Below are positions 1 through 64,000 of a DNA stretch of 64,000 nucleotides, one piece after another. The notes under the pieces were generated by a model. That model searched no databases, was not told the origin of the DNA, and was given only the letters and a program-made list of their open reading frames with translations. A program made the translations under genes and the position numbers. The stretch lies in contig NZ_CP009279.1 of assembly GCF_000758545.1 (NCBI RefSeq), positions 1,488,001 to 1,552,000 on the forward strand. The letters are read 5' to 3'. Position 1 is the stretch's first letter. Each line of letters begins with the position of its first letter. Origin of the DNA: Paenibacillus sp. FSL H7-0737. Lineage in GTDB: Bacteria > Bacillota > Bacilli > Paenibacillales > Paenibacillaceae.

Positions 1-45
1 ATTGCGTACGGTCTGAAGATGCTAAGAAACAATACGAGAGCGTAA
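1..45 (+). CDS. C-terminal end of an upstream gene (partial)
   Basis: Frame 1 reads fourteen codons ending ...LKMLRNNTRA and a TAA stop. The gene begins outside the window and no function can be assigned. It ends 17 bases before the start of the next gene, so it is probably the upstream member of the same operon. Genes next to DUF4097 proteins in Bacillales are often small membrane or stress-sensing proteins, but that is only context. Confidence 0.5.
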   Translation: MAYGLKMLRNNTRA

Positions 46-62
46 GAAACGGGGATTTGACT

Positions 63-1154
63 ATGGGGAGATGGAAAATCGGGAGTTTTACTGCAGCTAT
101 AGGCTGCATTGCACTTGGTGTCATTATTGTGATGGCTCAGTATAATATGATCAGCTATGAAGTACTTGGTTATTTATGGCCAGCACTGTTGATCTTGTTC
201 GGACTCGAGATGTTGCTAAGATTGTTTATCAAATCCGATGCCAAAAGTCGTGTGAGCGGTTGGGCAATCCTATTGATCATCCTGTTGGTTGGAGCAAGCA
301 GTGCACAGAGCGTAATGGCCGGCGGCTCACTTAGCAGTTTAATCGGGAATACACATTTAACTCCACTAAGCGGCAATGTCGAAGTGAAAGACAATATTAC
401 AACGCTGAAAATCGTACTTCCAAGTGGAAAAGTAAAGGTCGAGGGAATAGATGGAAGCTCATTGGATTATGAGGGAAGCTTACTCCTACCTGGAAAATCG
501 CAAAGTGAAGCCGAAAGTGCGTTGGAAAAGAAATGGAAAGTAAAAACTGAGGGAGATACACTGATTATGGAGCTTGATACAGATCATAATTGGTTCTCTA
601 ATATTCAGTTTGGATTTAATACTAAAAGTCCTTATTTAAATGTAAGTGTACCTAGCAGCCTTGCTGTTGAGGTAGATACTAGTGACGGGTCAATAGAAGC
701 CTGGGATTTAAAGTCTGGCTTAGTGGTTGATACTAGTAATGGGGTTATAAATATTCATGATGTTGCTGGCGGAGTTGAAGCAGATACCAGCAATGGCTCA
801 CTGACTGTTCAGAACATCCAAGGTGGAGCGCAGCTCAAAAGCTCTAATGGTGCGATTATATTGGATAATATAGATGGAGCGTTGACGGCAAAGAGCAGCA
901 ACGGCAAGATCACTATTAATTCAGCAGTGACTGGAAAATGGAAATGTTCGTCTAGTAACGGAAAGATTACGGTGGGGTTGCCAACTGTGTCCGATGCGAA
1001 GATTACAGCGGATACTAGCAATGGCTCACTGAAGGGGAATGTCCCTTGGGATCTAGACGGGGACAGCTTTGGCACTGCCATTCTTGGTAAAGGAACTTAT
1101 ACTGTGGACCTAAGTACGAGTAATGGAAGTGTAACCGTGGACACAGCTGAATAA
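63..1154 (+). CDS. LiaF/DUF4097-type membrane protein with beta-repeat domain
   Basis: The N-terminal ~90 residues hold about three hydrophobic helices of the LiaI/LiaF transmembrane type. The rest is a DUF4097-like beta region built from ~18-20-residue repeats that keep re-using a [ST]SNG[SKAV]I core (VDTSDGSI, ADTSNGSL, KSSNGAI, SSSNGKI, ADTSNGSL, STSNGSV). Such proteins sit in envelope-stress or anti-sigma contexts (LiaF, YvlB); the exact role here is unknown. I chose ATG at 63 because GGGGA lies eight bases upstream; a TTG at 57 is in frame but too close to that site. It follows the partial upstream gene by 17 bases and ends at a strong hairpin. Confidence 0.8.
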   Translation: MGRWKIGSFTAAIGCIALGVIIVMAQYNMISYEVLGYLWPALLILFGLEMLLRLFIKSDAKSRVSGWAILLIILLVGASSAQSVMAGGSLSSLIGNTHLTPLSGNVEVKDNITTLKIVLPSGKVKVEGIDGSSLDYEGSLLLPGKSQSEAESALEKKWKVKTEGDTLIMELDTDHNWFSNIQFGFNTKSPYLNVSVPSSLAVEVDTSDGSIEAWDLKSGLVVDTSNGVINIHDVAGGVEADTSNGSLTVQNIQGGAQLKSSNGAIILDNIDGALTAKSSNGKITINSAVTGKWKCSSSNGKITVGLPTVSDAKITADTSNGSLKGNVPWDLDGDSFGTAILGKGTYTVDLSTSNGSVTVDTAE

Positions 1155-1168
1155 GTACGAACAATAAA

Positions 1169-1217
1169 GGGAGTTAAGGCTTCAGCGATTGGTTCTGCTG
1201 AAGCCTTAGCGCCCTTT
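1169..1217. terminator. Bidirectional intrinsic terminator
   Basis: An 11-bp perfect stem AAGGCTTCAGC/GCTGAAGCCTT (1176-1186 with 1197-1207) is extended by partly paired GGG/CCC flanks. A T-run follows on the plus strand. It lies between the convergent ends of the DUF4097 gene and the aldo/keto reductase. Confidence 0.85.
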
Positions 1218-1234
1218 TTCAAATTATAAGAAAC

Positions 1235-2215
1235 CTACCAAGCGTAAGCTTTAGGAGCTTCTCCGCCCGGTCCTGGGAAGATCTCATCTAAACGTTTAAG
1301 GACAGATTCATCTAGCACAATCTCAAGACTGCGCAGTGCACTCTCGAATTGCTCTAGTGTGCGTGGTCCAATAATTGGTGCGGTTACAGCAGGATTGGCT
1401 AATAACCATGCTAGTGCTACATTATCTTGTGGTTCCCCGAGCTCCATACATAAGCTTGCAAAAGCCTCAAGCTGATCTTTGTATTGCTCTACGCGCTCAG
1501 TATTTCCTCCACTGCGGCTGCCTTCTATTTTCTTAAGTGCATTGCGTCCAAGAAGACCTCCATCCAGTGGGCTCCAAGGAATAACGCCTAGTCCATGATG
1601 GAGAGAGGAGGGTAATACTTCAAGTTCAGGAAGGCGACAGGTGAGGCTGTATTTATGCTGCTCAGAAATCAAACCTAAAAAGCCACGTGCCTTCGCTTCT
1701 TGTTGGGCTACAGCGATATCCCATCCCGCAAAGTTACTGGAGCCGACATAACCAATCTTTCCTTGGTTTACAGCAAGCTCGAAAGCCCCCCACAGCTCGT
1801 CCCAAGAGACACTACGGTCAACATGATGCATCTGGTACAATTCAATATGATCGGTCTGGAGACGCTGCAGAGACCCCTCTAGATGGCGGCGTATAATATA
1901 AGATGATAGTCCACCCTCATCATTAGGGCCATCGAGCTTATCGCTCATTGCACCGTATACCTTGGTAGCTAACACGACCTTTTCACGTCGCCCACCACCT
2001 TGCTTAAACCAACGACCAATAATCGTTTCTGTTAAACCGGAATTCTCACCCCAACCATAAATGTTAGCGGTATCAAAAAAATTAACACCTGCGTCGAGTG
2101 CAGCGTCCATAATACGGAAGGCTTCTTGTTCATCTGTTTGTGGGCCAAAGTTCATTGTTCCGAGACATAGCCGACTGACCTTCATACCGGATTTGCCAAG
2201 CTTAGCATATTGCAC
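1235..2215 (-). CDS. Aldo/keto reductase
   Basis: NAD(P)H-dependent cytoplasmic oxidoreductase of the AKR family, 326 residues, full length. The catalytic tetrad is visible: D48 and Y53 in DTANIYGWGENSG, K85 in VVLATKVYG and H130 in LYQMHH. The C-terminal cofactor part has the usual PIIGPRTLEQ segment. The start is GTG at 2215, with AAGGAG ten bases upstream on the minus strand. It is a single gene, convergent with the upstream membrane-protein gene and divergent from leuB. The substrate cannot be told from sequence; it resembles the YhdN/YccK-type stress reductases of Bacillales. Confidence 0.9.
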   Translation of the reverse strand: MQYAKLGKSGMKVSRLCLGTMNFGPQTDEQEAFRIMDAALDAGVNFFDTANIYGWGENSGLTETIIGRWFKQGGGRREKVVLATKVYGAMSDKLDGPNDEGGLSSYIIRRHLEGSLQRLQTDHIELYQMHHVDRSVSWDELWGAFELAVNQGKIGYVGSSNFAGWDIAVAQQEAKARGFLGLISEQHKYSLTCRLPELEVLPSSLHHGLGVIPWSPLDGGLLGRNALKKIEGSRSGGNTERVEQYKDQLEAFASLCMELGEPQDNVALAWLLANPAVTAPIIGPRTLEQFESALRSLEIVLDESVLKRLDEIFPGPGGEAPKAYAW

Positions 2216-2443
2216 TTCGCATTCACTCCTTAGGTAGATGATTTCAACTTAATTGTAAACATCTTCAGAAATAAGAGCAAATATGAAGCGGCAATTTGGA
2301 TAAGTTGTCTTATCTCATTGAATTATAGGCTATGCCTATCAACTCAATAGAATCTATATCTTTGTCCTTTACGACTGGGTATGATACAACAATATAAAGA
2401 AGAACTATGTCTGTTAGAGCAGACCACTTGAGGAGTGACTGAG

Positions 2444-3526
2444 ATGAGTGAGGTTAAAAAAATCGCCGTAATCGCAGGGGACGGTATTGGACCTGAAGTA
2501 GTAGCTGAAGCAGAAAAAGTATTGAAAGCAACGGAAGAAGTATTTGGTTATGCTTTTAAAACGGAGCACGCTCTTTTTGGAGGCATTGCAATAGACGAAA
2601 GAGGTACACCGCTGCCGGAAGATACACTGGAAATCTGTCGCAGTGCTGACGCCGTATTACTGGGCGCTGTAGGCGGACCGAAGTGGGATAACAATTCTAA
2701 GGAGCTTCGTCCTGAAACCGGATTGCTTGGCATTCGCAAAGCACTTGGATTGTTCTCAAACTTACGTCCAGCAGTCGTATTCGATTGCCTTAAGGACGCT
2801 TCGACATTGAAGCCAGAAGTGCTGGAAGGTACCGATCTTATGGTCGTTCGTGAGCTGACTGGTGGGATTTATTTCGGAGATAAACTGCGTCGTCAAGGTG
2901 AACATGGTGAAGAAGCAGTGGATACCTGTGTATATAACGTAATGGAAGTGGAACGAATTGTACGTCAGGCTTTTGAGATTGCTGGCAAGCGTCGCAATAA
3001 GCTTGCAAGTGTTGATAAAGCGAATGTACTTGAAACTTCACGGTTATGGCGTGAGGTCGTAAATAAGATTGCTCCAGAATATCCTGAGGTAGAGGTTGAG
3101 CATGTACTCGTTGATAACTGCGCAATGCAGCTGCTGCGTCGTCCAGCTAGCTTTGATGTTATCGTTACCGAGAACATGTTTGGTGACATTCTGAGCGACG
3201 AGGCTGCGATGTTGACAGGCTCTATTGGTATGCTTGCTTCCGCTTCGATGGGCGATGGTAACTACGGTCTCTACGAGCCCGTTCACGGCTCCGCACCTGA
3301 TATTGCCGGACAAGGACTTGCGAACCCGATTGCAACAATCCTGTCCTTAGCACTAATGTACCGTTTAACCTTTGGTTATGAGGATGCGGCTGCTGCGATA
3401 GAGGCTGCAGTAGCTGAAGTATTGGATGCAGGACACCGTACAAGTGATATCGCCGTAGATAAGAGCAAAGCGATCAGTACATCTGAAATGGGCGACCTGA
3501 TTGTTGCAGCTATCCGCAAAGCATAA
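2444..3526 (+). CDS. leuB: 3-isopropylmalate dehydrogenase
   Basis: Catalyses NAD-dependent oxidative decarboxylation of 3-isopropylmalate in leucine biosynthesis (cytoplasm). Recognisable parts are the N-terminal [13 protein letters not shown], the substrate loop [11 protein letters not shown] and the metal-binding signature [17 protein letters not shown], followed by the NAD segment [13 protein letters not shown]. Length 360 is normal. ATG 2444 fits best, with GAGGAG eight bases before it; GTG 2435 is in frame but overlaps the ribosome binding site. leuACD are not in the window, so leuB stands alone here. The 220-base upstream gap shows no T-box or other leader I can recognise. Confidence 0.96.
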
Positions 3527-3571
3527 TATAATCTAATTTCTAATTACGATTATAGGGGAATTTGTCTAAGA

Positions 3572-3600
3572 TTGACTTTGATTTTGTACGATGATACCAT
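3572..3600 (+). promoter_or_regulatory. Sigma-A-type promoter of the peroxiredoxin gene
   Basis: TTGACT (3572-3577), a 17-base spacer and TACCAT (3595-3600), placed 88 bases before the peroxiredoxin start codon in the leuB-prx gap. The -10 matches 4 of 6 consensus positions. No clear PerR box overlaps it. Confidence 0.5.
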
Positions 3601-3687
3601 TTGATATGTAGACAAGATGTAAATTATTCCAGCATATCACGACAAGAAATGGTTGGTTTCTTACATAATCAAAGGAGGATTTTGGCA

Positions 3688-4227
3688 ATGGCTGAACGTT
3701 TAGTAGGTAGACCAGCTCCAGATTTTACTATGCAAACCGTATCAGGTGATGGTAAGGATTTTGGTAAAGTAAGTCTGTCCGACTATCGTGGCAAATGGCT
3801 GGTATTCTTCTTTTATCCTCTGGACTTCACTTTTGTATGTCCGACTGAAATCACAGCTCTCAGTGAAGCGGCTGCGCAGTTCGAAGCGCTTGATACAGAA
3901 ATTCTCGGCGCAAGTGTTGATTCGATCCACAGCCACAAAGCATGGATCAATACACCTAAGGATTCGAATGGTCTTGGCCGTTTGAATTTCCCGCTTGCTG
4001 CTGATATTACTAAACAAGTTGCTAAAGACTACGGCATTCTGATTGAAGAAGAAGGAATTGCATTGCGTGGATTGTTCATCATTGATCCTGAAGGTGAATT
4101 GAAATATCAGGTCGTTAATCACAATGATGTAGGTCGCAGCGTAGAAGAAACACTTCGTGTCCTGCAAGCCCTGCAATCTGGTGGCTTATGCCCAATGAAC
4201 TGGAAACCAGGTGACAGAAACCTTTAA
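3688..4227 (+). CDS. 2-Cys peroxiredoxin (AhpC/Prx1 family, YkuU-like)
   Basis: Reduces hydrogen peroxide and organic hydroperoxides using thioredoxin-type electron donors. The peroxidatic cysteine is C51 in FTFVCPTE and the resolving cysteine is C168 in GGLCPMNWKPGD; both are present at typical spacing. The protein is 179 residues and closely follows the pattern of B. subtilis YkuU, including MAERLVGR at the N-terminus. The frame is open upstream, but ATG 3688 has AAAGGAGG at the right distance. No ahpF lies nearby. A strong terminator ends the unit. Confidence 0.95.
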   Translation: MAERLVGRPAPDFTMQTVSGDGKDFGKVSLSDYRGKWLVFFFYPLDFTFVCPTEITALSEAAAQFEALDTEILGASVDSIHSHKAWINTPKDSNGLGRLNFPLAADITKQVAKDYGILIEEEGIALRGLFIIDPEGELKYQVVNHNDVGRSVEETLRVLQALQSGGLCPMNWKPGDRNL

Positions 4228-4269
4228 ATGTTGTTCTGCTATTATCTGATCTTTGATATTCTGATTTCG

Positions 4270-4307
4270 ACCTCCTTGCAGAAGTTTTTTCTGTAAGGAG
4301 GTTTTTT
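4270..4307 (+). terminator. Intrinsic terminator after peroxiredoxin gene
   Basis: A 13-bp stem with one G-U pair (4270-4282 with 4290-4302) is followed by TTTTTT. Confidence 0.9.
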
Positions 4308-4338
4308 GCACCAAAAAAGGCTTAAATAAAAAATGGAT

Positions 4339-4367
4339 TTGAAAATAGGCGTGAAAAGTTATATTAT
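4339..4367 (+). promoter_or_regulatory. Sigma-A promoter
   Basis: TTGAAA (4339-4344), a 17-base spacer and TATTAT (4362-4367): near-consensus and correctly spaced. It would start transcription near 4374, about 83 bases before the small Cys-containing protein gene. A short hairpin TGGAG/CTCCA lies in the leader at 4377-4390. Confidence 0.75.
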
Positions 4368-4456
4368 GTCCTCGAGTGGAGGAATCTCCATTGGGGTAAT
4401 GTAATACAATAATAAAAACTCAGATGGGTTAGTTATTCTAAGGAGGGTGAACAAAT

Positions 4457-4864
4457 ATGAGCTTTTGCTGTGGAGCGAGTATGGTAGGAACAAAGGGAAC
4501 CCTTAAACATTATCGCACGCAAGTCCATAATGTTCCCCTGCTTTTTTGTCCGGTATGTCATCGTGTAGAGGTTCACTATAAGGTCGAAAACGAGTATGAG
4601 ATCTTGGCGGAATACGCACATGGAGACGGTGTTACTGATGTGGATTTTCAGGACTATGTCATGGAAGACGAAACTGCAATATTCGAGAACGTCATTAACA
4701 TCGAGAGTGAAGAGCCTCTAGCTATTGTGCGGAGTCAGATCGATATGGCGCTTGACCTGCTTGCTGTAGCCAAACAGATTGAGGATACGAAGTGGGAACG
4801 GGAATTGAAGAAAAGATTAGCTGTGATGAGTCAAAGACGCCTTCGTCTGCAACAGAAAGCGTAA
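4457..4864 (+). CDS. Small protein with putative zinc-binding cysteines
   Basis: I do not recognise a named family. The 135-residue protein starts with CCGASM and contains a CPVC pair about 27 residues later, so a CC...CxxC zinc knuckle in the N-terminal third is likely, resembling the N-terminal YgiT-type zinc fingers but without a helix-turn-helix. The C-terminal half is acidic, then strongly helical and basic (KRLAVMSQRRLRLQQ). AAGGAGGGTG precedes ATG 4457. It is monocistronic, with its own near-consensus promoter and its own terminator, so it is probably a genuine expressed gene. Confidence 0.8.
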   Translation: MSFCCGASMVGTKGTLKHYRTQVHNVPLLFCPVCHRVEVHYKVENEYEILAEYAHGDGVTDVDFQDYVMEDETAIFENVINIESEEPLAIVRSQIDMALDLLAVAKQIEDTKWERELKKRLAVMSQRRLRLQQKA

Positions 4865-4901
4865 GATTATTTACAATTTGGGTCTGACCCATTTCTTTAT
4901 C

Positions 4902-4940
4902 AAGGCCTTCGCAACCGCGAGGGCCTTTAGCTTTTTCTAT
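4902..4940 (+). terminator. Intrinsic terminator
   Basis: AAGGCCTTCGC/GCGAGGGCCTT (4902-4912 with 4917-4927, one G-U pair, AACC loop), followed by a T-rich stretch. Confidence 0.85.
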
Positions 4941-4965
4941 TTTCTTTTAAAAGAGTTTAAATCAT

Positions 4966-4994
4966 TTGAACGAACTAATAGTGATAAATATAAT
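4966..4994 (+). promoter_or_regulatory. Distal promoter P1 of the PAS kinase gene
   Basis: TTGAAC (4966-4971), a 17-base spacer and a perfect TATAAT (4989-4994). The predicted start is near 5001, giving an unusually long ~230-base leader before the kinase start at 5232. Confidence 0.65.
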
Positions 4995-5046
4995 TTGATG
5001 TGATATTTTATATGTCTTTGGAATCATTTTATGAATTTTTTTATCA

Positions 5047-5092
5047 TTCGACAGTTTCTCTGATTGCGTTGTCTACTTCACTTGGATATGAT
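5047..5092 (+). promoter_or_regulatory. Spo0A-box-like site and proximal promoter P2 of the kinase gene
   Basis: TTCGACA at 5047-5053 is the reverse complement of the Spo0A box TGTCGAA (7 of 7). Eleven bases further on begins a sigma-A-like promoter: TTGCGT (5064-5069), 17 bases, TATGAT (5087-5092). A box just upstream of a -35 is a usual position for Spo0A activation. A 7-base match can occur by chance, so this is a candidate only. The rest of the 367-base gap between 4865 and 5231 holds the terminator and P1, but no gene. Confidence 0.4.
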
Positions 5093-5231
5093 TGGAATAT
5101 AATTGAACCGGTTGGAAAAAGTGCAACGATTACCGAATGTTCTGGCGGCTTCGTCATATACTCAAATACATAGTAATTTGATGTCGCTTTAGCGTCTTCG
5201 TCAAATGCAGTAAAAGGGGGAACTTCGTATC

Positions 5232-6338
5232 GTGATTAGCCAATATCAAGAAAGTCTTCTATTACCGGGAAGAACCTATCAGTCAGGGCCTGTGGATACT
5301 ACATACGAGGATGTACTAGAGAATATTGACAGCGGAATCATGCTTTTTGATGAAGAGGGAGTTATAAGTTTTGTAAATAAGCAAATGTACGGGATGCTAG
5401 AATTAACCCGTCACTCCCTTGTCGGCTGTACAATATCACACTTATTATCTAACGTTAGACTAAGCCGCTTTAAGAAAAAGCAAGTACTGCAAAGCTATAG
5501 AGAGATGGTATACAAAGGAAAATCAAATTATGAATTTTTAGACGAGTATGGCCGTTACTGGAAGGTTACATTATGCTGTGGAGAGCAAATGAAGGGTTGT
5601 TATTTGTTTACAGTTAAAGAAATCTCCGATTATAAGTTGATTGAGCAAACGGCTTACCAGAACGATAGTTTGGCTATGCTAGGTAAATTATCTGCATCTA
5701 TTGCACATGAAATCCGGAATCCATTAACTGCAATTCGTGGATTTATTCAATTGCTTCACCCGCATCTACAGCAGCTTGGGAAGCAGGAATACGGCAAGAT
5801 AATCTTGGCGGAGATCGATCGTGCGAACGATATCATTCATGAATTCCTTACTTCCTCCAAGCCGTCAGTTCCTCAAGTGGGGATGATTCCTGTGTCAGCT
5901 TTACTCAAGGAAGTAGTGCTGCTTACAGAGAGCGAAGCCCTGATGAAAGGTTGCCAGATCAATCTACATCCTTTTCAGGAGGGAGATATGATGATTTCTG
6001 GAGATGTAAAACAAATGAAACAGGTAGTCCTTAACCTGATTAGAAACGCTATGGAGGCCGTTACGGATAGAGCAGATGGTCTAATGGGTATAATAGAGGT
6101 TGGAGCCCACAGAGAGGGTTCTGAGGTCCGTATGTTCATCTCTGATAACGGAAAGGGAATGGATATCCGTACACTGGACAGGTTATTTAGTCCATTTTTT
6201 ACAACTAAGGAGAATGGGACAGGGCTAGGGCTTTCCGTGAGTGACAGAATCATCAAAAATCATGGCGGATGCATTTCTGTCAGTAGTAGAGTTAATGAAG
6301 GTACTCATTTTGTAATCTCATTGCCATTAATTCATTAA
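5232..6338 (+). CDS. Cytoplasmic PAS-domain sensor histidine kinase
   Basis: 368 residues with no membrane segment. A PAS domain spans about residues 25-135. A HisKA dimerisation domain follows, with phospho-acceptor H159 in SASIAHEIRNPLTAIRG. The HATPase has an N-box (LIRNAMEA), a G1 box (DNGKGM), and FFTTKENGTGLGLS as F/G2 box. This layout is that of B. subtilis KinA/KinE-type sporulation kinases and of AtoS-like kinases. No response regulator is adjacent, as expected for phosphorelay kinases acting on a distant Spo0F. The start is GTG 5232 with AAGGGGGA about 11 bases upstream. Two promoters and a Spo0A-like box precede it. That it is a sporulation kinase is inference. Confidence 0.88.
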   Translation: MISQYQESLLLPGRTYQSGPVDTTYEDVLENIDSGIMLFDEEGVISFVNKQMYGMLELTRHSLVGCTISHLLSNVRLSRFKKKQVLQSYREMVYKGKSNYEFLDEYGRYWKVTLCCGEQMKGCYLFTVKEISDYKLIEQTAYQNDSLAMLGKLSASIAHEIRNPLTAIRGFIQLLHPHLQQLGKQEYGKIILAEIDRANDIIHEFLTSSKPSVPQVGMIPVSALLKEVVLLTESEALMKGCQINLHPFQEGDMMISGDVKQMKQVVLNLIRNAMEAVTDRADGLMGIIEVGAHREGSEVRMFISDNGKGMDIRTLDRLFSPFFTTKENGTGLGLSVSDRIIKNHGGCISVSSRVNEGTHFVISLPLIH

Positions 6339-6376
6339 TCCATTAGTACATTCGATTAGAATATAAAGTGTTTAAG

Positions 6377-6417
6377 AGGCTGATCCCTGCGGATAATACA
6401 GATGCAGAGATCAGCCT
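6377..6417 (+). other. Hairpin between kinase and aminopeptidase genes
   Basis: AGGCTGATC (6377-6385) pairs with GATCAGCCT (6409-6417), with an inner CTGC/GCAG pair. No T-run follows, so it is either a weak terminator of the kinase gene or a leader structure of pepA. Confidence 0.4.
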
Positions 6418-6469
6418 TGCTTATGTTACAATGGGGGTTGGTTTTGGGAGACAAATGGAGGTAGACACA

Positions 6470-7975
6470 ATGAATATAGAATTTAATAGTGGCAGTGCCA
6501 TTAATGAAATACAGGGTGATGCCCTTATTCTTATCATCTCTGAGTCGGAAGCCCAACATGGCGGCCTCTCAGAGAGGTGGAATGACAGAATTCGATTATT
6601 AGGAAGGTCAGGTCTCTTTAGTGGGAAGCTGAATCAGACTTATGTACTGCCATTAGATTATCCATCTGGTTGTCCTGTAGCTATTTTAGTTGGAAAAGGG
6701 GATCAATTACTTAGTACTGAAGACCTACGTCAAATGGCGGTTCAGATAGCACGTGCAGCACTTCGATTGAAGGCAATACAGCTAGTGTTTCAGTTGCCTG
6801 AAGGTGTTCAGGAGCTAACAGAAGATAAGGATATCGTATCTATTGCCTATACGTTGTCTGAGGGGTTGTCACTTGGTTCCTATCGTCGTCCCACCTATAA
6901 GCAGGAGGAATCTCAATATACAGGTCCAAAATCGGTTATTTTTATTATCGAGAAGAAGCCAGCGGATACTTTCGAGCGTGACTGGAATCTGGGCATGCAG
7001 AGAGGGCTGGCTTTTGGTGAGGCTACGAATATGGCACGGAACTTGACGAATATGCCCGGCAATCTGCTGACTCCATCTGACCTAGCTATGGCCGCTATAG
7101 AAGTTGCTGAGCGTTATGGATTTCCTTCCGAAGTGCTGGATGAACGGGAAATTGAGCAAAAAGGAATGGGCGGATTGCTCGCAGTCGGAAAAGGAAGTGT
7201 AAACCCTCCGCGAATGATCGTCATCCGTTACCAGGGAACGGGGCACTGGGATAATGTAGTGGGGCTGGTCGGTAAAGGGATTACTTTTGATACGGGGGGG
7301 ATTTCCTTAAAAAGAGCCCCAGGCATGGAAGAGTTAATCAGTGATATGGGAGGCGCAGCGGCTGTGCTTGGAGTCATGGAGGCATTAGGCCGATTACGTC
7401 CACGAATTAATGTCGTAATGGTCATTCCATCCGCTGAGAATATGCCATCTGCTAATGCCTTTAAACCCGGGGATATCATTACATCAATGAGCGGAAGAAC
7501 CATAGAAATATTGAATACCGATGCAGAAGGGAGACTTGTACTTGGGGATGCGCTGACCTATGCCCGGGAATGGGGAGCAAAACGTGTTATTGATGTCGCT
7601 ACGCTGACAGGTGCAGTGTTGTCGACATTAGGAGATATAGCTACAGGTGCTGTTACTAACAACGAGGAATTTATGGAGCAGTTTCTGACAGCAGCTAATG
7701 TTTCGGGTGAAAAAATATGGCAGCTTCCGGCTTACCCGGAATTCCGCGAAATGCTAAAGAGCGAAGTGGCCGATATCCGTAACACCGCAGGTAGGTTCGG
7801 GGGAGCCACTACCGCTGGGTTATTTGTAGGTGAGTTTGCGGAAGGTCTGCCATGGATACACCTAGATATTGCTGGAACCGCATTTCTTTCTAAAGAACGT
7901 GGAGTTAATCCTAGAGGCGGTACAGGAGTCATGGTTCGCACATTGGTTCAGTGGTTGCTCAGCGAAAGCGAATGA
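6470..7975 (+). CDS. pepA: Leucyl aminopeptidase (M17 family)
   Basis: Cytosolic two-metal aminopeptidase that removes N-terminal residues from peptides. The catalytic C-terminal domain has GKGITFDTGGISLK (metal ligand and catalytic Lys), the signature NTDAEGRLVLGDAL, and GGATTAGLFVGEF. Length 501 is typical. The frame is open further upstream, but ATG 6470 has GGAGG seven bases before it. It follows the kinase by 131 bases and is closed by a long terminator hairpin. Confidence 0.94.
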   Translation: MNIEFNSGSAINEIQGDALILIISESEAQHGGLSERWNDRIRLLGRSGLFSGKLNQTYVLPLDYPSGCPVAILVGKGDQLLSTEDLRQMAVQIARAALRLKAIQLVFQLPEGVQELTEDKDIVSIAYTLSEGLSLGSYRRPTYKQEESQYTGPKSVIFIIEKKPADTFERDWNLGMQRGLAFGEATNMARNLTNMPGNLLTPSDLAMAAIEVAERYGFPSEVLDEREIEQKGMGGLLAVGKGSVNPPRMIVIRYQGTGHWDNVVGLVGKGITFDTGGISLKRAPGMEELISDMGGAAAVLGVMEALGRLRPRINVVMVIPSAENMPSANAFKPGDIITSMSGRTIEILNTDAEGRLVLGDALTYAREWGAKRVIDVATLTGAVLSTLGDIATGAVTNNEEFMEQFLTAANVSGEKIWQLPAYPEFREMLKSEVADIRNTAGRFGGATTAGLFVGEFAEGLPWIHLDIAGTAFLSKERGVNPRGGTGVMVRTLVQWLLSESE

Positions 7976-7996
7976 TTAGCTCTTCATAATCAACAA

Positions 7997-8059
7997 AAAG
8001 AAACCTCGCCCTAGGACAATGGATGGAAGACCGACCATTCCCTAAGGCGAGGTTTCTTT
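7997..8059 (+). terminator. Long intrinsic terminator after pepA
   Basis: AAAGAAACCTCGCC (7997-8010) pairs perfectly with GGCGAGGTTTCTTT (8046-8059), with further pairing inside. It can act in both directions, closing pepA and the minus-strand small gene beside it. Confidence 0.9.
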
Positions 8060-8081
8060 GCTTTTGTAAGAATGCTGAAGA

Positions 8082-8228
8082 TTAATTATTGCCACTGGAT
8101 TTTTTAGCCTTTGATTGAGAAGTAAAGGATTGAATACTGTTCATTATTTTATCGCGAGTTCCCTTATTCTTCAGTAAATAGGCTACGCCCAATGCGGCAG
8201 TTGTGAAAAATGTTTTTTTTGTGTTCAT
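8082..8228 (-). CDS. 48-residue small protein with possible membrane anchor
   Basis: Reads MNTKKTFFTTAALGVAYLLK, then a basic, Ser/Lys-rich tail ending KKSSGNN. ATG at 8228 is preceded on the minus strand by TAAGGAGG with optimal spacing, which makes it a convincing gene despite its size. The first 20 residues form a short hydrophobic helix that might touch the membrane. It lies 103 bases downstream of the feo small gene on the same strand and ends at the shared terminator. I recognise no family. Confidence 0.65.
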   Translation of the reverse strand: MNTKKTFFTTAALGVAYLLKNKGTRDKIMNSIQSFTSQSKAKKSSGNN

Positions 8229-8331
8229 AGTGATTACCTCCTTAGGTATGGTCTGTAGTTGCTTATAACAAACATACCCGAAAGCAATGCAAGCTAAACT
8301 ATGAACCCTTTCATATAACGGTTAGGCAAGC

Positions 8332-8511
8332 CTACTTCTTCTTATTAACAGGTGTTGAGCAGCAGGAGAGGGGAGAATCTAAAGACGCTGCAGAACAGGT
8401 CTTGCCCTTATCACAGCCAGCGCAAGCGCCTTGCTTGCCCTTTTGCACATGTCGATAGATGATCCAGCCTGAATAACCGAAGATCAGAGTGACGATTAGA
8501 ACATTTACCAT
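8332..8511 (-). CDS. FeoB-associated Cys-rich membrane protein
   Basis: 59 residues: one N-terminal transmembrane helix (VNVLIVTLIFGYSGWIIY), then a basic linker and five cysteines (C30, C33, C39, C50, C51). This matches the small FeoB-associated Cys-rich proteins found downstream of feoB in Firmicutes, which fill the position of FeoC. It starts 44 bases after the feoB stop, preceded by GTGGGG. Its probable role is to assist or sense iron at the FeoB transporter; the family's biochemistry is not settled. Confidence 0.85.
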   Translation of the reverse strand: MVNVLIVTLIFGYSGWIIYRHVQKGKQGACAGCDKGKTCSAASLDSPLSCCSTPVNKKK

Positions 8512-8555
8512 TACGGTGCCCCACTTTCATTAAGAGAATCAACGAATTACAAGTT

Positions 8556-10568
8556 CTACGACCAGCCTAATAATCGCCCACCTTGGAAAATAACAAAAGA
8601 TACGATATATGCCAGAGCAAGAGAATAGCCAATAGAGAAGAAAGTCCATTTCCAAGAGGCTGTTTCTTTTTTGATAACCCCTACAGTGGCCAGACAAGGA
8701 ATATATAACAGGATAAAGGCCATAAAGCTGATTGCACTCAGCGGTGTAAAGACTTGTGAAATTTGATTCTCTAATCCAGCGGTATCTGGTGCGTGATAGA
8801 TGATATTCATCGTAGACACTACAACCTCTTTCGCTAAAAATCCTGGGACCAAGGTAGAGCCGGCCTGCCACGTTCCGAAACCAAGCGGTTCCAGTAGTGG
8901 TGCAATCATGCCTCCGAATTTAGCTAGATAGCTATGATCCATTTCTACATCAAATCCGCCAGGACCAGCATAAGACATGAACCAAATAATGGCTGATCCA
9001 GCTAGAATAATCGTTCCCGCTTTACGAAGGAACCCTTTGCCCTTCTCCCAAGTGCTGCGCGATAAGGTTTTGATCTGCGGCATACGGTAAGGAGGAAGTT
9101 CGATGATGAAGACGGAGGATTCATTCTTGAATAAGTATTTAGAGAATACCTTACAAAGAATTAGGGCAAACACAATCCCCATAACATACATAGAGAGAAC
9201 GGCAAACGCTTGTTGCTCAGGGAAGAATACAACTGCGAATAATGCATAAACAGGTAATCTTGCAGAACAAGACATCAGCGGCATTAACAGTGTTGTCAGC
9301 ATGCGATCTTTGGGCTGTTCGATGCTTCGCGCCGCCATAATGGCCGGTACATTGCAACCAAAACCAATGATAAATGGAATGAATGCTTTTCCGTTCAGTC
9401 CCATTCGTTCCATGGTGCTGTCCATCAACAAGCAGACCCTTGCCATGTATCCGGAATCCTCTAGGAAGGAAATGATCAGAAAGAGAATAAAGATTTGCGG
9501 AACAAAGACCAGTACGCCTCCTACACCGCCGATGATGCCATCCACAATCAATGCATGCGTGAAGCCTGAAGCTCCAATGGTCTGAAGCAGTGAGTTCGTT
9601 CCATCACTAATAGGGCCGGATATCAGGCCATCTACGATATCCGATAGGGGGCCGCCAACCCAGTCAAATGTTGTCTTAAAGAGAGCATACATAAAGAAAA
9701 TAAATAAGGGCAGTCCCCAAAATCGATGAGTCAATACCGAATCTAATCTTTCGGTTAAGTTATGGGGCTTCTGAGCTGTCGTATCAAGGACTTCGACACA
9801 AATATTGCGAATATACTCCATACGGTTCGAGCGAATCCATTGCGGGAGTGTCAGGGCGAGTTTTTTGATTTGTAGCTCACTCTGACAAGACTCACAGATA
9901 TTTAGCAGTCCCGTAACATCTATACGCGACTTCAGAAACTGAAGTATAACCGGATTCTGCTCCAATAGCTGTAGAGCGACCCAACGGTGATTGGGCAGAT
10001 CTTTTATAGAACGTAATTCCTTTTCTATAGAAGATATCGCTCGCTCGACGACCTCACCATAATTCAGCTTGAACTTTACAGCAGGAATAGCTGACGATTC
10101 CTCGAGGATGCTGAGCATCTGTACGCTGCCTTTACCGGTTCTTGCTATAAGTGGGAGGACGGTGACACCCAATCTTGATTGTAAAATGGTTTGATTAATA
10201 TGAATACCACGCGCATTAGCGACATCAATCATATTAAGACCGAGTACAGTAGGCTTGCCATACTCAAGTAGTTGAAGCGTGAGCAGCAGATTACGTTCCA
10301 GCTGGGATGCATCCACGATATTGATTAATGCTTCAGGGGATTCTTCTATCAGATATTGGGCTGCGACCCCTTCATCACGGGAGAGTGGGTGCAGAGAATA
10401 GATCCCGGGCAAATCAATGAGCTTGCCTGCCCCGTTCTTCAGATTTCCGATCTTTTTCTCAACCGTAACGCCTGACCAGTTCCCTACATATTCGTATGAA
10501 GTCGTTAATGTATTGAAGAGAGAGGTCTTACCTGTATTGGGATTGCCCACAAGAGCTATAGAACTCAA
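8556..10568 (-). CDS. feoB: Ferrous iron transport protein B
   Basis: G-protein-coupled Fe(II) importer of the cytoplasmic membrane, 670 residues. The N-terminal GTPase domain has G1 GNPNTGKTS (8-16), the G2 region NWSGVTVEK, G3 DLPG (52-55) and G4 NMID (112-115). A helical insertion domain follows, then the polytopic Gate/core membrane region with GFGCNVPAIMA. It begins with TTG 10568, whose TTGA overlaps the feoA stop, so translation is probably coupled. The site GAGGTG lies nine bases upstream. A Fur-box-like dyad upstream of feoA predicts iron repression of the operon. Confidence 0.95.
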   Translation of the reverse strand: MSSIALVGNPNTGKTSLFNTLTTSYEYVGNWSGVTVEKKIGNLKNGAGKLIDLPGIYSLHPLSRDEGVAAQYLIEESPEALINIVDASQLERNLLLTLQLLEYGKPTVLGLNMIDVANARGIHINQTILQSRLGVTVLPLIARTGKGSVQMLSILEESSAIPAVKFKLNYGEVVERAISSIEKELRSIKDLPNHRWVALQLLEQNPVILQFLKSRIDVTGLLNICESCQSELQIKKLALTLPQWIRSNRMEYIRNICVEVLDTTAQKPHNLTERLDSVLTHRFWGLPLFIFFMYALFKTTFDWVGGPLSDIVDGLISGPISDGTNSLLQTIGASGFTHALIVDGIIGGVGGVLVFVPQIFILFLIISFLEDSGYMARVCLLMDSTMERMGLNGKAFIPFIIGFGCNVPAIMAARSIEQPKDRMLTTLLMPLMSCSARLPVYALFAVVFFPEQQAFAVLSMYVMGIVFALILCKVFSKYLFKNESSVFIIELPPYRMPQIKTLSRSTWEKGKGFLRKAGTIILAGSAIIWFMSYAGPGGFDVEMDHSYLAKFGGMIAPLLEPLGFGTWQAGSTLVPGFLAKEVVVSTMNIIYHAPDTAGLENQISQVFTPLSAISFMAFILLYIPCLATVGVIKKETASWKWTFFSIGYSLALAYIVSFVIFQGGRLLGWS

Positions 10569-10810
10569 GATACGTTCACCTCAATCAGAGAAGCTTCTTT
10601 GCGGCGTATGGCGAACAGCTGGCCGTTACATTCTAGCGTAATCGGTCCCCAAAAAGGTCCCTTTCCTTTAAGACGGATGTTCACACCCTCTGACACTCCG
10701 AGATCAGCAAGACGACGGCGTAGAACGGGGTTCATTCCTTCTATTTTATGAATATTTCCAGCAGTGCCAGGTTGTAATTGCAGTAAGGAACAGCAGGTAG
10801 AAGTAGCTAT
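10565..10810 (-). CDS. feoA: FeoA family protein with non-standard start codon
   Basis: The minus-strand frame ending at TGA 10565 encodes a complete SH3-like FeoA domain: LQPGTAGNIHKIEGMNPVLR, RLADLGVSEGVNIRL, GPITLECNGQLFAIRR. FeoA binds FeoB and supports Fe(II) uptake. An in-frame stop lies upstream, and between it and the domain there is no ATG, GTG or TTG. GGAGGG sits immediately before ATT (10816) and six bases before ATA (10810), so one of these probably initiates; I annotate ATA. The first ATG, about residue 26, would delete the first beta strand. The stop overlaps the feoB start (TTGA). Confidence 0.8.
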   Translation of the reverse strand: MATSTCCSLLQLQPGTAGNIHKIEGMNPVLRRRLADLGVSEGVNIRLKGKGPFWGPITLECNGQLFAIRRKEASLIEVNVS

Positions 10811-10826
10811 TGTAATCCCTCCAAAA

Positions 10827-10846
10827 GAGATTGAGAATCAATCTCA
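10827..10846 (-). promoter_or_regulatory. Fur-box-like operator of the feo operon
   Basis: A perfect dyad GAGATTGA-GAA-TCAATCTC (10827-10845) overlaps TGAGATTGATTCTCA on the minus strand, one mismatch from the 7-1-7 form TGAGAATGATTCTCA. It lies directly before the feoA ribosome binding site, fitting iron-dependent repression by Fur. I could not place the matching -10/-35 with confidence. Confidence 0.7.
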
Positions 10847-10947
10847 ACTGTTTTCTTGTAATGTAGCATTTTTAAGTGTTTGTATACTGTGACATTTGTC
10901 CCTGACCTACTGTGGTAATTACTTTAAAGTGCTAAAGGCGAAATACC

Positions 10948-10977
10948 TTTACAATTTATTCTTCATTAAAGTATGAT
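10948..10977 (+). promoter_or_regulatory. Candidate promoter of the aldolase gene
   Basis: TTTACA (10948-10953), an 18-base spacer and TATGAT (10972-10977), in the intergenic region divergent from feoA. Confidence 0.4.
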
Positions 10978-11070
10978 TGAACGATATAAATTGCATAGTA
11001 AAGCTATGCTAGAGGTTATAATGATTGCAATAGCACATACGATGATTGCAGGAATTGAAGGGAGATAATT

Positions 11071-12030
11071 ATGAAGACTAATCAATGTAAAATTGTTGAC
11101 TGCACCATTCGCGATGGGGGGCTCGTTAACAACTGGGATTTCAGCGTGGAATTTGTGCAAAATTTGTATGCCGGCTTGAATGAGGCTGGTGTTGACTATA
11201 TGGAAATCGGTTATAAAAACTCCCCTAAACTGCTCAAAGGAGCAGAAGGTGCTGGACCATGGCGTTTTCTGAACGATGACTTCTTACGTAAAGTTATCCC
11301 GCAAAAGGGACATACGAAGCTTTCCGCTTTGGTTGATATCGGTCGTGTGGATGAGAATGATATTTTACCTCGCAGCGAAAGTATGCTGGATCTGATTCGG
11401 GTAGCTTGTTATAGCAAAGATGTGGAGAAAGCCTTACAGCTGGTACAAACCTTCCATGATCTAGGCTATGAGACAACGATCAATATTATGGCTTTGTCGA
11501 ATGTAATGGAGAATGAATTATTAGAAGCTTTCGAAATGATTCGTGAGAGTGTAGTTGATGTGGTATACATTGTGGATTCATACGGTAGTCTAGATCACAA
11601 CGATATCAATTACTTAGTTGAGAAGTTCAAAACTCATTTGCCAAACAAACGCCTGGGCGTACATACCCACAATAATCTTCAACTCGCGTTCTCCAATACG
11701 TTGATTGCTGCTGAGAAAGGTGTAGAGCTGCTGGACGCTTCCTGTTATGGAATGGGACGTGCTGCGGGGAATTGTCCTACAGAGCTGCTAGTGACCCATT
11801 TGAAGAATACACGCTACACATTGCGCCCTGTAATTGATATCATTGAACGCCTGATGATTCCTTTACGTGAAAAAGAAGAGTGGGGCTATATCATTCCTTA
11901 CATGATCACTGGAACGCTTGATGAGCATCCACGTTCAGCAATGGCGCTTCGCGCATCGGCGGATAAGGATAAAGCGGTTGATTTCTATGATAAGCTTACA
12001 ACACCTGAGGTTAACTTCGGAGATAAATAA
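11071..12030 (+). CDS. DRE-TIM-type aldolase/lyase of unknown substrate
   Basis: 319 residues of the HMG-CoA lyase / 4-hydroxy-2-oxovalerate aldolase TIM-barrel superfamily. The DRE-like motif is DCTIRDGG near the N-terminus, the metal-binding histidines lie in GVHTHNN, and DASCYGMGRAAGNCPTELL follows. It lacks the C-terminal regulatory LeuA dimer domain, so it is not an isopropylmalate synthase. Such stand-alone proteins are annotated as aldolase catalytic domain proteins; the reaction is unknown. ATG 11071 has GAAGGGAG upstream. It is a single gene closed by a terminator. Confidence 0.8.
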   Translation: MKTNQCKIVDCTIRDGGLVNNWDFSVEFVQNLYAGLNEAGVDYMEIGYKNSPKLLKGAEGAGPWRFLNDDFLRKVIPQKGHTKLSALVDIGRVDENDILPRSESMLDLIRVACYSKDVEKALQLVQTFHDLGYETTINIMALSNVMENELLEAFEMIRESVVDVVYIVDSYGSLDHNDINYLVEKFKTHLPNKRLGVHTHNNLQLAFSNTLIAAEKGVELLDASCYGMGRAAGNCPTELLVTHLKNTRYTLRPVIDIIERLMIPLREKEEWGYIIPYMITGTLDEHPRSAMALRASADKDKAVDFYDKLTTPEVNFGDK

Positions 12031-12043
12031 ACCTGTTGTTCAG

Positions 12044-12083
12044 AAGCACTGAACCCGTTCGTAGGGGGAAGTGCTTTTTTTTT
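12044..12083 (+). terminator. Intrinsic terminator after aldolase gene
   Basis: AAGCACT (12044-12050) pairs with AGTGCTT (12070-12076), with inner CCC/GGG pairing, followed by a run of nine T. Confidence 0.85.
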
Positions 12084-12094
12084 GAATAAAAATA

Positions 12095-12186
12095 AAATAT
12101 CTATAAGTTTCTCTGATAAATGATTCTAATATTTTTCGCTGAAATACTTACCGTTCTAATAAGAAGGCTGAAGGTATTTTTGCTTG
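12095..12186. repeat. Degenerate copy of a bipartite hairpin repeat
   Basis: This copy shares AAATAT..ATAAGTTTC..ATATTTTTCGCTGAAA with the elements at 14487 and 44696. A second module follows in which AAATAC pairs with GTATTT around an inner GTTCT/AGAAG stem. The order of stems and the joining sequence CGCTGAAA match the copy at 44696, though bases inside the stems differ. Confidence 0.55.
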
Positions 12187-12265
12187 CCTGCTAGAAGAAA
12201 ATGGTTTATATTTATGCAAGATTTATGAATAATCGCTATAAAAATACGACCTCACAAAAGAAATG

Positions 12266-12293
12266 TAACTTTAAAGACCGATCTAGCCGATAT
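12266..12293 (+). promoter_or_regulatory. Sigma-D (motility)-like promoter
   Basis: The -10 GCCGATAT (12286-12293) is a perfect match to the B. subtilis sigma-D element. TAAC at 12266-12269, 16 bases upstream, is a 3-of-4 match to the -35 core TAAA. It lies 68 bases before a cyclic-di-GMP gene, a functionally plausible target. The remainder of the 330-base gap holds the terminator and the hairpin repeat. Confidence 0.45.
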
Positions 12294-12360
12294 TTATACA
12301 TAGGACAAGACTATACATAGTTGCTTAATAATCGACATCATTTTCAGACGCGAGGGATCT

Positions 12361-14487
12361 ATGAGACAAGAAGAGAAAAAGACAATTCAAGCGGCTATTG
12401 TAGGAGCCTTACTGTTCCTATTCATTCAAATTTTCCATACATCGTTAAACCGATTGGACAATTGGGATATTATTTCTGCACTCTATCTCATTGTCGGCTG
12501 TTGTACTGTTGCTTTTGGATTTGCGATATTTGCACAGGGCTGGTTGTTCTTCTCTAGCAGATTATCTAAAGGAAGATTATATGTCGCAGCTCTTTTTGGT
12601 GGAATATGTATTATTGATTTCTTGCATACACTCGGCTTTGTAGCATTTCCATTGATTTCATCGTTTATAACCCCTGAGGAATCAAGGTGGCTGCTTACCT
12701 TTTCACGACTATCCAGCGGTCTGGGTATATTGTTTATTTTTAGTAGAGAAGATAAACCAGTGACCGTTACCGAAAAAAGAAATGTATTCAGAATCGCCTT
12801 CATGTTGATCGTGCTCTTCATCGCATTATTTGTATTTATCCACTCAGCAGTGCCTGAGTTATTTACTAAGCCTTGGATGAGTACACTTAAACAATTCGTT
12901 GATCTGGCAGTACTTTTTGTTTATTTAGCAGGTGTGGCTGTCATCGTATTTCCTGGGAATAATGAAAAGTCAGCCTCGCTGCTTGTTATTATTCGGGCAC
13001 TTATCTTTTTCTCGCTAGGCCAGGCTTTTTTTATGACTCCCATAAGCGGCGGAAATATTGATGATCTCTTTGGGATGTTATGTAGCGGAATTGCTTATTA
13101 CCAGTTGCTTACCGGCGTGTATCGCCTGACAATTGAAGAGCCATTTTACGAGAAACAGTTGGCCGAAGAACGGATCAATTATTTGGCGTATCATGATGAT
13201 TTAACAGGACTTCCTAATAGACGTCGGCTGACACAGCGTGTAGAAGAAATGATTGATGCTGGAGAGACGAACACAAATGATCAATTCTCGGCTTTGGCCA
13301 TTATGAATATTAATCATTTTAAGAATATAAATGACTCTCTGGGTCATTATGCCGGAGACCTTTTATTGAAATTGGTGTCTGAGCGTCTCAGTAATGAGGC
13401 TAGATCCGGTGAAGAGCTGTATAGCATGGGAGCGGATGAGTTTGCTTTTCTAATGACAGAAAGAGCAAGTCTTGGAGAATGCTTGGCACGAGCTACAGAG
13501 TTGCTCAGATTATTTGAAGCACCCGTTAATATAGAATCTGGCGAGTACCATATCTCACTCAGCTTGGGGATGAGTATTTATCCTGGTGACGGGGAAACTG
13601 CTGAACATCTCATTCAAAATGCGGATACTGCTGTTCATAATGCGAAGGAGCAGGGCGTGGAGATTCGTCGTTATATCCCAGCCATGCAGATGAAGGCAAA
13701 GGAACGCCTGAAGCTGGAAAATGACCTTCGAAGAGCGCTTGAGCGTGATGAGTTCTATCTCTTATATCAGCCAAAGGTGCAGCTGGAGACAGAAGAGATT
13801 GTAGGTATGGAAGCTTTATTGCGCTGGAATCATCCTAAGCGTGGTATTGTCTCACCTAATGAGTTTATTCCATTAGCTGAGGATAGCGGGCTAATTGTTC
13901 CAATTGGGGAATGGGTACTGAAGATGGCGTGCCAGCAAAATAAACAGTGGCAGCTAGCAGGCTACCAGCCGATATGCGTCTCTATCAACTTATCTATGCG
14001 TCAATTCCTTCAGCCGAACCTGGCTGGTAAAATTCATACCATTCTGACCGATATTGGTTTGGATCCATGTTATGTTGATCTTGAAATTACAGAGAGTATG
14101 ACCTTGGATAAAGAAACGGCTTTTGATCAGCTGAAGCGCTTGAAAGAGCTAGGTGTGTTCATTAGCATCGATGATTTTGGTACAGGTTATAGCTCATTGC
14201 ACTATTTGAAGGATATGCCGATCGACAGGCTAAAGATTGACAGATCGTTTGTCTCCGAGGTTATGGAGGACAGTAATAATGCGGCAATAGTCTCCACGAT
14301 TACTTCTATGGCGCATCATTTGAAGCTTAAGGTTACCGCAGAAGGGGTGGAGAACAAAGAGCAGCTGCAGTTTTTGCGTGAGCAGCATTGCCATGAAGCT
14401 CAAGGGTTTTTGTTCAGTAAACCTATTCAAGCAGCTGAATTTGAGACCTCATTTTTGAAAAAGGCTCCCCTCGGCGCTTCCTTGTAA
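12361..14487 (+). CDS. MASE3-GGDEF-EAL cyclic-di-GMP protein
   Basis: 708 residues. The N-terminal ~255 carry about seven transmembrane helices with the DFLHTLGF pattern of MASE3 sensory domains. A GGDEF domain follows (~275-435) whose signature is GADEF (357-361), a change at the second glycine that may weaken diguanylate cyclase activity. The EAL domain (~450-700) looks intact: EALLRW (E484), the DDFGTGYSSL loop and AEGVENKEQ. The likely net activity is cyclic-di-GMP hydrolysis, with GGDEF perhaps acting as a GTP-sensing module. A sigma-D-like promoter suggests co-regulation with motility. Confidence 0.9.
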   Translation: MRQEEKKTIQAAIVGALLFLFIQIFHTSLNRLDNWDIISALYLIVGCCTVAFGFAIFAQGWLFFSSRLSKGRLYVAALFGGICIIDFLHTLGFVAFPLISSFITPEESRWLLTFSRLSSGLGILFIFSREDKPVTVTEKRNVFRIAFMLIVLFIALFVFIHSAVPELFTKPWMSTLKQFVDLAVLFVYLAGVAVIVFPGNNEKSASLLVIIRALIFFSLGQAFFMTPISGGNIDDLFGMLCSGIAYYQLLTGVYRLTIEEPFYEKQLAEERINYLAYHDDLTGLPNRRRLTQRVEEMIDAGETNTNDQFSALAIMNINHFKNINDSLGHYAGDLLLKLVSERLSNEARSGEELYSMGADEFAFLMTERASLGECLARATELLRLFEAPVNIESGEYHISLSLGMSIYPGDGETAEHLIQNADTAVHNAKEQGVEIRRYIPAMQMKAKERLKLENDLRRALERDEFYLLYQPKVQLETEEIVGMEALLRWNHPKRGIVSPNEFIPLAEDSGLIVPIGEWVLKMACQQNKQWQLAGYQPICVSINLSMRQFLQPNLAGKIHTILTDIGLDPCYVDLEITESMTLDKETAFDQLKRLKELGVFISIDDFGTGYSSLHYLKDMPIDRLKIDRSFVSEVMEDSNNAAIVSTITSMAHHLKLKVTAEGVENKEQLQFLREQHCHEAQGFLFSKPIQAAEFETSFLKKAPLGASL

Positions 14488-14534
14488 AATATAAGAAAGT
14501 ATAAGTTTCACACCATACTCTATGTCTTATATTT
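14487..14534. repeat. Hairpin repeat, first module only
   Basis: AAATATAAG (14487-14495) pairs with CTTATATTT (14526-14534) around an inner AGTAT/ATACT stem. Near-identical in layout to the first module at 44696. It begins at the stop codon of the cyclic-di-GMP gene and may serve as its terminator. Confidence 0.7.
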
Positions 14535-14548
14535 CGCATAAAAAAATG

Positions 14549-14577
14549 TTGATTTTTATTTATGGGAGTGATACAAT
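14549..14577 (+). promoter_or_regulatory. Promoter of tRNA-Gly
   Basis: TTGATT (14549-14554), a 17-base spacer and TACAAT (14572-14577), 23 bases before the tRNA. Confidence 0.8.
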
Positions 14578-14600
14578 ATCTCTTGTACTCACTTTCCAAT

Positions 14601-14674
14601 GCGGGTGTAGTTCAATGGTAGAACTTCAGCCTTCCAAGCTGATAGCGTGGGTTCGATTCCCATCACCCGCTCCA
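14601..14674 (+). tRNA. tRNA-Gly (anticodon TCC)
   Basis: Complete cloverleaf: 7-bp acceptor stem GCGGGTG/CACCCGC, D arm with TTCAATGGTAGAA, anticodon stem TCAGC/GCTGA with loop CTTCCAA (anticodon TCC), T arm TGGGTTCGATTCCCA, discriminator T and an encoded CCA tail. It has its own promoter and terminator. Confidence 0.97.
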
Positions 14675-14688
14675 TAATTTAAACTTCC

Positions 14689-14716
14689 AAATCCTTGCGA
14701 TGCAAGGATTTTTTTA
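14689..14716 (+). terminator. Terminator of tRNA-Gly
   Basis: AAATCCTTGC (14689-14698) pairs with GCAAGGATTT (14702-14711) and is followed by T residues. Confidence 0.9.
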
Positions 14717-14756
14717 TGTTTTGGTTGATGGTTTTGTTATGAACTATTCTTAGATA

Positions 14757-14797
14757 TCAAAAAGCCAGGCTCCTCAATGAAGAGGAGTCTGGCTTTG
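14757..14797 (-). terminator. Terminator of the dipeptidase gene
   Basis: AAGCCAGGCTCCTC pairs with GAGGAGTCTGGCTT. Read on the minus strand, the stem ends in CTTTTTGA, just after the M20 dipeptidase stop codon. Confidence 0.85.
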
Positions 14798-14815
14798 TTA
14801 TACTACCTGATTCTC

Positions 14816-16171
14816 TTAAACAGTCTTCAAGAACTCAACAATGGTGAGCAGTCCCTTATCAAAGTTCTCCAGGTTGAAATGCTCATCCGGTGCGTGCAGG
14901 TTCTCATCATCAAGGCCAAAGCCCATCAGGACCACTGGTGCTTCAAGTACACGGGAGAAGCTTTCCATGATCGGAATGGAGCCACCGTCTTTGGTGAAGA
15001 GGGCACGGGTTCCGTATACTTTGCCGTAAGCGTCTGCTGCAGTTTGCAGAATAGGGTTCGATGGATCGATGTTAAAGGCACGTGCCTTCTCCATTTGCGT
15101 CACATGTACTTTCGCTCCGGTTTGAATATTAGCCTTCAGATGCGCTTCAACGGCATCAAGAACATGCTGTGGATCCTGATCGCCAACGAGACGGCAAGTA
15201 ATCTTGGCATGTGCTTCTTTTGGAATAACAGTCTTGCTTCCTTCGCCTTGGAAGCCGCCATACACACCGTTAAGTTCAAGTGTAGGGCGAGCACCAATAC
15301 GTTCTACAAAAGAATAACCTTCTTCGCCGTATAACGCATCAAGTCCAAGTCCTTCACGAATCTTATCTTCATTCACGCCTTGCTTCACGAATTCCTCACG
15401 TAGCATTGGAGAAAGTTCAGGTACACCATCATAGAAGCCTTCTACAGAAACACGACCTTTGTCGTCATGAAGGGAGCTGAGCAGGGACACAAGAGCGTGC
15501 AGTGCATTCGGAACGCCACCACCGTAAGAACCGGAGTGCAGGTCTGTAAGAGCTGTAGTTACGCTCACTTCAAGTGATCCTAGGCCACGTAGTCCTGTGC
15601 AAATTGCAGGGCGACCGCGTTCCAGCAAGGAAGTATCGGAGACTAGCACCGCATCCGCAGCCAGCTTCTCTTTGTTAGCTTCCAGGAATGGAGGGAGATT
15701 TGCACTGCCGATTTCTTCTTCACCTTCGATGCAGAGCTTGATGTTAACAGGAAGAGTACCTTCTTGTTTCAGGATTGCTTCAATCGCTTTGAGGTGAATG
15801 AATACTTGTCCTTTGTCATCCGTTGCTCCACGTGCATACAGCTTGCCGTCACGGATTTCTGGTTCAAACGGAGGTGTAGTCCACAGGTTTAGCGGATCTA
15901 CTGGCTGCACATCGTAGTGGCCGTATACAAGAATGGTTGGCTTACCCGGAGCATGAAGATAGTCAGCATATATGACGGGATGTCCCGCTGTCGGATGAAG
16001 TTCAATGTTCTCAAGTCCGGCTTTCTTTAGTGTTTCTGTCAGCCAATGGGCTGCAGCTAGTACATCGTCCTTATGCTCAGACAAGGCAGAAATACTTGGA
16101 ATCTTGAGCCATTGTTTTAGTTCCTCGAGATGTTCATCCCGGTGTGTTGAAAAATACGTTTCATATGACAT
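14816..16171 (-). CDS. M20 family dipeptidase
   Basis: Zinc dipeptidase/carboxypeptidase of the ArgE/DapE/CPG2 fold, cytoplasmic, 451 residues. Metal-site residues are visible: H85 and D87 in LVYGHYDVQPVDP, D118 in RGATDDKGQ and E151/E152 in IEGEEEIGS. The length and VQPVDP motif fit the PepV/CNDP-like dipeptidase branch. The open frame extends to 16231, but I use ATG 16171 (MSYETYF), with AAGGAGG 12 bases upstream. It is a single gene with its own terminator. Confidence 0.9.
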   Translation of the reverse strand: MSYETYFSTHRDEHLEELKQWLKIPSISALSEHKDDVLAAAHWLTETLKKAGLENIELHPTAGHPVIYADYLHAPGKPTILVYGHYDVQPVDPLNLWTTPPFEPEIRDGKLYARGATDDKGQVFIHLKAIEAILKQEGTLPVNIKLCIEGEEEIGSANLPPFLEANKEKLAADAVLVSDTSLLERGRPAICTGLRGLGSLEVSVTTALTDLHSGSYGGGVPNALHALVSLLSSLHDDKGRVSVEGFYDGVPELSPMLREEFVKQGVNEDKIREGLGLDALYGEEGYSFVERIGARPTLELNGVYGGFQGEGSKTVIPKEAHAKITCRLVGDQDPQHVLDAVEAHLKANIQTGAKVHVTQMEKARAFNIDPSNPILQTAADAYGKVYGTRALFTKDGGSIPIMESFSRVLEAPVVLMGFGLDDENLHAPDEHFNLENFDKGLLTIVEFLKTV

Positions 16172-16374
16172 AGTGTGTATGTACCTCCTTAAGTTTTGCT
16201 GCGCAAAACCGGCTATGAGCTTAATCGCCATGCGTGACCGTCTTGTTTAGCATTCTATAGGAATCATTATACTGGAGAACTCACTATGGATCAAAAGCGA
16301 TTAGAAAGACGTCTTATCTGATCCTCGTGACCGGAGCTTTTTTTCGTAATTAATAGTTCCTTTCCGGTTGTTGA

Positions 16375-16387
16375 TTACTAACAGTAA
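16375..16387. promoter_or_regulatory. Candidate operator upstream of the HxlR gene
   Basis: TTACT-AAC-AGTAA, a 13-bp dyad 73 bases before the HxlR-type gene. TACT/AGTA half-sites resemble operators described for YodB/HxlR-type repressors. No other element that I recognise is present in 16172-16460. Confidence 0.35.
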
Positions 16388-16460
16388 CCATGATAAGCTG
16401 ATTAAACTTAAGGACAAGAAGGCACTATTACATGCTTGAGTTCCTATGGAGGTAACCACT

Positions 16461-16856
16461 TTGGAACATTCAATGGACGAACCCATTCGGCTAATGCCGA
16501 CGCTGGAGGATTGCTCCATCACCCGCCAAATTCTCGACAGGGTTGGGGACAAATGGAGTGTGCTCATCATTGTTAATTTGGGTGCAGAAGCATTGCGGTT
16601 TAAAGAACTGCAGCGGCGTTCTGGTGGTATATCACAACGGATGCTGACCCAGACCCTGCGTCATTTAGAACGAGATGGTATAGTTTGGCGTAAAGCTACG
16701 CCTACGGTACCTTTGACTGTTGAATATGGTCTGACAAGTTTAGGAGAGTCCTTACTGGATCCTTTAACTTCCCTAGTGGAATGGGTCAATAGAAACAACG
16801 CTGAAATCGCCAAAGCGCGTATAGGGTATGATTGTCAGCACGAAATGTTGGATTAG
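16461..16856 (+). CDS. HxlR-family winged-helix regulator
   Basis: 131 residues. The core contains DCSITRQILDRVGDKWSVLI, the recognition region SGGISQRMLTQTLRHLERDG and the wing VEYGLTSLGESL, all diagnostic of HxlR/DUF24 proteins. C18 just before the first helix matches the redox-sensing cysteine position of YodB/HypR-type members, so thiol stress sensing is possible. The annotated start is TTG 16461 because GGAGG lies eight bases before it; ATG 16446 is in frame but overlaps that site. The target genes are not obvious. Confidence 0.88.
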   Translation: MEHSMDEPIRLMPTLEDCSITRQILDRVGDKWSVLIIVNLGAEALRFKELQRRSGGISQRMLTQTLRHLERDGIVWRKATPTVPLTVEYGLTSLGESLLDPLTSLVEWVNRNNAEIAKARIGYDCQHEMLD

Positions 16857-16898
16857 CAAGCTAGGTGTACAATTTACTGGGATAGAGGATGGATTATT

Positions 16899-17852
16899 TT
16901 GCAAAAGAAAAGTGAAAAAAACACATTTTTATATACTTACACCTGTTCAGAGGACGAGTTATCACTATGTCAGATGGAGCTTCGTTGTCTTTTTGGAGAG
17001 GAAGTACCTTCTTCAATCTTTGAGAGTGAGGTAGAGGTGGATGTCAGCCGCAGTCCCTTCATTAAAGAACGAATTGATGTTATGTACGAAGGAGATAGCT
17101 TGCCTGAGATTTATGATCAAACGGAGCAGGTGGAGCTTGGCGGTAAGACATTTAAGGTTATTTTTGTGAAGACCAATGATCTGTCCCCTGCGGACAAAAT
17201 AGAATATGATGAGCGAAGAGTGATCGAGCGAGAAATTGGGCTGCGGATTGAAGGAGAAGCGGATGTTAACCATCCAGAGCTGGTATACGGCATTGTTACG
17301 CTGGGCGGTCGCTGGTACTTTGGATCTTATCATAAGAACAAGGCCACCTGGTTCCGTCAAATGAAGAAGCCGCGTAGCTACTCTATCGCGCTTAGCACAC
17401 GTGTAGCCCGAGCTGCGGTCAATATAGCCGTTCCGAATCCGGAAGGTGTACGAGCTATCGATCCTTGCTGTGGCATCGGAACAGTAATGGTAGAAGCCCT
17501 CTCGATGAGGATCAATATGGTTGGACGTGACATTAACCCTCAAATCGCGATCGGTGCCAGAACGAATATTGCCCATTTTGGATTCACAAGTGAGGTTACG
17601 CTTGGAGATATTGCTGACATCACAGAACATTACGATGTAGCTATTGTAGATATGCCTTATAATCTATATTCTAGTATTACACCTGAGGAACAGTTTGCGA
17701 TTCTAGTGAATGCGCGCCGGATTGCAGATCGGGTAGTTATCGTTGCGATTGAACCGATGGATGAGATGATCACGGAGGCTGGATTTACGATTATAGACCG
17801 CTGTGAAGCTAAAAAAGGTTTGTTCTCCCGTCATTTAATGCTTTGCCAGTAA
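16899..17852 (+). CDS. TRM11-like RNA/DNA methyltransferase
   Basis: 317 residues. A poorly conserved N-terminal ~110-residue region, possibly THUMP-like, is followed by a Rossmann methyltransferase with the SAM motif DPCCGIGT (188-195) and catalytic DMPYNLY. The N-P-P-Y-like tetrad as DMPY is typical of the TRM11/Trm14 tRNA guanosine N2-methyltransferase group. It is probably a tRNA methyltransferase, but the substrate is inferred. TTG 16899 has an AGAGGA site upstream. It precedes the NUDIX gene by 31 bases and may share its transcript. Confidence 0.78.
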   Translation: MQKKSEKNTFLYTYTCSEDELSLCQMELRCLFGEEVPSSIFESEVEVDVSRSPFIKERIDVMYEGDSLPEIYDQTEQVELGGKTFKVIFVKTNDLSPADKIEYDERRVIEREIGLRIEGEADVNHPELVYGIVTLGGRWYFGSYHKNKATWFRQMKKPRSYSIALSTRVARAAVNIAVPNPEGVRAIDPCCGIGTVMVEALSMRINMVGRDINPQIAIGARTNIAHFGFTSEVTLGDIADITEHYDVAIVDMPYNLYSSITPEEQFAILVNARRIADRVVIVAIEPMDEMITEAGFTIIDRCEAKKGLFSRHLMLCQ

Positions 17853-17883
17853 TCCTAATGAGGTTATTTAAAGGGGTGCAGCA

Positions 17884-18501
17884 ATGGAGCAGAAATGGTT
17901 AACCTGGGCTAAAGAAATACAGGCCATCGCACAGACTGGACTAACTTACGCTAAAGATGTCTATGATATAGAACGGTATCAAGCTTTGCGGGAGCTAAGT
18001 GTAGATATCCTCGCTAATTATACGTTCGAAAGCAAGGAGAGAATAAGACTCTCCTTTGCTAGTGAGGGTGGCTATTCTACGCCGAAAGTGGATATCCGTG
18101 GGGTTGTTTTTCAGGATGACAGAATCCTGCTTGTCCGCGAGAAATTGGATGGAAAGTGGGCGCTTCCCGGGGGCTGGGGAGATATCGGTCTGTCACCGAG
18201 TGAAGTCGTTGTTAAGGAAATTCAAGAAGAATCAGGATTTGAGACAGAAGCAATTCGCTTGCTGGCTGTTTTAGATAAGAAATTTCATAACCATCCTCCG
18301 GAGCCGTATCACGTGTATAAGTTTTTTATTTTGTGCAGAATTGTAGGCGGCGAGGCGCTGCAAGGGGTGGAGACGAGTGAAGTATCCTTTTTTGCTGAAG
18401 ATGAACTGCCTGAGCTCTCATTAGAGAGGAATACAAGTGAGCAGATTGAAACGATGTTTGAATATTTACGAAATCCAGAAAAAGTAGTAATATTGGACTA
18501 A
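17884..18501 (+). CDS. NUDIX hydrolase with N-terminal helical domain
   Basis: Hydrolyses a nucleoside diphosphate linked to another group; the substrate is unknown. Residues 1-60 form the helical NUDIX_N domain found in Bacillales ADP-ribose/FAD pyrophosphatase-like proteins. The Nudix box spans 97-119 (GWGDIGLSPSEVVVKEIQEE), with Lys in place of the usual Arg before EIQEE. Length 205 is typical. AAGGGG precedes ATG 17884. Confidence 0.9.
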   Translation: MEQKWLTWAKEIQAIAQTGLTYAKDVYDIERYQALRELSVDILANYTFESKERIRLSFASEGGYSTPKVDIRGVVFQDDRILLVREKLDGKWALPGGWGDIGLSPSEVVVKEIQEESGFETEAIRLLAVLDKKFHNHPPEPYHVYKFFILCRIVGGEALQGVETSEVSFFAEDELPELSLERNTSEQIETMFEYLRNPEKVVILD

Positions 18502-18669
18502 GAATTTGCATATTATGTATGACTTCCGTAAAGTGATGTTTTTAATGATGTAAATGATGGGTAATAACTATTATGTAAGCACTTACAATGTTGATATTCT
18601 AAGCTTTTAGGTCGAGCGGTCTACATTTTTTCCTCTACTGTGACGATAAGAATTTTAGGAGGGGATCGC

Positions 18670-18822
18670 ATGGAACAAGAAGAGTTGAGCATTCCATTGA
18701 AACAGGAAAATGTGGTGCGTCCTGCAGAGGGCAATATTGCCACTGGGCTGGTTTGGGGTATCTTAATCAGCATTCCGTTATGGATCTCTGTGATTGGCTG
18801 GATTCTGGGGTTTTGGCGCTGA
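18670..18822 (+). CDS. 50-residue single-pass membrane protein
   Basis: A charged N-terminus (MEQEELSIPLKQE) is followed by one transmembrane helix, TGLVWGILISIPLWISVIGW. ATG 18670 has AGGAGGGG at correct spacing, and a strong terminator follows, so it is a likely real gene of unknown role. Confidence 0.75.
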   Translation: MEQEELSIPLKQENVVRPAEGNIATGLVWGILISIPLWISVIGWILGFWR

Positions 18823-18870
18823 GCCGTATTTTAATAATTATCTAACTCTATTAGTTGTATAGTATACATC

Positions 18871-18908
18871 AAAGGCGGTCTCTTCATAACTGAAGAGGCC
18901 GCCTTTTT
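18871..18908. terminator. Bidirectional intrinsic terminator
   Basis: A perfect or near-perfect 16-bp stem (18871-18886 with 18891-18906, TAAC loop) flanked by A/T runs, between two convergent genes. Confidence 0.92.
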
Positions 18909-18923
18909 AGTTTCCTGTGTTTC

Positions 18924-19391
18924 TCAAGATTTCGAATATACCAGTCTAAAGTTCTCGCAAACTACCTTCATCTTTGGATCAAAAGGCTTCTTCAAGAACG
19001 CTAAGGATTCTCTGGAGAAGAACTTCTCATGCTCATGGCGCCACGACTCTAATGTTCTGTCATCCTCGCCTTCGCTATAGGCAAAGTCAGCACCTACCTC
19101 ATCAAAAGGAGTAATTTGCACATCTGTCGTAACGATCACTGCTTGCGGATTACCACGGCCGTCCAGCAGGATACTATGTCGTCCAATTTCTGGTAAGGTC
19201 TCGTCACAGACTGCATAAATTTCATAGTTCGAAGCGGTTCCTGTCTTAATCCTGCGGATCACCAGATCTAGCAGTTCATCGGCCATTTGAGGACTGTCGC
19301 CAAAGGCCCAAGCCTCGTAGTTATCCGCTGCTTGTGGATGAAGCTGGGTGTATTCTTCCCAAAAAAGCTTAATCTTCGTTTCGTTGCTCAT
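18924..19391 (-). CDS. ASCH-domain protein
   Basis: 155 residues with the ASCH beta-barrel hallmarks: FGDSPQMADELLDLVIRRIK near the N-terminus, an SILLDGRGNPQAVIVTTDV strand pair, and GEDDRTLESWRHEHEKFF. ASCH domains bind RNA or nucleosides, and some members deaminate or deacylate modified cytidine. The role here is unknown. It begins 26 bases after the ABC-F gene on the same strand and may be co-transcribed with it. Confidence 0.85.
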   Translation of the reverse strand: MSNETKIKLFWEEYTQLHPQAADNYEAWAFGDSPQMADELLDLVIRRIKTGTASNYEIYAVCDETLPEIGRHSILLDGRGNPQAVIVTTDVQITPFDEVGADFAYSEGEDDRTLESWRHEHEKFFSRESLAFLKKPFDPKMKVVCENFRLVYSKS

Positions 19392-19417
19392 ATCCGTATC
19401 TCCTCATTTAATAATCG

Positions 19418-21388
19418 TTAGTGTCCCGCAGTTTCCATCCAGCCCGCATAGAGCTCATCTAGTTGCTCTTGCACTACATCGCGTTCTTTCTGTAGCTCGG
19501 CGAGCTCTGCCGCATTGCTACTGATCAGTGGATCTAGCATTTTGGCATCGATTTCCCCAAGCTGATCCTCAACTTCGGCAATAGCCTTTTCCCAATCAAA
19601 GTGGATACTCTTCTTGCGGGAACTGGACGAGTTAGCCGTAGTGACATTAACATTCACGGAACGGTTAGATTGAGGCTTACCGGAGCGTGCAGTGGTTCCA
19701 TCTGAAGAGAAAGGCTTAGGCTGATCAGGAATAGAGACTGGTGCTGCTAACGCCTGTTCAGCTTGCTTCTCCTTGTAATACTCATAGTTGCCGTTGAAAA
19801 CTCCAAATCGTCCACTTTCAATGGACCAGAGCTTATGGAACAGACGATTAATGAAATAGCGGTCATGTGAAACGGCCAGCACTGTACCTGGGAATTCTTC
19901 TAATGCTTCCTCTAGCGCTTCCCGGGAGTCAATGTCTAGATGGTTCGTTGGTTCATCCAGAATTAACAGGTTTGGTTTACGATGCATCAACACAGCGAAA
20001 CGCAGGCGGGTCCATTCCCCTCCGGATAGATTCGTGATGTCTTTGAATACATCGGCACCGTAGAATAGGAAACGTGCGAGCTGCCCGCGCGCTTCACCTT
20101 CTTCTAGTCCGGCCTCTTCACGGAAGTAGCGGAGTACGGATTGTTTGTTATTGTCAGGGACAGCCTCTTGCGCGAGATAACCAACAACGGTTCTTGAACC
20201 AAGCGTGCAGCTTCCGGTGTCTGGCGTCTCCTGACCTAATATAATTCTTAAAAGTGTACTTTTCCCTGCCCCGTTACCACCGATAAGTGCCGTAGTTTCT
20301 CCGTAGCGAAGAACTTCGTTTACGTCTGTAAACAGGCTTCGCTCTCCATATGCCTTACCGATATCCTCCAGTATGACGACTTGATTCCCGGAGCGATCAT
20401 TTTGCTGTAGCTGCAAATCCATCGATTTGCGCTCTAGAATAGGACGTTTAACCTTTACCATACGATCCAGTGCTTTTTGCATGGAAGCTGCACGCCGGTA
20501 AAAGGCAGGGTTTGGGGGAGTTCCCCGATTCCCAAATTCGATGAGGCGTTTGATGCTCTCCTGCATTTGCTTTATTTTTTTCTGTTGTTCTTGATAATCA
20601 GCAAATTGTTGAAGTAGACGTGTTTCCTTCTCTATTTGATAGCCGCTGTAGTTGGTATGGAAGGTAAAAGCCTCGCCATCCTCAATCTCGATCACTTTTT
20701 TGACTACAGCGTCGAGGAAGTAACGATCATGGGAAATGGCTAGCACTGTACCGTCATAGCTCTGTAAGTACTGCTCTAACCACTCGATGGCGTTCATGTC
20801 TAGATGATTGGTTGGCTCATCGAGTAGAAGTACATCAGGTCTACGCAGCAGGAGTTCTGCGAGTCCGACTTTAGTTTTCTCGCCGCCAGAAAGAGAGGAG
20901 AAGAGTCGGTTATATTGCCCAGTTCCGATTCCTAGACCAATGGCAACTCGCTGAATGGAGGATTCAATTTCGTAACCTCCTGCGGTCTCAAATTTATCCT
21001 GAAGGCTACCATATTCTTTCAGCAGTCGATTCCATAGCATTTCATCCGTTCCGGTATTGAAGGTGGACATTTCAAGCTCCAGCTCTCGCAGGCGTTGTTG
21101 CCATTGCAAAGGTTCAGCAAAGCTACGCTGTAGAACTTCATATACGGTTTCTTTTTCGTTAACCTCTTGAATTTGAGCCAGCATTCCTACTACACTACCT
21201 TTGCGAATTGAGATTTGCCCTTGATCGGGGCGCTCTTCGCCATTCAGTAAGTGGAAAAGTGTAGTTTTACCGCAGCCATTGCGGCCGATTAGACCGATTT
21301 TTTCTCCTTGGCGGATATCGAAGGTGATGCTATTTAGTACGAGCTGTGCACCGTGGTATTTTTGAACATTTTGGCATTGAATAATCAT
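19418..21388 (-). CDS. ABC-F family ATPase
   Basis: 656 residues with two ABC domains and no membrane segment. The Walker A motifs are GRNGCGKT (35-42) and GGNGAGKS; the signatures are LSGGEKTKVGLA and LSGGEWTRLRFA; both domains have DEPTNHLD and SHDRYF. A basic linker joins them, and a C-terminal coiled coil follows a Ser/Thr/Asn-rich stretch. ABC-F proteins act on ribosomes, either in translation quality control (YdiF/YfmR/Uup-like) or in protection from antibiotics. The leader ORF and terminator upstream would fit an inducible member. ATG 21388 is preceded by AAAGGAG. Confidence 0.92.
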   Translation of the reverse strand: MIIQCQNVQKYHGAQLVLNSITFDIRQGEKIGLIGRNGCGKTTLFHLLNGEERPDQGQISIRKGSVVGMLAQIQEVNEKETVYEVLQRSFAEPLQWQQRLRELELEMSTFNTGTDEMLWNRLLKEYGSLQDKFETAGGYEIESSIQRVAIGLGIGTGQYNRLFSSLSGGEKTKVGLAELLLRRPDVLLLDEPTNHLDMNAIEWLEQYLQSYDGTVLAISHDRYFLDAVVKKVIEIEDGEAFTFHTNYSGYQIEKETRLLQQFADYQEQQKKIKQMQESIKRLIEFGNRGTPPNPAFYRRAASMQKALDRMVKVKRPILERKSMDLQLQQNDRSGNQVVILEDIGKAYGERSLFTDVNEVLRYGETTALIGGNGAGKSTLLRIILGQETPDTGSCTLGSRTVVGYLAQEAVPDNNKQSVLRYFREEAGLEEGEARGQLARFLFYGADVFKDITNLSGGEWTRLRFAVLMHRKPNLLILDEPTNHLDIDSREALEEALEEFPGTVLAVSHDRYFINRLFHKLWSIESGRFGVFNGNYEYYKEKQAEQALAAPVSIPDQPKPFSSDGTTARSGKPQSNRSVNVNVTTANSSSSRKKSIHFDWEKAIAEVEDQLGEIDAKMLDPLISSNAAELAELQKERDVVQEQLDELYAGWMETAGH

Positions 21389-21462
21389 ATATATTCTCCT
21401 TTAAGAATGCCCTTTGCACCGCCAGAACCCTAAATCGAAACTGGAATTCTGTAAAAAACCAT

Positions 21463-21494
21463 AAAAAAAGACCGTAGGGAAATTTCCCTACGGC
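21463..21494 (-). terminator. Terminator between leader ORF and ABC-F gene (possible attenuator)
   Basis: A 22-base perfect palindrome (21472-21493) is followed, in the minus-strand direction, by CTTTTTTT. It lies 16 bases after the leader ORF stop and 75 bases before the ABC-F start, so unmodified transcription from the upstream promoter should end here. Confidence 0.88.
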
Positions 21495-21509
21495 CTTATC
21501 ATTCTCCGG

Positions 21510-21677
21510 TTAACTGATCCGTCCGGGTGATGGCAGGAAAGGCATTTCACAATTGTGTAGTGTTATTAAATTCATGGAAATGGACAGACTTCTCCCGTTA
21601 TCGCCATTTACATGAGCAATGCCAGCTATCGCTTTAGGTAGCCGACTCATAACACTGTTGGTCCAGTTGTGATCCAT
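21510..21677 (-). CDS. 55-residue leader ORF upstream of the ABC-F gene
   Basis: Reads MDHNWTNSVMSRLPKA... and ends ...PSPGRIS. ATG 21677 is preceded by AAAGGGGTG about ten bases upstream and by a correctly spaced promoter. The stop lies just before an intrinsic terminator, then the ABC-F gene. It could be a regulatory leader peptide whose translation controls readthrough, or an independent small-protein gene. I recognise no family. Confidence 0.55.
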   Translation of the reverse strand: MDHNWTNSVMSRLPKAIAGIAHVNGDNGRSLSISMNLITLHNCEMPFLPSPGRIS

Positions 21678-21712
21678 TCCTTCCACACCCCTTTCTTAAC
21701 AAATTTAATGAC

Positions 21713-21741
21713 AGTGTAAACAATAATCGGAAATTTAGCAA
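21713..21741 (-). promoter_or_regulatory. Promoter of the leader ORF/ABC-F transcript
   Basis: On the minus strand: TTGCTA, a 17-base spacer and TACACT. The predicted start is near 21706, 30 bases before the leader ORF. Confidence 0.55.
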
Positions 21742-21858
21742 GTAAAAAGATGGCAAAGCGAAGTTTTACACTGCATAGAATATGAATCGATGAATAATAT
21801 GGTTCTATGTGTGGGGAGATGTGCCACTAAAAAATAACAGATGAAAAGGGGAAGTTAT

Positions 21859-22236
21859 ATGGCACTTTTTGACGGATTGATGGGTAATGCATCACAAGTA
21901 AATCTAGCGGAGGTACAGCGGGAATATGCACAAATCCTTGCCCCTCAAGAGAAAATTGAACGAGCCTACAAGCTGATTAGAGATATGTTTATTTTTACAG
22001 ACAAACGACTGATTCTAGTGGATAAACAGGGACTGACGGGGAAAAAGACGGACTATCATTCCATCCCATACAAAAGCATCTCGCATTATTCCGTGGAGAC
22101 GGCAGGGCACTTTGATCTGGATGCGGAGCTATGTATCTATATTTCTAGCAGCACTATGCCGCTCAAGAAGACCTTTAATAAATCCGTGAATATTTATGAG
22201 GTACAGGCGGTATTGTCACAATATATTTTAAAATAG
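21859..22236 (+). CDS. Bacterial PH-domain protein
   Basis: 125 residues: MALFDGLMGNASQVN, then a bacterial pleckstrin-homology fold recognisable by DMFIFTDKRLILVDKQGLTG and the strand YHSIPYKSISHYSVE. Proteins of this type are common single-domain cytoplasmic proteins of Bacillales with no fixed function. ATG 21859 has AAAGGGGAAG just upstream. It converges with the chromate-transporter pair, five bases from its end. Confidence 0.85.
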   Translation: MALFDGLMGNASQVNLAEVQREYAQILAPQEKIERAYKLIRDMFIFTDKRLILVDKQGLTGKKTDYHSIPYKSISHYSVETAGHFDLDAELCIYISSSTMPLKKTFNKSVNIYEVQAVLSQYILK

Positions 22237-22241
22237 TTTAG

Positions 22242-22784
22242 TTAGACCGTGTAGCGGAGTACCAGACCACCATAGGCAAAAGCGGCTAAGATGACAAAGG
22301 CAGGATGCAGCTTAAGCCGCTTGATGGCCCAGAATGCGATTGCGGCAATGAACAGTGTTTGCCAGATTCCGATAGAGTCCGCAGGACCTTTGGCCATTGT
22401 CCAAGTGAGTACAGCCATCATAACTGCTATAACGGGGTGGACAAGCAATGTCATCCCTTTCACTACGGGGGATTGCTTGTATTTTTGCATGACCTCTAAC
22501 AGGATAATAAGCGCTACTGCGGAGGGCAAGACGGTTGCTAACAAAGCTATGATGAGTCCTAACCAGCCGTAGACATCATAGCCGACGTAAGCTGCGATTT
22601 TGGTAGCAATTGGGCCAGGCAGTGCATTGCCAAGTGCAAGCATGTTAGAAAACTGTTCATCGGTCAGCCAGCCGTAATGGGGAACGATTTCTTGATACAT
22701 CAATGGAATAGAGGAAGGACCACCGCCGTATCCAAGCAAATTCGCCATGAAAAATCCGTATATGAGCTCTAACCAGTCCATCAA
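22242..22784 (-). CDS. Chromate transporter, half-size subunit 2
   Basis: 180-residue CHR-family membrane protein with about five or six helices. It shares GGGPSSIPLMYQEIV and ANALPGPIATKIAAYVGY with its partner gene. Short CHR proteins come as adjacent pairs (B. subtilis YwrA/YwrB) and are thought to assemble into a chromate/anion exporter. Its ATG overlaps the stop of the preceding gene by four bases, suggesting coupled translation. Confidence 0.88.
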   Translation of the reverse strand: MMDWLELIYGFFMANLLGYGGGPSSIPLMYQEIVPHYGWLTDEQFSNMLALGNALPGPIATKIAAYVGYDVYGWLGLIIALLATVLPSAVALIILLEVMQKYKQSPVVKGMTLLVHPVIAVMMAVLTWTMAKGPADSIGIWQTLFIAAIAFWAIKRLKLHPAFVILAAFAYGGLVLRYTV

Positions 22785-23359
22785 TTTGATCTTCCTTGTT
22801 GTTGCTTCGCGATGATCCGGTAATGAACGGCTCCGTAACCTAGAAAAAGTACGATTACGAGAGCTGGATGTATGTGAATTATTTGTAGCAGAAGTAAGGC
22901 TAGAAGGATGAAGACAGCGCTGAGATATTTTCCTAGCCCTTTATAGGCTTTTTGCGCAAACTCATATGCCATTATTCCTAACATGACAGCAATGACAGGA
23001 GATACCCCCGCGATCATTCCAGCTACTACTTTTGAGCTACTTAAATAATTTACAGCTGATAACAGTATGATCATAGCCAGGCAGCTAGGTAAAATATGTG
23101 CCAAAACTGACAGTATCGCCCCCCTAACTCCTCGAAGTTTATATCCAAGATAAGCCGCCATTTTGGTAGCAATAGGTCCCGGTAGCGCGTTGGCAATCGC
23201 CAATGTCTCCCCGAATTCATCATCGCTTAGCCAAGTGTAGCGAGTTACCGCATCATGCCGGATTAATGGAATCACGGAAGGCCCTCCGCCATAGCCGACA
23301 ATCCCAGTTCTGAACATGGCGATAGCTAATTGTACATAGTCTTTATGGATGGATATCAC
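22781..23359 (-). CDS. Chromate transporter, half-size subunit 1
   Basis: 192-residue CHR-family protein with YGGGPSVIPLIRHDAV and ANALPGPIATKMAAYLGY. The frame is open to 23398, but GTG 23359 is preceded by GGGGAGGT at good spacing, while the longer start would add a hydrophilic tail without a site. It is first in the two-gene operon. No chromate-responsive regulator is adjacent. Confidence 0.88.
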   Translation of the reverse strand: MISIHKDYVQLAIAMFRTGIVGYGGGPSVIPLIRHDAVTRYTWLSDDEFGETLAIANALPGPIATKMAAYLGYKLRGVRGAILSVLAHILPSCLAMIILLSAVNYLSSSKVVAGMIAGVSPVIAVMLGIMAYEFAQKAYKGLGKYLSAVFILLALLLLQIIHIHPALVIVLFLGYGAVHYRIIAKQQQGRSN

Positions 23360-23496
23360 GTGAGACCTCCCCTTGTGTTTAGAGCCCATTCTATACAAAT
23401 CATATGTGTGAAGCTACGAGGTTGACTAGAAATTAGCTAATGTTTGTGCATGAATCACAAAAAGAGGATGGTTATTTTGAGGTTTGGCGTAACCGA

Positions 23497-23533
23497 TTGA
23501 CAAGGGATTTTTATGTAATGTTAAATGACATTA
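23497..23533 (+). promoter_or_regulatory. Candidate promoter with overlapping dyad before the Ggt-like gene
   Basis: TTGACA (23497-23502), an 18-base spacer and TTAAAT (23521-23526). An inverted repeat TAATGT-N6-ACATTA (23516-23533) covers the -10, a position suited to repression. Its half-sites resemble those of the pucR-upstream dyads, though the spacing differs. Confidence 0.45.
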
Positions 23534-23566
23534 ATTAAGTGAGAAGTTAATAGGGAGATGGGGAAC

Positions 23567-25144
23567 ATGGCGGAGAAACCTGTAATAGGCACAAAAACAA
23601 TGGTCGTCAGCCCTCATTATTTAGCTTCGGCTGCGGGTGCGCGCATTTTGGAAAAAGGGGGAAATGCCTTTGATGCGGCGGTGGCGGTTAGTGCGACGCT
23701 CGCTGTAGTCTACCCACATATGACGGGGCTTGGTGGGGATTCGTTCTGGTTGACCTATAGCACAGAAGAGGCGCGTGTCCGGGCGTATAACGGAAGTGGA
23801 CGGTCGGGTTACGGAGTTCGCAGAAGTTGCTATGCCGGTGAGGGAGCTATTCCGAGGCGGGGGATCCGCAGTGCCATCACCGTACCGGGGATGGTGGATA
23901 GCTGGGACGCCATGCTCAGCAAGTATGGCCGCTTAACGCTGGCAGAGGTGCTGGAGCCAGCCATCGGCTATGCTCAGAGTGGGTTTCCGCTGTCGCCGGA
24001 CCAGCGGAATAATACGCTGTTTGCTGGAACGGCGTTGTCGGCGGAGGCGTCCGCGATTTATATGCCGGGTGGAGTGGCTGTGTCTGCTGGATCGAGATTT
24101 CAGCAGACGCAGCTGGCGACAACCCTGAGGACGTTGGCTGCGGGTGGACGGGATGCTTTTTATAAGGGGAAGATTGCTGAAGATATTTGTGATTATATGC
24201 TGGCAGCTGGGGGCTATCTCACACGGGATGATTTTGCGGATCATCAGGGGGATTGGGTCGAGCCGATTCATGCGGAATATCATGGGCATAGGGTGTATCA
24301 AGTGCCGCCAAATTCTCAAGGGTTTACGGGGCTGATGAGTCTTAATATATTGGAGTATTTTAATTTCGGAGAAATCGAGCATGGCTCTTATGAATATTAC
24401 CACCTGCTTGTTGAAGCGCTGAAGCTGAGTTTTCGTGATCGGGATAGAGTGCTTACAGATCCGGATTTTAGTGCTATTCCTTTGGTGCAGTTGCTGAATA
24501 AGAACTATGCAGGGCAACTAGCCTCTACGATCTCGATGCAAAAAGCGGCACAGCTGACCAGTCAGCCTATTGGTAGTGATACTGCATATGCTGCGGTGGT
24601 GGATGAGGAGGGAAATGCGGTTTCCTTTATTCAGAGTCTGTATTTTGAGTTTGGCTCAGGAGTGGTTGCTGGGAATACAGGAATTCTGCTTCAGAATCGG
24701 GGTTCGTTTTTCTCGCTTGATCCGAACCATATCAATACGCTTGAACCGCATAAGCGCAGCTTCCACACACTGATGCCAGCCATGGCCTGCCGCGAGGGCA
24801 AACCTGCGATTCTATATGGTACGCAAGGTGGTGAAGGTCAGCCGCAGACTCAAACGTTGCTACTTACAAGGATGCTGCATTATGGGATGAATCCGCAAAC
24901 GTCTGTAAGTGAACCACGTTTTGTATGGGGGAGGACGTGGGGGGAGCCTACGCAGGAGCTGAAGGTAGAGGGACGGGTAGCGGATGAGGTGCTGGCAGAT
25001 TTGGCGGGAGCCGGTCATATTGTCCGGAAAGTGGAAGCATATGACGGGAGCGTGGGTCATGCTCACGCGATATCCATAGATGACAATGGATATCGTAGTG
25101 GGGGGACAGACCCGCGCTGCGATGGCGCGGCGATAGGTTGGTAG
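23567..25144 (+). CDS. Ggt-family hydrolase, HpxW-like (possible oxamate amidohydrolase)
   Basis: 525 residues of the gamma-glutamyltransferase Ntn-hydrolase family, normally self-cleaved before a catalytic Thr. T339 in IGSDTAYAAVVDEEGN is the likely nucleophile. GGNAFDAAVA, PHMTGLGGDSFW and GTQGGEGQPQTQ are conserved family motifs. There is no signal peptide, unlike periplasmic Ggt. Enterobacterial HpxW of the purine pathway is a cytoplasmic member that hydrolyses oxamate, and the position here next to an amidase and the puc locus supports that reading. A general gamma-glutamyl or acylase role cannot be excluded. I use ATG 23567 (MAEKP); ATG 23558 is too close to its site. Confidence 0.82.
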   Translation: MAEKPVIGTKTMVVSPHYLASAAGARILEKGGNAFDAAVAVSATLAVVYPHMTGLGGDSFWLTYSTEEARVRAYNGSGRSGYGVRRSCYAGEGAIPRRGIRSAITVPGMVDSWDAMLSKYGRLTLAEVLEPAIGYAQSGFPLSPDQRNNTLFAGTALSAEASAIYMPGGVAVSAGSRFQQTQLATTLRTLAAGGRDAFYKGKIAEDICDYMLAAGGYLTRDDFADHQGDWVEPIHAEYHGHRVYQVPPNSQGFTGLMSLNILEYFNFGEIEHGSYEYYHLLVEALKLSFRDRDRVLTDPDFSAIPLVQLLNKNYAGQLASTISMQKAAQLTSQPIGSDTAYAAVVDEEGNAVSFIQSLYFEFGSGVVAGNTGILLQNRGSFFSLDPNHINTLEPHKRSFHTLMPAMACREGKPAILYGTQGGEGQPQTQTLLLTRMLHYGMNPQTSVSEPRFVWGRTWGEPTQELKVEGRVADEVLADLAGAGHIVRKVEAYDGSVGHAHAISIDDNGYRSGGTDPRCDGAAIGW

Positions 25145-25259
25145 GGTGAGGTGAGAGTAGGTAGAATTTGGGTTGGAGGTGGGTTGCAGGCGACACCTTG
25201 AAGTGAAAGGCTTCTTAGAAAGGTGTAACAGAAAGCCCTAGTTTATTGGACATGAGATT

Positions 25260-25320
25260 TTAGAAGGATGATTAAAATCTTAGACGAGTTGATTAAGATC
25301 TTAGAAGGAATGTTGAGGGG
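25260..25320 (+). repeat. Short imperfect ~21-base tandem repeat
   Basis: Three units begin with TTAGA(A/C)G at 25260, 25280 and 25301, the first two running into ATTAA(A/G)ATC. Part of the 190-base gap before the amidase gene. A 25-codon frame (25268-25345) reads through it with an ILxxLIKILxG heptad pattern and overlaps the amidase start; I do not call it a gene. Confidence 0.4.
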
Positions 25321-25334
25321 AGGAGGAAGGGGAT

Positions 25335-26690
25335 ATGGTGGATAATCGGTATGGTGCATTTATCGATCCTCAGCTAACAGTCGGACGTTTAGGGAACGGG
25401 ATATTGAACGGACTGACCTTTGCGGTGAAAGATGTGTATGCGGTAGCAGGGCACAGTTCTTCTGCTGGTAATCCAGATTGGCTGTGGAGCCACAATCCGT
25501 CTACAGAACATGCGGCAGTAGTACGTCAGTTGCTCCGATCGGGAGCGACGCTTCGAGGAGCGACTCATACGGATGAGCTGATGTACAGTCTGGGTGGTGA
25601 GAACCATCATTATGGAACGCCCATAAATCCCCGTGCCGCAGGTTGTATCCCGGGTGGTTCTTCTAGTGGATCGGCAGTAGCGGTAGCTTCAGGTAGTGTT
25701 GATTTTGCGCTCGGAACAGATACAGGTGGTTCTATTCGAGTCCCTTCCGCCTATTGCGGAGTATATGGCTTTCGCCCGACGCATGGTGCTGTGAATATGG
25801 AAGGTGTGATCCCGTTATCACCGCAATTTGATACAGTAGGCTGGATGGCAGATCGTATGGGTGTGCTCCAGAAGGTTGGGGAGGTTTTACTTGGAAGTGG
25901 ACGCATGACTGAAAAGGTAATGATGAGCATAGATGGAAATTTAGAATTGAATATAGAGAACGGTAGGGAAAAAAATGAAGAGGAAGAATTGGAGAATAAT
26001 ATACAAAAGAACATAGAGGATCAGATACCAAAGAGCAAAGGAAATCATGTGGAATATAATTCTAGAAAGGATAAAGAGGATGATTCACAAAAGAAAATGG
26101 TGACTTTATTTGTCGCTACGGACTGTTGGGATTTGGTCGATCCAAAGGATGTGAGTGTTCTAGCGAATGGATTGAACCACTTGAGGACTGGTGCTGATCA
26201 TTTCTTCGAAACTGAAATAGCTCGAGAAGGTTTAAAAGTCTGGATGGATGTCTTTCGAGAGCTACAAGGCAATGAGATCTGGACAACCCATAGCGCCTGG
26301 ATTGAGAAGGTGAAACCAGTTTTTGGGCCTGATATTGCGGCCCGGTTCTCTTGGGCTGCTAACTTTGCTGGCAAGGACCACAGTATCGCTCTGAATAAAC
26401 GAGCGGAGATTTCTACTCAATTGCGCCAACTGCTGGGAGAAGATAATTGTCTTGTGATTCCGACAGTACCTGGTCCTGCTCCACTGCGTGGTGGGGGGTT
26501 GCGTCAATTGGAGGAGAACCGTAGTGGGGCGATGATGTTGAGTTGCATGGCTGGATTGGCAGGCCTGCCTCAAGTAACATTACCTATGCTCTCTACAAAT
26601 GGACTGCCGCTGGGATTGTCGGTTATCGCCGGACATGGTCAGGATCTTCGGCTACTCTCATGGGTGAAGGAGGTTTGGCGGCGGTCGTGA
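25335..26690 (+). CDS. Amidase signature family enzyme (HpxY/AtzE-like context)
   Basis: 451 residues. The Ser-cisSer-Lys triad is visible: K32 in FAVKDVY, Ser109/110 in PGGSSSGSAVAVASG and S133 in GTDTGGSIRVPS. Amidases hydrolyse C-N amide bonds. Pairing with an HpxW-like gene beside a puc cluster recalls enterobacterial hpxW-hpxXY, so a ureide or oxamate-type amide is a reasonable guess, not shown. Residues ~198-254 form a highly charged Asn/Glu/Lys-rich segment (e.g. NGREKNEEEELENN) that ordinary amidases lack and that is more AT-rich than its surroundings. ATG 25335 follows GGAGGAAGG. Confidence 0.82.
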   Translation: MVDNRYGAFIDPQLTVGRLGNGILNGLTFAVKDVYAVAGHSSSAGNPDWLWSHNPSTEHAAVVRQLLRSGATLRGATHTDELMYSLGGENHHYGTPINPRAAGCIPGGSSSGSAVAVASGSVDFALGTDTGGSIRVPSAYCGVYGFRPTHGAVNMEGVIPLSPQFDTVGWMADRMGVLQKVGEVLLGSGRMTEKVMMSIDGNLELNIENGREKNEEEELENNIQKNIEDQIPKSKGNHVEYNSRKDKEDDSQKKMVTLFVATDCWDLVDPKDVSVLANGLNHLRTGADHFFETEIAREGLKVWMDVFRELQGNEIWTTHSAWIEKVKPVFGPDIAARFSWAANFAGKDHSIALNKRAEISTQLRQLLGEDNCLVIPTVPGPAPLRGGGLRQLEENRSGAMMLSCMAGLAGLPQVTLPMLSTNGLPLGLSVIAGHGQDLRLLSWVKEVWRRS

Positions 26691-26859
26691 GATGACGGGA
26701 CTTGATGGGTTTTGAGATGATAGGTGAAATTGGTTTTTTAAAAAATGAACTCAATGTGATGAAGTAGGCTCAATAATGGTGTGTTAGAGTAAAAGAAAAA
26801 TTCAGTGCTCAAAAGTTGGCTAAGACCAGCGTTTCAGTAAACACCTCCATGCGAAGAAA

Positions 26860-27240
26860 AAGAACGGTATAAATCCCGTAGAATGCGCGAAATTGGCCCG
26901 TATAGCTGAAAAGAACGGTATAAATCCCGTAGAATGCGCGAAATTGGCCCGTATAGCTGAAAATAACGGTATAAATCCCGTAGAATGCACGAAATTGGCT
27001 CATATAGCTGAAAAGAACGGTATAAATCCCGTAGAATGCGCGAAATTGGCTCATATTGCGGGGAAGAAGGGCAAAAATACGCTAGAATCCTGTAATTCCG
27101 GCCATATTACAGGAAAGAGGGGGATAAATACCCTAGAATCCAGTGATTCCGGTCATATAGCCGAAAAGAGGGGTATAAATCCCCCAGAATCCAAGAATAC
27201 TGGCGATATTACCGGAAGAAGGGGTATAAATGCCCCACAC
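26860..27240. repeat. 51-bp tandem repeat array, eight units
   Basis: Units start with GG(T/G)ATAAAT-like cores at 26866, 26917, 26968, 27019, 27070, 27121, 27172 and 27223, an exact 51-base period. Units 1-4 are almost identical, with core ACGGTATAAATCCCGTAGAA. Units 5-8 diverge, but keep paired changes such as GGGATAAATACCC and GGGGTATAAATCCCC, so each unit has a small dyad. Because 51 is a multiple of three, both strands show open 17-residue-periodic frames; neither has a ribosome binding site. The gap 26691-26860 has no other recognisable element. Confidence 0.92.
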
Positions 27241-27280
27241 CAAAAAGGTCAGCCACGACACACTCGCGTTTCATCTCAAC

Positions 27281-27313
27281 ACGCAAACAAAGCACCTTCC
27301 GTGAAGAAGGTGC
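27281..27313 (-). terminator. Terminator of the RidA gene
   Basis: GCACCTTC (27292-27299) pairs with GAAGGTGC (27306-27313). On the minus strand it is followed by TTTGTTTG. Confidence 0.7.
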
Positions 27314-27330
27314 CATGCCACGTCCGAGCT

Positions 27331-27714
27331 CTATTCTACGAATGCTTCGACTTCTATTTCTACTAACAATAGTGGATCAATAAGCGCTTTTACCTCTACC
27401 ATGGTTGCTACAGGCTGAATATCTTTGAAAAATTCGCCGTGTGCTTTGCCGACTTCTTCCCAGCGTGAGATGTCTGTCACGAACATTCTTGTTCTAATTA
27501 CATGCGACAAATCAGCATCTAGCTGGTTTAGCGCTTTTTCGATGGTATGTAGAATGAATTTCGTCTGCGCGTATGGATCTCCTACACCGACTATTTCCCC
27601 GTCTTGCATGGCTGTTGTTCCTGCGACTTCGATACGATTGCCGATTCGGATGGCGCGAGAATATCCAACCACCGACTCCCAGGGTGAACCCGTAAACACT
27701 TGCTTTTTACTCAA
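27331..27714 (-). CDS. RidA/YjgF family protein
   Basis: 127 residues of the trimeric RidA family, which hydrolyses reactive enamine/imine intermediates. It starts MSKKQVFTGSPWESVVGYSR and shows GDPYAQTKFILHTIEKAL and a conserved catalytic-type Arg in HVIRTRMFVTD. The start is TTG 27714, preceded by GGAGGGG. It is the only minus-strand gene in the purine region. Family members recur in ureide and pyrimidine catabolic loci, so a role in clearing labile intermediates is plausible. Confidence 0.88.
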   Translation of the reverse strand: MSKKQVFTGSPWESVVGYSRAIRIGNRIEVAGTTAMQDGEIVGVGDPYAQTKFILHTIEKALNQLDADLSHVIRTRMFVTDISRWEEVGKAHGEFFKDIQPVATMVEVKALIDPLLLVEIEVEAFVE

Positions 27715-27816
27715 AAGATCCCCTCCAAATCCATCCTAATATTGTCCGATCTAATTATACTACTCACACAAGTGATGTGAACTAAAGATTAATGATTAAT
27801 CAGTTATGTTCATTTA

Positions 27817-27908
27817 ATGTTATTTTAACTAACATAAAAACCATTAAATTTTAATTTCACTCTATCCAAGGAGGTTCATTTTAATTATAATGTTACATAA
27901 AATAACAT
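27817..27908. promoter_or_regulatory. Pair of identical dyads upstream of pucR
   Basis: ATGTTA-N7-TAACAT occurs at 27817-27835 and again at 27890-27908, with starts 73 bases apart (about seven helical turns). The second is extended to ATAATGTTA-N7-TAACATTAT (27887-27911) and overlaps a TATAAT. They lie between divergent ridA and pucR. An operator for PucR or another regulator is inferred; they do not match the PucR box published for B. subtilis. Confidence 0.6.
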
Positions 27909-27953
27909 TATGAATTAGAAATGGTTCAATTGATCCTAAAAAGGAGGGATGGC

Positions 27954-29528
27954 ATGCATCTTACGGTTGAAGAAGCGTTGTCCATTTATCCTTTGTCCGA
28001 GGCGAAGCTTATCGCGGGGTCCAAGGGGAAACATCGAATTGTGAAATCGATCAATGTGATGGACGCACCTGATATTTCGGATTGGATTAAAGAAGGCGAG
28101 ATGCTGCTAACGACAGCCTATTTAATCAAGGACAATCTGGAGGATGCCTCTGCTTTGCTGCAAACACTGAATCGAAGGGGCTCATCGGCCTTAGGTATTA
28201 AGCTGGGACGATTTTGGGATAAAGTACCGGAGCAGCTAATCGCAGAAGCGGAGAGCCTTAACTTCCCCTTAATCCAGTTACCGTTCCAGTTCACTTTTTC
28301 GGATCAGATGAATGGCCTGTTTCGCGCCGAGCTTAGCCGGAGCACTCATGTTTTGCAGAGCATAATGGAGAAGCAGAAAAAGCTGATGCAATTTGCCTTG
28401 CGATCTGTCCGCAGCCGTCCACTGTTTGACTCGGTGTCTGAAGTGATTGGCCATTCACTTGTGGTGGTTAGCGCACGCGGGGATGTAATCTATAACAATT
28501 CTGAATATCAGACCTCACAGCTGCTGGAGGGGTGGCCCTGGCAGAATCGTAATCAACGTTTTCGTGTAGAAGATCGTACAGGTTATCGCACACCACTAAT
28601 ACAAGGAGAAAAGTGCTCGGGATATTTATTGTATTGTTCCATCGACCCTTTATTGCTCCCGGTGGAAGAGAGCTTGTTCGTTCAGGGTGCTGAACTTATT
28701 TCATATCATATTCACTCAGGATACGAGGATTATTTTGAACAGGCAGAACAAAGGGAGTTCAGTGGATTGCTGAGACGTTGTCTAAATGGTAACTTATCTT
28801 ACTCCGATTTAGTACAGTCTGCTGTAAAGCTGGAGATAGAGCTGCTTCAATCGCCATTCTGTCTCTTATTAACCGATATTGCTACGACGAGTGAAGAACG
28901 CCAAAGTGAGCTGCTTAGATTAAAAGAAGAATACACTGAACACCCCGTACTGCGGGATTTAAAGGCCATTCATGTGATTGTAGACCAAGGATTATTGTCC
29001 ATCTATCCGGCAGCTCTTCAGAGTCCTGAGCAATTTCGTGATGTAATCCAGGCTTGTTTTGACAACCTGAAGTTTGACAAGGGGTATTATCCACGAGCTG
29101 CGATAAGTAGTTGTAAATTGAAGCCGGATGGGCTGAAGGAGGCTTTTGCGGAGGTGAAGGAATGTATGGGGATGCTTCAGTTTGAGGGAGTGCATGGGAA
29201 TGTTGTGCATTATCGGCAGCTTGAGCTTTCCTTGCTTCTTGGGCAAATCCCGACAGAGGTCATGGAGAAATATTGCAACGGAACGCTTAGAGGACTGCTT
29301 AGTCGTGAGCCGGAGTATGTGCGAGAAATGCTGCGGACGCTGGAGGTTTATCTAGAGAACGATGGGCATGTCAATGAGACAGCCAAAAAGTTGTTTATTC
29401 ATCGGAACACGGCTACCTACCGGATCGAGAAGCTCAGTGAGCTCTTGGATGTCGATTTTAAAAAAATAAATGATCTAATGAGGCTGAAGTTAGTGTTCAT
29501 GTTTCGGAGAATGCTTGGGCGGGACTAA
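27954..29528 (+). CDS. pucR: PucR-family transcriptional regulator of purine catabolism
   Basis: 524 residues. The N-terminal PucR ligand domain (TVEEALSIYPLSEAKLIAGS, ~1-125) contains MDAPDISDWIKEGEMLLTTA. A middle region follows, then a C-terminal CdaR/PucR-type helix-turn-helix (NETAKKLFIHRNTATYRIEK). In B. subtilis PucR activates the puc genes in response to allantoin-type effectors; heading this cluster, the same role is likely. ATG 27954 has AAGGAGGG; the upstream in-frame start lacks one. Tandem dyads precede it. Confidence 0.93.
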   Translation: MHLTVEEALSIYPLSEAKLIAGSKGKHRIVKSINVMDAPDISDWIKEGEMLLTTAYLIKDNLEDASALLQTLNRRGSSALGIKLGRFWDKVPEQLIAEAESLNFPLIQLPFQFTFSDQMNGLFRAELSRSTHVLQSIMEKQKKLMQFALRSVRSRPLFDSVSEVIGHSLVVVSARGDVIYNNSEYQTSQLLEGWPWQNRNQRFRVEDRTGYRTPLIQGEKCSGYLLYCSIDPLLLPVEESLFVQGAELISYHIHSGYEDYFEQAEQREFSGLLRRCLNGNLSYSDLVQSAVKLEIELLQSPFCLLLTDIATTSEERQSELLRLKEEYTEHPVLRDLKAIHVIVDQGLLSIYPAALQSPEQFRDVIQACFDNLKFDKGYYPRAAISSCKLKPDGLKEAFAEVKECMGMLQFEGVHGNVVHYRQLELSLLLGQIPTEVMEKYCNGTLRGLLSREPEYVREMLRTLEVYLENDGHVNETAKKLFIHRNTATYRIEKLSELLDVDFKKINDLMRLKLVFMFRRMLGRD

Positions 29529-29566
29529 GGTCTGGGTTGAAATGCAAACACGGAGGAGGGAGCCTC

Positions 29567-30691
29567 GTGAATACACATGAGATCGCAACGCATATTCAAA
29601 CCCATAAGGCGCCTGCGGTGCTGGCAACACTGATTGAGGTAGAGGGACACTCGTATCGTAAACCCGGGGCAGTGATGTTGTTTTTTGAAGGGGGCACGAT
29701 TGGGAGTCTGAGTCCAGGTTGTGTGGAAAGCGATCTGGAGTTACGTACCTCTGAGATATGGGAACGAGGGCTGCCCGAGATTGTGGAATACAATATGTTG
29801 TCTTCGGATGATCTGTCCTGGGGTGAGACTGTCGGCTGTGGAGGCAAAATCAAAGTGGTGCTTGAACCCGTGCAGGGTCAGCTCTACAAGCTTTTGGTGC
29901 AGGCGAGTGACAGATTGGCTAGGGGAGAGAAGCTAATTCTGTTCCGCGAAGCAGTGGAGAACGGTTTTGCCTATAAGCTGGAGCTGGATCCAGACAATGA
30001 ACTGCCGCAGAGCAAGAAATATCCGAAATTATCCCACTCGGCAAAAGAAAACCTAGCAGCAGGTCGCTTTATGGCCGCTCCAGCAGAATTGACAGCATTT
30101 CATGCGTCTTTCGTGCCTAAACCGCGGCTTGTGATTTTTGGTGGTGGGCTTGATGTGGTTCCGATTGCGGAACTTGCTGACAGAGTTGGCTTTCGGGTTG
30201 CGGTTGCGGATTGGCGCGAAGGAAGCTTGCACAATAAGTTTCCTCGAGCTGAACAAGTAATTTGTTCCCCTATGGAGGTTGTTCAGCGATTAGGCGTAGC
30301 TCGAGAGGATTATGTATTGATTTGCAGTCATCAACTTGGGCGGGATAGACAGTTCCTGGAGAGTGTGATTCCGCTTGCTCCTCTATATATAGGGATTATG
30401 GGTTCGAAGGCGCGGATAGCTCTTTTACTGGAAGGGCTTGAGGCTCCTGCATCTTTGCATGCACCTGTAGGGTTGCCGATTGGAGGAGAAGGTCCGGAGG
30501 AGATTGCGGTCAGTATTATAGCAGAAATTATTCAAATTAGAAGGGTGGGCTCACGAGAGCTGCCCAAAGGAGCGGATAGTATTGAAGGTAGCAGGCATAT
30601 ATTTGGCAGCGGGGCAGAGCAGGCGGATGGGTGTGTCCAAGGTTTCACTGAAATTGTCGCAGGAGGTCTCACTCGGGAGCGTCGCGCTTAG
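29567..30691 (+). CDS. pucA: XdhC/CoxF-type maturation factor for xanthine dehydrogenase
   Basis: Binds molybdenum cofactor, supports sulfuration and hands it to the dehydrogenase. The N-terminal XdhC_CoxI domain has GSLSPGCVESDL and GETVGCGGKIKV. The C-terminal Rossmann-type XdhC_C domain has LVIFGGGLDVVPIAELA and GIMGSKAR. The start is GTG 29567, behind GGAGGAGGGAG. At 374 residues it is about 45 longer than B. subtilis PucA; the extra tail (after IIQIRRVGSRELPKG) overlaps the next gene by 110 bases and looks unconserved. Confidence 0.9.
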   Translation: MNTHEIATHIQTHKAPAVLATLIEVEGHSYRKPGAVMLFFEGGTIGSLSPGCVESDLELRTSEIWERGLPEIVEYNMLSSDDLSWGETVGCGGKIKVVLEPVQGQLYKLLVQASDRLARGEKLILFREAVENGFAYKLELDPDNELPQSKKYPKLSHSAKENLAAGRFMAAPAELTAFHASFVPKPRLVIFGGGLDVVPIAELADRVGFRVAVADWREGSLHNKFPRAEQVICSPMEVVQRLGVAREDYVLICSHQLGRDRQFLESVIPLAPLYIGIMGSKARIALLLEGLEAPASLHAPVGLPIGGEGPEEIAVSIIAEIIQIRRVGSRELPKGADSIEGSRHIFGSGAEQADGCVQGFTEIVAGGLTRERRA

Positions 30692-31205
30692 TGAATTGGA
30701 TCGTTGCAATCTAGAACCGCTAATCGTGGTAGTGCGTGCGGATGACAACTTGGAATGGCTGCCACCCGCGATTGAACCGCAAGGCTCCAGACGCACCGAA
30801 ACTTGTTTAACCGCACATCTAGGATTGTCTTTTTCACTGCGCTGCGGCCTTAATGCGGTATTACCTTTACAGCCCGATGCAGTAGTTGTGGCGCTTGCGG
30901 ATCAGCCATTTATTACTACAGCATTAGTGAACCGTCTAATACAAACGTTTGAACAATCTCCGGAGATGGATTATGTCGCTAGCGTCAGCAATGGGTCGGC
31001 TATGCCTCCGGCTTTGTTCTCGAAGACGTTGTTTCCAGCACTACAGGGATTAGATGGAGATCGAGGAGCGGCGGGGATATTGCGTTCACCTGATTATAAG
31101 GGGATTGTTCTGGAATCTGAGTCTGCCCATTATTTCATGGACGCAGATACAAGAGAAGATTTTGGTGAGATTCAGGAGCAATGGATTCTGAGAAATGGAA
31201 AGTGA
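30582..31205 (+). CDS. pucB: MobA-like molybdenum cofactor nucleotidyltransferase
   Basis: 207 residues of the MocA/MobA NTP-transferase family: AGIYLAAGQSRRMGVSK is the nucleotide-binding loop, VVVALADQPF the metal-binding strand, and GDRGAAGILR follows. It transfers CMP or GMP to molybdopterin for the xanthine dehydrogenase in this cluster. It starts at TTG 30582 inside pucA, in another frame, with AAAGGAG nine bases upstream. Coupling to pucA translation is likely. Confidence 0.9.
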   Translation: MKVAGIYLAAGQSRRMGVSKVSLKLSQEVSLGSVALSELDRCNLEPLIVVVRADDNLEWLPPAIEPQGSRRTETCLTAHLGLSFSLRCGLNAVLPLQPDAVVVALADQPFITTALVNRLIQTFEQSPEMDYVASVSNGSAMPPALFSKTLFPALQGLDGDRGAAGILRSPDYKGIVLESESAHYFMDADTREDFGEIQEQWILRNGK

Positions 31206-31258
31206 AGTAAAAAGTAGTCTAAAAAGTAATCTGAAACAGTGTTCCTTTTCCACCTTTG

Positions 31259-31273
31259 GTCATATAATATGAC
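31259..31273. other. Near-perfect palindrome in the 242-base gap before the importer genes
   Basis: GTCATAT-A-ATATGAC (7-1-7) lies 175 bases before the binding-protein gene. It could be an operator. The rest of 31206-31447 is AT-rich with no clear promoter, and I see no purine riboswitch core. Confidence 0.3.
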
Positions 31274-31447
31274 ACGCAACTCACCTTCCGAAAACCAATT
31301 AGTGCATTACACACAAAAAAAGTTCTGATTCTTATATTCCTATACAAACGTATGTTATATAAATTTACGCCAAGGCCACCTCTAAGTATAGTAGAAGTAC
31401 ATTAATGGTTGCAGCCATGATGAGAGATGATTTGGAGGAGGAGAATT

Positions 31448-32608
31448 ATGAAAAAAAGGGGTCAGTTCATAACATCTTGTCTTGCATTAATGGTTCTAAT
31501 GACGGTGGCTTTGGTGGGGTGTGGCAGCAATAATAATACTTCTACAAATGCAACGGAGGCACCAGCGACAACTACAGCGGCAACAGAGGCAACTGCAACA
31601 ACAGAACCGGCTGCAAAGAAACCGACGGTTGCTTTTGTTTATATCGGACCTCCAGGGGATGGCGGCTACACGTACCAACATGATCAAGGACGGCTGTATA
31701 TGGAGAAGGAGCTGGGGATTAAAGCTGACTTTGTAGAAAATGTCCCTGAAAGTGCTGACGCCGAACGAATCATCACAGAGCTTGCGCAATCACACGACAT
31801 CGTGTTTACAACGAGCTTCGGATATATGGATTTTACATTAAATGTAGCGGGCAAATTTCCCAACGTGAAGTTCCTGCATGCTTCGGGTTACAAAACCGCA
31901 GAGAACATGGGAACCTACTTCGGGAAAAACTATCAGGCCAGCTATCTGAGCGGCATTGCGGCAGGAAAAATGACCAAAAACAATCAGCTGGGTTATGTGG
32001 GCGCTTTTCCGATCAGCGAAGTGATTTATAACTTGAATGCTTACACCCTTGGGGCACAAAGTGTCAATCCTGATGTAAAGGTGAATGTGGTGTGGACGAA
32101 TACATGGTATGACCCGACGACTGAACGTCAAGCGGCAATCAGCTTGCTGGATAAGGGTGCGGATGTGCTTTTGGCCTATCAGGATTCACCTGCAACCCTG
32201 CAGGCTGCTGCTGAACGAGGGGCTTTTGCCGGGGGAAATGACTCGGATATGAGCAAATACGCTCCGGACAATTATTTGACGAACCCGGTATGGAATTGGG
32301 GGCCGTATTACGTAAAAGCTGTGCAGGCAGTTATGGATGGAACCTGGAAGAGCGAGCAATATTCCGGTGATATGGCTGACGGTATGGTGGAGCTGGCTCC
32401 TTTCGGGAACAAGATCCCAGATGATGTGAAAAAGCTTGTCGAAGACGCCAAAGCCAAAATTATCAGTGGTGAGCTTGAGGTTTTCACAGGTCCGATCTCA
32501 GATAATCAAGGGAATGTGAAGGTTCAGGAGGGTCAGAAGCTGACCTTGGAGGAAGTGTTGGGCATGAACTGGCTCGTAAAAGGTGTGGAAGGAACTATCC
32601 CGCAATAA
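31448..32608 (+). CDS. BMP-family substrate-binding lipoprotein of a purine-type ABC importer
   Basis: 386 residues. A lipoprotein signal (KKRGQF...VALVGC, cysteine in GCGSNNN) is followed by a Thr/Ala-rich linker and the BMP/PBP1 fold (VAFVYIGPPGDGGYTYQHDQ, DVLLAYQDSPATLQAA). BMP proteins bind nucleosides or related purines. In this locus the ligand may be a purine base, urate or allantoin. ATG 31448 follows GGAGGAGGAG. It begins a four-gene ABC importer; a hairpin after it may raise its level over the other subunits. Confidence 0.9.
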   Translation: MKKRGQFITSCLALMVLMTVALVGCGSNNNTSTNATEAPATTTAATEATATTEPAAKKPTVAFVYIGPPGDGGYTYQHDQGRLYMEKELGIKADFVENVPESADAERIITELAQSHDIVFTTSFGYMDFTLNVAGKFPNVKFLHASGYKTAENMGTYFGKNYQASYLSGIAAGKMTKNNQLGYVGAFPISEVIYNLNAYTLGAQSVNPDVKVNVVWTNTWYDPTTERQAAISLLDKGADVLLAYQDSPATLQAAAERGAFAGGNDSDMSKYAPDNYLTNPVWNWGPYYVKAVQAVMDGTWKSEQYSGDMADGMVELAPFGNKIPDDVKKLVEDAKAKIISGELEVFTGPISDNQGNVKVQEGQKLTLEEVLGMNWLVKGVEGTIPQ

Positions 32609-32644
32609 TGTTTAAAAATAGGGAATAAGATGTGCACAATCTAT

Positions 32645-32683
32645 GGGTGGGGCGGGTTCCGTTAAGCGGAAACTTCCCCACCC
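32645..32683 (+). other. GC-rich intercistronic hairpin
   Basis: GGGTGGGG (32645-32652) pairs with CCCCACCC (32676-32683), with inner GGTTCCG/CGGAAAC pairing and a TTAA loop. There is no T-run, so it more likely stabilises the upstream mRNA or attenuates than terminates. Confidence 0.6.
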
Positions 32684-32717
32684 GTACTACAACTTGAAGG
32701 AAGGAGGGGTTCAGGCC

Positions 32718-34250
32718 ATGCGGGGAACTTCAGTTGAAATGCGGGGGATTGTGAAAAAATTCGGCTCGGTAACCGCCAGTGATCAAGTCGACTTTTCGGC
32801 AAATGCGGGTGAGATTCATGCGTTGCTTGGGGAGAATGGGGCCGGGAAGAGCACGGTGATGAGCATGCTGTCAGGGGTGTACAGAGCAGATGAAGGAGAA
32901 ATCTTCATTCATGGGAAAGGTGCTCAGATCCGTTCTCCTAAAGATGCTGCGCAGCTGGGTGTAGGTATGGTGTTTCAGAACTTTAGGCTGGTGCAAAGCC
33001 TCACAGCAGCAGAAAATATCGTGCTTGGCGAAAAGTCGTCTTTCTGGCGCGGCCGTAAGTGGATGAAGAACAAATGCGAGGAGATAGAGGCATTAGCGGA
33101 ACGGTTTGGACTGAATTTCCCGGTGGATCGCCCGATCTGGCAGTTGTCCGTGGGTGAGCAGCAGCGTGTTGAAATCGTTAAGACGCTGTATCGCGGGGCT
33201 GACATTATTATTCTGGATGAACCAACCTCTGTATTGACCCCGGGAGAGGTGGAACAGCTATTTGAAACGCTGCGGGTCATGAAGCAGGCAGGAAAAACGG
33301 TCATTATGACTACTCATAAAATGAAAGAGGTTATGGCGTCCTCCGATCGGATTTCCGTCATGCGCAAAGGGAAAATGATCGCCACACTGACCACTGCAGA
33401 TACAGATGAACTGGAGCTGGCTCGTCTGATGGTGGGCAAGGAAGTAACCATCACCCGTCAAGAACGGGAAGCCACTGAAGGGGATTCTTTATTAGAAGTG
33501 AAAGATGTGGACGTATATGCCGATCACGGGCGAAAAGCACTGGATCACTTCTCTCTGAACGTATGTAAAGGGGAGATTGTAGGCGTAGCTGGGGTAGCTG
33601 GCAACGGGCAAAAGGAACTGGCTGAAGTGTTAACAGGTCTTAGAGGCTGGAAAAGTGGTGAAATCACGTTTGATGGAAAGACGGTGGAATCGGCTTCGGT
33701 TAGAGGGGCAATTGATTCAGGAATCTCCCACGTGCCGGAGAACCGGATGAAGAGCGGTTTAGCTGGACGCCTCGGATCGGTGGATAATCTTTTGTTTAAG
33801 TCTTACCGCTCAGAGGAGCACTCCAAATTTGGTTTCTTGAAGTCCGCGAAGAACCGTTTGTGGTCACAGGAGCTGGTCCAGCGCTTTAACGTCAAGACAC
33901 CTGAGCTCGAGACGCCAGTACAACAGTTGTCAGGTGGTAATCAGCAGAAGCTGCTCTTTGCACGTGAGATCAGTCATCGGCCGAAGCTGATGGTCGCCGT
34001 TCATCCGACACAAGGGCTGGATGTAGGTGCCACGGCTGGTGTTCACGACCTTCTTATGGAGCTGCGTGGTTCAGGTAGTGGCGTGTTGTTAATTTCGGAG
34101 GATTTAGATGAATTGCTTCAGTTGTCCGACCGGATTCTAGTGATCTATAACGGCTCAATTATTGGTGAGAGTACACATGAGGAAGCGAATCGAGAGAGCA
34201 TCGGACTACTAATGGCTGGTATTCATAATAGAGAGGAGAGCGCCGTATGA
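32718..34250 (+). CDS. ABC importer ATPase with two nucleotide-binding domains
   Basis: 510 residues of the sugar/nucleoside (RbsA/NupO-like) type. The first domain has GENGAGKST and DEPTSVLTP; the second has the degenerate Walker A GVAGNGQKE, LSGGNQQKLLFAREI and HPTQGLDVGA, typical of the poorly hydrolytic second half. ATG 32718 follows GGAGGGG; the frame is open 75 bases further upstream through the hairpin. Its stop overlaps the permease start by four bases. Confidence 0.93.
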   Translation: MRGTSVEMRGIVKKFGSVTASDQVDFSANAGEIHALLGENGAGKSTVMSMLSGVYRADEGEIFIHGKGAQIRSPKDAAQLGVGMVFQNFRLVQSLTAAENIVLGEKSSFWRGRKWMKNKCEEIEALAERFGLNFPVDRPIWQLSVGEQQRVEIVKTLYRGADIIILDEPTSVLTPGEVEQLFETLRVMKQAGKTVIMTTHKMKEVMASSDRISVMRKGKMIATLTTADTDELELARLMVGKEVTITRQEREATEGDSLLEVKDVDVYADHGRKALDHFSLNVCKGEIVGVAGVAGNGQKELAEVLTGLRGWKSGEITFDGKTVESASVRGAIDSGISHVPENRMKSGLAGRLGSVDNLLFKSYRSEEHSKFGFLKSAKNRLWSQELVQRFNVKTPELETPVQQLSGGNQQKLLFAREISHRPKLMVAVHPTQGLDVGATAGVHDLLMELRGSGSGVLLISEDLDELLQLSDRILVIYNGSIIGESTHEEANRESIGLLMAGIHNREESAV

Positions 34251-35389
34251 GCCTGGAGAATGGAAGAAATACCGCAGCAGCAGTACTGGAACCCCTCCCC
34301 TCCCACTCCGGAAAACGATTCTCTCTACGTTTCGAATACGATGCCAGCCGCATCCGTTCTCCTTGGTGGACACCTATTGTGTCTATAATTTTAGCGCTAT
34401 TGTTGTGTGCCCTATTTATTGCGGCGAATGGCATGAATCCGGTGCTGGTCTATGAAAAAATGTTCCGTGGCGCATTTGGCACTGCGTATGGGCTCACGGA
34501 AACGATGGTTAAAGCGATCCCGCTACTCCTATGTGGGCTTGGGATTGCTGTGGCTTACCGCATTTCGGTATGGAATATTGGAGCAGAAGGTCAGCTAACC
34601 GTTGGGGCTATGGCGGCCACAGCCGTCACGATTTATTTTCCTGACTTACCTTCATTCTGGTCCCTGAGCTTAATGCTGCTGTTCGGGATTGCCGCGGGTG
34701 CGCTTTGGGGACTGCTGACAGCTATTCCGCGGACGCATTTTGGAGTGAATGAGCTAATCACTTCATTAATGCTGAATTATGTTGCCCTATTGGCGCTCGA
34801 TTACGTGGTATTCGGACCCTGGAAAGATCCTAAAGGATTTAATTTCCCGGGATCACCTATGTTTACTGCGGCTCAGTCGCTGCCTGTTCTCGGAAGTACA
34901 AGATTGCATATTGGATTGTTATTTGGACTTATCGCCGTTGTGATTTATTACTTAATGATTCGTTTTACCAAGTGGGGTTACGAGCTCCGTCTGATTGGGG
35001 CTAATCCTGTTGCAGCCAGATACGCGGGGATTCCTATCAAGCGCCATATTATTATCGTCATGCTGATCAGTGGGGGACTCGCCGGGATCGCTGGCATGGC
35101 GGAGGTCTCCGGTGTTACACACAAGCTGATGCAGGGCATTTCACCGGGGTATGGATACACCGCCATTATTGTGGCTTGGTTGGCCAAATTGAATCCACTC
35201 GGTCTAATCGTTACTTCTATTTTATTCGGTGGCTTAATTGTTGGCGGATATAGTGTTCAAACCATCGGGCTGCCCTCATCGATATCAGAAATGCTGCAGG
35301 GCTCCATCCTGTTTTTCTTGATTGCTGGCGATATGATCTATCGTTTCCGCATTCGTCGTAGCCGGGTTCAACTGAAAGGGGGGAGATAG
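34247..35389 (+). CDS. ABC importer permease 1 (YufP/NupP-like)
   Basis: 380 residues with about ten helices. It carries the BPD_transp_2 family segments IGAEGQLTVGAMAATAV and LIGANPVAARYAGIPIKRH. A ~45-residue charged N-terminal tail precedes the first helix. The ATG overlaps the ATPase stop (ATGA). It forms the membrane channel with the next gene. Confidence 0.92.
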   Translation: MSLENGRNTAAAVLEPLPSHSGKRFSLRFEYDASRIRSPWWTPIVSIILALLLCALFIAANGMNPVLVYEKMFRGAFGTAYGLTETMVKAIPLLLCGLGIAVAYRISVWNIGAEGQLTVGAMAATAVTIYFPDLPSFWSLSLMLLFGIAAGALWGLLTAIPRTHFGVNELITSLMLNYVALLALDYVVFGPWKDPKGFNFPGSPMFTAAQSLPVLGSTRLHIGLLFGLIAVVIYYLMIRFTKWGYELRLIGANPVAARYAGIPIKRHIIIVMLISGGLAGIAGMAEVSGVTHKLMQGISPGYGYTAIIVAWLAKLNPLGLIVTSILFGGLIVGGYSVQTIGLPSSISEMLQGSILFFLIAGDMIYRFRIRRSRVQLKGGR

Positions 35390-35392
35390 GCG

Positions 35393-36322
35393 ATGGATTT
35401 TACAACACAGCTACTTATTGCCGCTATTTCCGCAGGGACCCCGCTGCTGCTGGCTACGCTGGGAGGCATTCTAAATGAACGAGCCGGCATTATACAGCTT
35501 GGGGCTGAAGGTCTGATGCTGATGGGAGCGGTCACCACTTGTATCGTGTATATTCGCTCCGGAAACCTCTTGCTGGCTCTGCTGGCTACCGTAGCTGTAA
35601 CGGCTGTGCTTGGTTTGCTGCATTCTTTTCTCTGTGTGACCTTGCGGGCGAATCAAACGATGTCCGGTCTTGCGATGACCTTGTTCGGCAGTGGGTTGAG
35701 CGCTTATCTTGGTAAACCGATCAGCGGCATTCCTTTGCCGGGAACCTCTCCTAAGCTGCATCTGGCTTGGCTGGAAAATGTACCGTTCATCGGAAAAATA
35801 TTCGGCAACATGGATTACCTAACCTGGTTCAGCCTGCTGCTAGTGCTTGCTTTGCATCTGCTAATTCACCGCACTTCATGGGGCCTGCATTTGCGGGCAG
35901 TCGGAGACAGTCCGGCTACCGCAGATGTGATGGGGATCCGTGTGCAGCTTATCCGCTACAGCTATGTGATCACCGGTGCTGCTCTCATCGGCCTGGCCGG
36001 AGCGGATATGGTATTGGCCTATGCGCCAACCTGGAATGAAGGGCTGACAGCCGGTCGAGGCTGGATTGCGGTAGGGCTGGTGATTTTCGCCAGATGGAAT
36101 CCGCTGCGTGCCTTGTTCTGCGCCTACTTTTTTGGGGCATTGGATTCACTTGGCTTCCGTATTCAATTGCTGGGCAGTGCGGTTCCGCCCTATTTTCTCA
36201 AAATGATTCCGTACCTTGTGACCATTCTGGTCCTGATGTACCTGGGGTACCGCAATCGCAACAAACCATCCGGCACACCGGAGGCGCTGGGAGTTCCTTA
36301 TATTCGGGAACAAAGGTTTTAA
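35393..36322 (+). CDS. ABC importer permease 2 (YufQ/NupQ-like)
   Basis: 309 residues, about eight to nine helices, with LLLATLGGILNERAGIIQLG and LRAVGDSPATADVMGI. It starts three bases after the previous gene, with GGGGAGA overlapping that gene's end, so translation is coupled. It completes the BMP-ATPase-permease-permease set. Confidence 0.92.
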   Translation: MDFTTQLLIAAISAGTPLLLATLGGILNERAGIIQLGAEGLMLMGAVTTCIVYIRSGNLLLALLATVAVTAVLGLLHSFLCVTLRANQTMSGLAMTLFGSGLSAYLGKPISGIPLPGTSPKLHLAWLENVPFIGKIFGNMDYLTWFSLLLVLALHLLIHRTSWGLHLRAVGDSPATADVMGIRVQLIRYSYVITGAALIGLAGADMVLAYAPTWNEGLTAGRGWIAVGLVIFARWNPLRALFCAYFFGALDSLGFRIQLLGSAVPPYFLKMIPYLVTILVLMYLGYRNRNKPSGTPEALGVPYIREQRF

Positions 36323-36380
36323 GGCAGGCTATACGAGAAGGGAAGCGGCAATCTGGTACTCAAAAAGGGAGGCGGAGTGT

Positions 36381-37280
36381 ATGGGAGTTATACGGGAAGA
36401 GGATGGAAGGCTACCTGAAGTAATTCAACCCCGCAGCCTGCACGAAGCTTGGGAGAGAAAAACGGCGTTTGGAGACAGTTCCCGATATGTCGCAGGAGGA
36501 ACATTACTGAGAACAGGGTGGGAAAATGGAACGGATCATATGCCCAAACAGCTGATTGATCTTCGGCAAATCACAAATCTCGGCGACATTACCTTAACGG
36601 AATTTCACTTATCTCTGGGCGCTCTTGTTCCACTCTCCCAGTGCCGCAGTAATGAGCATTTGCAGGCCGTGGCTCCTGCGCTGCAAGAGGCTGCACGTTG
36701 CATAGCGGCTCCGTCGGTGCGTAATCTTGCCACGCTCGGGGGCAATATCGCTTCTGGCTTCGGAGATATTCTACCTGCGTTACTGGTCTATGACGCGGAG
36801 TTAATCTCCTTTGACGGCAAATTTATGACGGCACTACCTTTGATAGAGTGGCTAAACAATCACTGGAGCGGGATAAAACCTGCGGCAGATCTTGTGGCTG
36901 AGATTCGCATCTCACCTACTCGCTTAGAGAGTCCCTTAACGGATAGGCTAGAAATTTTCCGTAAGGTTGGCCGCAGGGAAGCGTTCACCCCTTCACTTGT
37001 AACGGTAGCAATCTCAGCATCGATCGATGAGGAACACCGTTTCCGTGAGGTGCGTATCGCCGCAGGTGGGGGCTCTGGGCGGCCGCAGCGACTAAGTAGG
37101 GCTGAAGTTATGCTTGAAGGTGTGAGGTATACAGAGGAACTGTTGACTTCTTTATATGAAGGGGTTGAGAACAGCTTTGAGACGTATAGTGATCCCTTTG
37201 CAACAGAACTTTACAAGAAAAAGACTGCTGGGAATTTGGTTGTATCTGAGCTGTGGAAGGCTATGAATATACGGAGTTAA
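36381..37280 (+). CDS. pucC: Xanthine dehydrogenase FAD-binding subunit
   Basis: 299 residues of the CoxM/XdhB family. FAD-binding motifs YVAGGTLLRTG (family AGGT) and NLATLGGNIASG are present, followed by a CO_deh_flav_C domain (FRKVGRREAFTPSLVTVA). It transfers electrons from the iron-sulfur centres to NAD through FAD. ATG 36381 has GGGAGGCGGAG. The gene follows the transporter by 58 bases and begins a tight run of eight catabolic genes. Confidence 0.92.
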   Translation: MGVIREEDGRLPEVIQPRSLHEAWERKTAFGDSSRYVAGGTLLRTGWENGTDHMPKQLIDLRQITNLGDITLTEFHLSLGALVPLSQCRSNEHLQAVAPALQEAARCIAAPSVRNLATLGGNIASGFGDILPALLVYDAELISFDGKFMTALPLIEWLNNHWSGIKPAADLVAEIRISPTRLESPLTDRLEIFRKVGRREAFTPSLVTVAISASIDEEHRFREVRIAAGGGSGRPQRLSRAEVMLEGVRYTEELLTSLYEGVENSFETYSDPFATELYKKKTAGNLVVSELWKAMNIRS

Positions 37281-37314
37281 GAGGTGAATAACCCGACGAA
37301 AGGAGAGAGGGAAA

Positions 37315-39609
37315 ATGCTGCTGAATAAGGAATCCAGCGGTAGCCGCTGGCGTACACGACCTGATGGAGAGGGCAAGGTATCCGGTGAGCTGCAGTATTT
37401 GACCGACATGAGGGCAGAAGGAATGTTGATCGGCCGCGTGCTCCGCAGTGAGCAGGCACATGCTCGTATTTTGTCCATACGCATTGAGAAGGCCATTGAA
37501 GTCCCTGGTGTACACGCTGTAATCACTCATGAGGATGTGCCCGGACTTAACGGCTTTGGCATAGCTTTGCCGCATCAACCGGTATTTTGCAGCGACCGTG
37601 TGCGTTACACAGGCGATGCGATTGCGGCAGTCGCGGCAGAGACGGACGAAATTGCGGAATACGCCTTATCTCTTATCGAAGTGGATTATGAGCTTCTACC
37701 CTTACTCGAGAACCCGGAAGAGGCGATGAAAAAGGACGCAATTCTGCTGCATGCCGAGGGAAACGTGCTTCATCATACGGAATATCGGAAAGGGGAGCCG
37801 GAACCGGTATTTACGGATTGCTGTCATGTGGTAGAGGAGTCTTACTATACACCACGCCAAATGCACACCTATATGGAGACTGAAGGTGGACTGTTTATCC
37901 CAGAGGATAACGGACGGCTTACCGTATATTCAGCTACACAACATGGGTTGATGGATCGCCTGCAGCTATCCAGAATCCTGGATATTCCTCAAGAAGATAT
38001 TCGCGTCATCTCGAGTCCTATCGGCGGGTCCTTTGGAGGAAAAGACGAGCTGAATGTACAGCCATATGGAGCGCTGCTCGCCTTGCGGACACTCCGTCCG
38101 GTAAGACTGCATAATTCGAGAGTTGAATCGGTACGTGCAGGACTAAAACGCCATCCCATGAAAATCACCATGAAGACTGGCTGCGACCCCGAAGGAATCA
38201 TCAGGGCACATCAGGTCAGAATTATTTCGGATACGGGAGCTTATGCAACACTGGGGGCGGAGGTGCTCAACTTTGCGACAGAACATGTGATGGGCCCCTA
38301 TATCATCGATCATGTGGATGTGAAGGGTTTTGCTGTATATACCAATAACGGTGTATCTGGTGAATTTCGCGGTTTTGGCGGCAATCAGGCGATTTTCGCT
38401 TTGGAGGGACAAATCGATCGGTTGGCTGAGCGATTGCAGATCGATCCGTGGGAAATGCGCCGCCGCAATTTGCGTAAATATGGAGATCTGGGGCCGCTGG
38501 GTCAGGAAATTGCTCAGACCGATGGTGCCTTTCAGGTGTGGGAAGCGCTGGCGGGTTCGCCTCTTATGACTGAGGCTGCATCTACAGACAGTGATTCAGG
38601 TGTTGTGGAACCTTGGATCGTAACTGGAACGGGTGCTGCTATAGCTATGCATGGTGCAGGACTTGGCTATGGTATTCCCGATCCGGCGGGTGGTAGGCTC
38701 TCTTTGACGCTAGAGGGCAAGATTGAGGCGGTGTTTGGTTACGAGGAGTTTGGTCAGGGCTTAATCGCAACCATGGAACAAATGCTGATTGAACAGTTTG
38801 GCTTGGCGGCAGAGGATCTAAGCATCGTCATTGGCGATACGGATGTTGTGCCCGATAGCGGATCTAGTACGGCTTCCCGATCAACTAGCATGATGTGGAT
38901 GGCCTTGAAACGGCTGCGTCCAGACTTCACCGCTCGTGTGCTGCAGGCAGCTGCGATGATAAAGCCAGAGCTGGATAACTATGAAATGAAGCTCGGCCCT
39001 GGCGGCATTTGGCTAAAAGACGGCGGTCTGCTTCTGACTTACAAGGACTTGGCACAGCGTATTTCAGAACCCATTGTCTGTAATACAAAGTTTACTTATC
39101 CAACCACACCCTTTAAAAGAGTGGGGGCACATTTTCTATATACCTATTCTGCAATCGCAGTCCGCGTGGAAGTTAATCTGCTTACTGGACGTGTCCGTGT
39201 ACTGGATCAATATCATGCGGTAGCGGCGGGGCCGATGGCTAATCCGCAAGGTTATCTCGGGCAGATCGAAGGTGGCAGCAGTATGGCGGTAGGATTTACT
39301 TTGTCAGAAGATGCTGTGATGTCAGGCGGCAGCTATGTCACCAAAAATTTAGACACCTATTTGGTGCCAACCATTGCCGATATGAATGGCAGCATTCAGG
39401 TGCAGCCGATAGAGGATTTGCCGGATCATGACACGTACGGTCCTCGCGGCATTGGAGAGGTGGGTTCCGTCAATTTAGCTCCGGCAGTCGCGTCAGCCAT
39501 ATTTCAGGCTGTAGGAAAGCGGGTAACCAAGCTGCCCATTGATCCCGAATGGCTGCAGTCTACACCGTTTATTCCACAAAAGGTGGTGAACATCCATGTC
39601 GAGCCATAA
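37315..39609 (+). CDS. pucD: Xanthine dehydrogenase molybdenum-binding subunit
   Basis: 764 residues of the aldehyde oxidase/xanthine dehydrogenase large-subunit family. It oxidises hypoxanthine and xanthine at the Mo centre. Visible are IGGSFGGKDELNVQPY, the cofactor loop GEFRGFGGNQAIFALEGQID, GQGLIATMEQ and the active-site Glu in GPRGIGEVGSVNLAP. ATG 37315 follows AAGGAGAGAGG. Its end overlaps pucE by 14 bases. Confidence 0.94.
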   Translation: MLLNKESSGSRWRTRPDGEGKVSGELQYLTDMRAEGMLIGRVLRSEQAHARILSIRIEKAIEVPGVHAVITHEDVPGLNGFGIALPHQPVFCSDRVRYTGDAIAAVAAETDEIAEYALSLIEVDYELLPLLENPEEAMKKDAILLHAEGNVLHHTEYRKGEPEPVFTDCCHVVEESYYTPRQMHTYMETEGGLFIPEDNGRLTVYSATQHGLMDRLQLSRILDIPQEDIRVISSPIGGSFGGKDELNVQPYGALLALRTLRPVRLHNSRVESVRAGLKRHPMKITMKTGCDPEGIIRAHQVRIISDTGAYATLGAEVLNFATEHVMGPYIIDHVDVKGFAVYTNNGVSGEFRGFGGNQAIFALEGQIDRLAERLQIDPWEMRRRNLRKYGDLGPLGQEIAQTDGAFQVWEALAGSPLMTEAASTDSDSGVVEPWIVTGTGAAIAMHGAGLGYGIPDPAGGRLSLTLEGKIEAVFGYEEFGQGLIATMEQMLIEQFGLAAEDLSIVIGDTDVVPDSGSSTASRSTSMMWMALKRLRPDFTARVLQAAAMIKPELDNYEMKLGPGGIWLKDGGLLLTYKDLAQRISEPIVCNTKFTYPTTPFKRVGAHFLYTYSAIAVRVEVNLLTGRVRVLDQYHAVAAGPMANPQGYLGQIEGGSSMAVGFTLSEDAVMSGGSYVTKNLDTYLVPTIADMNGSIQVQPIEDLPDHDTYGPRGIGEVGSVNLAPAVASAIFQAVGKRVTKLPIDPEWLQSTPFIPQKVVNIHVEP

Positions 39610-40132
39610 TTCAGATCCCAATCTAGATGAAGATAACCTTGCCCCCTTATCGTCTGAGGAAGCTTTTGCAGAAGAGAGGTTCACCTTTAATTGCAATCTC
39701 AATGGTAAAGCGATATCCACGGAGATTCCACCCTCCCGCCGGCTTTTAAATGTCATACGTGAAGATTTGGAGCTGACCGGTACAAAACGTTCTTGTGAGA
39801 TTGGCCGCTGCGGGGCATGTATGGTGCTGGTGGATGGACGTCCAGTGAATTCATGTCTGGTCATGGCCTATCAATGCTCAGGTGCGGAAATTACAACGAT
39901 TGAGGGTCTTAGTGAAGTAGGCCTGCATCCTGTTCAGAGGGCTTTTTTAGAAGAGGGGGGGTTCCAATGCGGTTATTGTACACCAGGGATGGTTATCTCG
40001 GTAGTTGCTCTGCTGGAAAAGAACCCGCATCCTACTCAGGCTGAAGTGGAAGAAGCTTTATCCGGTAACATTTGTCGCTGTACGGGGTACGGTGGCATTT
40101 TACGAGCTGTTAACAAAGCTATTGGAGGTTGA
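39596..40132 (+). CDS. pucE: Xanthine dehydrogenase 2Fe-2S subunit
   Basis: 178 residues with two [2Fe-2S] clusters. The plant-type cluster is bound by C-x4-C-x2-C in CEIGRCGACMVLVDG with a later Cys; the helical-domain cluster by CGYCTPGM and CRCTGYGGI. It has a ~35-residue acidic N-terminal extension before the ferredoxin domain. It starts inside pucD and is followed after four bases by the OHCU decarboxylase gene. Confidence 0.94.
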   Translation: MSSHNSDPNLDEDNLAPLSSEEAFAEERFTFNCNLNGKAISTEIPPSRRLLNVIREDLELTGTKRSCEIGRCGACMVLVDGRPVNSCLVMAYQCSGAEITTIEGLSEVGLHPVQRAFLEEGGFQCGYCTPGMVISVVALLEKNPHPTQAEVEEALSGNICRCTGYGGILRAVNKAIGG

Positions 40133-40136
40133 GTGG

Positions 40137-40649
40137 ATGGTCGTTTCTGAAGGCAGGTTTACGTTGGAAGAGATAAATGCCATGAGTATAACGGATTTTG
40201 TGAAGCATCTAGGCGGCATTTTTGAACATTCACCGTGGGTAGCAGAGGAGGCTTATAAGCAGATTCCATTCCATTCTTTAGAGCATTTGCATAGCACAAT
40301 GATGCAGACCGTACTGAGTGCTGACCGGAGCCGAATGGAGGGACTATTAAAAGCTCACCCGGATTTGGCGACTAGGCTTCAAGTTACGGCTTTGTCTGCC
40401 TCAGAGCAGCAGGGAGCTGGACTGGATCGGCTAACAACGGAAGAGTTCAATCTATTAAATGATCTGAATCGAAAGTATACGGACAAATTTCATTTCCCTT
40501 TTATTCTAGCTGTTCGTGGCAAAAACAAAGATGACATTATCGGCGCCATTGGAGTGCGAGTTGAGCGTTCCCCTCAGGAGGAATGGATTCAAGCCTTTTC
40601 TGAAGTCGGTACAATTACGAGATTTCGCCTAAGTGATTTAATTATTTAA
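40137..40649 (+). CDS. uraD: OHCU decarboxylase
   Basis: 170 residues. Decarboxylates 2-oxo-4-hydroxy-4-carboxy-5-ureidoimidazoline to S-allantoin, the last step of urate opening. Family marks are FVKHLGGIFEHSPWVAEEAY, the acidic/His segment around the active site, LTTEEFNLLNDLNRKYTDKF and FPFILAVRGK. In B. subtilis this domain is fused to uricase in PucL; here it is a separate gene. ATG 40137 has GGAGG eight bases upstream; the longer frame back to 40005 is just the pucE shadow. Confidence 0.92.
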   Translation: MVVSEGRFTLEEINAMSITDFVKHLGGIFEHSPWVAEEAYKQIPFHSLEHLHSTMMQTVLSADRSRMEGLLKAHPDLATRLQVTALSASEQQGAGLDRLTTEEFNLLNDLNRKYTDKFHFPFILAVRGKNKDDIIGAIGVRVERSPQEEWIQAFSEVGTITRFRLSDLII

Positions 40650-40684
40650 TTATTCATTCATCATAAACGGGGAGGGTGTCAGCC

Positions 40685-41635
40685 ATGCTGGAACCAATTA
40701 ACGGACGTACAATGTTTTATGGGAAAAGTGATGTGTTAACTTATCGTACCTATGCTAAACCGCTGGCCGTTACCCCCGTTCCCGAATCTTCCTTCACGGG
40801 CTGCGACAACATTATATTCGCACATAATATTACATTCGCGGTCACGGGCGAAGCGTTTCTTCCTTCTTTTTCAGAGGGGGATAATTCCATGGTCGTTGCT
40901 ACCGATTCTATGAAAAATTTCATCCTGCGCAATACCGCGGACTACACTGGAAGCACAACGGAGGGGCTGCTGCAGCTTCTAAGCAGCCGTTTTCTCGATA
41001 AATACGATCATGTCACCGCAGTTTCGGTTTCCGCAGACCGGTTACCTTTTGAACAGGTGATGGTGCCCGGGGGTGAGGGGCTTAAACAGAGTCATTTAGT
41101 ACTGCGTCACTCCAATAATGAATCTTATTCGGCTTCGTTAACTATAAAACGTGGAGAGAATGGGACTGAGGTTATCGCGCATGAATGCCGGTTGAAGGAT
41201 TTACAGCTGATAAAAGTGAGTGGAAGCTCGTTTTATGGATTCGTCCGTGATGAGTACACAACATTGCCGGAGAGCTTTGACCGTCCGCTTTATATTTTTC
41301 TGAATATTAACTGGACCTACAGTGGTGTTGAGCATGCTCTGGATGGAGATCTAGGCCAATATGTGGCTGCGGAGCAGGTTCGCGATATCGCCCATAGCGC
41401 TTTTCATGAGCTGAACAGTCCATCAATCCAATCGTTGATTTATCAAATTGGGCTGCGCGTGTTGTCCCGTTTCCCTCAATTGGCTACCGTTTCGTTTGAG
41501 TCCAATAACCGGACTTGGGAAACCATTGTTGAGCCTGAAGAAACTAAAGGTGGAGTGTTCACCGAACCTCGTCCACCCTATGGTTTTCAGGGCTTTTCTG
41601 TCAGCCGTGCAGATCTGGCCGGAGAGACAGCGTAA
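40685..41635 (+). CDS. pucL: Urate oxidase (uricase)
   Basis: 316 residues. Cofactor-free oxidation of urate to 5-hydroxyisourate. It follows B. subtilis PucL C-terminal half closely: MFYGKSDVLTYRTYAKP (with the catalytic Lys), VVATDSMKNFI (catalytic Thr region), LIKVSGSSFYGFVRDEYTTL and TEPRPPYGFQGF. It lacks the N-terminal OHCU decarboxylase half, which is the preceding gene. ATG 40685 follows GGGGAGGG; GTG 40676 overlaps that site. Its stop overlaps the next start by one base (TAATG). Confidence 0.95.
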   Translation: MLEPINGRTMFYGKSDVLTYRTYAKPLAVTPVPESSFTGCDNIIFAHNITFAVTGEAFLPSFSEGDNSMVVATDSMKNFILRNTADYTGSTTEGLLQLLSSRFLDKYDHVTAVSVSADRLPFEQVMVPGGEGLKQSHLVLRHSNNESYSASLTIKRGENGTEVIAHECRLKDLQLIKVSGSSFYGFVRDEYTTLPESFDRPLYIFLNINWTYSGVEHALDGDLGQYVAAEQVRDIAHSAFHELNSPSIQSLIYQIGLRVLSRFPQLATVSFESNNRTWETIVEPEETKGGVFTEPRPPYGFQGFSVSRADLAGETA

Positions 41636-42009
41636 TGAGCGGGCGTCTTACCACCCATGTGCTGGATCTGTCGCGGGGGATTCCTGCTACAGGTCTGACG
41701 CTTCAGCTCTGGAAGCTTACGGATGGAATCAGCAAGCTTCTGTGTGAAGAGGTTACGAACAATGACGGGAGGCTCAATGCTCCGCTGCTGGAAGGGAGAG
41801 AGATGGAGGCTGGATGTTACGAGCTGCTGTTTATGGTCGGCGATTACTACCGTAGAGCTGATGCCAAAGCGTCAGCAGATACTCAACGTGAGATGTCTTT
41901 TTTTCTAGAACAGATACCTATTCGCTTTCATATAGAGAGCTCCATGCAACACTACCATGTACCTTTGCTAGTAGCTCCTGGTGGATATAGTACGTATCGG
42001 GGAAGTTAG
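41635..42009 (+). CDS. pucM: 5-hydroxyisourate hydrolase (transthyretin-related)
   Basis: 124 residues. Hydrolyses 5-hydroxyisourate to OHCU between uricase and the decarboxylase. The N-terminal LTTHVLDLSRGIPATGL holds the catalytic His, and the C-terminus YHVPLLVAPGGYSTYRGS is the diagnostic YRGS tetrapeptide. It overlaps pucL by one base. Confidence 0.96.
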   Translation: MSGRLTTHVLDLSRGIPATGLTLQLWKLTDGISKLLCEEVTNNDGRLNAPLLEGREMEAGCYELLFMVGDYYRRADAKASADTQREMSFFLEQIPIRFHIESSMQHYHVPLLVAPGGYSTYRGS

Positions 42010-42042
42010 GAGAAAGTTGATGACCTTAGGAGGTGGCAGCTC

Positions 42043-43437
42043 ATGAAGGAATCCTATGAACTTGTAATTAAGAACGGGAATGTAGTGCTGCCCCATCAGG
42101 TACTCAAGCTGGATATTGCAGTATCAGAGGGTAAGATTGTCGCACTTGGAGAGGAGCTTTCGCTTGCACCGCTAACCAAAGTCATCGACGCAGATGGGTT
42201 CTATGTGCTCCCCGGTATGATTGATATGCATGTCCACTTTAATGAACCAAAGTTTGGACATTGGGAAGGCTTTCGCAGCGGTTCTGCGGCGCTGGCAGCT
42301 GGCGGCTGCACAACCTATGCAGATATGCCGCTTAACGGCAATCCACCTACTGTGAACGAGGCTGCGCTTCGTCAAAAGGTAGATGCTGCGGCTGGAAACT
42401 CTGCCGTTGATTATGTGCTGTGGGGTGGGCTCGTTCCCGGCAATCTGGATGATTTAGAAGTTTTGGCAGCCGCTGGCGTCACTGGGTTTAAAGCCTTTCT
42501 CTCCAATCCTGGAGGGGAGGGCGAAGGCAGATTCCGTGAAGTGGATGAGGATACCCTCTATCAAGGGATGCAGCGAATCGCTTCTCTGGGCGGGATTCTG
42601 GCGCTTCATGCAGAAAGTGAGGCTATCACGGCGGTGTTGACCGCTGATGCAGTGCGAAATGGCAGAACCAGCGCAAGTGATTTTGCGGCTTGCCGCCCAG
42701 CTGAAGCAGAGCTGGAGGCAGTGTCCAGGGCGCTGCTGTACAGTGAACGTACGGGCTGCCGGTTGCATTTTGTTCATATTAGCACGGCTGCTGCCATTGA
42801 GAAAATCTATGAAGCTAAGCTTCGAGGTCTGGACGTTTCGTCTGAAACCTGTCCACATTATCTGGTCCTCACTGAAAATGATATGAAGGCTTTAGGCCCT
42901 GTGGCGAAGTGTGCGCCTCCGCTGCGAAGTGCGGTGGAGCAGGAGAAGTTATGGGAGATGCTGGCCCAAGGCAAAATCGATCTGATTGCTTCGGATCATT
43001 CCCCCTGTCCAACGGAATTGAAGGTGAAGCCGGACTTATCTTTTTTTGCAGCTTGGGGTGGGATCTCGGGTGCGCAGAGCAGTCTGGAGCTTATGTTCCA
43101 TGAAGGCGTGAATGTGCGGGGTTTGGATGTTACATTAATTTCCAGTCTGCTTGCAGGGCAACCCGCAAAACGTTTTGGAATAGAGCATCGCAAAGGCGCT
43201 ATAGCTCTAGGTCTAGATGCCGATCTAGTTCTGCTGAATCCAAGCACAACCTATACGCTGACTGCGGAGGATTTATTGTATCGCCACAAGCACAGCCCCT
43301 ACATCGGAAGAACTTTATCCTGCAAGGTAGCTGCTACGATATGTCGTGGGCGGGTGGTCTATACCTCTGAAGAAGGAGTAATTGCCGATGATGGTGGACA
43401 GTGGCTGCGGATTAGGAAGGAGCAGTATAGCTTATGA
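42043..43437 (+). CDS. pucH: Allantoinase
   Basis: 464 residues, amidohydrolase superfamily. Opens allantoin to allantoate. Binuclear-metal ligands are visible: DMHVHF, the lysine in TGFKAFLS (carboxylated in the family), LALHAES, LHFVHIS and IASDHSPCP. ATG 42043 has AGGAGGTG. Its last bases overlap the next gene (ATGA). Confidence 0.95.
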   Translation: MKESYELVIKNGNVVLPHQVLKLDIAVSEGKIVALGEELSLAPLTKVIDADGFYVLPGMIDMHVHFNEPKFGHWEGFRSGSAALAAGGCTTYADMPLNGNPPTVNEAALRQKVDAAAGNSAVDYVLWGGLVPGNLDDLEVLAAAGVTGFKAFLSNPGGEGEGRFREVDEDTLYQGMQRIASLGGILALHAESEAITAVLTADAVRNGRTSASDFAACRPAEAELEAVSRALLYSERTGCRLHFVHISTAAAIEKIYEAKLRGLDVSSETCPHYLVLTENDMKALGPVAKCAPPLRSAVEQEKLWEMLAQGKIDLIASDHSPCPTELKVKPDLSFFAAWGGISGAQSSLELMFHEGVNVRGLDVTLISSLLAGQPAKRFGIEHRKGAIALGLDADLVLLNPSTTYTLTAEDLLYRHKHSPYIGRTLSCKVAATICRGRVVYTSEEGVIADDGGQWLRIRKEQYSL

Positions 43438-44675
43438 ACGATTCCAGCGTTCAAACATCGACCGAGAAGCTGCTCGAGCTGCTGGAGGAGCTGGGGGCAT
43501 TCAGCACACCTGGGCCAGGAGTTACTAGACTGCTATATACGGAGGAATGGAGCCGGGCGCAGATTTTTTTGCAGGAAAAAATGGCTGGGCTCGGCTTAGA
43601 AGTTTCCATAGACAAGGTTGGCAATGTATATGGACGATTGAGTGGATGCAATCCGCAGCAAAAGGTTATTTTAACCGGATCGCATATTGATACTGTAGTC
43701 AATGGCGGAAAATATGATGGTGCGTATGGGATCGCTGCGGCTATGATTGCGCTTCAAGATTTGCAGAGGAACTTTGGCCAGCCGCAGCGGACGCTTGAGG
43801 TCGTATCTTTTTGTGAAGAAGAGGGGAGCCGATTTCCGCTTGCTTATTGGGGTTCGGGCCATGTCACGGAAAGGTATGACGGAAGCGAGGCCGAGACCTG
43901 TATAGATGCAGAGGGAGTGACATTACAGGCAGCAATGACGGAATCCATATTTTTCCAAGGTGTAACAGATGAGAATGGAGCCAGAAATGATATTGGCGCT
44001 TTTGTAGAACTGCACATCGAGCAGGGGATTATTCTGGAGAAGACAGACACTCAGATAGGCGTAGTTCAGGGGATTGTTGGTCAGAGACGATATGTGGTCA
44101 AGGTCAGTGGTATTGCTAATCATGCGGGCACGACACCGATGTTTATGCGGCAGGATGCACTGGCTAGTGCGGTTGAAATGCTGTACGTGCTTGAAAGTTC
44201 TGCTAAAACGGCTGGTGAACCTCTTGTAGCAACCTCGGGTAAGCTTGAGGTGTACCCGAATACGCCAAATGTGATCCCGGGTGAGGTTCTTTTTACATTA
44301 GATATCCGCCATAGTGAAGAGGACGAACTGGAACGTTTCTGTGAGAAGCTTCTTGCGGAATGTAATGAAATTGCTGTTAAACGGGGGGTGATTCTTGAGG
44401 TTACATCCGTGCTCCACACAGTCCCTGCGCCTATGGATACGAAGCTATCTGCAATGCTGGAAAATATCTGCCGCCAACAGGGGAAGACGTACCGCATGAT
44501 GGTAAGTGGAGCGGGACATGACGCCCAGCTGTTTGCGCCGCGTTGCCCTACTGCGATGATTTTTGTACCCAGTCGTGCGGGTATCAGCCATTCACCGGAA
44601 GAGTATACATCCCCCGAGCAGCTTGCGGCTGGGCTTGAGGTTCTGACTGCGATGTTATATGAGTTAGCTTATTAA
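43434..44675 (+). CDS. pucF: Allantoate amidohydrolase
   Basis: 413 residues of the M20 hydantoinase/carbamoylase branch. Releases ammonia and CO2 from allantoate to give ureidoglycine. Metal residues are visible: H in TGSHIDTV, D in KYDGAYGIAAA, E in FCEEEGSRFP, H in ELHIEQG, and H in SHSPEEYTSPEQL. Coupled to pucH through ATGA. Followed by a bipartite hairpin repeat before pucG. A related ureidase or N-carbamoyl-amino-acid hydrolase is possible by sequence, but the context favours allantoate. Confidence 0.93.
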   Translation: MNDSSVQTSTEKLLELLEELGAFSTPGPGVTRLLYTEEWSRAQIFLQEKMAGLGLEVSIDKVGNVYGRLSGCNPQQKVILTGSHIDTVVNGGKYDGAYGIAAAMIALQDLQRNFGQPQRTLEVVSFCEEEGSRFPLAYWGSGHVTERYDGSEAETCIDAEGVTLQAAMTESIFFQGVTDENGARNDIGAFVELHIEQGIILEKTDTQIGVVQGIVGQRRYVVKVSGIANHAGTTPMFMRQDALASAVEMLYVLESSAKTAGEPLVATSGKLEVYPNTPNVIPGEVLFTLDIRHSEEDELERFCEKLLAECNEIAVKRGVILEVTSVLHTVPAPMDTKLSAMLENICRQQGKTYRMMVSGAGHDAQLFAPRCPTAMIFVPSRAGISHSPEEYTSPEQLAAGLEVLTAMLYELAY

Positions 44676-44695
44676 AAAGAGTTCGTCGAACTTTA

Positions 44696-44790
44696 AAATA
44701 TAAGGAAGTATATGTTTTACTCTATACTTTATCCTTATATTTCTCGCTGAAACGGAGCCCGTCCCTAAAAGGACGGCTTAGCCGTTTCTA
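44696..44790. repeat. Bipartite hairpin repeat, complete copy
   Basis: Module 1: AAATATAAGG (44696-44705) pairs with CCTTATATTT (44733-44742) around AAGTATA/TATACTT. Module 2: AAACGG (44750-44755) pairs with CCGTTT (44782-44787) around CGTCC/GGACG. CGCTGAAA joins them. Located between pucF and pucG, where it may attenuate or process the transcript. Confidence 0.8.
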
Positions 44791-44808
44791 CTTGAAGGGA
44801 GGATCATC

Positions 44809-46041
44809 ATGAAGCGTTACGAAGATTTGTCGCCATCCCTGCGCTGCATTATGACTCCGGGTCCGGTGGAGGTTGATCCGCGTGTCCTGCGGGCGATGTC
44901 TTTTCCGGTGCTGGGTCAGTTTGATCCAGAGTTCACCCAGATGATGAATGAAACGATGGAGATGCTGCGGGAGCTGTTCGCTACCCGAAATGCATGGGCT
45001 TACCCTATAGATGGGACCTCTCGCGCTGGTATTGAGGCGGTGATGGTCAGCTTAATCCTGCCGGGGGAACGTGTGCTGATTCCGATCTTTGGCCGCTTCG
45101 GACACCTGCTTCATGAGATTGCCGAACGTTGTGGCGCTGAGGTGTTCGTTCTGGAAAAGCCATGGGGAAGTGTGTTTGAACCGGAGGAAGTGATAGCGGC
45201 TATCGAGACTTTTAAGCCAAATGTGGTAGCGATGGTGCATGGTGAGACCTCTACAGGACGGGTGCAGCCACTCGCGGAAATTGGCAGAGCCTGCCGCCGA
45301 ATGGATGCTCTTTTCATAGTTGACGCAGTTGCAACTCTTGGGGGCATTCCTGTCGAAACGGATGCTTGGATGCTGGATGCGGTCGTAGGAGGTACACAGA
45401 AATGCCTGTCCGTCCCCTCCGGTATGGCACCAATAACATATAATGACCGCGCTGAGGCTAAGCTTATGTCCCGTAAACGAGTAGAACGTGGGATTAGAAT
45501 CAGCGATGTTCAGCCTGGTGAGTTGTCTTTTGTCCGCAGCAACTATTTCGATCTTGGCATGCTTCAGGATTATTGGAGCCCGCAACGTCTCAATCATCAT
45601 ACAGAGATGACCTCTATGCTCTATGCACTTCGGGAGGGCTTGCGACTTGCGCTTGAAGAAGGAATGGATGCCAGATTCGCCAGACATCAGCTCCATGAAA
45701 AGGCACTTATAGCTGGATTAACAGCGATGGGGCTTGAACTTTACGGGGAGCCCTCCTGCAAACTTACCGTTGTTACCTGTGTGCTGATTCCTGAGGGCCT
45801 AGACGGGGAATCTGTACGCACGCTGCTGCTGGAGCGGTTCGGCATTGAAATTGCCAGCTCCTTTGGACCTCTGAAAGGAAAGATTTGGCGCATTGGCACG
45901 ATGGGCTTTAGCTGCCGTACGAATAATGTGCTGCGTTTGCTTGGAGCTTTGGAAGCAGCGTTGCTGCGACACGGATTTGAAGTTTTTTACGGACTTGGTG
46001 TTCAAGCGGCACTTGACGTATATGAGGAAAACGTAAGATAA
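44809..46041 (+). CDS. pucG: (S)-ureidoglycine-glyoxylate aminotransferase
   Basis: 410 residues, PLP fold type I class V. Transfers the amino group of ureidoglycine to glyoxylate, giving oxalurate and glycine. The PLP Lys lies in GGTQKCLSVPSGMAP, and MTPGPVEVDPRVLRAM at the N-terminus is typical. Placement directly after allantoate amidohydrolase supports PucG over serine-glyoxylate or alanine-glyoxylate aminotransferases, which look similar. ATG 44809 follows GGGAGGATC. A terminator lies 75 bases downstream. Confidence 0.93.
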   Translation: MKRYEDLSPSLRCIMTPGPVEVDPRVLRAMSFPVLGQFDPEFTQMMNETMEMLRELFATRNAWAYPIDGTSRAGIEAVMVSLILPGERVLIPIFGRFGHLLHEIAERCGAEVFVLEKPWGSVFEPEEVIAAIETFKPNVVAMVHGETSTGRVQPLAEIGRACRRMDALFIVDAVATLGGIPVETDAWMLDAVVGGTQKCLSVPSGMAPITYNDRAEAKLMSRKRVERGIRISDVQPGELSFVRSNYFDLGMLQDYWSPQRLNHHTEMTSMLYALREGLRLALEEGMDARFARHQLHEKALIAGLTAMGLELYGEPSCKLTVVTCVLIPEGLDGESVRTLLLERFGIEIASSFGPLKGKIWRIGTMGFSCRTNNVLRLLGALEAALLRHGFEVFYGLGVQAALDVYEENVR

Positions 46042-46115
46042 TCGTTGGAATAGATGCTGGCGGGTGAGTTCATACCAGGGGCATGTCCGGAGTGTTGGAC
46101 AATCTTTGGATCAAG

Positions 46116-46155
46116 AAAACGGCTATCATCTACAGGGATGACGGAGCCGTTTTTT
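46116..46155 (+). terminator. Terminator after pucG
   Basis: AAAACGGCT (46116-46124) pairs with AGCCGTTTT (46145-46153), with inner ATCATC/GATGAC pairing, and ends in a T-run. It closes the main puc transcript and separates ade. The remaining bases 46156-46278 show no gene. Confidence 0.85.
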
Positions 46156-46278
46156 CGTACAATATCAGATTTGCCAACTATGATATCAACACAGCCGATG
46201 GTTAAGCAATCCTCTATTATTATGAATCTATTCACTACATCAAGAACGCACTTGGATACTAACGGGGGAGAGATGAAA

Positions 46279-48090
46279 ATGACAACTTTTACAAGAAAGC
46301 CTTTAGCAGATTGTGTACCTGAGCTTGTGGCTACGGCAAGAGGAGATAAACCGGCAACACTAGTAATTACAGGTGGAAAGCTGGTTAATGTATGCTCTGG
46401 TGAAATTTTAGAAGGAATGTCTGTTGGTATACAAGGTGGACGTATCGCTTATGTTGGTAAAGATGTGACACATATGATTGGTGAAGGAACGCAGGTCATT
46501 GAGGCGAACGGTAAGTATATAGCTCCGGGACTACTCGATGGCCATTGTCATATTGAGAGCACACAGCTGACCGTTACTGAATTCTCCCGTGCGGTTCTGC
46601 CGCTGGGTACAACAGGTGGTTTCTTTGATGCTCATGAGATTGCTAATGTATTTGGGCTGAAGGGGATTCAATTGATGCTCGATGAGATGCGGGGAACACC
46701 GTTAGCGGCTTACATGCAGGTGGCTTCTTGTGTGCCTGCGGCAGGTGCGGAATTCGAGACAACGGGAGCTTCTATTGGACCAGAAGAAGTGGCAGAAGCC
46801 TTTACTTGGGGACCCGATGTGATTGCGCTGGGTGAAGTGATGAATTTTCCCGGCGTTGTTTATGGCGATGAGAAAATGCTTGGCGAAATTCAAGCTACGC
46901 TGCGGGCAGGCAGATTTGTAGATGGTCATTTCACATGGCCTTCCAGCGACTGGAGACTGCCCGTGTATGCTGCGGCAGGGGTGACTGGCGATCATGAGTG
47001 TGTGACGGCAGACGATGTGATTGAGCGCGTTAGACTGGGGATGTATGCCAAAATGCGCCGGGGTTCCGCTTGGCATGATGTGGCTAAAACAATTACGGCC
47101 CATACAGAACACGGCATAGATACACGCCGAATGATGCTGGTAACGGATGACCGTAGTTCGGAATCCTTACGAGATGAAGGGCATATGAATTTCGTCCTGC
47201 GTGATGCTATTGCTCAAGGTGTTAAGCCTATAACAGCTATCCAAATGGCCACCATTAATACTGCTGAACGCTTTGGTTTAGCGCGGGATATCGGATCTAT
47301 TACTCCGGGTTCTTTTGCAGATATCATCCTTTTAGACGGGAATTTGGCGGATATTAATGTAGTGCTGACAATTGCCGCAGGTGTAGTAGTTGCGGAGAAC
47401 GGAGTAATGACGGCAGAGCTTGCAAAATTCTCTTATCCGGAGGAAGTGTTGGCTTCGGTTCATTTGCCACAGCGTCCTACTTCAGAAGATTTCATCATTG
47501 CTGCTCCAATTCAAACAGGTGAACTTACTACAAGAGTTATTAAAGTAAGAGAAAATCATGTGGAGACTATTGTGCGTATGGTTTCGATACCTGTAGTGGA
47601 GGGGCAACTGGATGTAAATGCTATAGAAGGTTTGTGCAAAATCGCAGTGCTCGAACGTCATAAAGGTACAGGCAATAAATCAGTGGCCGTTGTCGAAGGC
47701 ATTGGATTTAAAGAGCCGGCTGCCATTGCAATGACGGTTGCTCACGATAGTCATAATGTACTTGTTATCGGTAATGATGATGAGTTAATGGCTAAAGCTG
47801 CAAATGCGGTGGCGGATGCCCAGGGTGGTGTTTGCATGATCACATCCAATGGAGAAACATTATTCCCGTTGGCTATTGCAGGTCTAATGTCCACGGAACC
47901 CTTCGAAATTGCTGCTGCAAAATCAGCTGCGATCAGCAAAGCGCTATATGATGCTGGCTGTACTTTGAACTACGCATTTATGACTTTATCGCTGCTTGCA
48001 TTGGCGGTTATCCCGACGCTACGCATCACGGATAAAGGACTTGTTCGGATCTCGCCTGAAGGAATACAGTTAGTGCCATTGTTTGTTTAA
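46279..48090 (+). CDS. ade: Adenine deaminase
   Basis: 603 residues. Deaminates adenine to hypoxanthine, feeding the xanthine dehydrogenase of this locus. The amidohydrolase core has GLLDGHCHIEST, AHEIANVFG, GEVMNFPGV and VTDDRSSESL, and the ~200-residue C-terminal Ade domain is complete. The frame is open 225 bases upstream through the terminator, which cannot be coding for this protein; ATG 46279 has GGGGGAG eight bases before it (ATG 46273 is also possible). Probably transcribed separately from puc. Confidence 0.94.
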   Translation: MTTFTRKPLADCVPELVATARGDKPATLVITGGKLVNVCSGEILEGMSVGIQGGRIAYVGKDVTHMIGEGTQVIEANGKYIAPGLLDGHCHIESTQLTVTEFSRAVLPLGTTGGFFDAHEIANVFGLKGIQLMLDEMRGTPLAAYMQVASCVPAAGAEFETTGASIGPEEVAEAFTWGPDVIALGEVMNFPGVVYGDEKMLGEIQATLRAGRFVDGHFTWPSSDWRLPVYAAAGVTGDHECVTADDVIERVRLGMYAKMRRGSAWHDVAKTITAHTEHGIDTRRMMLVTDDRSSESLRDEGHMNFVLRDAIAQGVKPITAIQMATINTAERFGLARDIGSITPGSFADIILLDGNLADINVVLTIAAGVVVAENGVMTAELAKFSYPEEVLASVHLPQRPTSEDFIIAAPIQTGELTTRVIKVRENHVETIVRMVSIPVVEGQLDVNAIEGLCKIAVLERHKGTGNKSVAVVEGIGFKEPAAIAMTVAHDSHNVLVIGNDDELMAKAANAVADAQGGVCMITSNGETLFPLAIAGLMSTEPFEIAAAKSAAISKALYDAGCTLNYAFMTLSLLALAVIPTLRITDKGLVRISPEGIQLVPLFV

Positions 48091-48122
48091 GTAAAGTTAA
48101 CTGAATAATAACTAGGCAAAAG

Positions 48123-48163
48123 ACTGTTTTGAGGTCGATGATGACCATTCAGAACAGTTTTTT
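48123..48163 (+). terminator. Terminator after ade
   Basis: ACTGTTTTGA (48123-48132) pairs with TCAGAACAGT (48149-48158, one wobble), with an inner GGTC/GACC stem, then TTTTTT. Confidence 0.88.
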
Positions 48164-48275
48164 GTTGTGAAAATAAGAAAGACTAAGTTTTTAAATATAA
48201 ATATTAAACAGATGGACAAAGATTGAAACATTTTTCTGTGGAATTAATGAAAAAATATTAACAAAGCGTAGTCAG

Positions 48276-48304
48276 TTGACGATAATAATGTTAAATTAGA
48301 TAAA
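48276..48304 (+). promoter_or_regulatory. Candidate promoter of the IDEAL-like gene
   Basis: TTGACG (48276-48281), a 17-base spacer and GATAAA (48299-48304) in a very AT-rich 250-base stretch that holds no gene. Confidence 0.45.
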
Positions 48305-48412
48305 AATTAAAGTGATTGGATAGAGTTAATTTTACATTATTGGCATTTAACGAAATTATAGATATCATCAGGTTTCAGGTAACCCAACTAAGAGGGACGA
48401 GGTGCATGAGAG

Positions 48413-48865
48413 ATGATCAGACTAGAAACGCAAGACATTCTGAATATTAGCATGAAGCAAATTGCTACTATTTTTAAAATGAAGCCGCTTGAGCTGAGAT
48501 TTGTCACTGATTTTCAGGGTGAGAAATATCTCTTAACCAATGATAAGCTACACCTCAGCAATCAGCAGTACTGGGCGAAGGTTATGGAATGTGTCTTTGA
48601 TGATCATGTTAGACCTGTGCTAATGTGTGAGGTGTTATATTTCCTGCGTAACGAATTTCTGGAAAGTGATATCAAGATATGCTTCTCTTATGATTATGCA
48701 GAGGATGGGAATGGAGAAGCCACTGCAACCGCTGAAGTATCTTTTAATGATTCAGCTGATTTGCAGCCGAGTGAGATTGCCGAGCTGATCGACTTTGCAT
48801 TGACCTTACAGGACAAGCAATGGTTCCATGAACTCACTACTAAATATAAGCAGCTTACAGCATAA
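48413..48865 (+). CDS. Hypothetical protein with IDEAL-like C-terminus
   Basis: 150 residues. The C-terminal EIAELIDFALTLQDKQWFHE fits the IDEAL motif seen in small Bacillales regulators such as YpiB, where it mediates protein contacts. The N-terminal part (RLETQDILNISMKQIATIF) resembles nothing I can name. ATG 48413 follows GAGGTG. It is a single gene between its own promoter and a bidirectional terminator. Confidence 0.75.
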   Translation: MIRLETQDILNISMKQIATIFKMKPLELRFVTDFQGEKYLLTNDKLHLSNQQYWAKVMECVFDDHVRPVLMCEVLYFLRNEFLESDIKICFSYDYAEDGNGEATATAEVSFNDSADLQPSEIAELIDFALTLQDKQWFHELTTKYKQLTA

Positions 48866-48904
48866 GCATCTTAGTGACCCTTAGATCTTATGAACGGACA
48901 TAAC

Positions 48905-48953
48905 AAACCGTCTTATCTCTTCAGAGAATATCTGCGGACAAGACGGTTTTTTT
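48905..48953. terminator. Bidirectional intrinsic terminator
   Basis: AAACCGTCTT (48905-48914) pairs with AAGACGGTTT (48940-48949), then a T-run. It lies between two convergent genes. Confidence 0.88.
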
Positions 48954-48956
48954 GTA

Positions 48957-49991
48957 TTACCAGCCCATGGCATTTCGTTCAACATGCTGAGTTAAAAAAT
49001 GAAGCCAGTCCTCATGATTATTCAAGCAGGCGATTGCAGTGAAGTCTTCAGCATGTCCTCCTCCAGCCTCAAATTGCTCGCGCCCTTCTATGGCTAGCTC
49101 GTGCAGCGTTTCCAGACAATCCGTTACAAGTCCCGGTGAGAAAATCAAAGGTTTATGAATTCCGCGTTCCGCTAGCTTTCCCAAAACATCTGCTGTAGAG
49201 GGACCTACCCATTCTTCGCGTCCGAAGCGTGATTGAAAAGTAAGCTGCCAGCGTTCAGGCTCCCAATTCATAGCTGAAGCGAGAAGACGCGCAGTTTCCA
49301 TACATTGCTCCGGATAGGGATCGCCTGTATCTGCATATCGTTTGGGGATCCCGTGAAAGGTCAGTACGAAAAAATCAGGATTAGAGCTCAGAAGTTCTAT
49401 TTGCTGCAGTAAATGCGACTTCATGGCTGAAATATAACCGGGTTCATTATAATAAGCATCCATAAATCTGAGAGCAGGAATAAGGCGCTTTGTTACCGGT
49501 CCAGTGGAGCTTTGGCGTCCTAGTGCAGCAAAACTCGCTTGATCGAAGACAGATGCCGTCGTAGTAGACGAATATTGCGGGAATAGCGGCACAATGATGA
49601 TGCGTGTGATTCCGTTAGCTTCCAATGTGTTCATCGCTTGTTCCATACTTGGTTCGCTATATGCTAAGCCAAGCTCTACTTGATACCGTGAGCCTAGAAG
49701 CGCTTGCAAACCAGATCGCTGAGCTAATGAGTGGAAGAGTAAAGGTGAGCCTTCTGTTGTCCAGATTTGTCTGTACAGCTCAGCCGACCGCCGAGGACGT
49801 GTACGCAAAATAACGCCTCGCAGCAAAGGCTGCCAGAGCATTGGTGAATAATCTATGATTCGGCGGTCGGATAAAAAACGTTTCAGATAAGGACGTACCG
49901 CCTTTGCAGTAGGTGCAGTAGGTGTGCCAATTTGGGCGAGAATGACTCCAATAGGTGGCTGTTTGTTCAAAGCATTGAACTCCTTTCCCAT
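48957..49991 (-). CDS. hemH: Ferrochelatase of the proteobacterial sequence type
   Basis: 344 residues. Inserts Fe(II) into a porphyrin, the end of heme synthesis. It has IGVILAQIGTPTAPTAKAV, the active-site His in LTFHGIPKRYADTGDPY, FQSRFGREEWVGPST and FSPGLVTDCLETLHEL. These follow the E. coli-like (protoporphyrin) ferrochelatases rather than the shorter B. subtilis coproporphyrin type. No other hem genes are adjacent. ATG 49991 lacks a clear ribosome binding site. Why a Firmicute would carry this type is a separate question; transfer is possible. Confidence 0.88.
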   Translation of the reverse strand: MGKEFNALNKQPPIGVILAQIGTPTAPTAKAVRPYLKRFLSDRRIIDYSPMLWQPLLRGVILRTRPRRSAELYRQIWTTEGSPLLFHSLAQRSGLQALLGSRYQVELGLAYSEPSMEQAMNTLEANGITRIIIVPLFPQYSSTTTASVFDQASFAALGRQSSTGPVTKRLIPALRFMDAYYNEPGYISAMKSHLLQQIELLSSNPDFFVLTFHGIPKRYADTGDPYPEQCMETARLLASAMNWEPERWQLTFQSRFGREEWVGPSTADVLGKLAERGIHKPLIFSPGLVTDCLETLHELAIEGREQFEAGGGHAEDFTAIACLNNHEDWLHFLTQHVERNAMGW

Positions 49992-50086
49992 GTTAGAGAT
50001 CGTTCTAAAATAACATATCTATTCTTGGATACACAATAATCGAGATCACGTTATCTACTTTGAGAATCGGAAGTGGGTGTATTTGT

Positions 50087-50260
50087 TTGGAAAAAATATT
50101 GAAAAATCACATTTATGAGCAAATAGTGATGTTTCTTATAGGGTATGTGATTTTAGATACAGAGGAATTGCGGAAAAGTTTGGTAGTATCAAACCAGAAA
50201 TTGATTGAAAAAGCGCCTTCATTTTTTTCTAATATTATATGTGAATTATTTCACCTTTGA
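50087..50260 (+). CDS. Doubtful small ORF
   Basis: A 57-codon frame from TTG 50087 (LEKILKNHIYEQIVMFLIGY...) with plausible composition and a hydrophobic segment, but only a weak upstream GGAAGTGGG. No family recognised. Otherwise the 471-base region 49992-50462 holds only a hairpin. Confidence 0.25.
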   Translation: MEKILKNHIYEQIVMFLIGYVILDTEELRKSLVVSNQKLIEKAPSFFSNIICELFHL

Positions 50261-50351
50261 TGCGGTTTATTGTAAAAAGGAATGAATAGATATAAGGCAT
50301 TATTTTTTTGGAAAGTGATGGTTCGCGCATAGGCATGAGAGGGGGGATGGG

Positions 50352-50385
50352 TTCTTATGAAGAGAGATGTAATGCTTCATAAGAA
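50352..50385. other. Perfect 11-bp hairpin in the leader of the FMN-binding protein gene
   Basis: TTCTTATGAAG (50352-50362) pairs exactly with CTTCATAAGAA (50375-50385) around a 12-base loop. No T-run follows. Possibly an mRNA-stability or regulatory stem, about 78 bases before the TTG start. Confidence 0.5.
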
Positions 50386-50462
50386 GAGAAGGGGCGCCGT
50401 GAAAGGTAAGTTTGGTTAAGAAAAGCTATATATCACTGGGGACTTGGTAAAGGAGAATTTTA

Positions 50463-52763
50463 TTGAAAAAACTAATTTCTTTAACGGTTAGCGCGGCAAT
50501 ATTGTTAGCGCCATTTGCTTACACACTTAATGTGCCTGCTTTGAACTTGAAGGTGGATGCAGTATCCGCAGCTTCTGAAGAAGCGGATGCACCAGCAGCT
50601 AAACCAACAGCAAAACCAGCAGCAACAGCAAAACCAGTAGCAACACCAAAAGCAACAGCAAAACCAGTAGCAACACCAAAGCCAACAGCAAAACCAGTAG
50701 AAACACCGAAAGCAACGGTAAAACCAGTAGCAACACCAAAGGCAACAGCGGCACCAGCAGCAACGACAAAACCTGCTACAACGCCAAAAGCAACCGCTGC
50801 TCCAGCGGCTACAGTAGTTCCAGCAGTTCCAGCAGCGACTGTTAAGCCTGTGCCTACAGCATTACCGGTTACAGTAAAGGAAAATGTATATCAAGATGGA
50901 GTTTACGTAGCGTATGGCGATGCATACTCCAAAGGTACCGAAGGCGCTAAGATCGAAATTAAAGATGGGAAAATTACTAGCATCGATCTCCTGAGAACCA
51001 GCCCTAAGCTGATCGACAGAGATGCTCGTAACAATTATAGCGCTTTATGGCAAGCTTATGGATTGATGACGAATAAATTGATTGGCAAGACAAGAGATGG
51101 AGCAGCTGCAGTAGATGCTGTTTCCGGAGCAACACGCTCTAGTAATGGATGGAAATTGTCTGTAGACAGAGCGTTTGAAAGAGCTCTAACAGTGAAAGAT
51201 ACAGATGCAGTTTACTTTGATGGTGTTCATATGGGCATAGATCCTACAGGTAAATATGCAGTATTTGCAACCTACGAATCCAATAAGCTCACAGCTGTTA
51301 AAGTGTACCCGCTGAACAGTGCTGGTGATTTCGTGGATGAGAAGGCCTACACAGCTGAGCAATCCGCAGCAGTTGCAGCTATAACACCAGCATTGCTGGC
51401 TAAAGGAACAGCTGCAGAGCCTGTTGCAGGACTCGAAGCCGACTTTAAGGCTGCGATTAATGCTTTTTGGGATGCTGAGCAGAATGCAAAGATTAATAAT
51501 ACTTCTGCTTATGTAGACGGATTCTATTCCTCTTATGGGACTGCAAGAAGTGTTGGTGTTGAAAGAGCTGACATCGTGATCCGCAACGGTAAGCTAGTGG
51601 ATGTGAAGCTGTTCAGACTTGGGAACAACCTCATTGACAGAGGTGCAACGGCTTATGCAGAAGTTGTAAAAGCTAATGCTCCGATGACAGCTAAGTTGCT
51701 TGCTAATGGATCTTACTTCGCTAACTATGATGAGAAAGTAGATGGAATTTCTGGCGCTACAGAAAGCAGTCACGGTTGGAACCAAGCCGTAGAAAGAGCT
51801 TTCGAAAAAGCACTGAAAGTTCCAGATGAAGTTAAATATTTTGACGGAAAATTCGCAGGTGTAGATAACCAATCTAAAGTATTACTGCTTATTGATGTTG
51901 CTTCAGATGCAGTTACAAACATTAAATTAAGCTTGTTCGGAGCTGATGGCAAGCTGATCGCTGATGACAAACTAAGTGCAGAACAAAAATCGCTGGTGGG
52001 TACACTTACTTCAGGATTACTTGAAAAAGGTGTGCAAATGTCCGATATCACAGGTCAAGAAGAGCTATCCGCAGCTGCCAAAGCTGCTCTGACTGATGCT
52101 TTGACTAACGCATCCAAAGTTCAAGGAACCTATAAAGACGGAACCTTCACTGCATTTGGTGATGCCTATGATAAAGGAACAAACAGAGCAGACGTTACAC
52201 TGCGTAACGGTAAGATCGTAAATGTTGCTTTGTATCGTGTAGGAATGAATCTTGTGGATAGAGGCAAAGCTGCTTACCCAGAGGTGGTAAAAGCAATTCC
52301 GCAATTGACTTCTAGCTTCCTTGCAGCAGGTACTAGAGAAGCTGTGCAAGATGTAGATGCTGTTTCCGGTGCAACTAGTAGTAGTGTAGCTCTCAAGACT
52401 GCGGTGGATAGAGCATACGGGAAAGCTGAAATTGTTGAAGCTAACAAAGCGGCTTACTTCGATGGAATCTTCATTGGTGTAAGTGCTGATAAGCTTGTAA
52501 ATGTTATGACGTATGTAGAACATGGTGTTCCTGTTAAAATGCTCGTTTACTATTTAGATAAAAACGGAAGTACAAGAACGGTCAACCAGTTGACTGACGC
52601 TGAGCTGGCTGTGAAGAGCGAGATTGAGTCGACTTCAACGGGCTATAGCTTACACAAGTATGGATATCGCGCAGCAGCCTTCGGAAATAATGATGCTGAG
52701 AAAGAAGTATCTGCTAAAGTGGTAGAAGCTATTAAATCAGCGCTTGAATCCGCTGGTAAATAA
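50463..52763 (+). CDS. Secreted protein with three FMN-binding (SGAT) domains
   Basis: 766 residues. Signal peptide (KKLISLTVSAAILLAPFAY), then a ~90-residue Ala/Pro/Lys/Thr stalk of repeats such as AKPVATPKAT (residues 45-138), suited to crossing the cell wall. Three FMN_bind domains follow, each with the covalent flavin-threonine motif SGAT: T224, T433 and T638, ~205-209 residues apart. Each is followed by a YFDG(V/K/I)-started accessory domain. Such proteins (Listeria PplA, RnfG/NqrC) receive FMN from ApbE and carry electrons outside the cell. No ApbE or sortase signal is present here. TTG 50463 follows AAAGGAG. Confidence 0.88.
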   Translation: MKKLISLTVSAAILLAPFAYTLNVPALNLKVDAVSAASEEADAPAAKPTAKPAATAKPVATPKATAKPVATPKPTAKPVETPKATVKPVATPKATAAPAATTKPATTPKATAAPAATVVPAVPAATVKPVPTALPVTVKENVYQDGVYVAYGDAYSKGTEGAKIEIKDGKITSIDLLRTSPKLIDRDARNNYSALWQAYGLMTNKLIGKTRDGAAAVDAVSGATRSSNGWKLSVDRAFERALTVKDTDAVYFDGVHMGIDPTGKYAVFATYESNKLTAVKVYPLNSAGDFVDEKAYTAEQSAAVAAITPALLAKGTAAEPVAGLEADFKAAINAFWDAEQNAKINNTSAYVDGFYSSYGTARSVGVERADIVIRNGKLVDVKLFRLGNNLIDRGATAYAEVVKANAPMTAKLLANGSYFANYDEKVDGISGATESSHGWNQAVERAFEKALKVPDEVKYFDGKFAGVDNQSKVLLLIDVASDAVTNIKLSLFGADGKLIADDKLSAEQKSLVGTLTSGLLEKGVQMSDITGQEELSAAAKAALTDALTNASKVQGTYKDGTFTAFGDAYDKGTNRADVTLRNGKIVNVALYRVGMNLVDRGKAAYPEVVKAIPQLTSSFLAAGTREAVQDVDAVSGATSSSVALKTAVDRAYGKAEIVEANKAAYFDGIFIGVSADKLVNVMTYVEHGVPVKMLVYYLDKNGSTRTVNQLTDAELAVKSEIESTSTGYSLHKYGYRAAAFGNNDAEKEVSAKVVEAIKSALESAGK

Positions 52764-52788
52764 GCAATTTTCAATCAATAGTTAATCT

Positions 52789-52842
52789 ATAAAGGGGGTT
52801 ATTCTAGAGCCATATTATGGCCTGTGGAGTAACCTCCTTTAT
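52789..52842 (+). terminator. Probable terminator hairpin
   Basis: A 16-base arm (52789-52804) pairs with 52827-52842 with a few G-U pairs, and an inner GCCA/TGGC stem is nested inside. The T-run is poor. Confidence 0.5.
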
Positions 52843-52962
52843 CTACCTGTACATAAAAATGAAAATAGATCGTATAGTGATTTAAAGGGATTTTGGACGT
52901 GAGTGTCTAAAGTTTAATATAGAGAGCAGGTACAAAGCCTGTTATTAATAGGAGGCTTCAAC

Positions 52963-53919
52963 ATGACACAAATTAAACAGCTCGCTCCACAGGATGAATT
53001 TGTTGGCTTTTATCTCTTAAGAGAGCTAGCGATCAAACAAACGAACGGTACTCCTCCAAAGGATTATTTCGACCTAGTCTTGGGGGATTCCAGTGGACAA
53101 TTGTCTGCGAAATATTGGGATGCCAGTACAACCGATAAAGAAACCTTTTTTCCTATGGCACTGGTGAAGGTTCGCGGGATTGCGCACACTTATCGTGAGA
53201 AATTGCAAATCAAAGTAACCAAAATCAGATTGGTGAACGATGAGGATGGCGTTGCGCTAACGGATTTTATTCGCTCCGCTCCTATTCGTCCAGTAGACCT
53301 TATTCATACGATTAAAGGGGTTATGGCAAGCATCACAGATCCGGAGATTGCCTCGATTGTCTCCTTTTGTGTAAGCAAAGTGGAAGAGAAATTGATGCAT
53401 TATCCGGCTGCCAAAACGCATCACCACGCTTATTTTGCCGGACTTGCTTATCATATGGTTCGCATGCTGGAGATCGGGGATTTTCTGTGCAAGCAGCGTC
53501 CGTTCCTGAATCCAGATTTAATGAAGGCTGGAATTATTCTGCATGATATCGCGAAGCCGGAGGAGATGATCTCTCAGCTCGGAATTGTCTCAGAATATAG
53601 CGTTCAGGGGAAGTTGATTGGTCATATCTCGATGGCATCTAACTGGATTACAGAAGCGGCCATCCGCTTAGACATTGATTTGAATTCGGAGAAGGTTCTG
53701 GCGTTACAGCATCTCGTATTATCACACCATAACCTGGGCGAATGGGGCAGTCCTGTTCAGCCGCAAACGGCTGAGGCCGTAGCGCTGCATCATATTGATG
53801 CGATGGATGCGAAGCTGCAGATGGTCGAGGATGCGCTGGATACCACACCAGAAACGGAAGAATGGACGCCATTCATCAGAGGACTGGAGAATAAAGCAGT
53901 TTATCGGATGAAGATCTAG
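52963..53919 (+). CDS. yhaM: 3'-5' exoribonuclease YhaM
   Basis: 318 residues. An N-terminal OB-fold nucleic-acid-binding domain (DYFDLVLGDSSGQLSAKYWD) is followed by an HD phosphohydrolase domain with KTHHHAYFAGLAYH, IILHDIAKPEE and LVLSHHNLGEWGSP. This matches Gram-positive YhaM, which trims RNA and also degrades single-stranded DNA. ATG 52963 has AGGAGG. Single gene. Confidence 0.93.
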   Translation: MTQIKQLAPQDEFVGFYLLRELAIKQTNGTPPKDYFDLVLGDSSGQLSAKYWDASTTDKETFFPMALVKVRGIAHTYREKLQIKVTKIRLVNDEDGVALTDFIRSAPIRPVDLIHTIKGVMASITDPEIASIVSFCVSKVEEKLMHYPAAKTHHHAYFAGLAYHMVRMLEIGDFLCKQRPFLNPDLMKAGIILHDIAKPEEMISQLGIVSEYSVQGKLIGHISMASNWITEAAIRLDIDLNSEKVLALQHLVLSHHNLGEWGSPVQPQTAEAVALHHIDAMDAKLQMVEDALDTTPETEEWTPFIRGLENKAVYRMKI

Positions 53920-53997
53920 CGTGTTGTGTTGATCTTGGTTGGTGATCTGGATGAACCGATGGGATGTTCACCGATCGCTGATAAAATATATGAAATT

Positions 53998-54180
53998 CTT
54001 CCCTATAATTAGCACGATAAGGGTCTATTTGAAGTCATTATACGGAATTTCTCCTTATAATTTTTATGAAATGCTTCATTTACACCCGAACCTTATGAAT
54101 TATAGGGATAAATTCCCTATAACTCTGTCGTATAGAGCTTAAATGTAGAATTACAGGGAGCTATTCCCTATAATGACCAG
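53998..54180. repeat. Degenerate ~51-bp-period repeat related to the 26,866 array
   Basis: CC(C/T)TATAA cores occur at 54001, 54053, 54115 and 54166 (steps 52, 62, 51). Units carry dyads such as TAGGGATAAATTCCCTA and CAGGGAGCTATTCCCTA, the same GGG-ATAAAT-CCC core seen in the 26,866 array. A 67-codon frame across it (53939-54142) has no ribosome binding site and is not called. It fills most of the 385-base gap after yhaM. Confidence 0.65.
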
Positions 54181-54243
54181 CAAGGTTAGATTTCTTCGTA
54201 GTGAATGAATCGACTTGTATGCTATATTCCTCCATCTATGCAA

Positions 54244-54283
54244 AACACCCAACCAGCTGTAATGAGCCTGTTGGGTGTTTTTT
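54244..54283. terminator. Intrinsic terminator
   Basis: AACACCCAAC (54244-54253) pairs with GTTGGGTGTT (54270-54279), followed by T6 on plus and by TTTTG on minus. It closes the exonuclease gene and the repeat region. Confidence 0.8.
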
Positions 54284-54304
54284 GGTAAATAACTTAATAG
54301 TTTC

Positions 54305-54943
54305 TTACAAATAGAAGTTTTTCGTTCTTTGATTGTTCACAGGTTTCTTAGCAGGTTTACTCTTTCGAGCAGAAAAAGGAGTGTATCCACCAGCAAACAT
54401 TGTTCCGCTAGTATATCCTTGGCTGCTGGAGAGCAAAAGCGGGTCAAGATGTGATTCTCGCTCCATAAGCATTAATAGAACCAAGGCAGCAGCGCGCGCG
54501 TCATCGAGAGCGTCATGGTGCTTCAGCTCAATGCCGAAATGCTCGGAGACTACATTAAGTTTATGAGAGGGAAGCTCGGGCAGTATTTTTTTGCCTAGTA
54601 AATAAGTACATAAGTATTGAAAGCTCGGATAGCTTATGGACATCCCATCGAGGCAATACCGCAGTACACTCATATCAAAAGCGGCATTGTGCGCTACAAC
54701 GATTCGTCCGTGCAGCAAAGGTTCAACGGTGGGCCACAATTCGTGGAAAGTAGGCTGACCGATTACCATGGAGGGGGTGATGCCATGTATCGAAATGTTC
54801 ATGCCGTCAAACCGCTGTTGCGGATCGATCAGCCAAGAATGTTCTGCCGTGATTACGCCATCTTTAACTTCCACAAGTCCCAAAGCACAGGCGCTGGATC
54901 GACTGGAATTCGCCGTTTCAAAGTCAATTGCTATAAAGTCCAT
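54305..54943 (-). CDS. DEDDh 3'-5' exonuclease
   Basis: 212 residues of the PolC/DnaQ epsilon-like family. ExoI is FIAIDFETAN, ExoII AHNAAFDMSVLRY, and ExoIII HDALDDARAAA with the DEDDh His. It has a basic C-terminal tail (ARKSKPAKKPVNNQRTK) that may bind nucleic acid. It is a stand-alone exonuclease of unknown task, divergent from the TerD-VWA gene. Confidence 0.9.
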   Translation of the reverse strand: MDFIAIDFETANSSRSSACALGLVEVKDGVITAEHSWLIDPQQRFDGMNISIHGITPSMVIGQPTFHELWPTVEPLLHGRIVVAHNAAFDMSVLRYCLDGMSISYPSFQYLCTYLLGKKILPELPSHKLNVVSEHFGIELKHHDALDDARAAALVLLMLMERESHLDPLLLSSSQGYTSGTMFAGGYTPFSARKSKPAKKPVNNQRTKNFYL

Positions 54944-55056
54944 TCGTAAAGCTCCTCATCTATCATATATACATTTATATTAAAGTAGTAAAATGATAAA
55001 TACAATATAGTACAAGTTACATATAGTAGTTGAGTTAATAATAAGGAGATGAGAGA

Positions 55057-56358
55057 TTGCGGCTTATAAAAGGACAAAAGGTGGATCTCACGAAAGGGCG
55101 AAGTGTAAACAAGCTGGAACTGAAGTTTGGTTGGATGACCGCTGATGCTAGGATTAGCATAGATGCGGCTGCCTTTTTGTTGTCTGATCGGAATCGCTGC
55201 GAACGCGATGAGAACTTTATCTTTTACGGAAATCCGGTGTCTATAGACGAAGCGGTAAGTCACTCAGTCTTACAACAAGGAGTTGATAAAGAAGCTATCG
55301 TCATAACGCTCTCCGGGCTTCCTGTGGACATTACTAGAATAGCTTTAACATTAACGATTTATGAAGGAGAACAATCAGGGCACTCTATGAAGCAAGTCTC
55401 TGCTCCTTATCTACGTTTAGTAGATGGTGACAGTGATGAGGAATTGTTCATTTTCGATTACGGTTCTGATCTTTCCAAGGAGACAGCGATTGTAGTAGGA
55501 GAACTTTATCGGTATGGATCAGAGTGGAAATTTAGTGCTATTGGTAGTGGATTTGATGGGGGATTGGCTGCATTATGCACCCACTATGGGTTAGATATTG
55601 AAGAAGCCGAGGGAAGTAATGAGGTAGCTGCTTCTCCTGAGTTAACAATTCCTTTAGTACCGATTCTTTCGGAAGAGAAGAACGTGCTATCCAACATTGA
55701 CTTACGAAAAAAGATTGTCCAGATCACCTTAGAAAAAAAGAAGTTGACTGGTGTAACAGCGAGAGTAGGAATCGTACTGGACATTACAGGCTCGATGAGA
55801 AGCCTTTATGCGAATGGGACAGTGCAAGAAGTGGTAGAGCGTATTTTAGCTGTTGCCTGTAAATTCGATGATAACCAGTCACTGGATGTATGGGTCTACG
55901 ATACCGAGTTCAGTCGCTTACCACCTGTGACAGAGCAGGAATTAGGAAGTTATGTGTTTACACATATTATGAATAATAATACAATCCATAAATTTGGCCG
56001 TAATAATGAACCACCAGTAATGGAGGATATCATTAAAAAATACACAGAAGAAGAGCCGGATTCTACACCGGTATTTATTATTTTCATCAACGATGGTGGT
56101 GTCGTGAAGCCTACTAAGAAGGTGATTATGGCGGCTTCTGTTCAACCGATTTTCTGGCAGTTTGTAGGGATTGGAAATTCCGATTTCGAAGTCTTAATGC
56201 AACTTGATACCATGAAGGGGCGTTTGGTGGATAACGCTAATTTTATTCATCTGGATCGGATTGAACAAGTGACGGATGAAGAGCTTTACGATCAGCTACT
56301 AAATGAATTTCCCACATGGCTAAAAGCAGCAAAGGAAAAGCGAATTATTCGAGCATAA
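55057..56358 (+). CDS. TerD-VWA fusion protein (TerF-like)
   Basis: 433 residues. The N-terminal half is a TerD-type calcium-binding domain (LIKGQKVDLTKGRSVNKLEL, FIFYGNP, a DSDEELFIFDY segment). The C-terminal half is a VWA domain with an intact-looking MIDAS start, GIVLDITGSMRSLY, and later NDGG. This order is that of TerF in tellurite/stress clusters, but no other ter genes are nearby. The start is TTG 55057 with AAGGAG eight bases upstream. Function unknown beyond general stress association. Confidence 0.85.
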   Translation: MRLIKGQKVDLTKGRSVNKLELKFGWMTADARISIDAAAFLLSDRNRCERDENFIFYGNPVSIDEAVSHSVLQQGVDKEAIVITLSGLPVDITRIALTLTIYEGEQSGHSMKQVSAPYLRLVDGDSDEELFIFDYGSDLSKETAIVVGELYRYGSEWKFSAIGSGFDGGLAALCTHYGLDIEEAEGSNEVAASPELTIPLVPILSEEKNVLSNIDLRKKIVQITLEKKKLTGVTARVGIVLDITGSMRSLYANGTVQEVVERILAVACKFDDNQSLDVWVYDTEFSRLPPVTEQELGSYVFTHIMNNNTIHKFGRNNEPPVMEDIIKKYTEEEPDSTPVFIIFINDGGVVKPTKKVIMAASVQPIFWQFVGIGNSDFEVLMQLDTMKGRLVDNANFIHLDRIEQVTDEELYDQLLNEFPTWLKAAKEKRIIRA

Positions 56359-56537
56359 ATAATGAAAAAATCTAAACAGAATAATCGGACACTATACATG
56401 GAGCCATAACCATCTACCCGAGTAGAAGTGTTGTGGCTTTTTCAAGTTTCGTTATCTTGCTATCCTATTCAAGAATCCGTACACTGCAAAATAGATGTTG
56501 TATATTATTGTTAAGCTCAGATACGGGAGGAAATACT

Positions 56538-57155
56538 TTGGGAGCTGTAATCACTAAATTTTTTGAATATGGGCAAGCAGAAATCGATTACCTCGGAAGT
56601 GTGGACCCAGTGCTAGGTGCGGCGATGGCGCGAATGGGGAAAGTGGAACGTGTGATTATTCCGGATCTTTTCACTGCGCTTATCTATGCCATAGTAGGTC
56701 AGCTAATATCAGTCAAAGCGGTTCGAACTATCTGGACAAGAATGCAGGTTCAATTCGGAGAAATAACTCCTCAGCAGCTAGCTATACACACGGCGGATGA
56801 GATTCAGGGTTGCGGCATGACGATGAAAAAGGCGGTTTGCATTCATGATATTTCCAAGCTGATTGCTGATGGGGAGTTTAAGCTGGAGGAATTATATGGA
56901 TTGTCCGATCAAGAGGTTATTCAAAGACTCATGAAGTTAAAAGGCATTGGTAAGTGGACAGCAGAGATGATGTTAATTAATTGTATGGAGCGCCCAGATG
57001 TAGTCAGTTGGGGAGATATCGCCATTCGTCGCGGCATGATGAAGCTGTATGGGCTTGATACGCTTACCAAAAAGCAATTCGAACAATACCGTCTCAGGTA
57101 CTCACCACACGGTTCGGTAGCTTCCATATATTTATGGGAGATTTCATTTCAATAA
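56538..57155 (+). CDS. DNA-3-methyladenine glycosylase (AlkA-type HhH-GPD)
   Basis: 205 residues. The helix-hairpin-helix LKGIGKWTAEMMLINC is followed by the catalytic Asp in DVVSWGDIAIRRG. Excises alkylated purines. It lacks the N-terminal AlkA fold, as in compact Gram-positive members. The frame is open to 56433, but TTG 56538 has GGGAGG seven bases before it. A second alkylation-repair gene follows after 22 bases, so the two probably form an operon. Confidence 0.9.
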   Translation: MGAVITKFFEYGQAEIDYLGSVDPVLGAAMARMGKVERVIIPDLFTALIYAIVGQLISVKAVRTIWTRMQVQFGEITPQQLAIHTADEIQGCGMTMKKAVCIHDISKLIADGEFKLEELYGLSDQEVIQRLMKLKGIGKWTAEMMLINCMERPDVVSWGDIAIRRGMMKLYGLDTLTKKQFEQYRLRYSPHGSVASIYLWEISFQ

Positions 57156-57177
57156 TTAATACGTAGGGAGCACTATA

Positions 57178-57900
57178 GTGGACAAAACAATAAAGGAAAA
57201 GCTAGTGGAGTTGGCAGATGCGGATTACCAGAAGTTTTCTGCGGCTTTACTTCCGACGATCGATAATGTGATAGGAGTCAGGCTGCCGGAGCTGCGTAAA
57301 CTCGCCAAAACCATTGCAAAGGGTGACTGGAGAGCCTATTTGGAGCACGCCGACTCTGATTTTTTTGAAGAGGTAATGCTGCAAGGTATGGTACTTGGTT
57401 ATGTGAAGGCAGATCCTGAAGAAATTCTGCATTATATTGCGGACTTTATTCCTAAAATCGATAACTGGTCGGTATGTGATAGCTTTTGCACAGGGCTGAA
57501 GTTTACCTTGAAGAATAAAGAGCAGATGTGGGACTTTATAGTGCCGTATCTGTTATCTGACAAAGAATATGAGATTCGATTTGCGGTAGTAATGATGCTT
57601 AATTTCTTTATTGAAGAAGCGTACATCAGTCGGATTCTACAACTACTCGATAAGGTCAGACATGAGGGGTATTATGTGAAAATGGCGGTTTCTTGGGCGC
57701 TATCGATGTGTTATGTGAAGCTGCCTGCGGCTACGATAGATTATTTGAGAACTAACACTTTAGATGATTTCACCTATAACAAAGCTTTGCAGAAAATCAC
57801 AGAGTCTTACCGAGTAGATCCGGAATCGAAAAAAATGATTCGCGGGATGAAGAGGAATAGAAAAACAAGCCCCTTATATAGCTCAGTAGCTGAGAAATAA
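57178..57900 (+). CDS. AlkD-type DNA alkylation repair protein
   Basis: 240 residues of helical HEAT-like repeats, with the family's GVRLPELRKLAK, DNWSVCDSFCTGLK and YYVKMAVSWALSMCYV segments. AlkD-type glycosylases remove bulky or cationic alkylpurines without base flipping. GTG 57178 follows AGGGAGC. Pairing with the AlkA-type gene gives a two-enzyme alkylation-repair unit. The last bases overlap a hairpin that terminates pspA on the other strand. Confidence 0.85.
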   Translation: MDKTIKEKLVELADADYQKFSAALLPTIDNVIGVRLPELRKLAKTIAKGDWRAYLEHADSDFFEEVMLQGMVLGYVKADPEEILHYIADFIPKIDNWSVCDSFCTGLKFTLKNKEQMWDFIVPYLLSDKEYEIRFAVVMMLNFFIEEAYISRILQLLDKVRHEGYYVKMAVSWALSMCYVKLPAATIDYLRTNTLDDFTYNKALQKITESYRVDPESKKMIRGMKRNRKTSPLYSSVAEK

Positions 57901-57903
57901 GGG
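57861..57903 (-). terminator. Terminator of the pspA gene
   Basis: CCCTTAT (57871-57877) pairs with ATAAGGG (57897-57903), with an inner CTCAG/CTGAG stem. On the minus strand it is followed by GCTTGTTTTTC. It lies over the 3' end of the AlkD gene. Confidence 0.65.
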
Positions 57904-57917
57904 ACCTGTTATTATAT

Positions 57918-58595
57918 TTATTTTTTGTCGGTATTGATTTTCCGGTTGCGGATACGTTCAATTTCATCATCAACAGCACTACGGAGGTTGGGATCAATGG
58001 ACGAGCCTGCACTTGAGTTGGATTTATACTTGGAGTTTTCAGCCAATGCTTCCCACTCGAAAATTTTCTCTTCCATTCGTTCGAAGCCACGTGAAGCGGT
58101 ACCCACATTCGGTCCTTTTACACTGTTGCTATAAGGAGCCGAGCTTAGTGTTTCTGTAGCTTGCTGAGCACGAGCGATAAGCTCAGTTCTTTTCGCTTTA
58201 AGATGTTCGCGCTCTTCTTTAGCTCTAGCGATGTTGATCTCCAGCTCTGCCAGGGATTGCTGAGTTTGTGCCTGAGTATTGATACTCTCATCCAGCTGTT
58301 CTGTATACCGCAGCTTGGCCATGAGTGCAAGGCGTGCTCTTTCTTCATTTCCTTGCTCAACCGCCTGAACGGCTTCAGCTTCGCTTTGCTCTATCAGCTG
58401 AGTATATTCTTGCTTACGGCGTTCCAATACACTCGCTGTAACTTTTAAATCACGTTCATTGCGTTCTGCCGTAGCTATTTCGTTCTCAAGATCGCGTAGA
58501 TACTGACCCGTCAGTAGCACTGGGTTTTCTAATTTGTTCAGACCTTCGTGTAGGGCAGCTTTAGTAAGGGTGGAAATTCTTTTAAATAAACTCAT
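57918..58595 (-). CDS. pspA: PspA/IM30 family membrane-protection protein
   Basis: 225 residues, mostly one long coiled coil (about 25-160) after an N-terminal amphipathic segment (MSLFKRISTLTKAALHEGLN). The C-terminal ~50 residues are polar and end in DDEIERIRNRK. PspA proteins coat damaged membranes from the inside. ATG 58595 follows AAGGAGAG. It is downstream of a PspC-domain gene on the same strand (48-base gap), the usual pairing. Confidence 0.9.
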   Translation of the reverse strand: MSLFKRISTLTKAALHEGLNKLENPVLLTGQYLRDLENEIATAERNERDLKVTASVLERRKQEYTQLIEQSEAEAVQAVEQGNEERARLALMAKLRYTEQLDESINTQAQTQQSLAELEINIARAKEEREHLKAKRTELIARAQQATETLSSAPYSNSVKGPNVGTASRGFERMEEKIFEWEALAENSKYKSNSSAGSSIDPNLRSAVDDEIERIRNRKINTDKK

Positions 58596-58642
58596 ATTAT
58601 ATCTCTCCTTAGTATGTTTGATTGGTATGAAAGGACGATCTG

Positions 58643-58861
58643 TTAATAGAAATCATGTCCATCCGAAAAGCTGCCAAAAGGTTCTTTAGGGACGATGATG
58701 CTGGCGATAAAGTAAAAGATAAGTACGGTACCGAAGCTGAAAAGTGCTGCAGCAACCGTTACGAGACGGAGAATTGTGGCATCGATGCCTGACCAACTGG
58801 CAAGACCTCCGCATACACCACTAATCTTTTGGTCACTTCTGGAACGATATAATTTTTTCAT
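58643..58861 (-). CDS. pspC: PspC-domain membrane protein
   Basis: 72 residues. The PspC signature KKLYRSRSDQKISGVCGGLA is followed by one or two hydrophobic segments (LRLVTVAAALFSFGTVLIFY). In other bacteria PspC senses membrane stress and recruits PspA. First gene of the pspC-pspA unit. The 287-base upstream gap has a CCCGC/GCGGG hairpin near 59007 but no promoter I trust. Confidence 0.9.
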   Translation of the reverse strand: MKKLYRSRSDQKISGVCGGLASWSGIDATILRLVTVAAALFSFGTVLIFYFIASIIVPKEPFGSFSDGHDFY

Positions 58862-59148
58862 TTATTATTGTCATCCTCTCTTATGGGGGTAATTGTGTTT
58901 AAATCTTGCAACCCGCTTGCTTATGTACTCATTGTATAGCCTTTCTGAATGCGGCAAAACGGCCTGAAGGCGGTTTTATATACCAGACCTGAGTCGAGGT
59001 TCGTTCCCGCAGGAAGGCGGGGGAAATAAGTTCATGATTGTGGATGAACTACAAATCGCGGTTGAAGTTAGGTACAATAAAGAGAGGAATACTTGTGGTG
59101 GTGTCGAAATATGCTTATATATGACTACTACGGAATAGGGGGCTGAAC

Positions 59149-59562
59149 ATGAGCTTTTTTAACAAGGTAAAGGCAGGCGTGAGCGAGGCTGGCAATAAAG
59201 CAAAGACAGTGGTGGAGATCAATCGTTTGAAATTACAGAACAACAGCAAGCAGAATGACATTGACCAGCAGTATCAGGTAATGGGTAAACTGTTGTTTGA
59301 AGCTGTAACACAAGGAGCAGGACCATTGCCGAGTGAGCAGATCGAGAAGAATATTTCCCGTATTCTTGAACTGAAATCGGAGATTGAGGTCAATTTGCAG
59401 CAAATTGCGGGGTTGTCCGATGTGAAGCAGTGTAAAGCATGCGGTGGCAATGTGGCAATCGAGGCTCGCTTTTGTCCGAGTTGTGGATCAACTTTTGAAG
59501 TGTCAAATGAACCTATTCGTGATGTAACACCATCATCGATTACATTGGATAAGAAGGAATAA
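59149..59562 (+). CDS. Coiled-coil protein with C-terminal zinc ribbon
   Basis: 137 residues. A helical N-terminal region (FFNKVKAGVSEAGNKAKTVV, then a coiled coil to ~95) is followed by a zinc ribbon CKACGG...CPSCGS. The pattern is that of small Bacillales zinc-ribbon proteins near stress or membrane genes; the function is unknown. ATG 59149 follows TAGGGGG. Confidence 0.85.
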   Translation: MSFFNKVKAGVSEAGNKAKTVVEINRLKLQNNSKQNDIDQQYQVMGKLLFEAVTQGAGPLPSEQIEKNISRILELKSEIEVNLQQIAGLSDVKQCKACGGNVAIEARFCPSCGSTFEVSNEPIRDVTPSSITLDKKE

Positions 59563-59590
59563 ATCTACTGCATGTAAGAAATTCATGAAC

Positions 59591-59622
59591 AAAAGGACAG
59601 CTCAATAGCTGTCCTTTTTTAT
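59591..59622 (+). terminator. Intrinsic terminator
   Basis: AAAAGGACAGCT (59591-59602) pairs with AGCTGTCCTTTT (59607-59618), followed by T residues. Confidence 0.92.
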
Positions 59623-59640
59623 TTTTAGGAGAGAGGTTGT

Positions 59641-60744
59641 TTAAACCTTGGCAGCAAAACGTTTTTTTAAATAATACACAATTAGCAATATAAGCGGTAG
59701 AACAAATGCAACCGTGAAATCCCAATCTACCCAGTAGGCGGGGATTTCCTTTACATAAAAAATGATGTCTTTGGCAATCAGTTGTGACATACCAAATAAC
59801 AAAAATCCAGTGGGTAGGATCAGAGGACGGTGGCTTTTGAGTTTAAATAATTGGGCTGTACCTAATGTTAAAGCATAGTAATAAATGGCTGTTTTGAAGT
59901 ACGTGCTGATAATCCATGCAGTAGCCATAAGCGCTTCAATACGTTGCAGAGAATTAGCAATATTAATTTTTTGAGCAAGAATATAAGCGGCATAAAATTG
60001 ATGTTCAGAAGCGTAAACACCAAGAACGGTAAGGGAAAAAAATAAGATGAGGTTAAGTCCGAGAGCTCCGATGATCAGGGCAATGAAAATATCCCGGCTT
60101 GTTTTGCTATTCTTCTGAGCATAAGGATATACCATAAGAAACACGCATAATTCACCAAAAGGATAAAAAACACCATACATCAAAGTATGGAGCATGTCCG
60201 GTACTGGTGTGTTCATAATGGGGTATAAACGTTCCATTTTGACATCGGGAGTCAGCAGAAGCAGCAGACCGATCAAAAAAATTGCAAACAAAGGGAAAAA
60301 AAGCTGAGCTGCCCGTCCCAATGTTTCCAGACCCAGTCGTACACCATATACCAGCAGGAAAATGGCCATAAAACGGATAACCCCACCGGGTGTCTTCTCG
60401 TAAATCTGTGTACACATGAAATCTTCAATTTCTCTTATGTAAGTGGAAGCGGCAATCAGGAAGAACACTAAATAGAACAAGGCTACAGCAGTTCCGGCCC
60501 ATTTTCCTAGAATTTGTAGGCTAAGCTCGATAATATTCTTGTTTGGTTCAATGTCTGCTAAGCAGAGCAACAGTTTTATGGTCGCTAGGCCCAAGGGAAT
60601 ACTAATCAAAGCAGCAATCCATGCATCTTGTTTCGCTCCTGATATCATTAACGCTGGATACACAAGCGCCATATCCCCAATAAATGTGAATAGCCCGAGT
60701 ATAATCATTTGATTGGTACTAATTCGATCTTTCTCCAAATGCAT
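59641..60744 (-). CDS. Spore germinant-receptor B subunit (GerAB/GerKB family)
   Basis: 367 residues, about ten membrane helices, APC-type fold of endospore germination permeases. It starts ISTNQMIILGLFTFIGDMAL and has YIREIEDFM and the ETLGRAAQLFFPLF region typical of the family. The B subunit binds the germinant in the spore inner membrane. ATG 60744 sits behind GAGGGGG. It is divergent from the A and C subunits rather than between them, and has its own sigma-G-like promoter. Confidence 0.9.
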   Translation of the reverse strand: MHLEKDRISTNQMIILGLFTFIGDMALVYPALMISGAKQDAWIAALISIPLGLATIKLLLCLADIEPNKNIIELSLQILGKWAGTAVALFYLVFFLIAASTYIREIEDFMCTQIYEKTPGGVIRFMAIFLLVYGVRLGLETLGRAAQLFFPLFAIFLIGLLLLLTPDVKMERLYPIMNTPVPDMLHTLMYGVFYPFGELCVFLMVYPYAQKNSKTSRDIFIALIIGALGLNLILFFSLTVLGVYASEHQFYAAYILAQKINIANSLQRIEALMATAWIISTYFKTAIYYYALTLGTAQLFKLKSHRPLILPTGFLLFGMSQLIAKDIIFYVKEIPAYWVDWDFTVAFVLPLILLIVYYLKKRFAAKV

Positions 60745-60773
60745 ATACCCCCTCAAATTTATTGGACTAGTTT

Positions 60774-60802
60774 TAGTATGGTTGTAGTTACCAGAATTAT
60801 GC
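60774..60802 (-). promoter_or_regulatory. Sigma-G-like promoter of the gerB-type gene
   Basis: On the minus strand: GCATA, a 17-base spacer and CATACTA, a full match to the forespore sigma-G consensus elements. The start would be about 22 bases before the ATG. Confidence 0.75.
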
Positions 60803-60825
60803 CATTCCGAATTTTAATCAGAAAG

Positions 60826-60854
60826 GAATAATTATCAAAATTAACATCAAACTA
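60826..60854 (+). promoter_or_regulatory. Sigma-G-like promoter of the gerA-type operon
   Basis: GAATA (60826-60830), a 17-base spacer and CAAACTA (60848-60854), one mismatch from CATACTA. It lies 35 bases before the A-subunit start. Confidence 0.6.
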
Positions 60855-60888
60855 TACTCATTAATCTAAGTGAAGTGGAGGCTACATC

Positions 60889-62403
60889 GTGAAAAGTTCG
60901 GAGACGGGTACACTATCAAACCGATTGAAAACCAATATTGATCAGTTGAACGGATTGCTGGGCGGAAGTTCTGATGTAGTGATAAAAGAGTTGCAGATAG
61001 AAGAAAATACTAATATTTCTTTGATTTACATAGATGGTCTTGTGGATACTCAGGTACTGCATAATTCAATTTTGTATTCTTTGCAGGAACATATTCCTTA
61101 TGAACAGCTGGGAAAGCTTGAGCCCGAGCAGAAGATTGAGATTATTAAGAAACAGATATTAATAGCCGGTGATCTAACCGTTATCGTTGATTACAGCCAA
61201 TTCGTACACGAATTGCTGTCCGGTAGTGTAATGCTGCTGCTCGATGGGACATCCACCGCTCTCCGGATCGGCTTACCAGGCTGGGAAGATCGCAATGTAG
61301 GGGAGCCCAGTTCCCAATCGGTTGTTCGAGGTCCAATGGAAGGATTCACTGAGAATTTACGGACGAATACGGCACTGGTTCGGCGGAAAATAAAAGATAG
61401 CCATTTATGGCTGGAAACCGTTCAGATCGGAAGGGTAACTCAAACCAGCGTATCCATTATGTATCTAAGCAACATCGCGAATAAGGAGTTGGTGCAAGAA
61501 GTAAAACGCCGTCTGAATAAAATTGATACGGACAGTATTCTCGAGAGTGGATATATTGAAGAATTTATTCAAGAGACGGTATTTACACCATTTCCTACCG
61601 TATACAACAGTGATCGTCCAGATACGATTGCAGCAGGTATTTTGGAAGGAAAAGTGGCCATTATTGTTGATGGAACTCCTTTTGTACTTTTGGTACCCAC
61701 ATTTTTTGTAGCATTTTTTCAGTCTGCTGAGGATTATTACCAAAGGGCCGATATTGGAACATTGCTGAGATTAGTTCGTTTTATTTCGTTTTTTATCACT
61801 TTGCTTGCACCTTCATTGTATGTTGCGATTACTACGTATCATCAGGAGATGATACCGACCAATCTTGTAATTAGTTTAGCTGCCCAGCGGGAAAGTGTCC
61901 CTTTTCCTGCTTTTGTCGAGGCGCTGATCATGGAAATGACTTATGAGATTTTGCGGGAGGCCGGGGTGCGGATACCTAAAAATATTGGACAGGCAATTTC
62001 CATTGTCGGAACGTTGGTGATTGGACAAGCAGCGGTTGCAGCGGGTTTTATTTCATCTGCAATGGTCATTATTGTATCGCTTACAGCCATTTCTAGCTTT
62101 GTTATTCCGGAGACAGGAATGTCAATAGCTGCGCGGATGATCCGTTTTGTGCTTATAGCTTTGGCCGGATTTATCGGATTATATGGAATTCTATTCGGTA
62201 TTTTTATCATCGTACTGCATTTGTCGAGTTTGCGTTCTTTCGGAATGCCTTATATGAGTCCGCTCGGTCCTTATAATTCAAAAGACTTAAAAGACTCTAT
62301 CTTTCGCTTTCCGTGGCCTTTTTTAAAGACAAGACCTGCTGAGAACAAGACGCAGAACCTATTTCGTCAAAGCACATCCAGTGATGAGGAATCGACACAA
62401 TGA
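60889..62403 (+). CDS. Spore germinant-receptor A subunit (GerAA family)
   Basis: 504 residues: soluble N-terminal half, then about five helices. Family blocks are present: VDGTPFVLLVPTFFVAFFQS, ISFFITLLAPSLYVAITTYH, the loop EMIPTNLVISLAAQRESVPF and PKNIGQAISIVGTLVIGQAA. Together with B and C subunits it forms an ion-channel germinant receptor. GTG 60889 follows GGAGGC. The stop overlaps the next ATG (ATGA). Confidence 0.94.
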   Translation: MKSSETGTLSNRLKTNIDQLNGLLGGSSDVVIKELQIEENTNISLIYIDGLVDTQVLHNSILYSLQEHIPYEQLGKLEPEQKIEIIKKQILIAGDLTVIVDYSQFVHELLSGSVMLLLDGTSTALRIGLPGWEDRNVGEPSSQSVVRGPMEGFTENLRTNTALVRRKIKDSHLWLETVQIGRVTQTSVSIMYLSNIANKELVQEVKRRLNKIDTDSILESGYIEEFIQETVFTPFPTVYNSDRPDTIAAGILEGKVAIIVDGTPFVLLVPTFFVAFFQSAEDYYQRADIGTLLRLVRFISFFITLLAPSLYVAITTYHQEMIPTNLVISLAAQRESVPFPAFVEALIMEMTYEILREAGVRIPKNIGQAISIVGTLVIGQAAVAAGFISSAMVIIVSLTAISSFVIPETGMSIAARMIRFVLIALAGFIGLYGILFGIFIIVLHLSSLRSFGMPYMSPLGPYNSKDLKDSIFRFPWPFLKTRPAENKTQNLFRQSTSSDEESTQ

Positions 62404-63623
62404 ATAAAAAATTAGTTAGAGGCGCTCTCCGATTGATGATAGCTCTCCAATTTACTTTAGTGCTAAGTGGCTGTTGGGAAAGAAAGGAGCTAAATGAGGT
62501 AGCCTTTGTTCTGGGGATAGGGATCGACAAGGCTGAAACTGGTTATACAGTTTCGATGCAAGTCGTTATTCCATCTGCGATTTCCTCACAATCGAATGGA
62601 GGAGGGGGAGGCACTGGAGTCCCAGTGGTTGTTTATAAATTTACGGTACCTACGTTTTATGATGCACAACGTATGTTGAATTTGGATAGTTCCAGGACGA
62701 GTTATCTTGGTCATATCCGGGTGTTAGTGATTGGAGAGGAACTTGCACGCTCCGGAGTGGGCGAGATACTCGACGTATTTAAAAGAAGTCGGGAAGCTCG
62801 AATGGATTTCTACGTCATGGTTGCCAGAGATACAACCGCCAGCGATGTCTTGAATGTCCTTACACCTATGGATAAATTACCAGCGAACAAATTATTTAGT
62901 TCCCTAGATAATTCTTATAAAGATTCAGCAAAAACAGTCGCTGTCACGCTGGATGATTTTATTGAAAATTTATTGGCTGAAGGTGAACATCCTGTACTGA
63001 CCGGAGTGGAAGTTATGGGAGATCCCAAAGAGGGGGGAGATAAAAGCAATGTAGAGCGAACAATGCCTAAGGCGAGATTGGAATACCATACTGTAGCTGT
63101 GTTCAGAAAAGACAAACTGATCGGTTGGCTAAACGAGGGTGAAACGATTGGTTACAATTATATCAATGATAAGGTAACCTCACATTCTGGCGCGATAGCA
63201 GGGGAAGACGGAAAGCCTATTGTTATCGAAGCGATCCAGGCTTCAACCAAACGCAAAGTGAAAATTATTGATGGGGAGCCGCATATTTACCTTGACGTTA
63301 AGACGCTTTGCAACATTGAAGAAGTGCAAAGTACAGAAAATTTGGAATCGGAAAGCACCATAAAACGTTTGGAAAAGGAAACAGAGGAACGGATTATAGA
63401 GCGGATGCAAAACACTGTGGAGCAAGTAACTAATCGCTTCAATGTTGATATTATGGGATTTGGACAATCGATCTACCATGCCAGTCCTAAAGCCTGGACA
63501 AAGCTACAGCAAAAAAAAGGCGACGATTACCTTAAATCATTGCCCATCCATTATAGTGCCTCAGTAGTTATTAACCGCGTAGGTCTCACAGATAATTCTT
63601 TTCTTGAAAAAATCAAGGAGTGA
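62400..63623 (+). CDS. Spore germinant-receptor C subunit (Ger(x)C lipoprotein)
   Basis: 407 residues. The lipobox LVLSGC is followed by WERKELNEVAFVLGIGIDK, the standard Ger(x)C opening. The three-domain C-subunit extends to the end, including a late helical region (RLEKETEERIIERMQNTVEQ). Anchored on the outer face of the spore inner membrane. Coupled to the A subunit by a four-base overlap. Confidence 0.94.
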   Translation: MNKKLVRGALRLMIALQFTLVLSGCWERKELNEVAFVLGIGIDKAETGYTVSMQVVIPSAISSQSNGGGGGTGVPVVVYKFTVPTFYDAQRMLNLDSSRTSYLGHIRVLVIGEELARSGVGEILDVFKRSREARMDFYVMVARDTTASDVLNVLTPMDKLPANKLFSSLDNSYKDSAKTVAVTLDDFIENLLAEGEHPVLTGVEVMGDPKEGGDKSNVERTMPKARLEYHTVAVFRKDKLIGWLNEGETIGYNYINDKVTSHSGAIAGEDGKPIVIEAIQASTKRKVKIIDGEPHIYLDVKTLCNIEEVQSTENLESESTIKRLEKETEERIIERMQNTVEQVTNRFNVDIMGFGQSIYHASPKAWTKLQQKKGDDYLKSLPIHYSASVVINRVGLTDNSFLEKIKE

Positions 63624-63628
63624 GTCGA

Positions 63629-63859
63629 ATGGTGTTATTGTTTTTTTTGGTGCTTGCTGTAGGTTGTATGGCACTTGATTTGCCTAAATTAGTGCGAAAG
63701 CGCCGAGTACGTGATCTTAGCGTATATTTTATATTTTGGATTTTGGGACTTGGCGCGACCGTATGTGCGTTGTTAAAATTGAACATTCCGAGTCCTCTGT
63801 TTCTGATTATTCTTATCTATAAGCCAATAAATAATTTATTTGGAGTGTGGTTTCATTAA
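63629..63859 (+). CDS. Small membrane protein at the end of the ger operon (candidate D subunit)
   Basis: 76 residues with two or three hydrophobic segments (VLLFFLVLAVGCMALDL; VYFIFWILGLGATVCALL; LFLIILIY). ATG 63629 has AAGGAG, which overlaps the end of the C-subunit gene, eight bases upstream. Small two-helix D-subunit proteins accompany some Bacillus ger operons and modulate germination rate; membership here is inferred from position and size. Confidence 0.75.
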   Translation: MVLLFFLVLAVGCMALDLPKLVRKRRVRDLSVYFIFWILGLGATVCALLKLNIPSPLFLIILIYKPINNLFGVWFH

Positions 63860-63884
63860 CAACGACGGATTTACAAATTATCAA

Positions 63885-63952
63885 ACCCCTTAGAATAAGC
63901 ATCGGATAAAACTTCTGGTTTATCTGATGAAATTCTAAGGGGTGTTTTTTTT
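63885..63952 (+). terminator. Terminator of the ger operon
   Basis: ACCCCTTAGAAT (63885-63896) pairs with ATTCTAAGGGGT (63932-63943), with an inner ATCGGATAAA/TTTATCTGAT stem, then TTTTTTTT. Confidence 0.93.
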
Positions 63953-64000
63953 ATGACGATCAAAACCAAATTCTCAATTGTTGTAAAAACAGATTAAAAT

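What the first reader, a model, noticed from the sequence alone, without database searches (positions are those of the whole stretch)
23567..48090. Near-complete purine-to-oxalurate locus with HpxW-like and amidase genes attached
The run holds adenine deaminase, the whole xanthine dehydrogenase with its maturation factors, urate to allantoin in three enzymes, and allantoin to oxalurate plus glycine, with a dedicated BMP importer and PucR. What is missing is oxalurate carbamoyltransferase. An HpxW-like Ggt protein and an amidase at the 5' edge resemble the hpxW-hpxXY end of the Klebsiella pathway, so this Firmicute locus may combine Bacillus puc with an enterobacterial-style terminal branch.
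Basis: partly seen in the sequence, partly recalled or inferred. Interest (0 to 1): 0.7.

Follow-up and report, generated by a model that had tools for sequence, protein, structure and literature searches.

The report
Purine-breakdown cluster with oxalate-making tail
This soil-bacterium gene cluster breaks purines down to oxalurate and carries at its front two more enzymes that most likely finish the job to oxalate and ammonia, a step whose genes are not settled in Bacillus-type bacteria.

Summary
The locus is real: purine entry, xanthine dehydrogenase with maturation factors, urate to allantoin, allantoin to oxalurate, BMP importer, PucR. The genome is close to Paenibacillus odorifer. The oxalurate carbamoyltransferase is not absent: an AllH-F-G/carbamate-kinase operon lies 0.3 Mb upstream. 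The Ggt-like protein is HpxW-like: the residues that bind gamma-glutamyl groups are replaced, largely as in Klebsiella HpxW, and it falls in the HpxW clade. The amidase is not HpxY/AtzE but PRK08310. The pair is a conserved module: among 100 genus genomes, HpxW-like is in 64 of 66 with PucG and 0 of 34 without; amidase 63 of 66 and 0 of 34; AllG 7 of 66 and 8 of 34. Elsewhere in Bacilli an HpxW-like gene can directly follow PucG, or AllFGHK stand there instead. In 12 named genomes an HpxW-like gene directly precedes oxalate decarboxylase, pointing to oxalate as product. Best reading: oxalurate to oxamate (amidase), oxamate to oxalate (HpxW-like), under GlnR. No activity was tested, and some PucG loci have only one of the two. 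A CHR transporter pair often adjoins HpxW-like genes; oxalate export is the boldest open idea. A YwrD-HpxW link to purine degradation is already in print.

The parts
22242..22784 (-). CHR (chromate transporter family) short-chain gene 1
   Evidence: PF02417 144.2 bits
22781..23398 (-). CHR short-chain gene 2, diverging from the HpxW-like gene
   Evidence: PF02417 142.6 bits
23514..23530 (.). exact GlnR/TnrA box TGTNAN7TNACA, 44 bp before the HpxW-like ATG
23558..25144 (+). HpxW-like Ntn hydrolase (Ggt family); proposed oxamate amidohydrolase
   Evidence: TIGR00066 530.2 bits; small chain nearest 5hft HpxW; residues; tree
25335..26690 (+). amidase-signature protein of the PRK08310 family; proposed oxalurate amidohydrolase; variable low-confidence insert at about residues 190-251
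   Evidence: 454.9 bits, cut-off 391; alignment with K32, S109, S133 invariant; model
27331..27714 (-). Rid-family protein
   Evidence: TIGR00004 52.4 bits, under its cut-off of 106.25
27818..27834 (.). exact GlnR/TnrA box before pucR
27891..27907 (.). exact GlnR/TnrA box before pucR
27921..29528 (+). PucR-type regulator
   Evidence: PF07905 and PF13556
29537..30691 (+). XdhC/PucA-like maturation factor
   Evidence: NF045664 132.3 bits, under cut-off
30582..31205 (+). PucB/MocA-like maturation factor (frame overlaps the previous one; true start probably later)
   Evidence: TIGR03202 167.3 bits, under cut-off
31427..32608 (+). BMP-family substrate-binding protein
   Evidence: PF02608 192.9 bits
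32643..34250 (+). ABC transporter ATPase
34247..35389 (+). ABC transporter permease
35393..36322 (+). ABC transporter permease
36381..37280 (+). xanthine dehydrogenase FAD subunit (PucC-like)
37315..39609 (+). xanthine dehydrogenase molybdenum subunit (PucD)
   Evidence: 829.5 bits, cut-off 783.65
39596..40132 (+). xanthine dehydrogenase iron-sulfur subunit (PucE-like)
40005..40649 (+). OHCU decarboxylase (UraD); the match begins at residue 61, so the true start is later
   Evidence: TIGR03164 179 bits
40676..41635 (+). urate oxidase
   Evidence: TIGR03383 245.5 bits
41635..42009 (+). hydroxyisourate hydrolase
   Evidence: TIGR02962 119.1 bits
42043..43437 (+). allantoinase
   Evidence: TIGR03178 551.2 bits
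43434..44675 (+). allantoate deiminase (PucF/AllC)
   Evidence: NF006768 534.5 bits, cut-off 532
44809..46041 (+). PucG, ureidoglycine-glyoxylate aminotransferase (makes oxalurate and glycine)
   Evidence: 602.7 bits to 3isl
46054..48090 (+). adenine deaminase
   Evidence: TIGR01178 471.4 bits, cut-off 472.5

Best explanation
The two genes at the 5' edge are the terminal branch of this purine pathway. PucG makes oxalurate. The PRK08310 amidase removes its carbamoyl group by hydrolysis, giving oxamate plus carbamate (NH3 + CO2). The HpxW-like Ntn hydrolase cuts oxamate to oxalate plus NH3. GlnR acts through boxes before the HpxW-like gene and pucR, so the module serves nitrogen recovery and leaves oxalate for decarboxylation or export. 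Shown: gene identities, family placement, conserved linkage, co-occurrence, active-site residues, boxes. Inferred: both reactions, their order, and the regulation.
For: (1) Nearest solved small chain is K. pneumoniae HpxW 5hft: 184.6 bits, against 129.6 for 2nlz and under 70 for true GGTs; in a 34-row small-chain tree both lie in one clade, SH-aLRT 93. (2) E. coli GGT residues that hold the gamma-glutamyl group (R114, N411, Q430, D433, S462, S463; roles from PMC6769717, passages) align, read by eye, with S80, Y362, R381, F384, H403, T404; 5hft has Y, R, A, H, T at the five small-chain places. In 102 distinct relatives T342 is kept in 102, R381 in 102, Y362 in 99. (3) 100 genus genomes: HpxW-like (60% identity or more) in 64 of 66 PucG genomes and 0 of 34 others; amidase in 63 of 66 and 0 of 34; AllG in 7 of 66 and 8 of 34. 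Amidase within 2 kb in 57 of 64, downstream on the same strand in 57 of 57; PucG within 30 kb in 56 of 64, downstream on the same strand in 56 of 56. (4) Outside the genus an HpxW-like gene follows PucG by 33-45 bp in 11 genomes; of 39 PucG genomes of the class sample 21 have HpxW-like within 25 kb (8 of them with the amidase), 3 the amidase alone, 4 AllG, 11 none. (5) Oxalate decarboxylase lies directly beside an HpxW-like gene in 3 of 117 Bacilli loci and in 12 of 80 loci of a scan seeded with those three. (6) HpxW-like genes also lie near AllFGHK: next to it in L222 and 16 kb away in G305, as expected for an enzyme that consumes oxamate. (7) The PucG-linked amidases of six other loci all pass the PRK08310 cut-off. 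(8) GlnR boxes; GlnR binds the pucR promoter of P. polymyxa (PMC9948412, passages) and TnrA sites are reported at B. subtilis ywrD (PMC3412718, passages).
Against: No activity was tested. The protein passes NCBI's gamma-glutamyltransferase model (530.2, cut-off 357.85), and Foldseek ranks whole-chain 2nlz first and 5hft_A 40th, though 5hft is split into two chains. Eight of the 11 genomes whose HpxW-like gene abuts PucG have no PRK08310 relative at E <= 1e-45, so the amidase is not always needed or is replaced. Five fetched PucG loci have the amidase but no HpxW-like gene (L042, L045, L103, L104, L105). 11 of 39 PucG genomes have none of the three modules nearby. This genome also has AllFGH and a carbamate kinase. 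Co-occurrence of linked genes within one genus is not independent evidence. The HpxW-clade support of 93 is under the tool's star level.
Confidence: 0.58

Rival explanations
1. The HpxW-like enzyme cuts oxalurate itself at its oxalyl-amide bond, giving oxalate plus urea, and the amidase acts on oxamate or on another ureide.
For: An HpxW-like gene abuts PucG in 11 genomes, 8 of which have no PRK08310 relative at E <= 1e-45. The bond would be the same oxalyl amide as in oxamate (chemistry, inference). The amidase model's neighbours include malonamidase E2, which takes a substrate like oxamate.
Against: In 5 fetched loci the amidase accompanies PucG without an HpxW-like gene, as an enzyme acting directly on oxalurate would. 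HpxW is known as an oxamate enzyme (PMC5270733, passage). HpxW-like genes occur beside AllFGHK, which delivers oxamate (L222).
Confidence: 0.18
2. In this strain oxalurate goes to the AllFGH transcarbamylase and carbamate kinase encoded 0.3 Mb away; the HpxW-like enzyme only clears the resulting oxamate, and the amidase has a side role.
For: The AllH-F-G/carbamate-kinase operon has its own PucR-type regulator and an allantoin-permease-like gene.
Against: AllG is in only 7 of 66 PucG genomes of the genus, while the amidase is in 63 of 66. The operon's 20 kb stretch has no exact GlnR box.
Confidence: 0.13
3. The two genes are ordinary peptide or amide hydrolases that merely sit beside the purine cluster.
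For: Both belong to large, promiscuous superfamilies; NCBI's general GGT model is passed. HpxW-like relatives at 36-40% identity lie mostly outside purine loci (1 of 24 with any puc gene in the stretch).
Against: 0 of 34 PucG-less genus genomes have either gene (HpxW-like at 60% identity or more). Linkage with altered gene order outside the genus: L036, L038, L187. Lost gamma-glutamyl residues.
Confidence: 0.08

Closest known systems
Klebsiella HpxW (oxamate amidohydrolase, PDB 5hft)
   Same: small chain with N-terminal Thr, the same kind of replaced substrate-site residues, same clade in the small-chain tree
   Different: no hpxXYZ beside it; Bacilli branch; 5hft is nearest to proteobacterial sequences (68% identity)
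B. subtilis YwrD
   Same: Danchin 2016 (PMC5270733, passages) notes that YwrD resembles HpxW and co-evolves with most xanthine-degradation enzymes; TnrA sites at ywrD in PMC3412718 (passages)
   Different: no amidase partner is named in those passages; the YwrD sequence was not fetched, so whether it falls in the window's clade or in the 36-40% clade near 2nlz was not tested
Klebsiella HpxY / AtzE amidohydrolases
   Same: amidase-signature family; HpxY is called oxalurate amidohydrolase in PMC12625717 (passage)
   Different: window amidase is PRK08310, far under the AtzE cut-offs, with no small partner subunit found
E. coli AllFGH oxamic transcarbamylase with AllK (PMC11326118, passages)
   Same: takes oxalurate to oxamate; homologues exist in this genome
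   Different: phosphorolytic and energy-conserving; separate locus; 7 of 66 PucG genomes of the genus
B. subtilis puc pathway
   Same: PucR, PucA-E-like proteins, urate to allantoin, allantoinase, allantoate deiminase, PucG
   Different: one long cluster with BMP importer and adenine deaminase, and terminal hydrolases attached

Membership tests
HpxW oxamate amidohydrolase | Thr nucleophile at the start of the small chain | tested here: met
   T342 aligns with residue 1 of 5hft_B; kept in 102 of 102 distinct relatives
HpxW oxamate amidohydrolase | gamma-glutamyl-binding residues replaced as in 5hft | tested here: met
   (equivalences read by eye; at the D433 place the window has F, 5hft A)
HpxW oxamate amidohydrolase | groups with 5hft apart from GGTs and 2nlz | tested here: met
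   23-row clade with SH-aLRT 93, not starred
HpxW oxamate amidohydrolase | operon with hpxX, hpxY, hpxZ (context in PMC3560190, passages) | tested here: not met
HpxW oxamate amidohydrolase | hydrolyses oxamate to oxalate and ammonia | not testable with these tools
   indirect only: oxalate decarboxylase beside HpxW-like genes
HpxY / AtzE amidase | passes an AtzE-family model | tested here: not met
   187.5 against 461 and 179.5 against 425.75
HpxY / AtzE amidase | small HpxX/AtzG-type partner nearby | tested here: not met
   no such domain in nine small frames at 24860-27739; rest of the genome not searched
PRK08310 amidase (NF006169) | curated cut-off of 391 bits | tested here: met
   454.9; seven linked relatives 439-502
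Gamma-glutamyltransferase | NCBIfam TIGR00066 cut-off | tested here: met
   530.2 against 357.85: a superfamily-wide match
Gamma-glutamyltransferase | residues that hold the gamma-glutamyl amino and carboxylate groups | tested here: not met
   all six E. coli positions differ
AllFGH transcarbamylase with carbamate kinase, own genome | all four genes together | tested here: met
   AllG 295.8 bits, AllH 99, AllF/FdrA 503.9 (cut-off 433), carbamate kinase 509.4 (cut-off 266); activity not tested
GlnR/TnrA regulon | TGTNAN7TNACA in the promoter | tested here: met
   three exact sites; pucR 40 of 40 genus loci, HpxW-like 9 of 41 exact and 11 of 41 with one mismatch; binding not tested

The most novel reading that the evidence does not exclude
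Bacilli have a purine-to-oxalate route whose end product has its own carrier: the CHR 'chromate transporter' pair that diverges from the HpxW-like gene exports oxalate, so oxalate would be a natural substrate of this branch of a family known mainly for chromate. In lineages where oxalate decarboxylase is joined to the HpxW-like gene, oxalate is decarboxylated instead.
Probability: 0.2. Interest if true: 0.72.

Novelty: new variant of a known kind. Interest (0 to 1): 0.52.

Why it matters
PucG of Bacillus-type bacteria makes oxalurate, and its onward fate in Bacilli is not settled in the papers seen here. The linkage gives a concrete two-enzyme answer, names the amidase family to test, and shows that genomes use alternative terminal modules: HpxW-like with or without the amidase, or AllFGHK. 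It would correct many 'gamma-glutamyltransferase' labels on HpxW-like genes, link purine breakdown to oxalate and oxalate decarboxylase, and give a first guess at a natural substrate for some CHR transporters.

Tried and rejected
Rejected: (a) HpxY orthology of the amidase. (b) 'Carbamoyltransferase missing' as a property of the organism. (c) A PucR-box scan with a consensus recalled from memory: six sites with up to one mismatch, 2.65 expected, the single exact one at 48533-48545, none before pucR or the HpxW-like gene. (d) Exact GlnR box before the HpxW-like gene as a genus-wide rule: 5 of 30 loci, 9 of 41. (e) Riboswitch: none at the gathering threshold in the window; the one match is a tRNA. 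(f) The frame 26893-27366 as a gene: no family; it lies in a 51-bp tandem repeat. (g) The genes after HpxW-like in six Oxalobacteraceae loci as HpxY: the two scanned (L201, L202) are cytosine-deaminase-like. (h) Foldseek with the whole HpxW-like chain cannot decide, because 5hft is split.

Rows dropped before counts: 14 HpxW-like matches under 60% identity in the genus (nine genomes have only such a copy, none of them with PucG), 19 of 58 PucG matches (50% identity or less) and 23 of 63 HpxW-like matches (40% or less; one at 39% in G305 was kept). Three of the 64 genus copies are contig-end fragments (G063, G022, G099).

Print searches: 'chromate transporter' + ywrD: 0 papers; 'oxamate' + 'oxalate decarboxylase': 0; 'chromate transporter' / 'oxalate' / 'CHR superfamily', at least two: 6, none with oxalate; ywrD + oxamate: 1, Danchin. 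These cover the held library only. Hicks and Ealick 2016 was not held and is known here through its citation in PMC5270733.
Full report
WHAT IS THERE. The window lies at G000:C1:1488001-1552000 of a single-contig genome of 6,765,883 bases; nearest proteins carry names such as Paenibacillus odorifer and Paenibacillus sp.. Cut-offs passed and not passed are given under the observation check. The Ggt-like gene 23558-25144 and the amidase 25335-26690 precede pucR (27921-29528). Between amidase and pucR lie a 51-bp tandem repeat (26858-27237) and a minus-strand Rid-family gene. A pair of CHR-family genes runs away from the Ggt-like gene (22242-23398).

THE 'MISSING' STEP IS ELSEWHERE IN THE GENOME. 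A search of the own genome with the AllG family finds one match, at 1189869-1190519. The 20-kb stretch around it (L003) holds a PucR-type regulator on the minus strand, then AllH, AllF/FdrA, AllG, an ankyrin/TPR protein, a carbamate kinase, an allantoin-permease-like protein and a deaminase-family protein. AllFGH is the oxamic transcarbamylase of E. coli (PMC11326118, passages). The same paper says that urease-positive Klebsiella pneumoniae lacks it.

THE GGT-LIKE PROTEIN IS HPXW-LIKE. It passes the general GGT model (530.2 bits, cut-off 357.85). Against solved structures its small chain scores 184.6 bits on Klebsiella HpxW 5hft, 129.6 on 2nlz, 98.5 on 2i3o and under 70 on GGTs; for the whole protein, 5hft's two chains add up to 360 bits against 326 for 2nlz (my sum). 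The residues that bind the gamma-glutamyl group in E. coli GGT (PMC6769717, passages) are all replaced: R114, N411, Q430, D433, S462, S463 align with S80, Y362, R381, F384, H403, T404 (read by eye; positions set). At the small-chain places 5hft has Y, R, A, H, T. Of 102 distinct relatives, T342 is kept in 102, R381 in 102, T404 in 101, Y362 in 99 and H403 in 99; the D433 place is F in 70, N in 17 and D in 1. In a small-chain tree of 34 rows, 5hft lies in one 23-row clade (SH-aLRT 93, not starred) with the window protein, the PucG-linked and the decarboxylase-linked proteins, while 2nlz, 2i3o and the single representative of the 36-40% relatives lie outside. The AlphaFold model has mean pLDDT 89.3; Foldseek puts 2nlz first and 5hft_A 40th, 5hft being split.

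THE AMIDASE IS A DIFFERENT FAMILY FROM HPXY. It scores 454.9 on PRK08310 (cut-off 391), 187.5 on AtzE PRK09201 (cut-off 461). PucG-linked amidases in L036, L038, L043, L045, L103 and L105, and the one in L187 (Heyndrickxia ginsengihumi, beside hydroxyisourate hydrolase, UraD and allantoate deiminase), pass the same cut-off (439-502). K32, S109 and S133 are invariant in an 11-row alignment; that they form the Ser-Ser-Lys triad is recalled, not tested. The model (mean pLDDT 79.5) has an amidase-signature fold, with GatA and malonamidase E2 among the top hits. No HpxX/HpxZ-like domain appears in nine small frames around it.

THE PAIR GOES WITH PUCG. Of 100 genus genomes (own one included) PucG is in 66. 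HpxW-like at 60% identity or more is in 64 of these 66 and 0 of the other 34; the amidase in 63 of 66 and 0 of 34; AllG in 7 of 66 and 8 of 34. The amidase lies within 2 kb of the HpxW-like gene in 57 of 64, downstream on the same strand in all 57; PucG within 30 kb in 56 of 64, downstream on the same strand in all 56. Seven of the ten exceptions have the partner on another contig or absent in a fragmented assembly; G064, G047 and G021 are rearranged. These genes are linked, so this is not independent evidence of function.

OUTSIDE THE GENUS THE MODULE IS REBUILT. In 220 class genomes PucG matches 58; 19 at 50% identity or less were dropped, leaving 39. Of these 39, 21 have an HpxW-like gene within 25 kb (8 with the amidase), 3 the amidase alone, 4 AllG, 11 none, and none has both HpxW-like and AllG. 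In 11 genomes an HpxW-like gene of 51-53% identity follows PucG by 33-45 bp on the same strand; 8 of these have no amidase relative at E <= 1e-45. In L099-L102 AllFGHK-type genes stand beside PucG. In L042, L045, L103, L104 and L105 the amidase is there without an HpxW-like gene. Of 15 class genomes with the amidase, 14 have PucG. So neither gene is strictly bound to the other, which keeps the first rival alive.

OXALATE AS PRODUCT. Oxalate decarboxylase lies directly beside an HpxW-like gene in 3 of 117 fetched Bacilli loci: L075, L149, L150. A scan seeded with these three proteins gave 80 named loci; 12 have the same pair, in Staphylococcus simulans, S. nepalensis, Rummeliibacillus stabekisii, three Paenibacillus and six Sporosarcina. 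The seed makes 12 of 80 no frequency estimate, and the decarboxylase-linked proteins are one clade. The gene before the pair, scanned in L165, L166, L167 and L171, is an NCS2 permease passing PRK11412, a family also found between PucG and the amidase in L042 and L045. The own genome has an oxalate decarboxylase at 5948589-5949683; 67 of 100 genus genomes pass its cut-off.

REGULATION. The window holds three exact TGTNAN7TNACA sites (0.88 expected; 5 of 100 shuffles reach three): one 44 bp before the HpxW-like ATG, two before pucR. In the genus an exact site lies within 300 bp before pucR in 40 of 40 loci, before the HpxW-like gene in 9 of 41, with one mismatch in 11 more; shuffles give 0.9% exact and 15.9% with one mismatch. 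The AllFGH stretch has none. GlnR binds the pucR promoter in P. polymyxa (PMC9948412, passages); TnrA sites at ywrD are cited in PMC3412718 (passages).

CHR PAIR. CHR genes lie within three genes of the HpxW-like gene in 26 of 44 genus loci and 26 of 58 Bacilli rows thinned at 85% identity; by identity class 29 of 51, 2 of 27 and 11 of 24. The label needs 13 changes on a 113-row tree. One search finds CHR in 161 of 220 class genomes, mostly two to six matches each, so chance adjacency should be under 1% (my arithmetic). Against a tie to oxalate: 18 of 44 genus loci lack the pair, and 11 cases lie in the 36-40% class, whose sampled member groups with 2nlz and of which only 1 of 24 has a puc gene in the stretch. 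Oxalate export is therefore a guess worth testing, no more.

KNOWN AND NEW. Danchin 2016 already noted that YwrD resembles HpxW and co-evolves with xanthine degradation (PMC5270733, passages). New here, within the searches named under Tried and rejected: the physical linkage of an HpxW-like gene and a PRK08310 amidase with PucG, their alternation with AllFGHK, the HpxW-like/oxalate-decarboxylase pair, and the CHR neighbourhood.

Noticed in passing
26858-27237: Intergenic array of 51-bp tandem repeats between amidase and pucR.
   Followed up: partly
27331-27714 (minus): Rid-family gene between amidase and pucR; seen in 6 of 44 genus loci annotated.
   Followed up: partly
L003:10951-12111: Ankyrin/TPR-repeat protein encoded between AllG and carbamate kinase in the own AllFGH operon.
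   Followed up: no
25335-26690, residues about 190-251: Amidase carries a low-confidence, charged insert that most relatives lack.
   Followed up: partly
L103:13465-14337, L105:14397-15266: Fumarylacetoacetate-hydrolase-family gene overlapping the end of the PucG-linked amidase where no HpxW-like gene is present; may be an alternative next step.
   Followed up: partly
L034:16019-17341, L035:12486-13817: 5'-deoxyadenosine-deaminase-family gene between the HpxW-like gene and the xanthine dehydrogenase genes in PucG-HpxW loci.
   Followed up: partly
L165-L168, L170-L172, L174, L175: Three-gene order permease-size frame, HpxW-like, oxalate decarboxylase outside any purine locus; the first gene is an NCS2 permease in the four scanned.
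   Followed up: yes
L222:8028-16129: HpxW-like gene facing AllH, AllG, carbamate kinase and AllF in a Burkholderiales assembly.
   Followed up: partly
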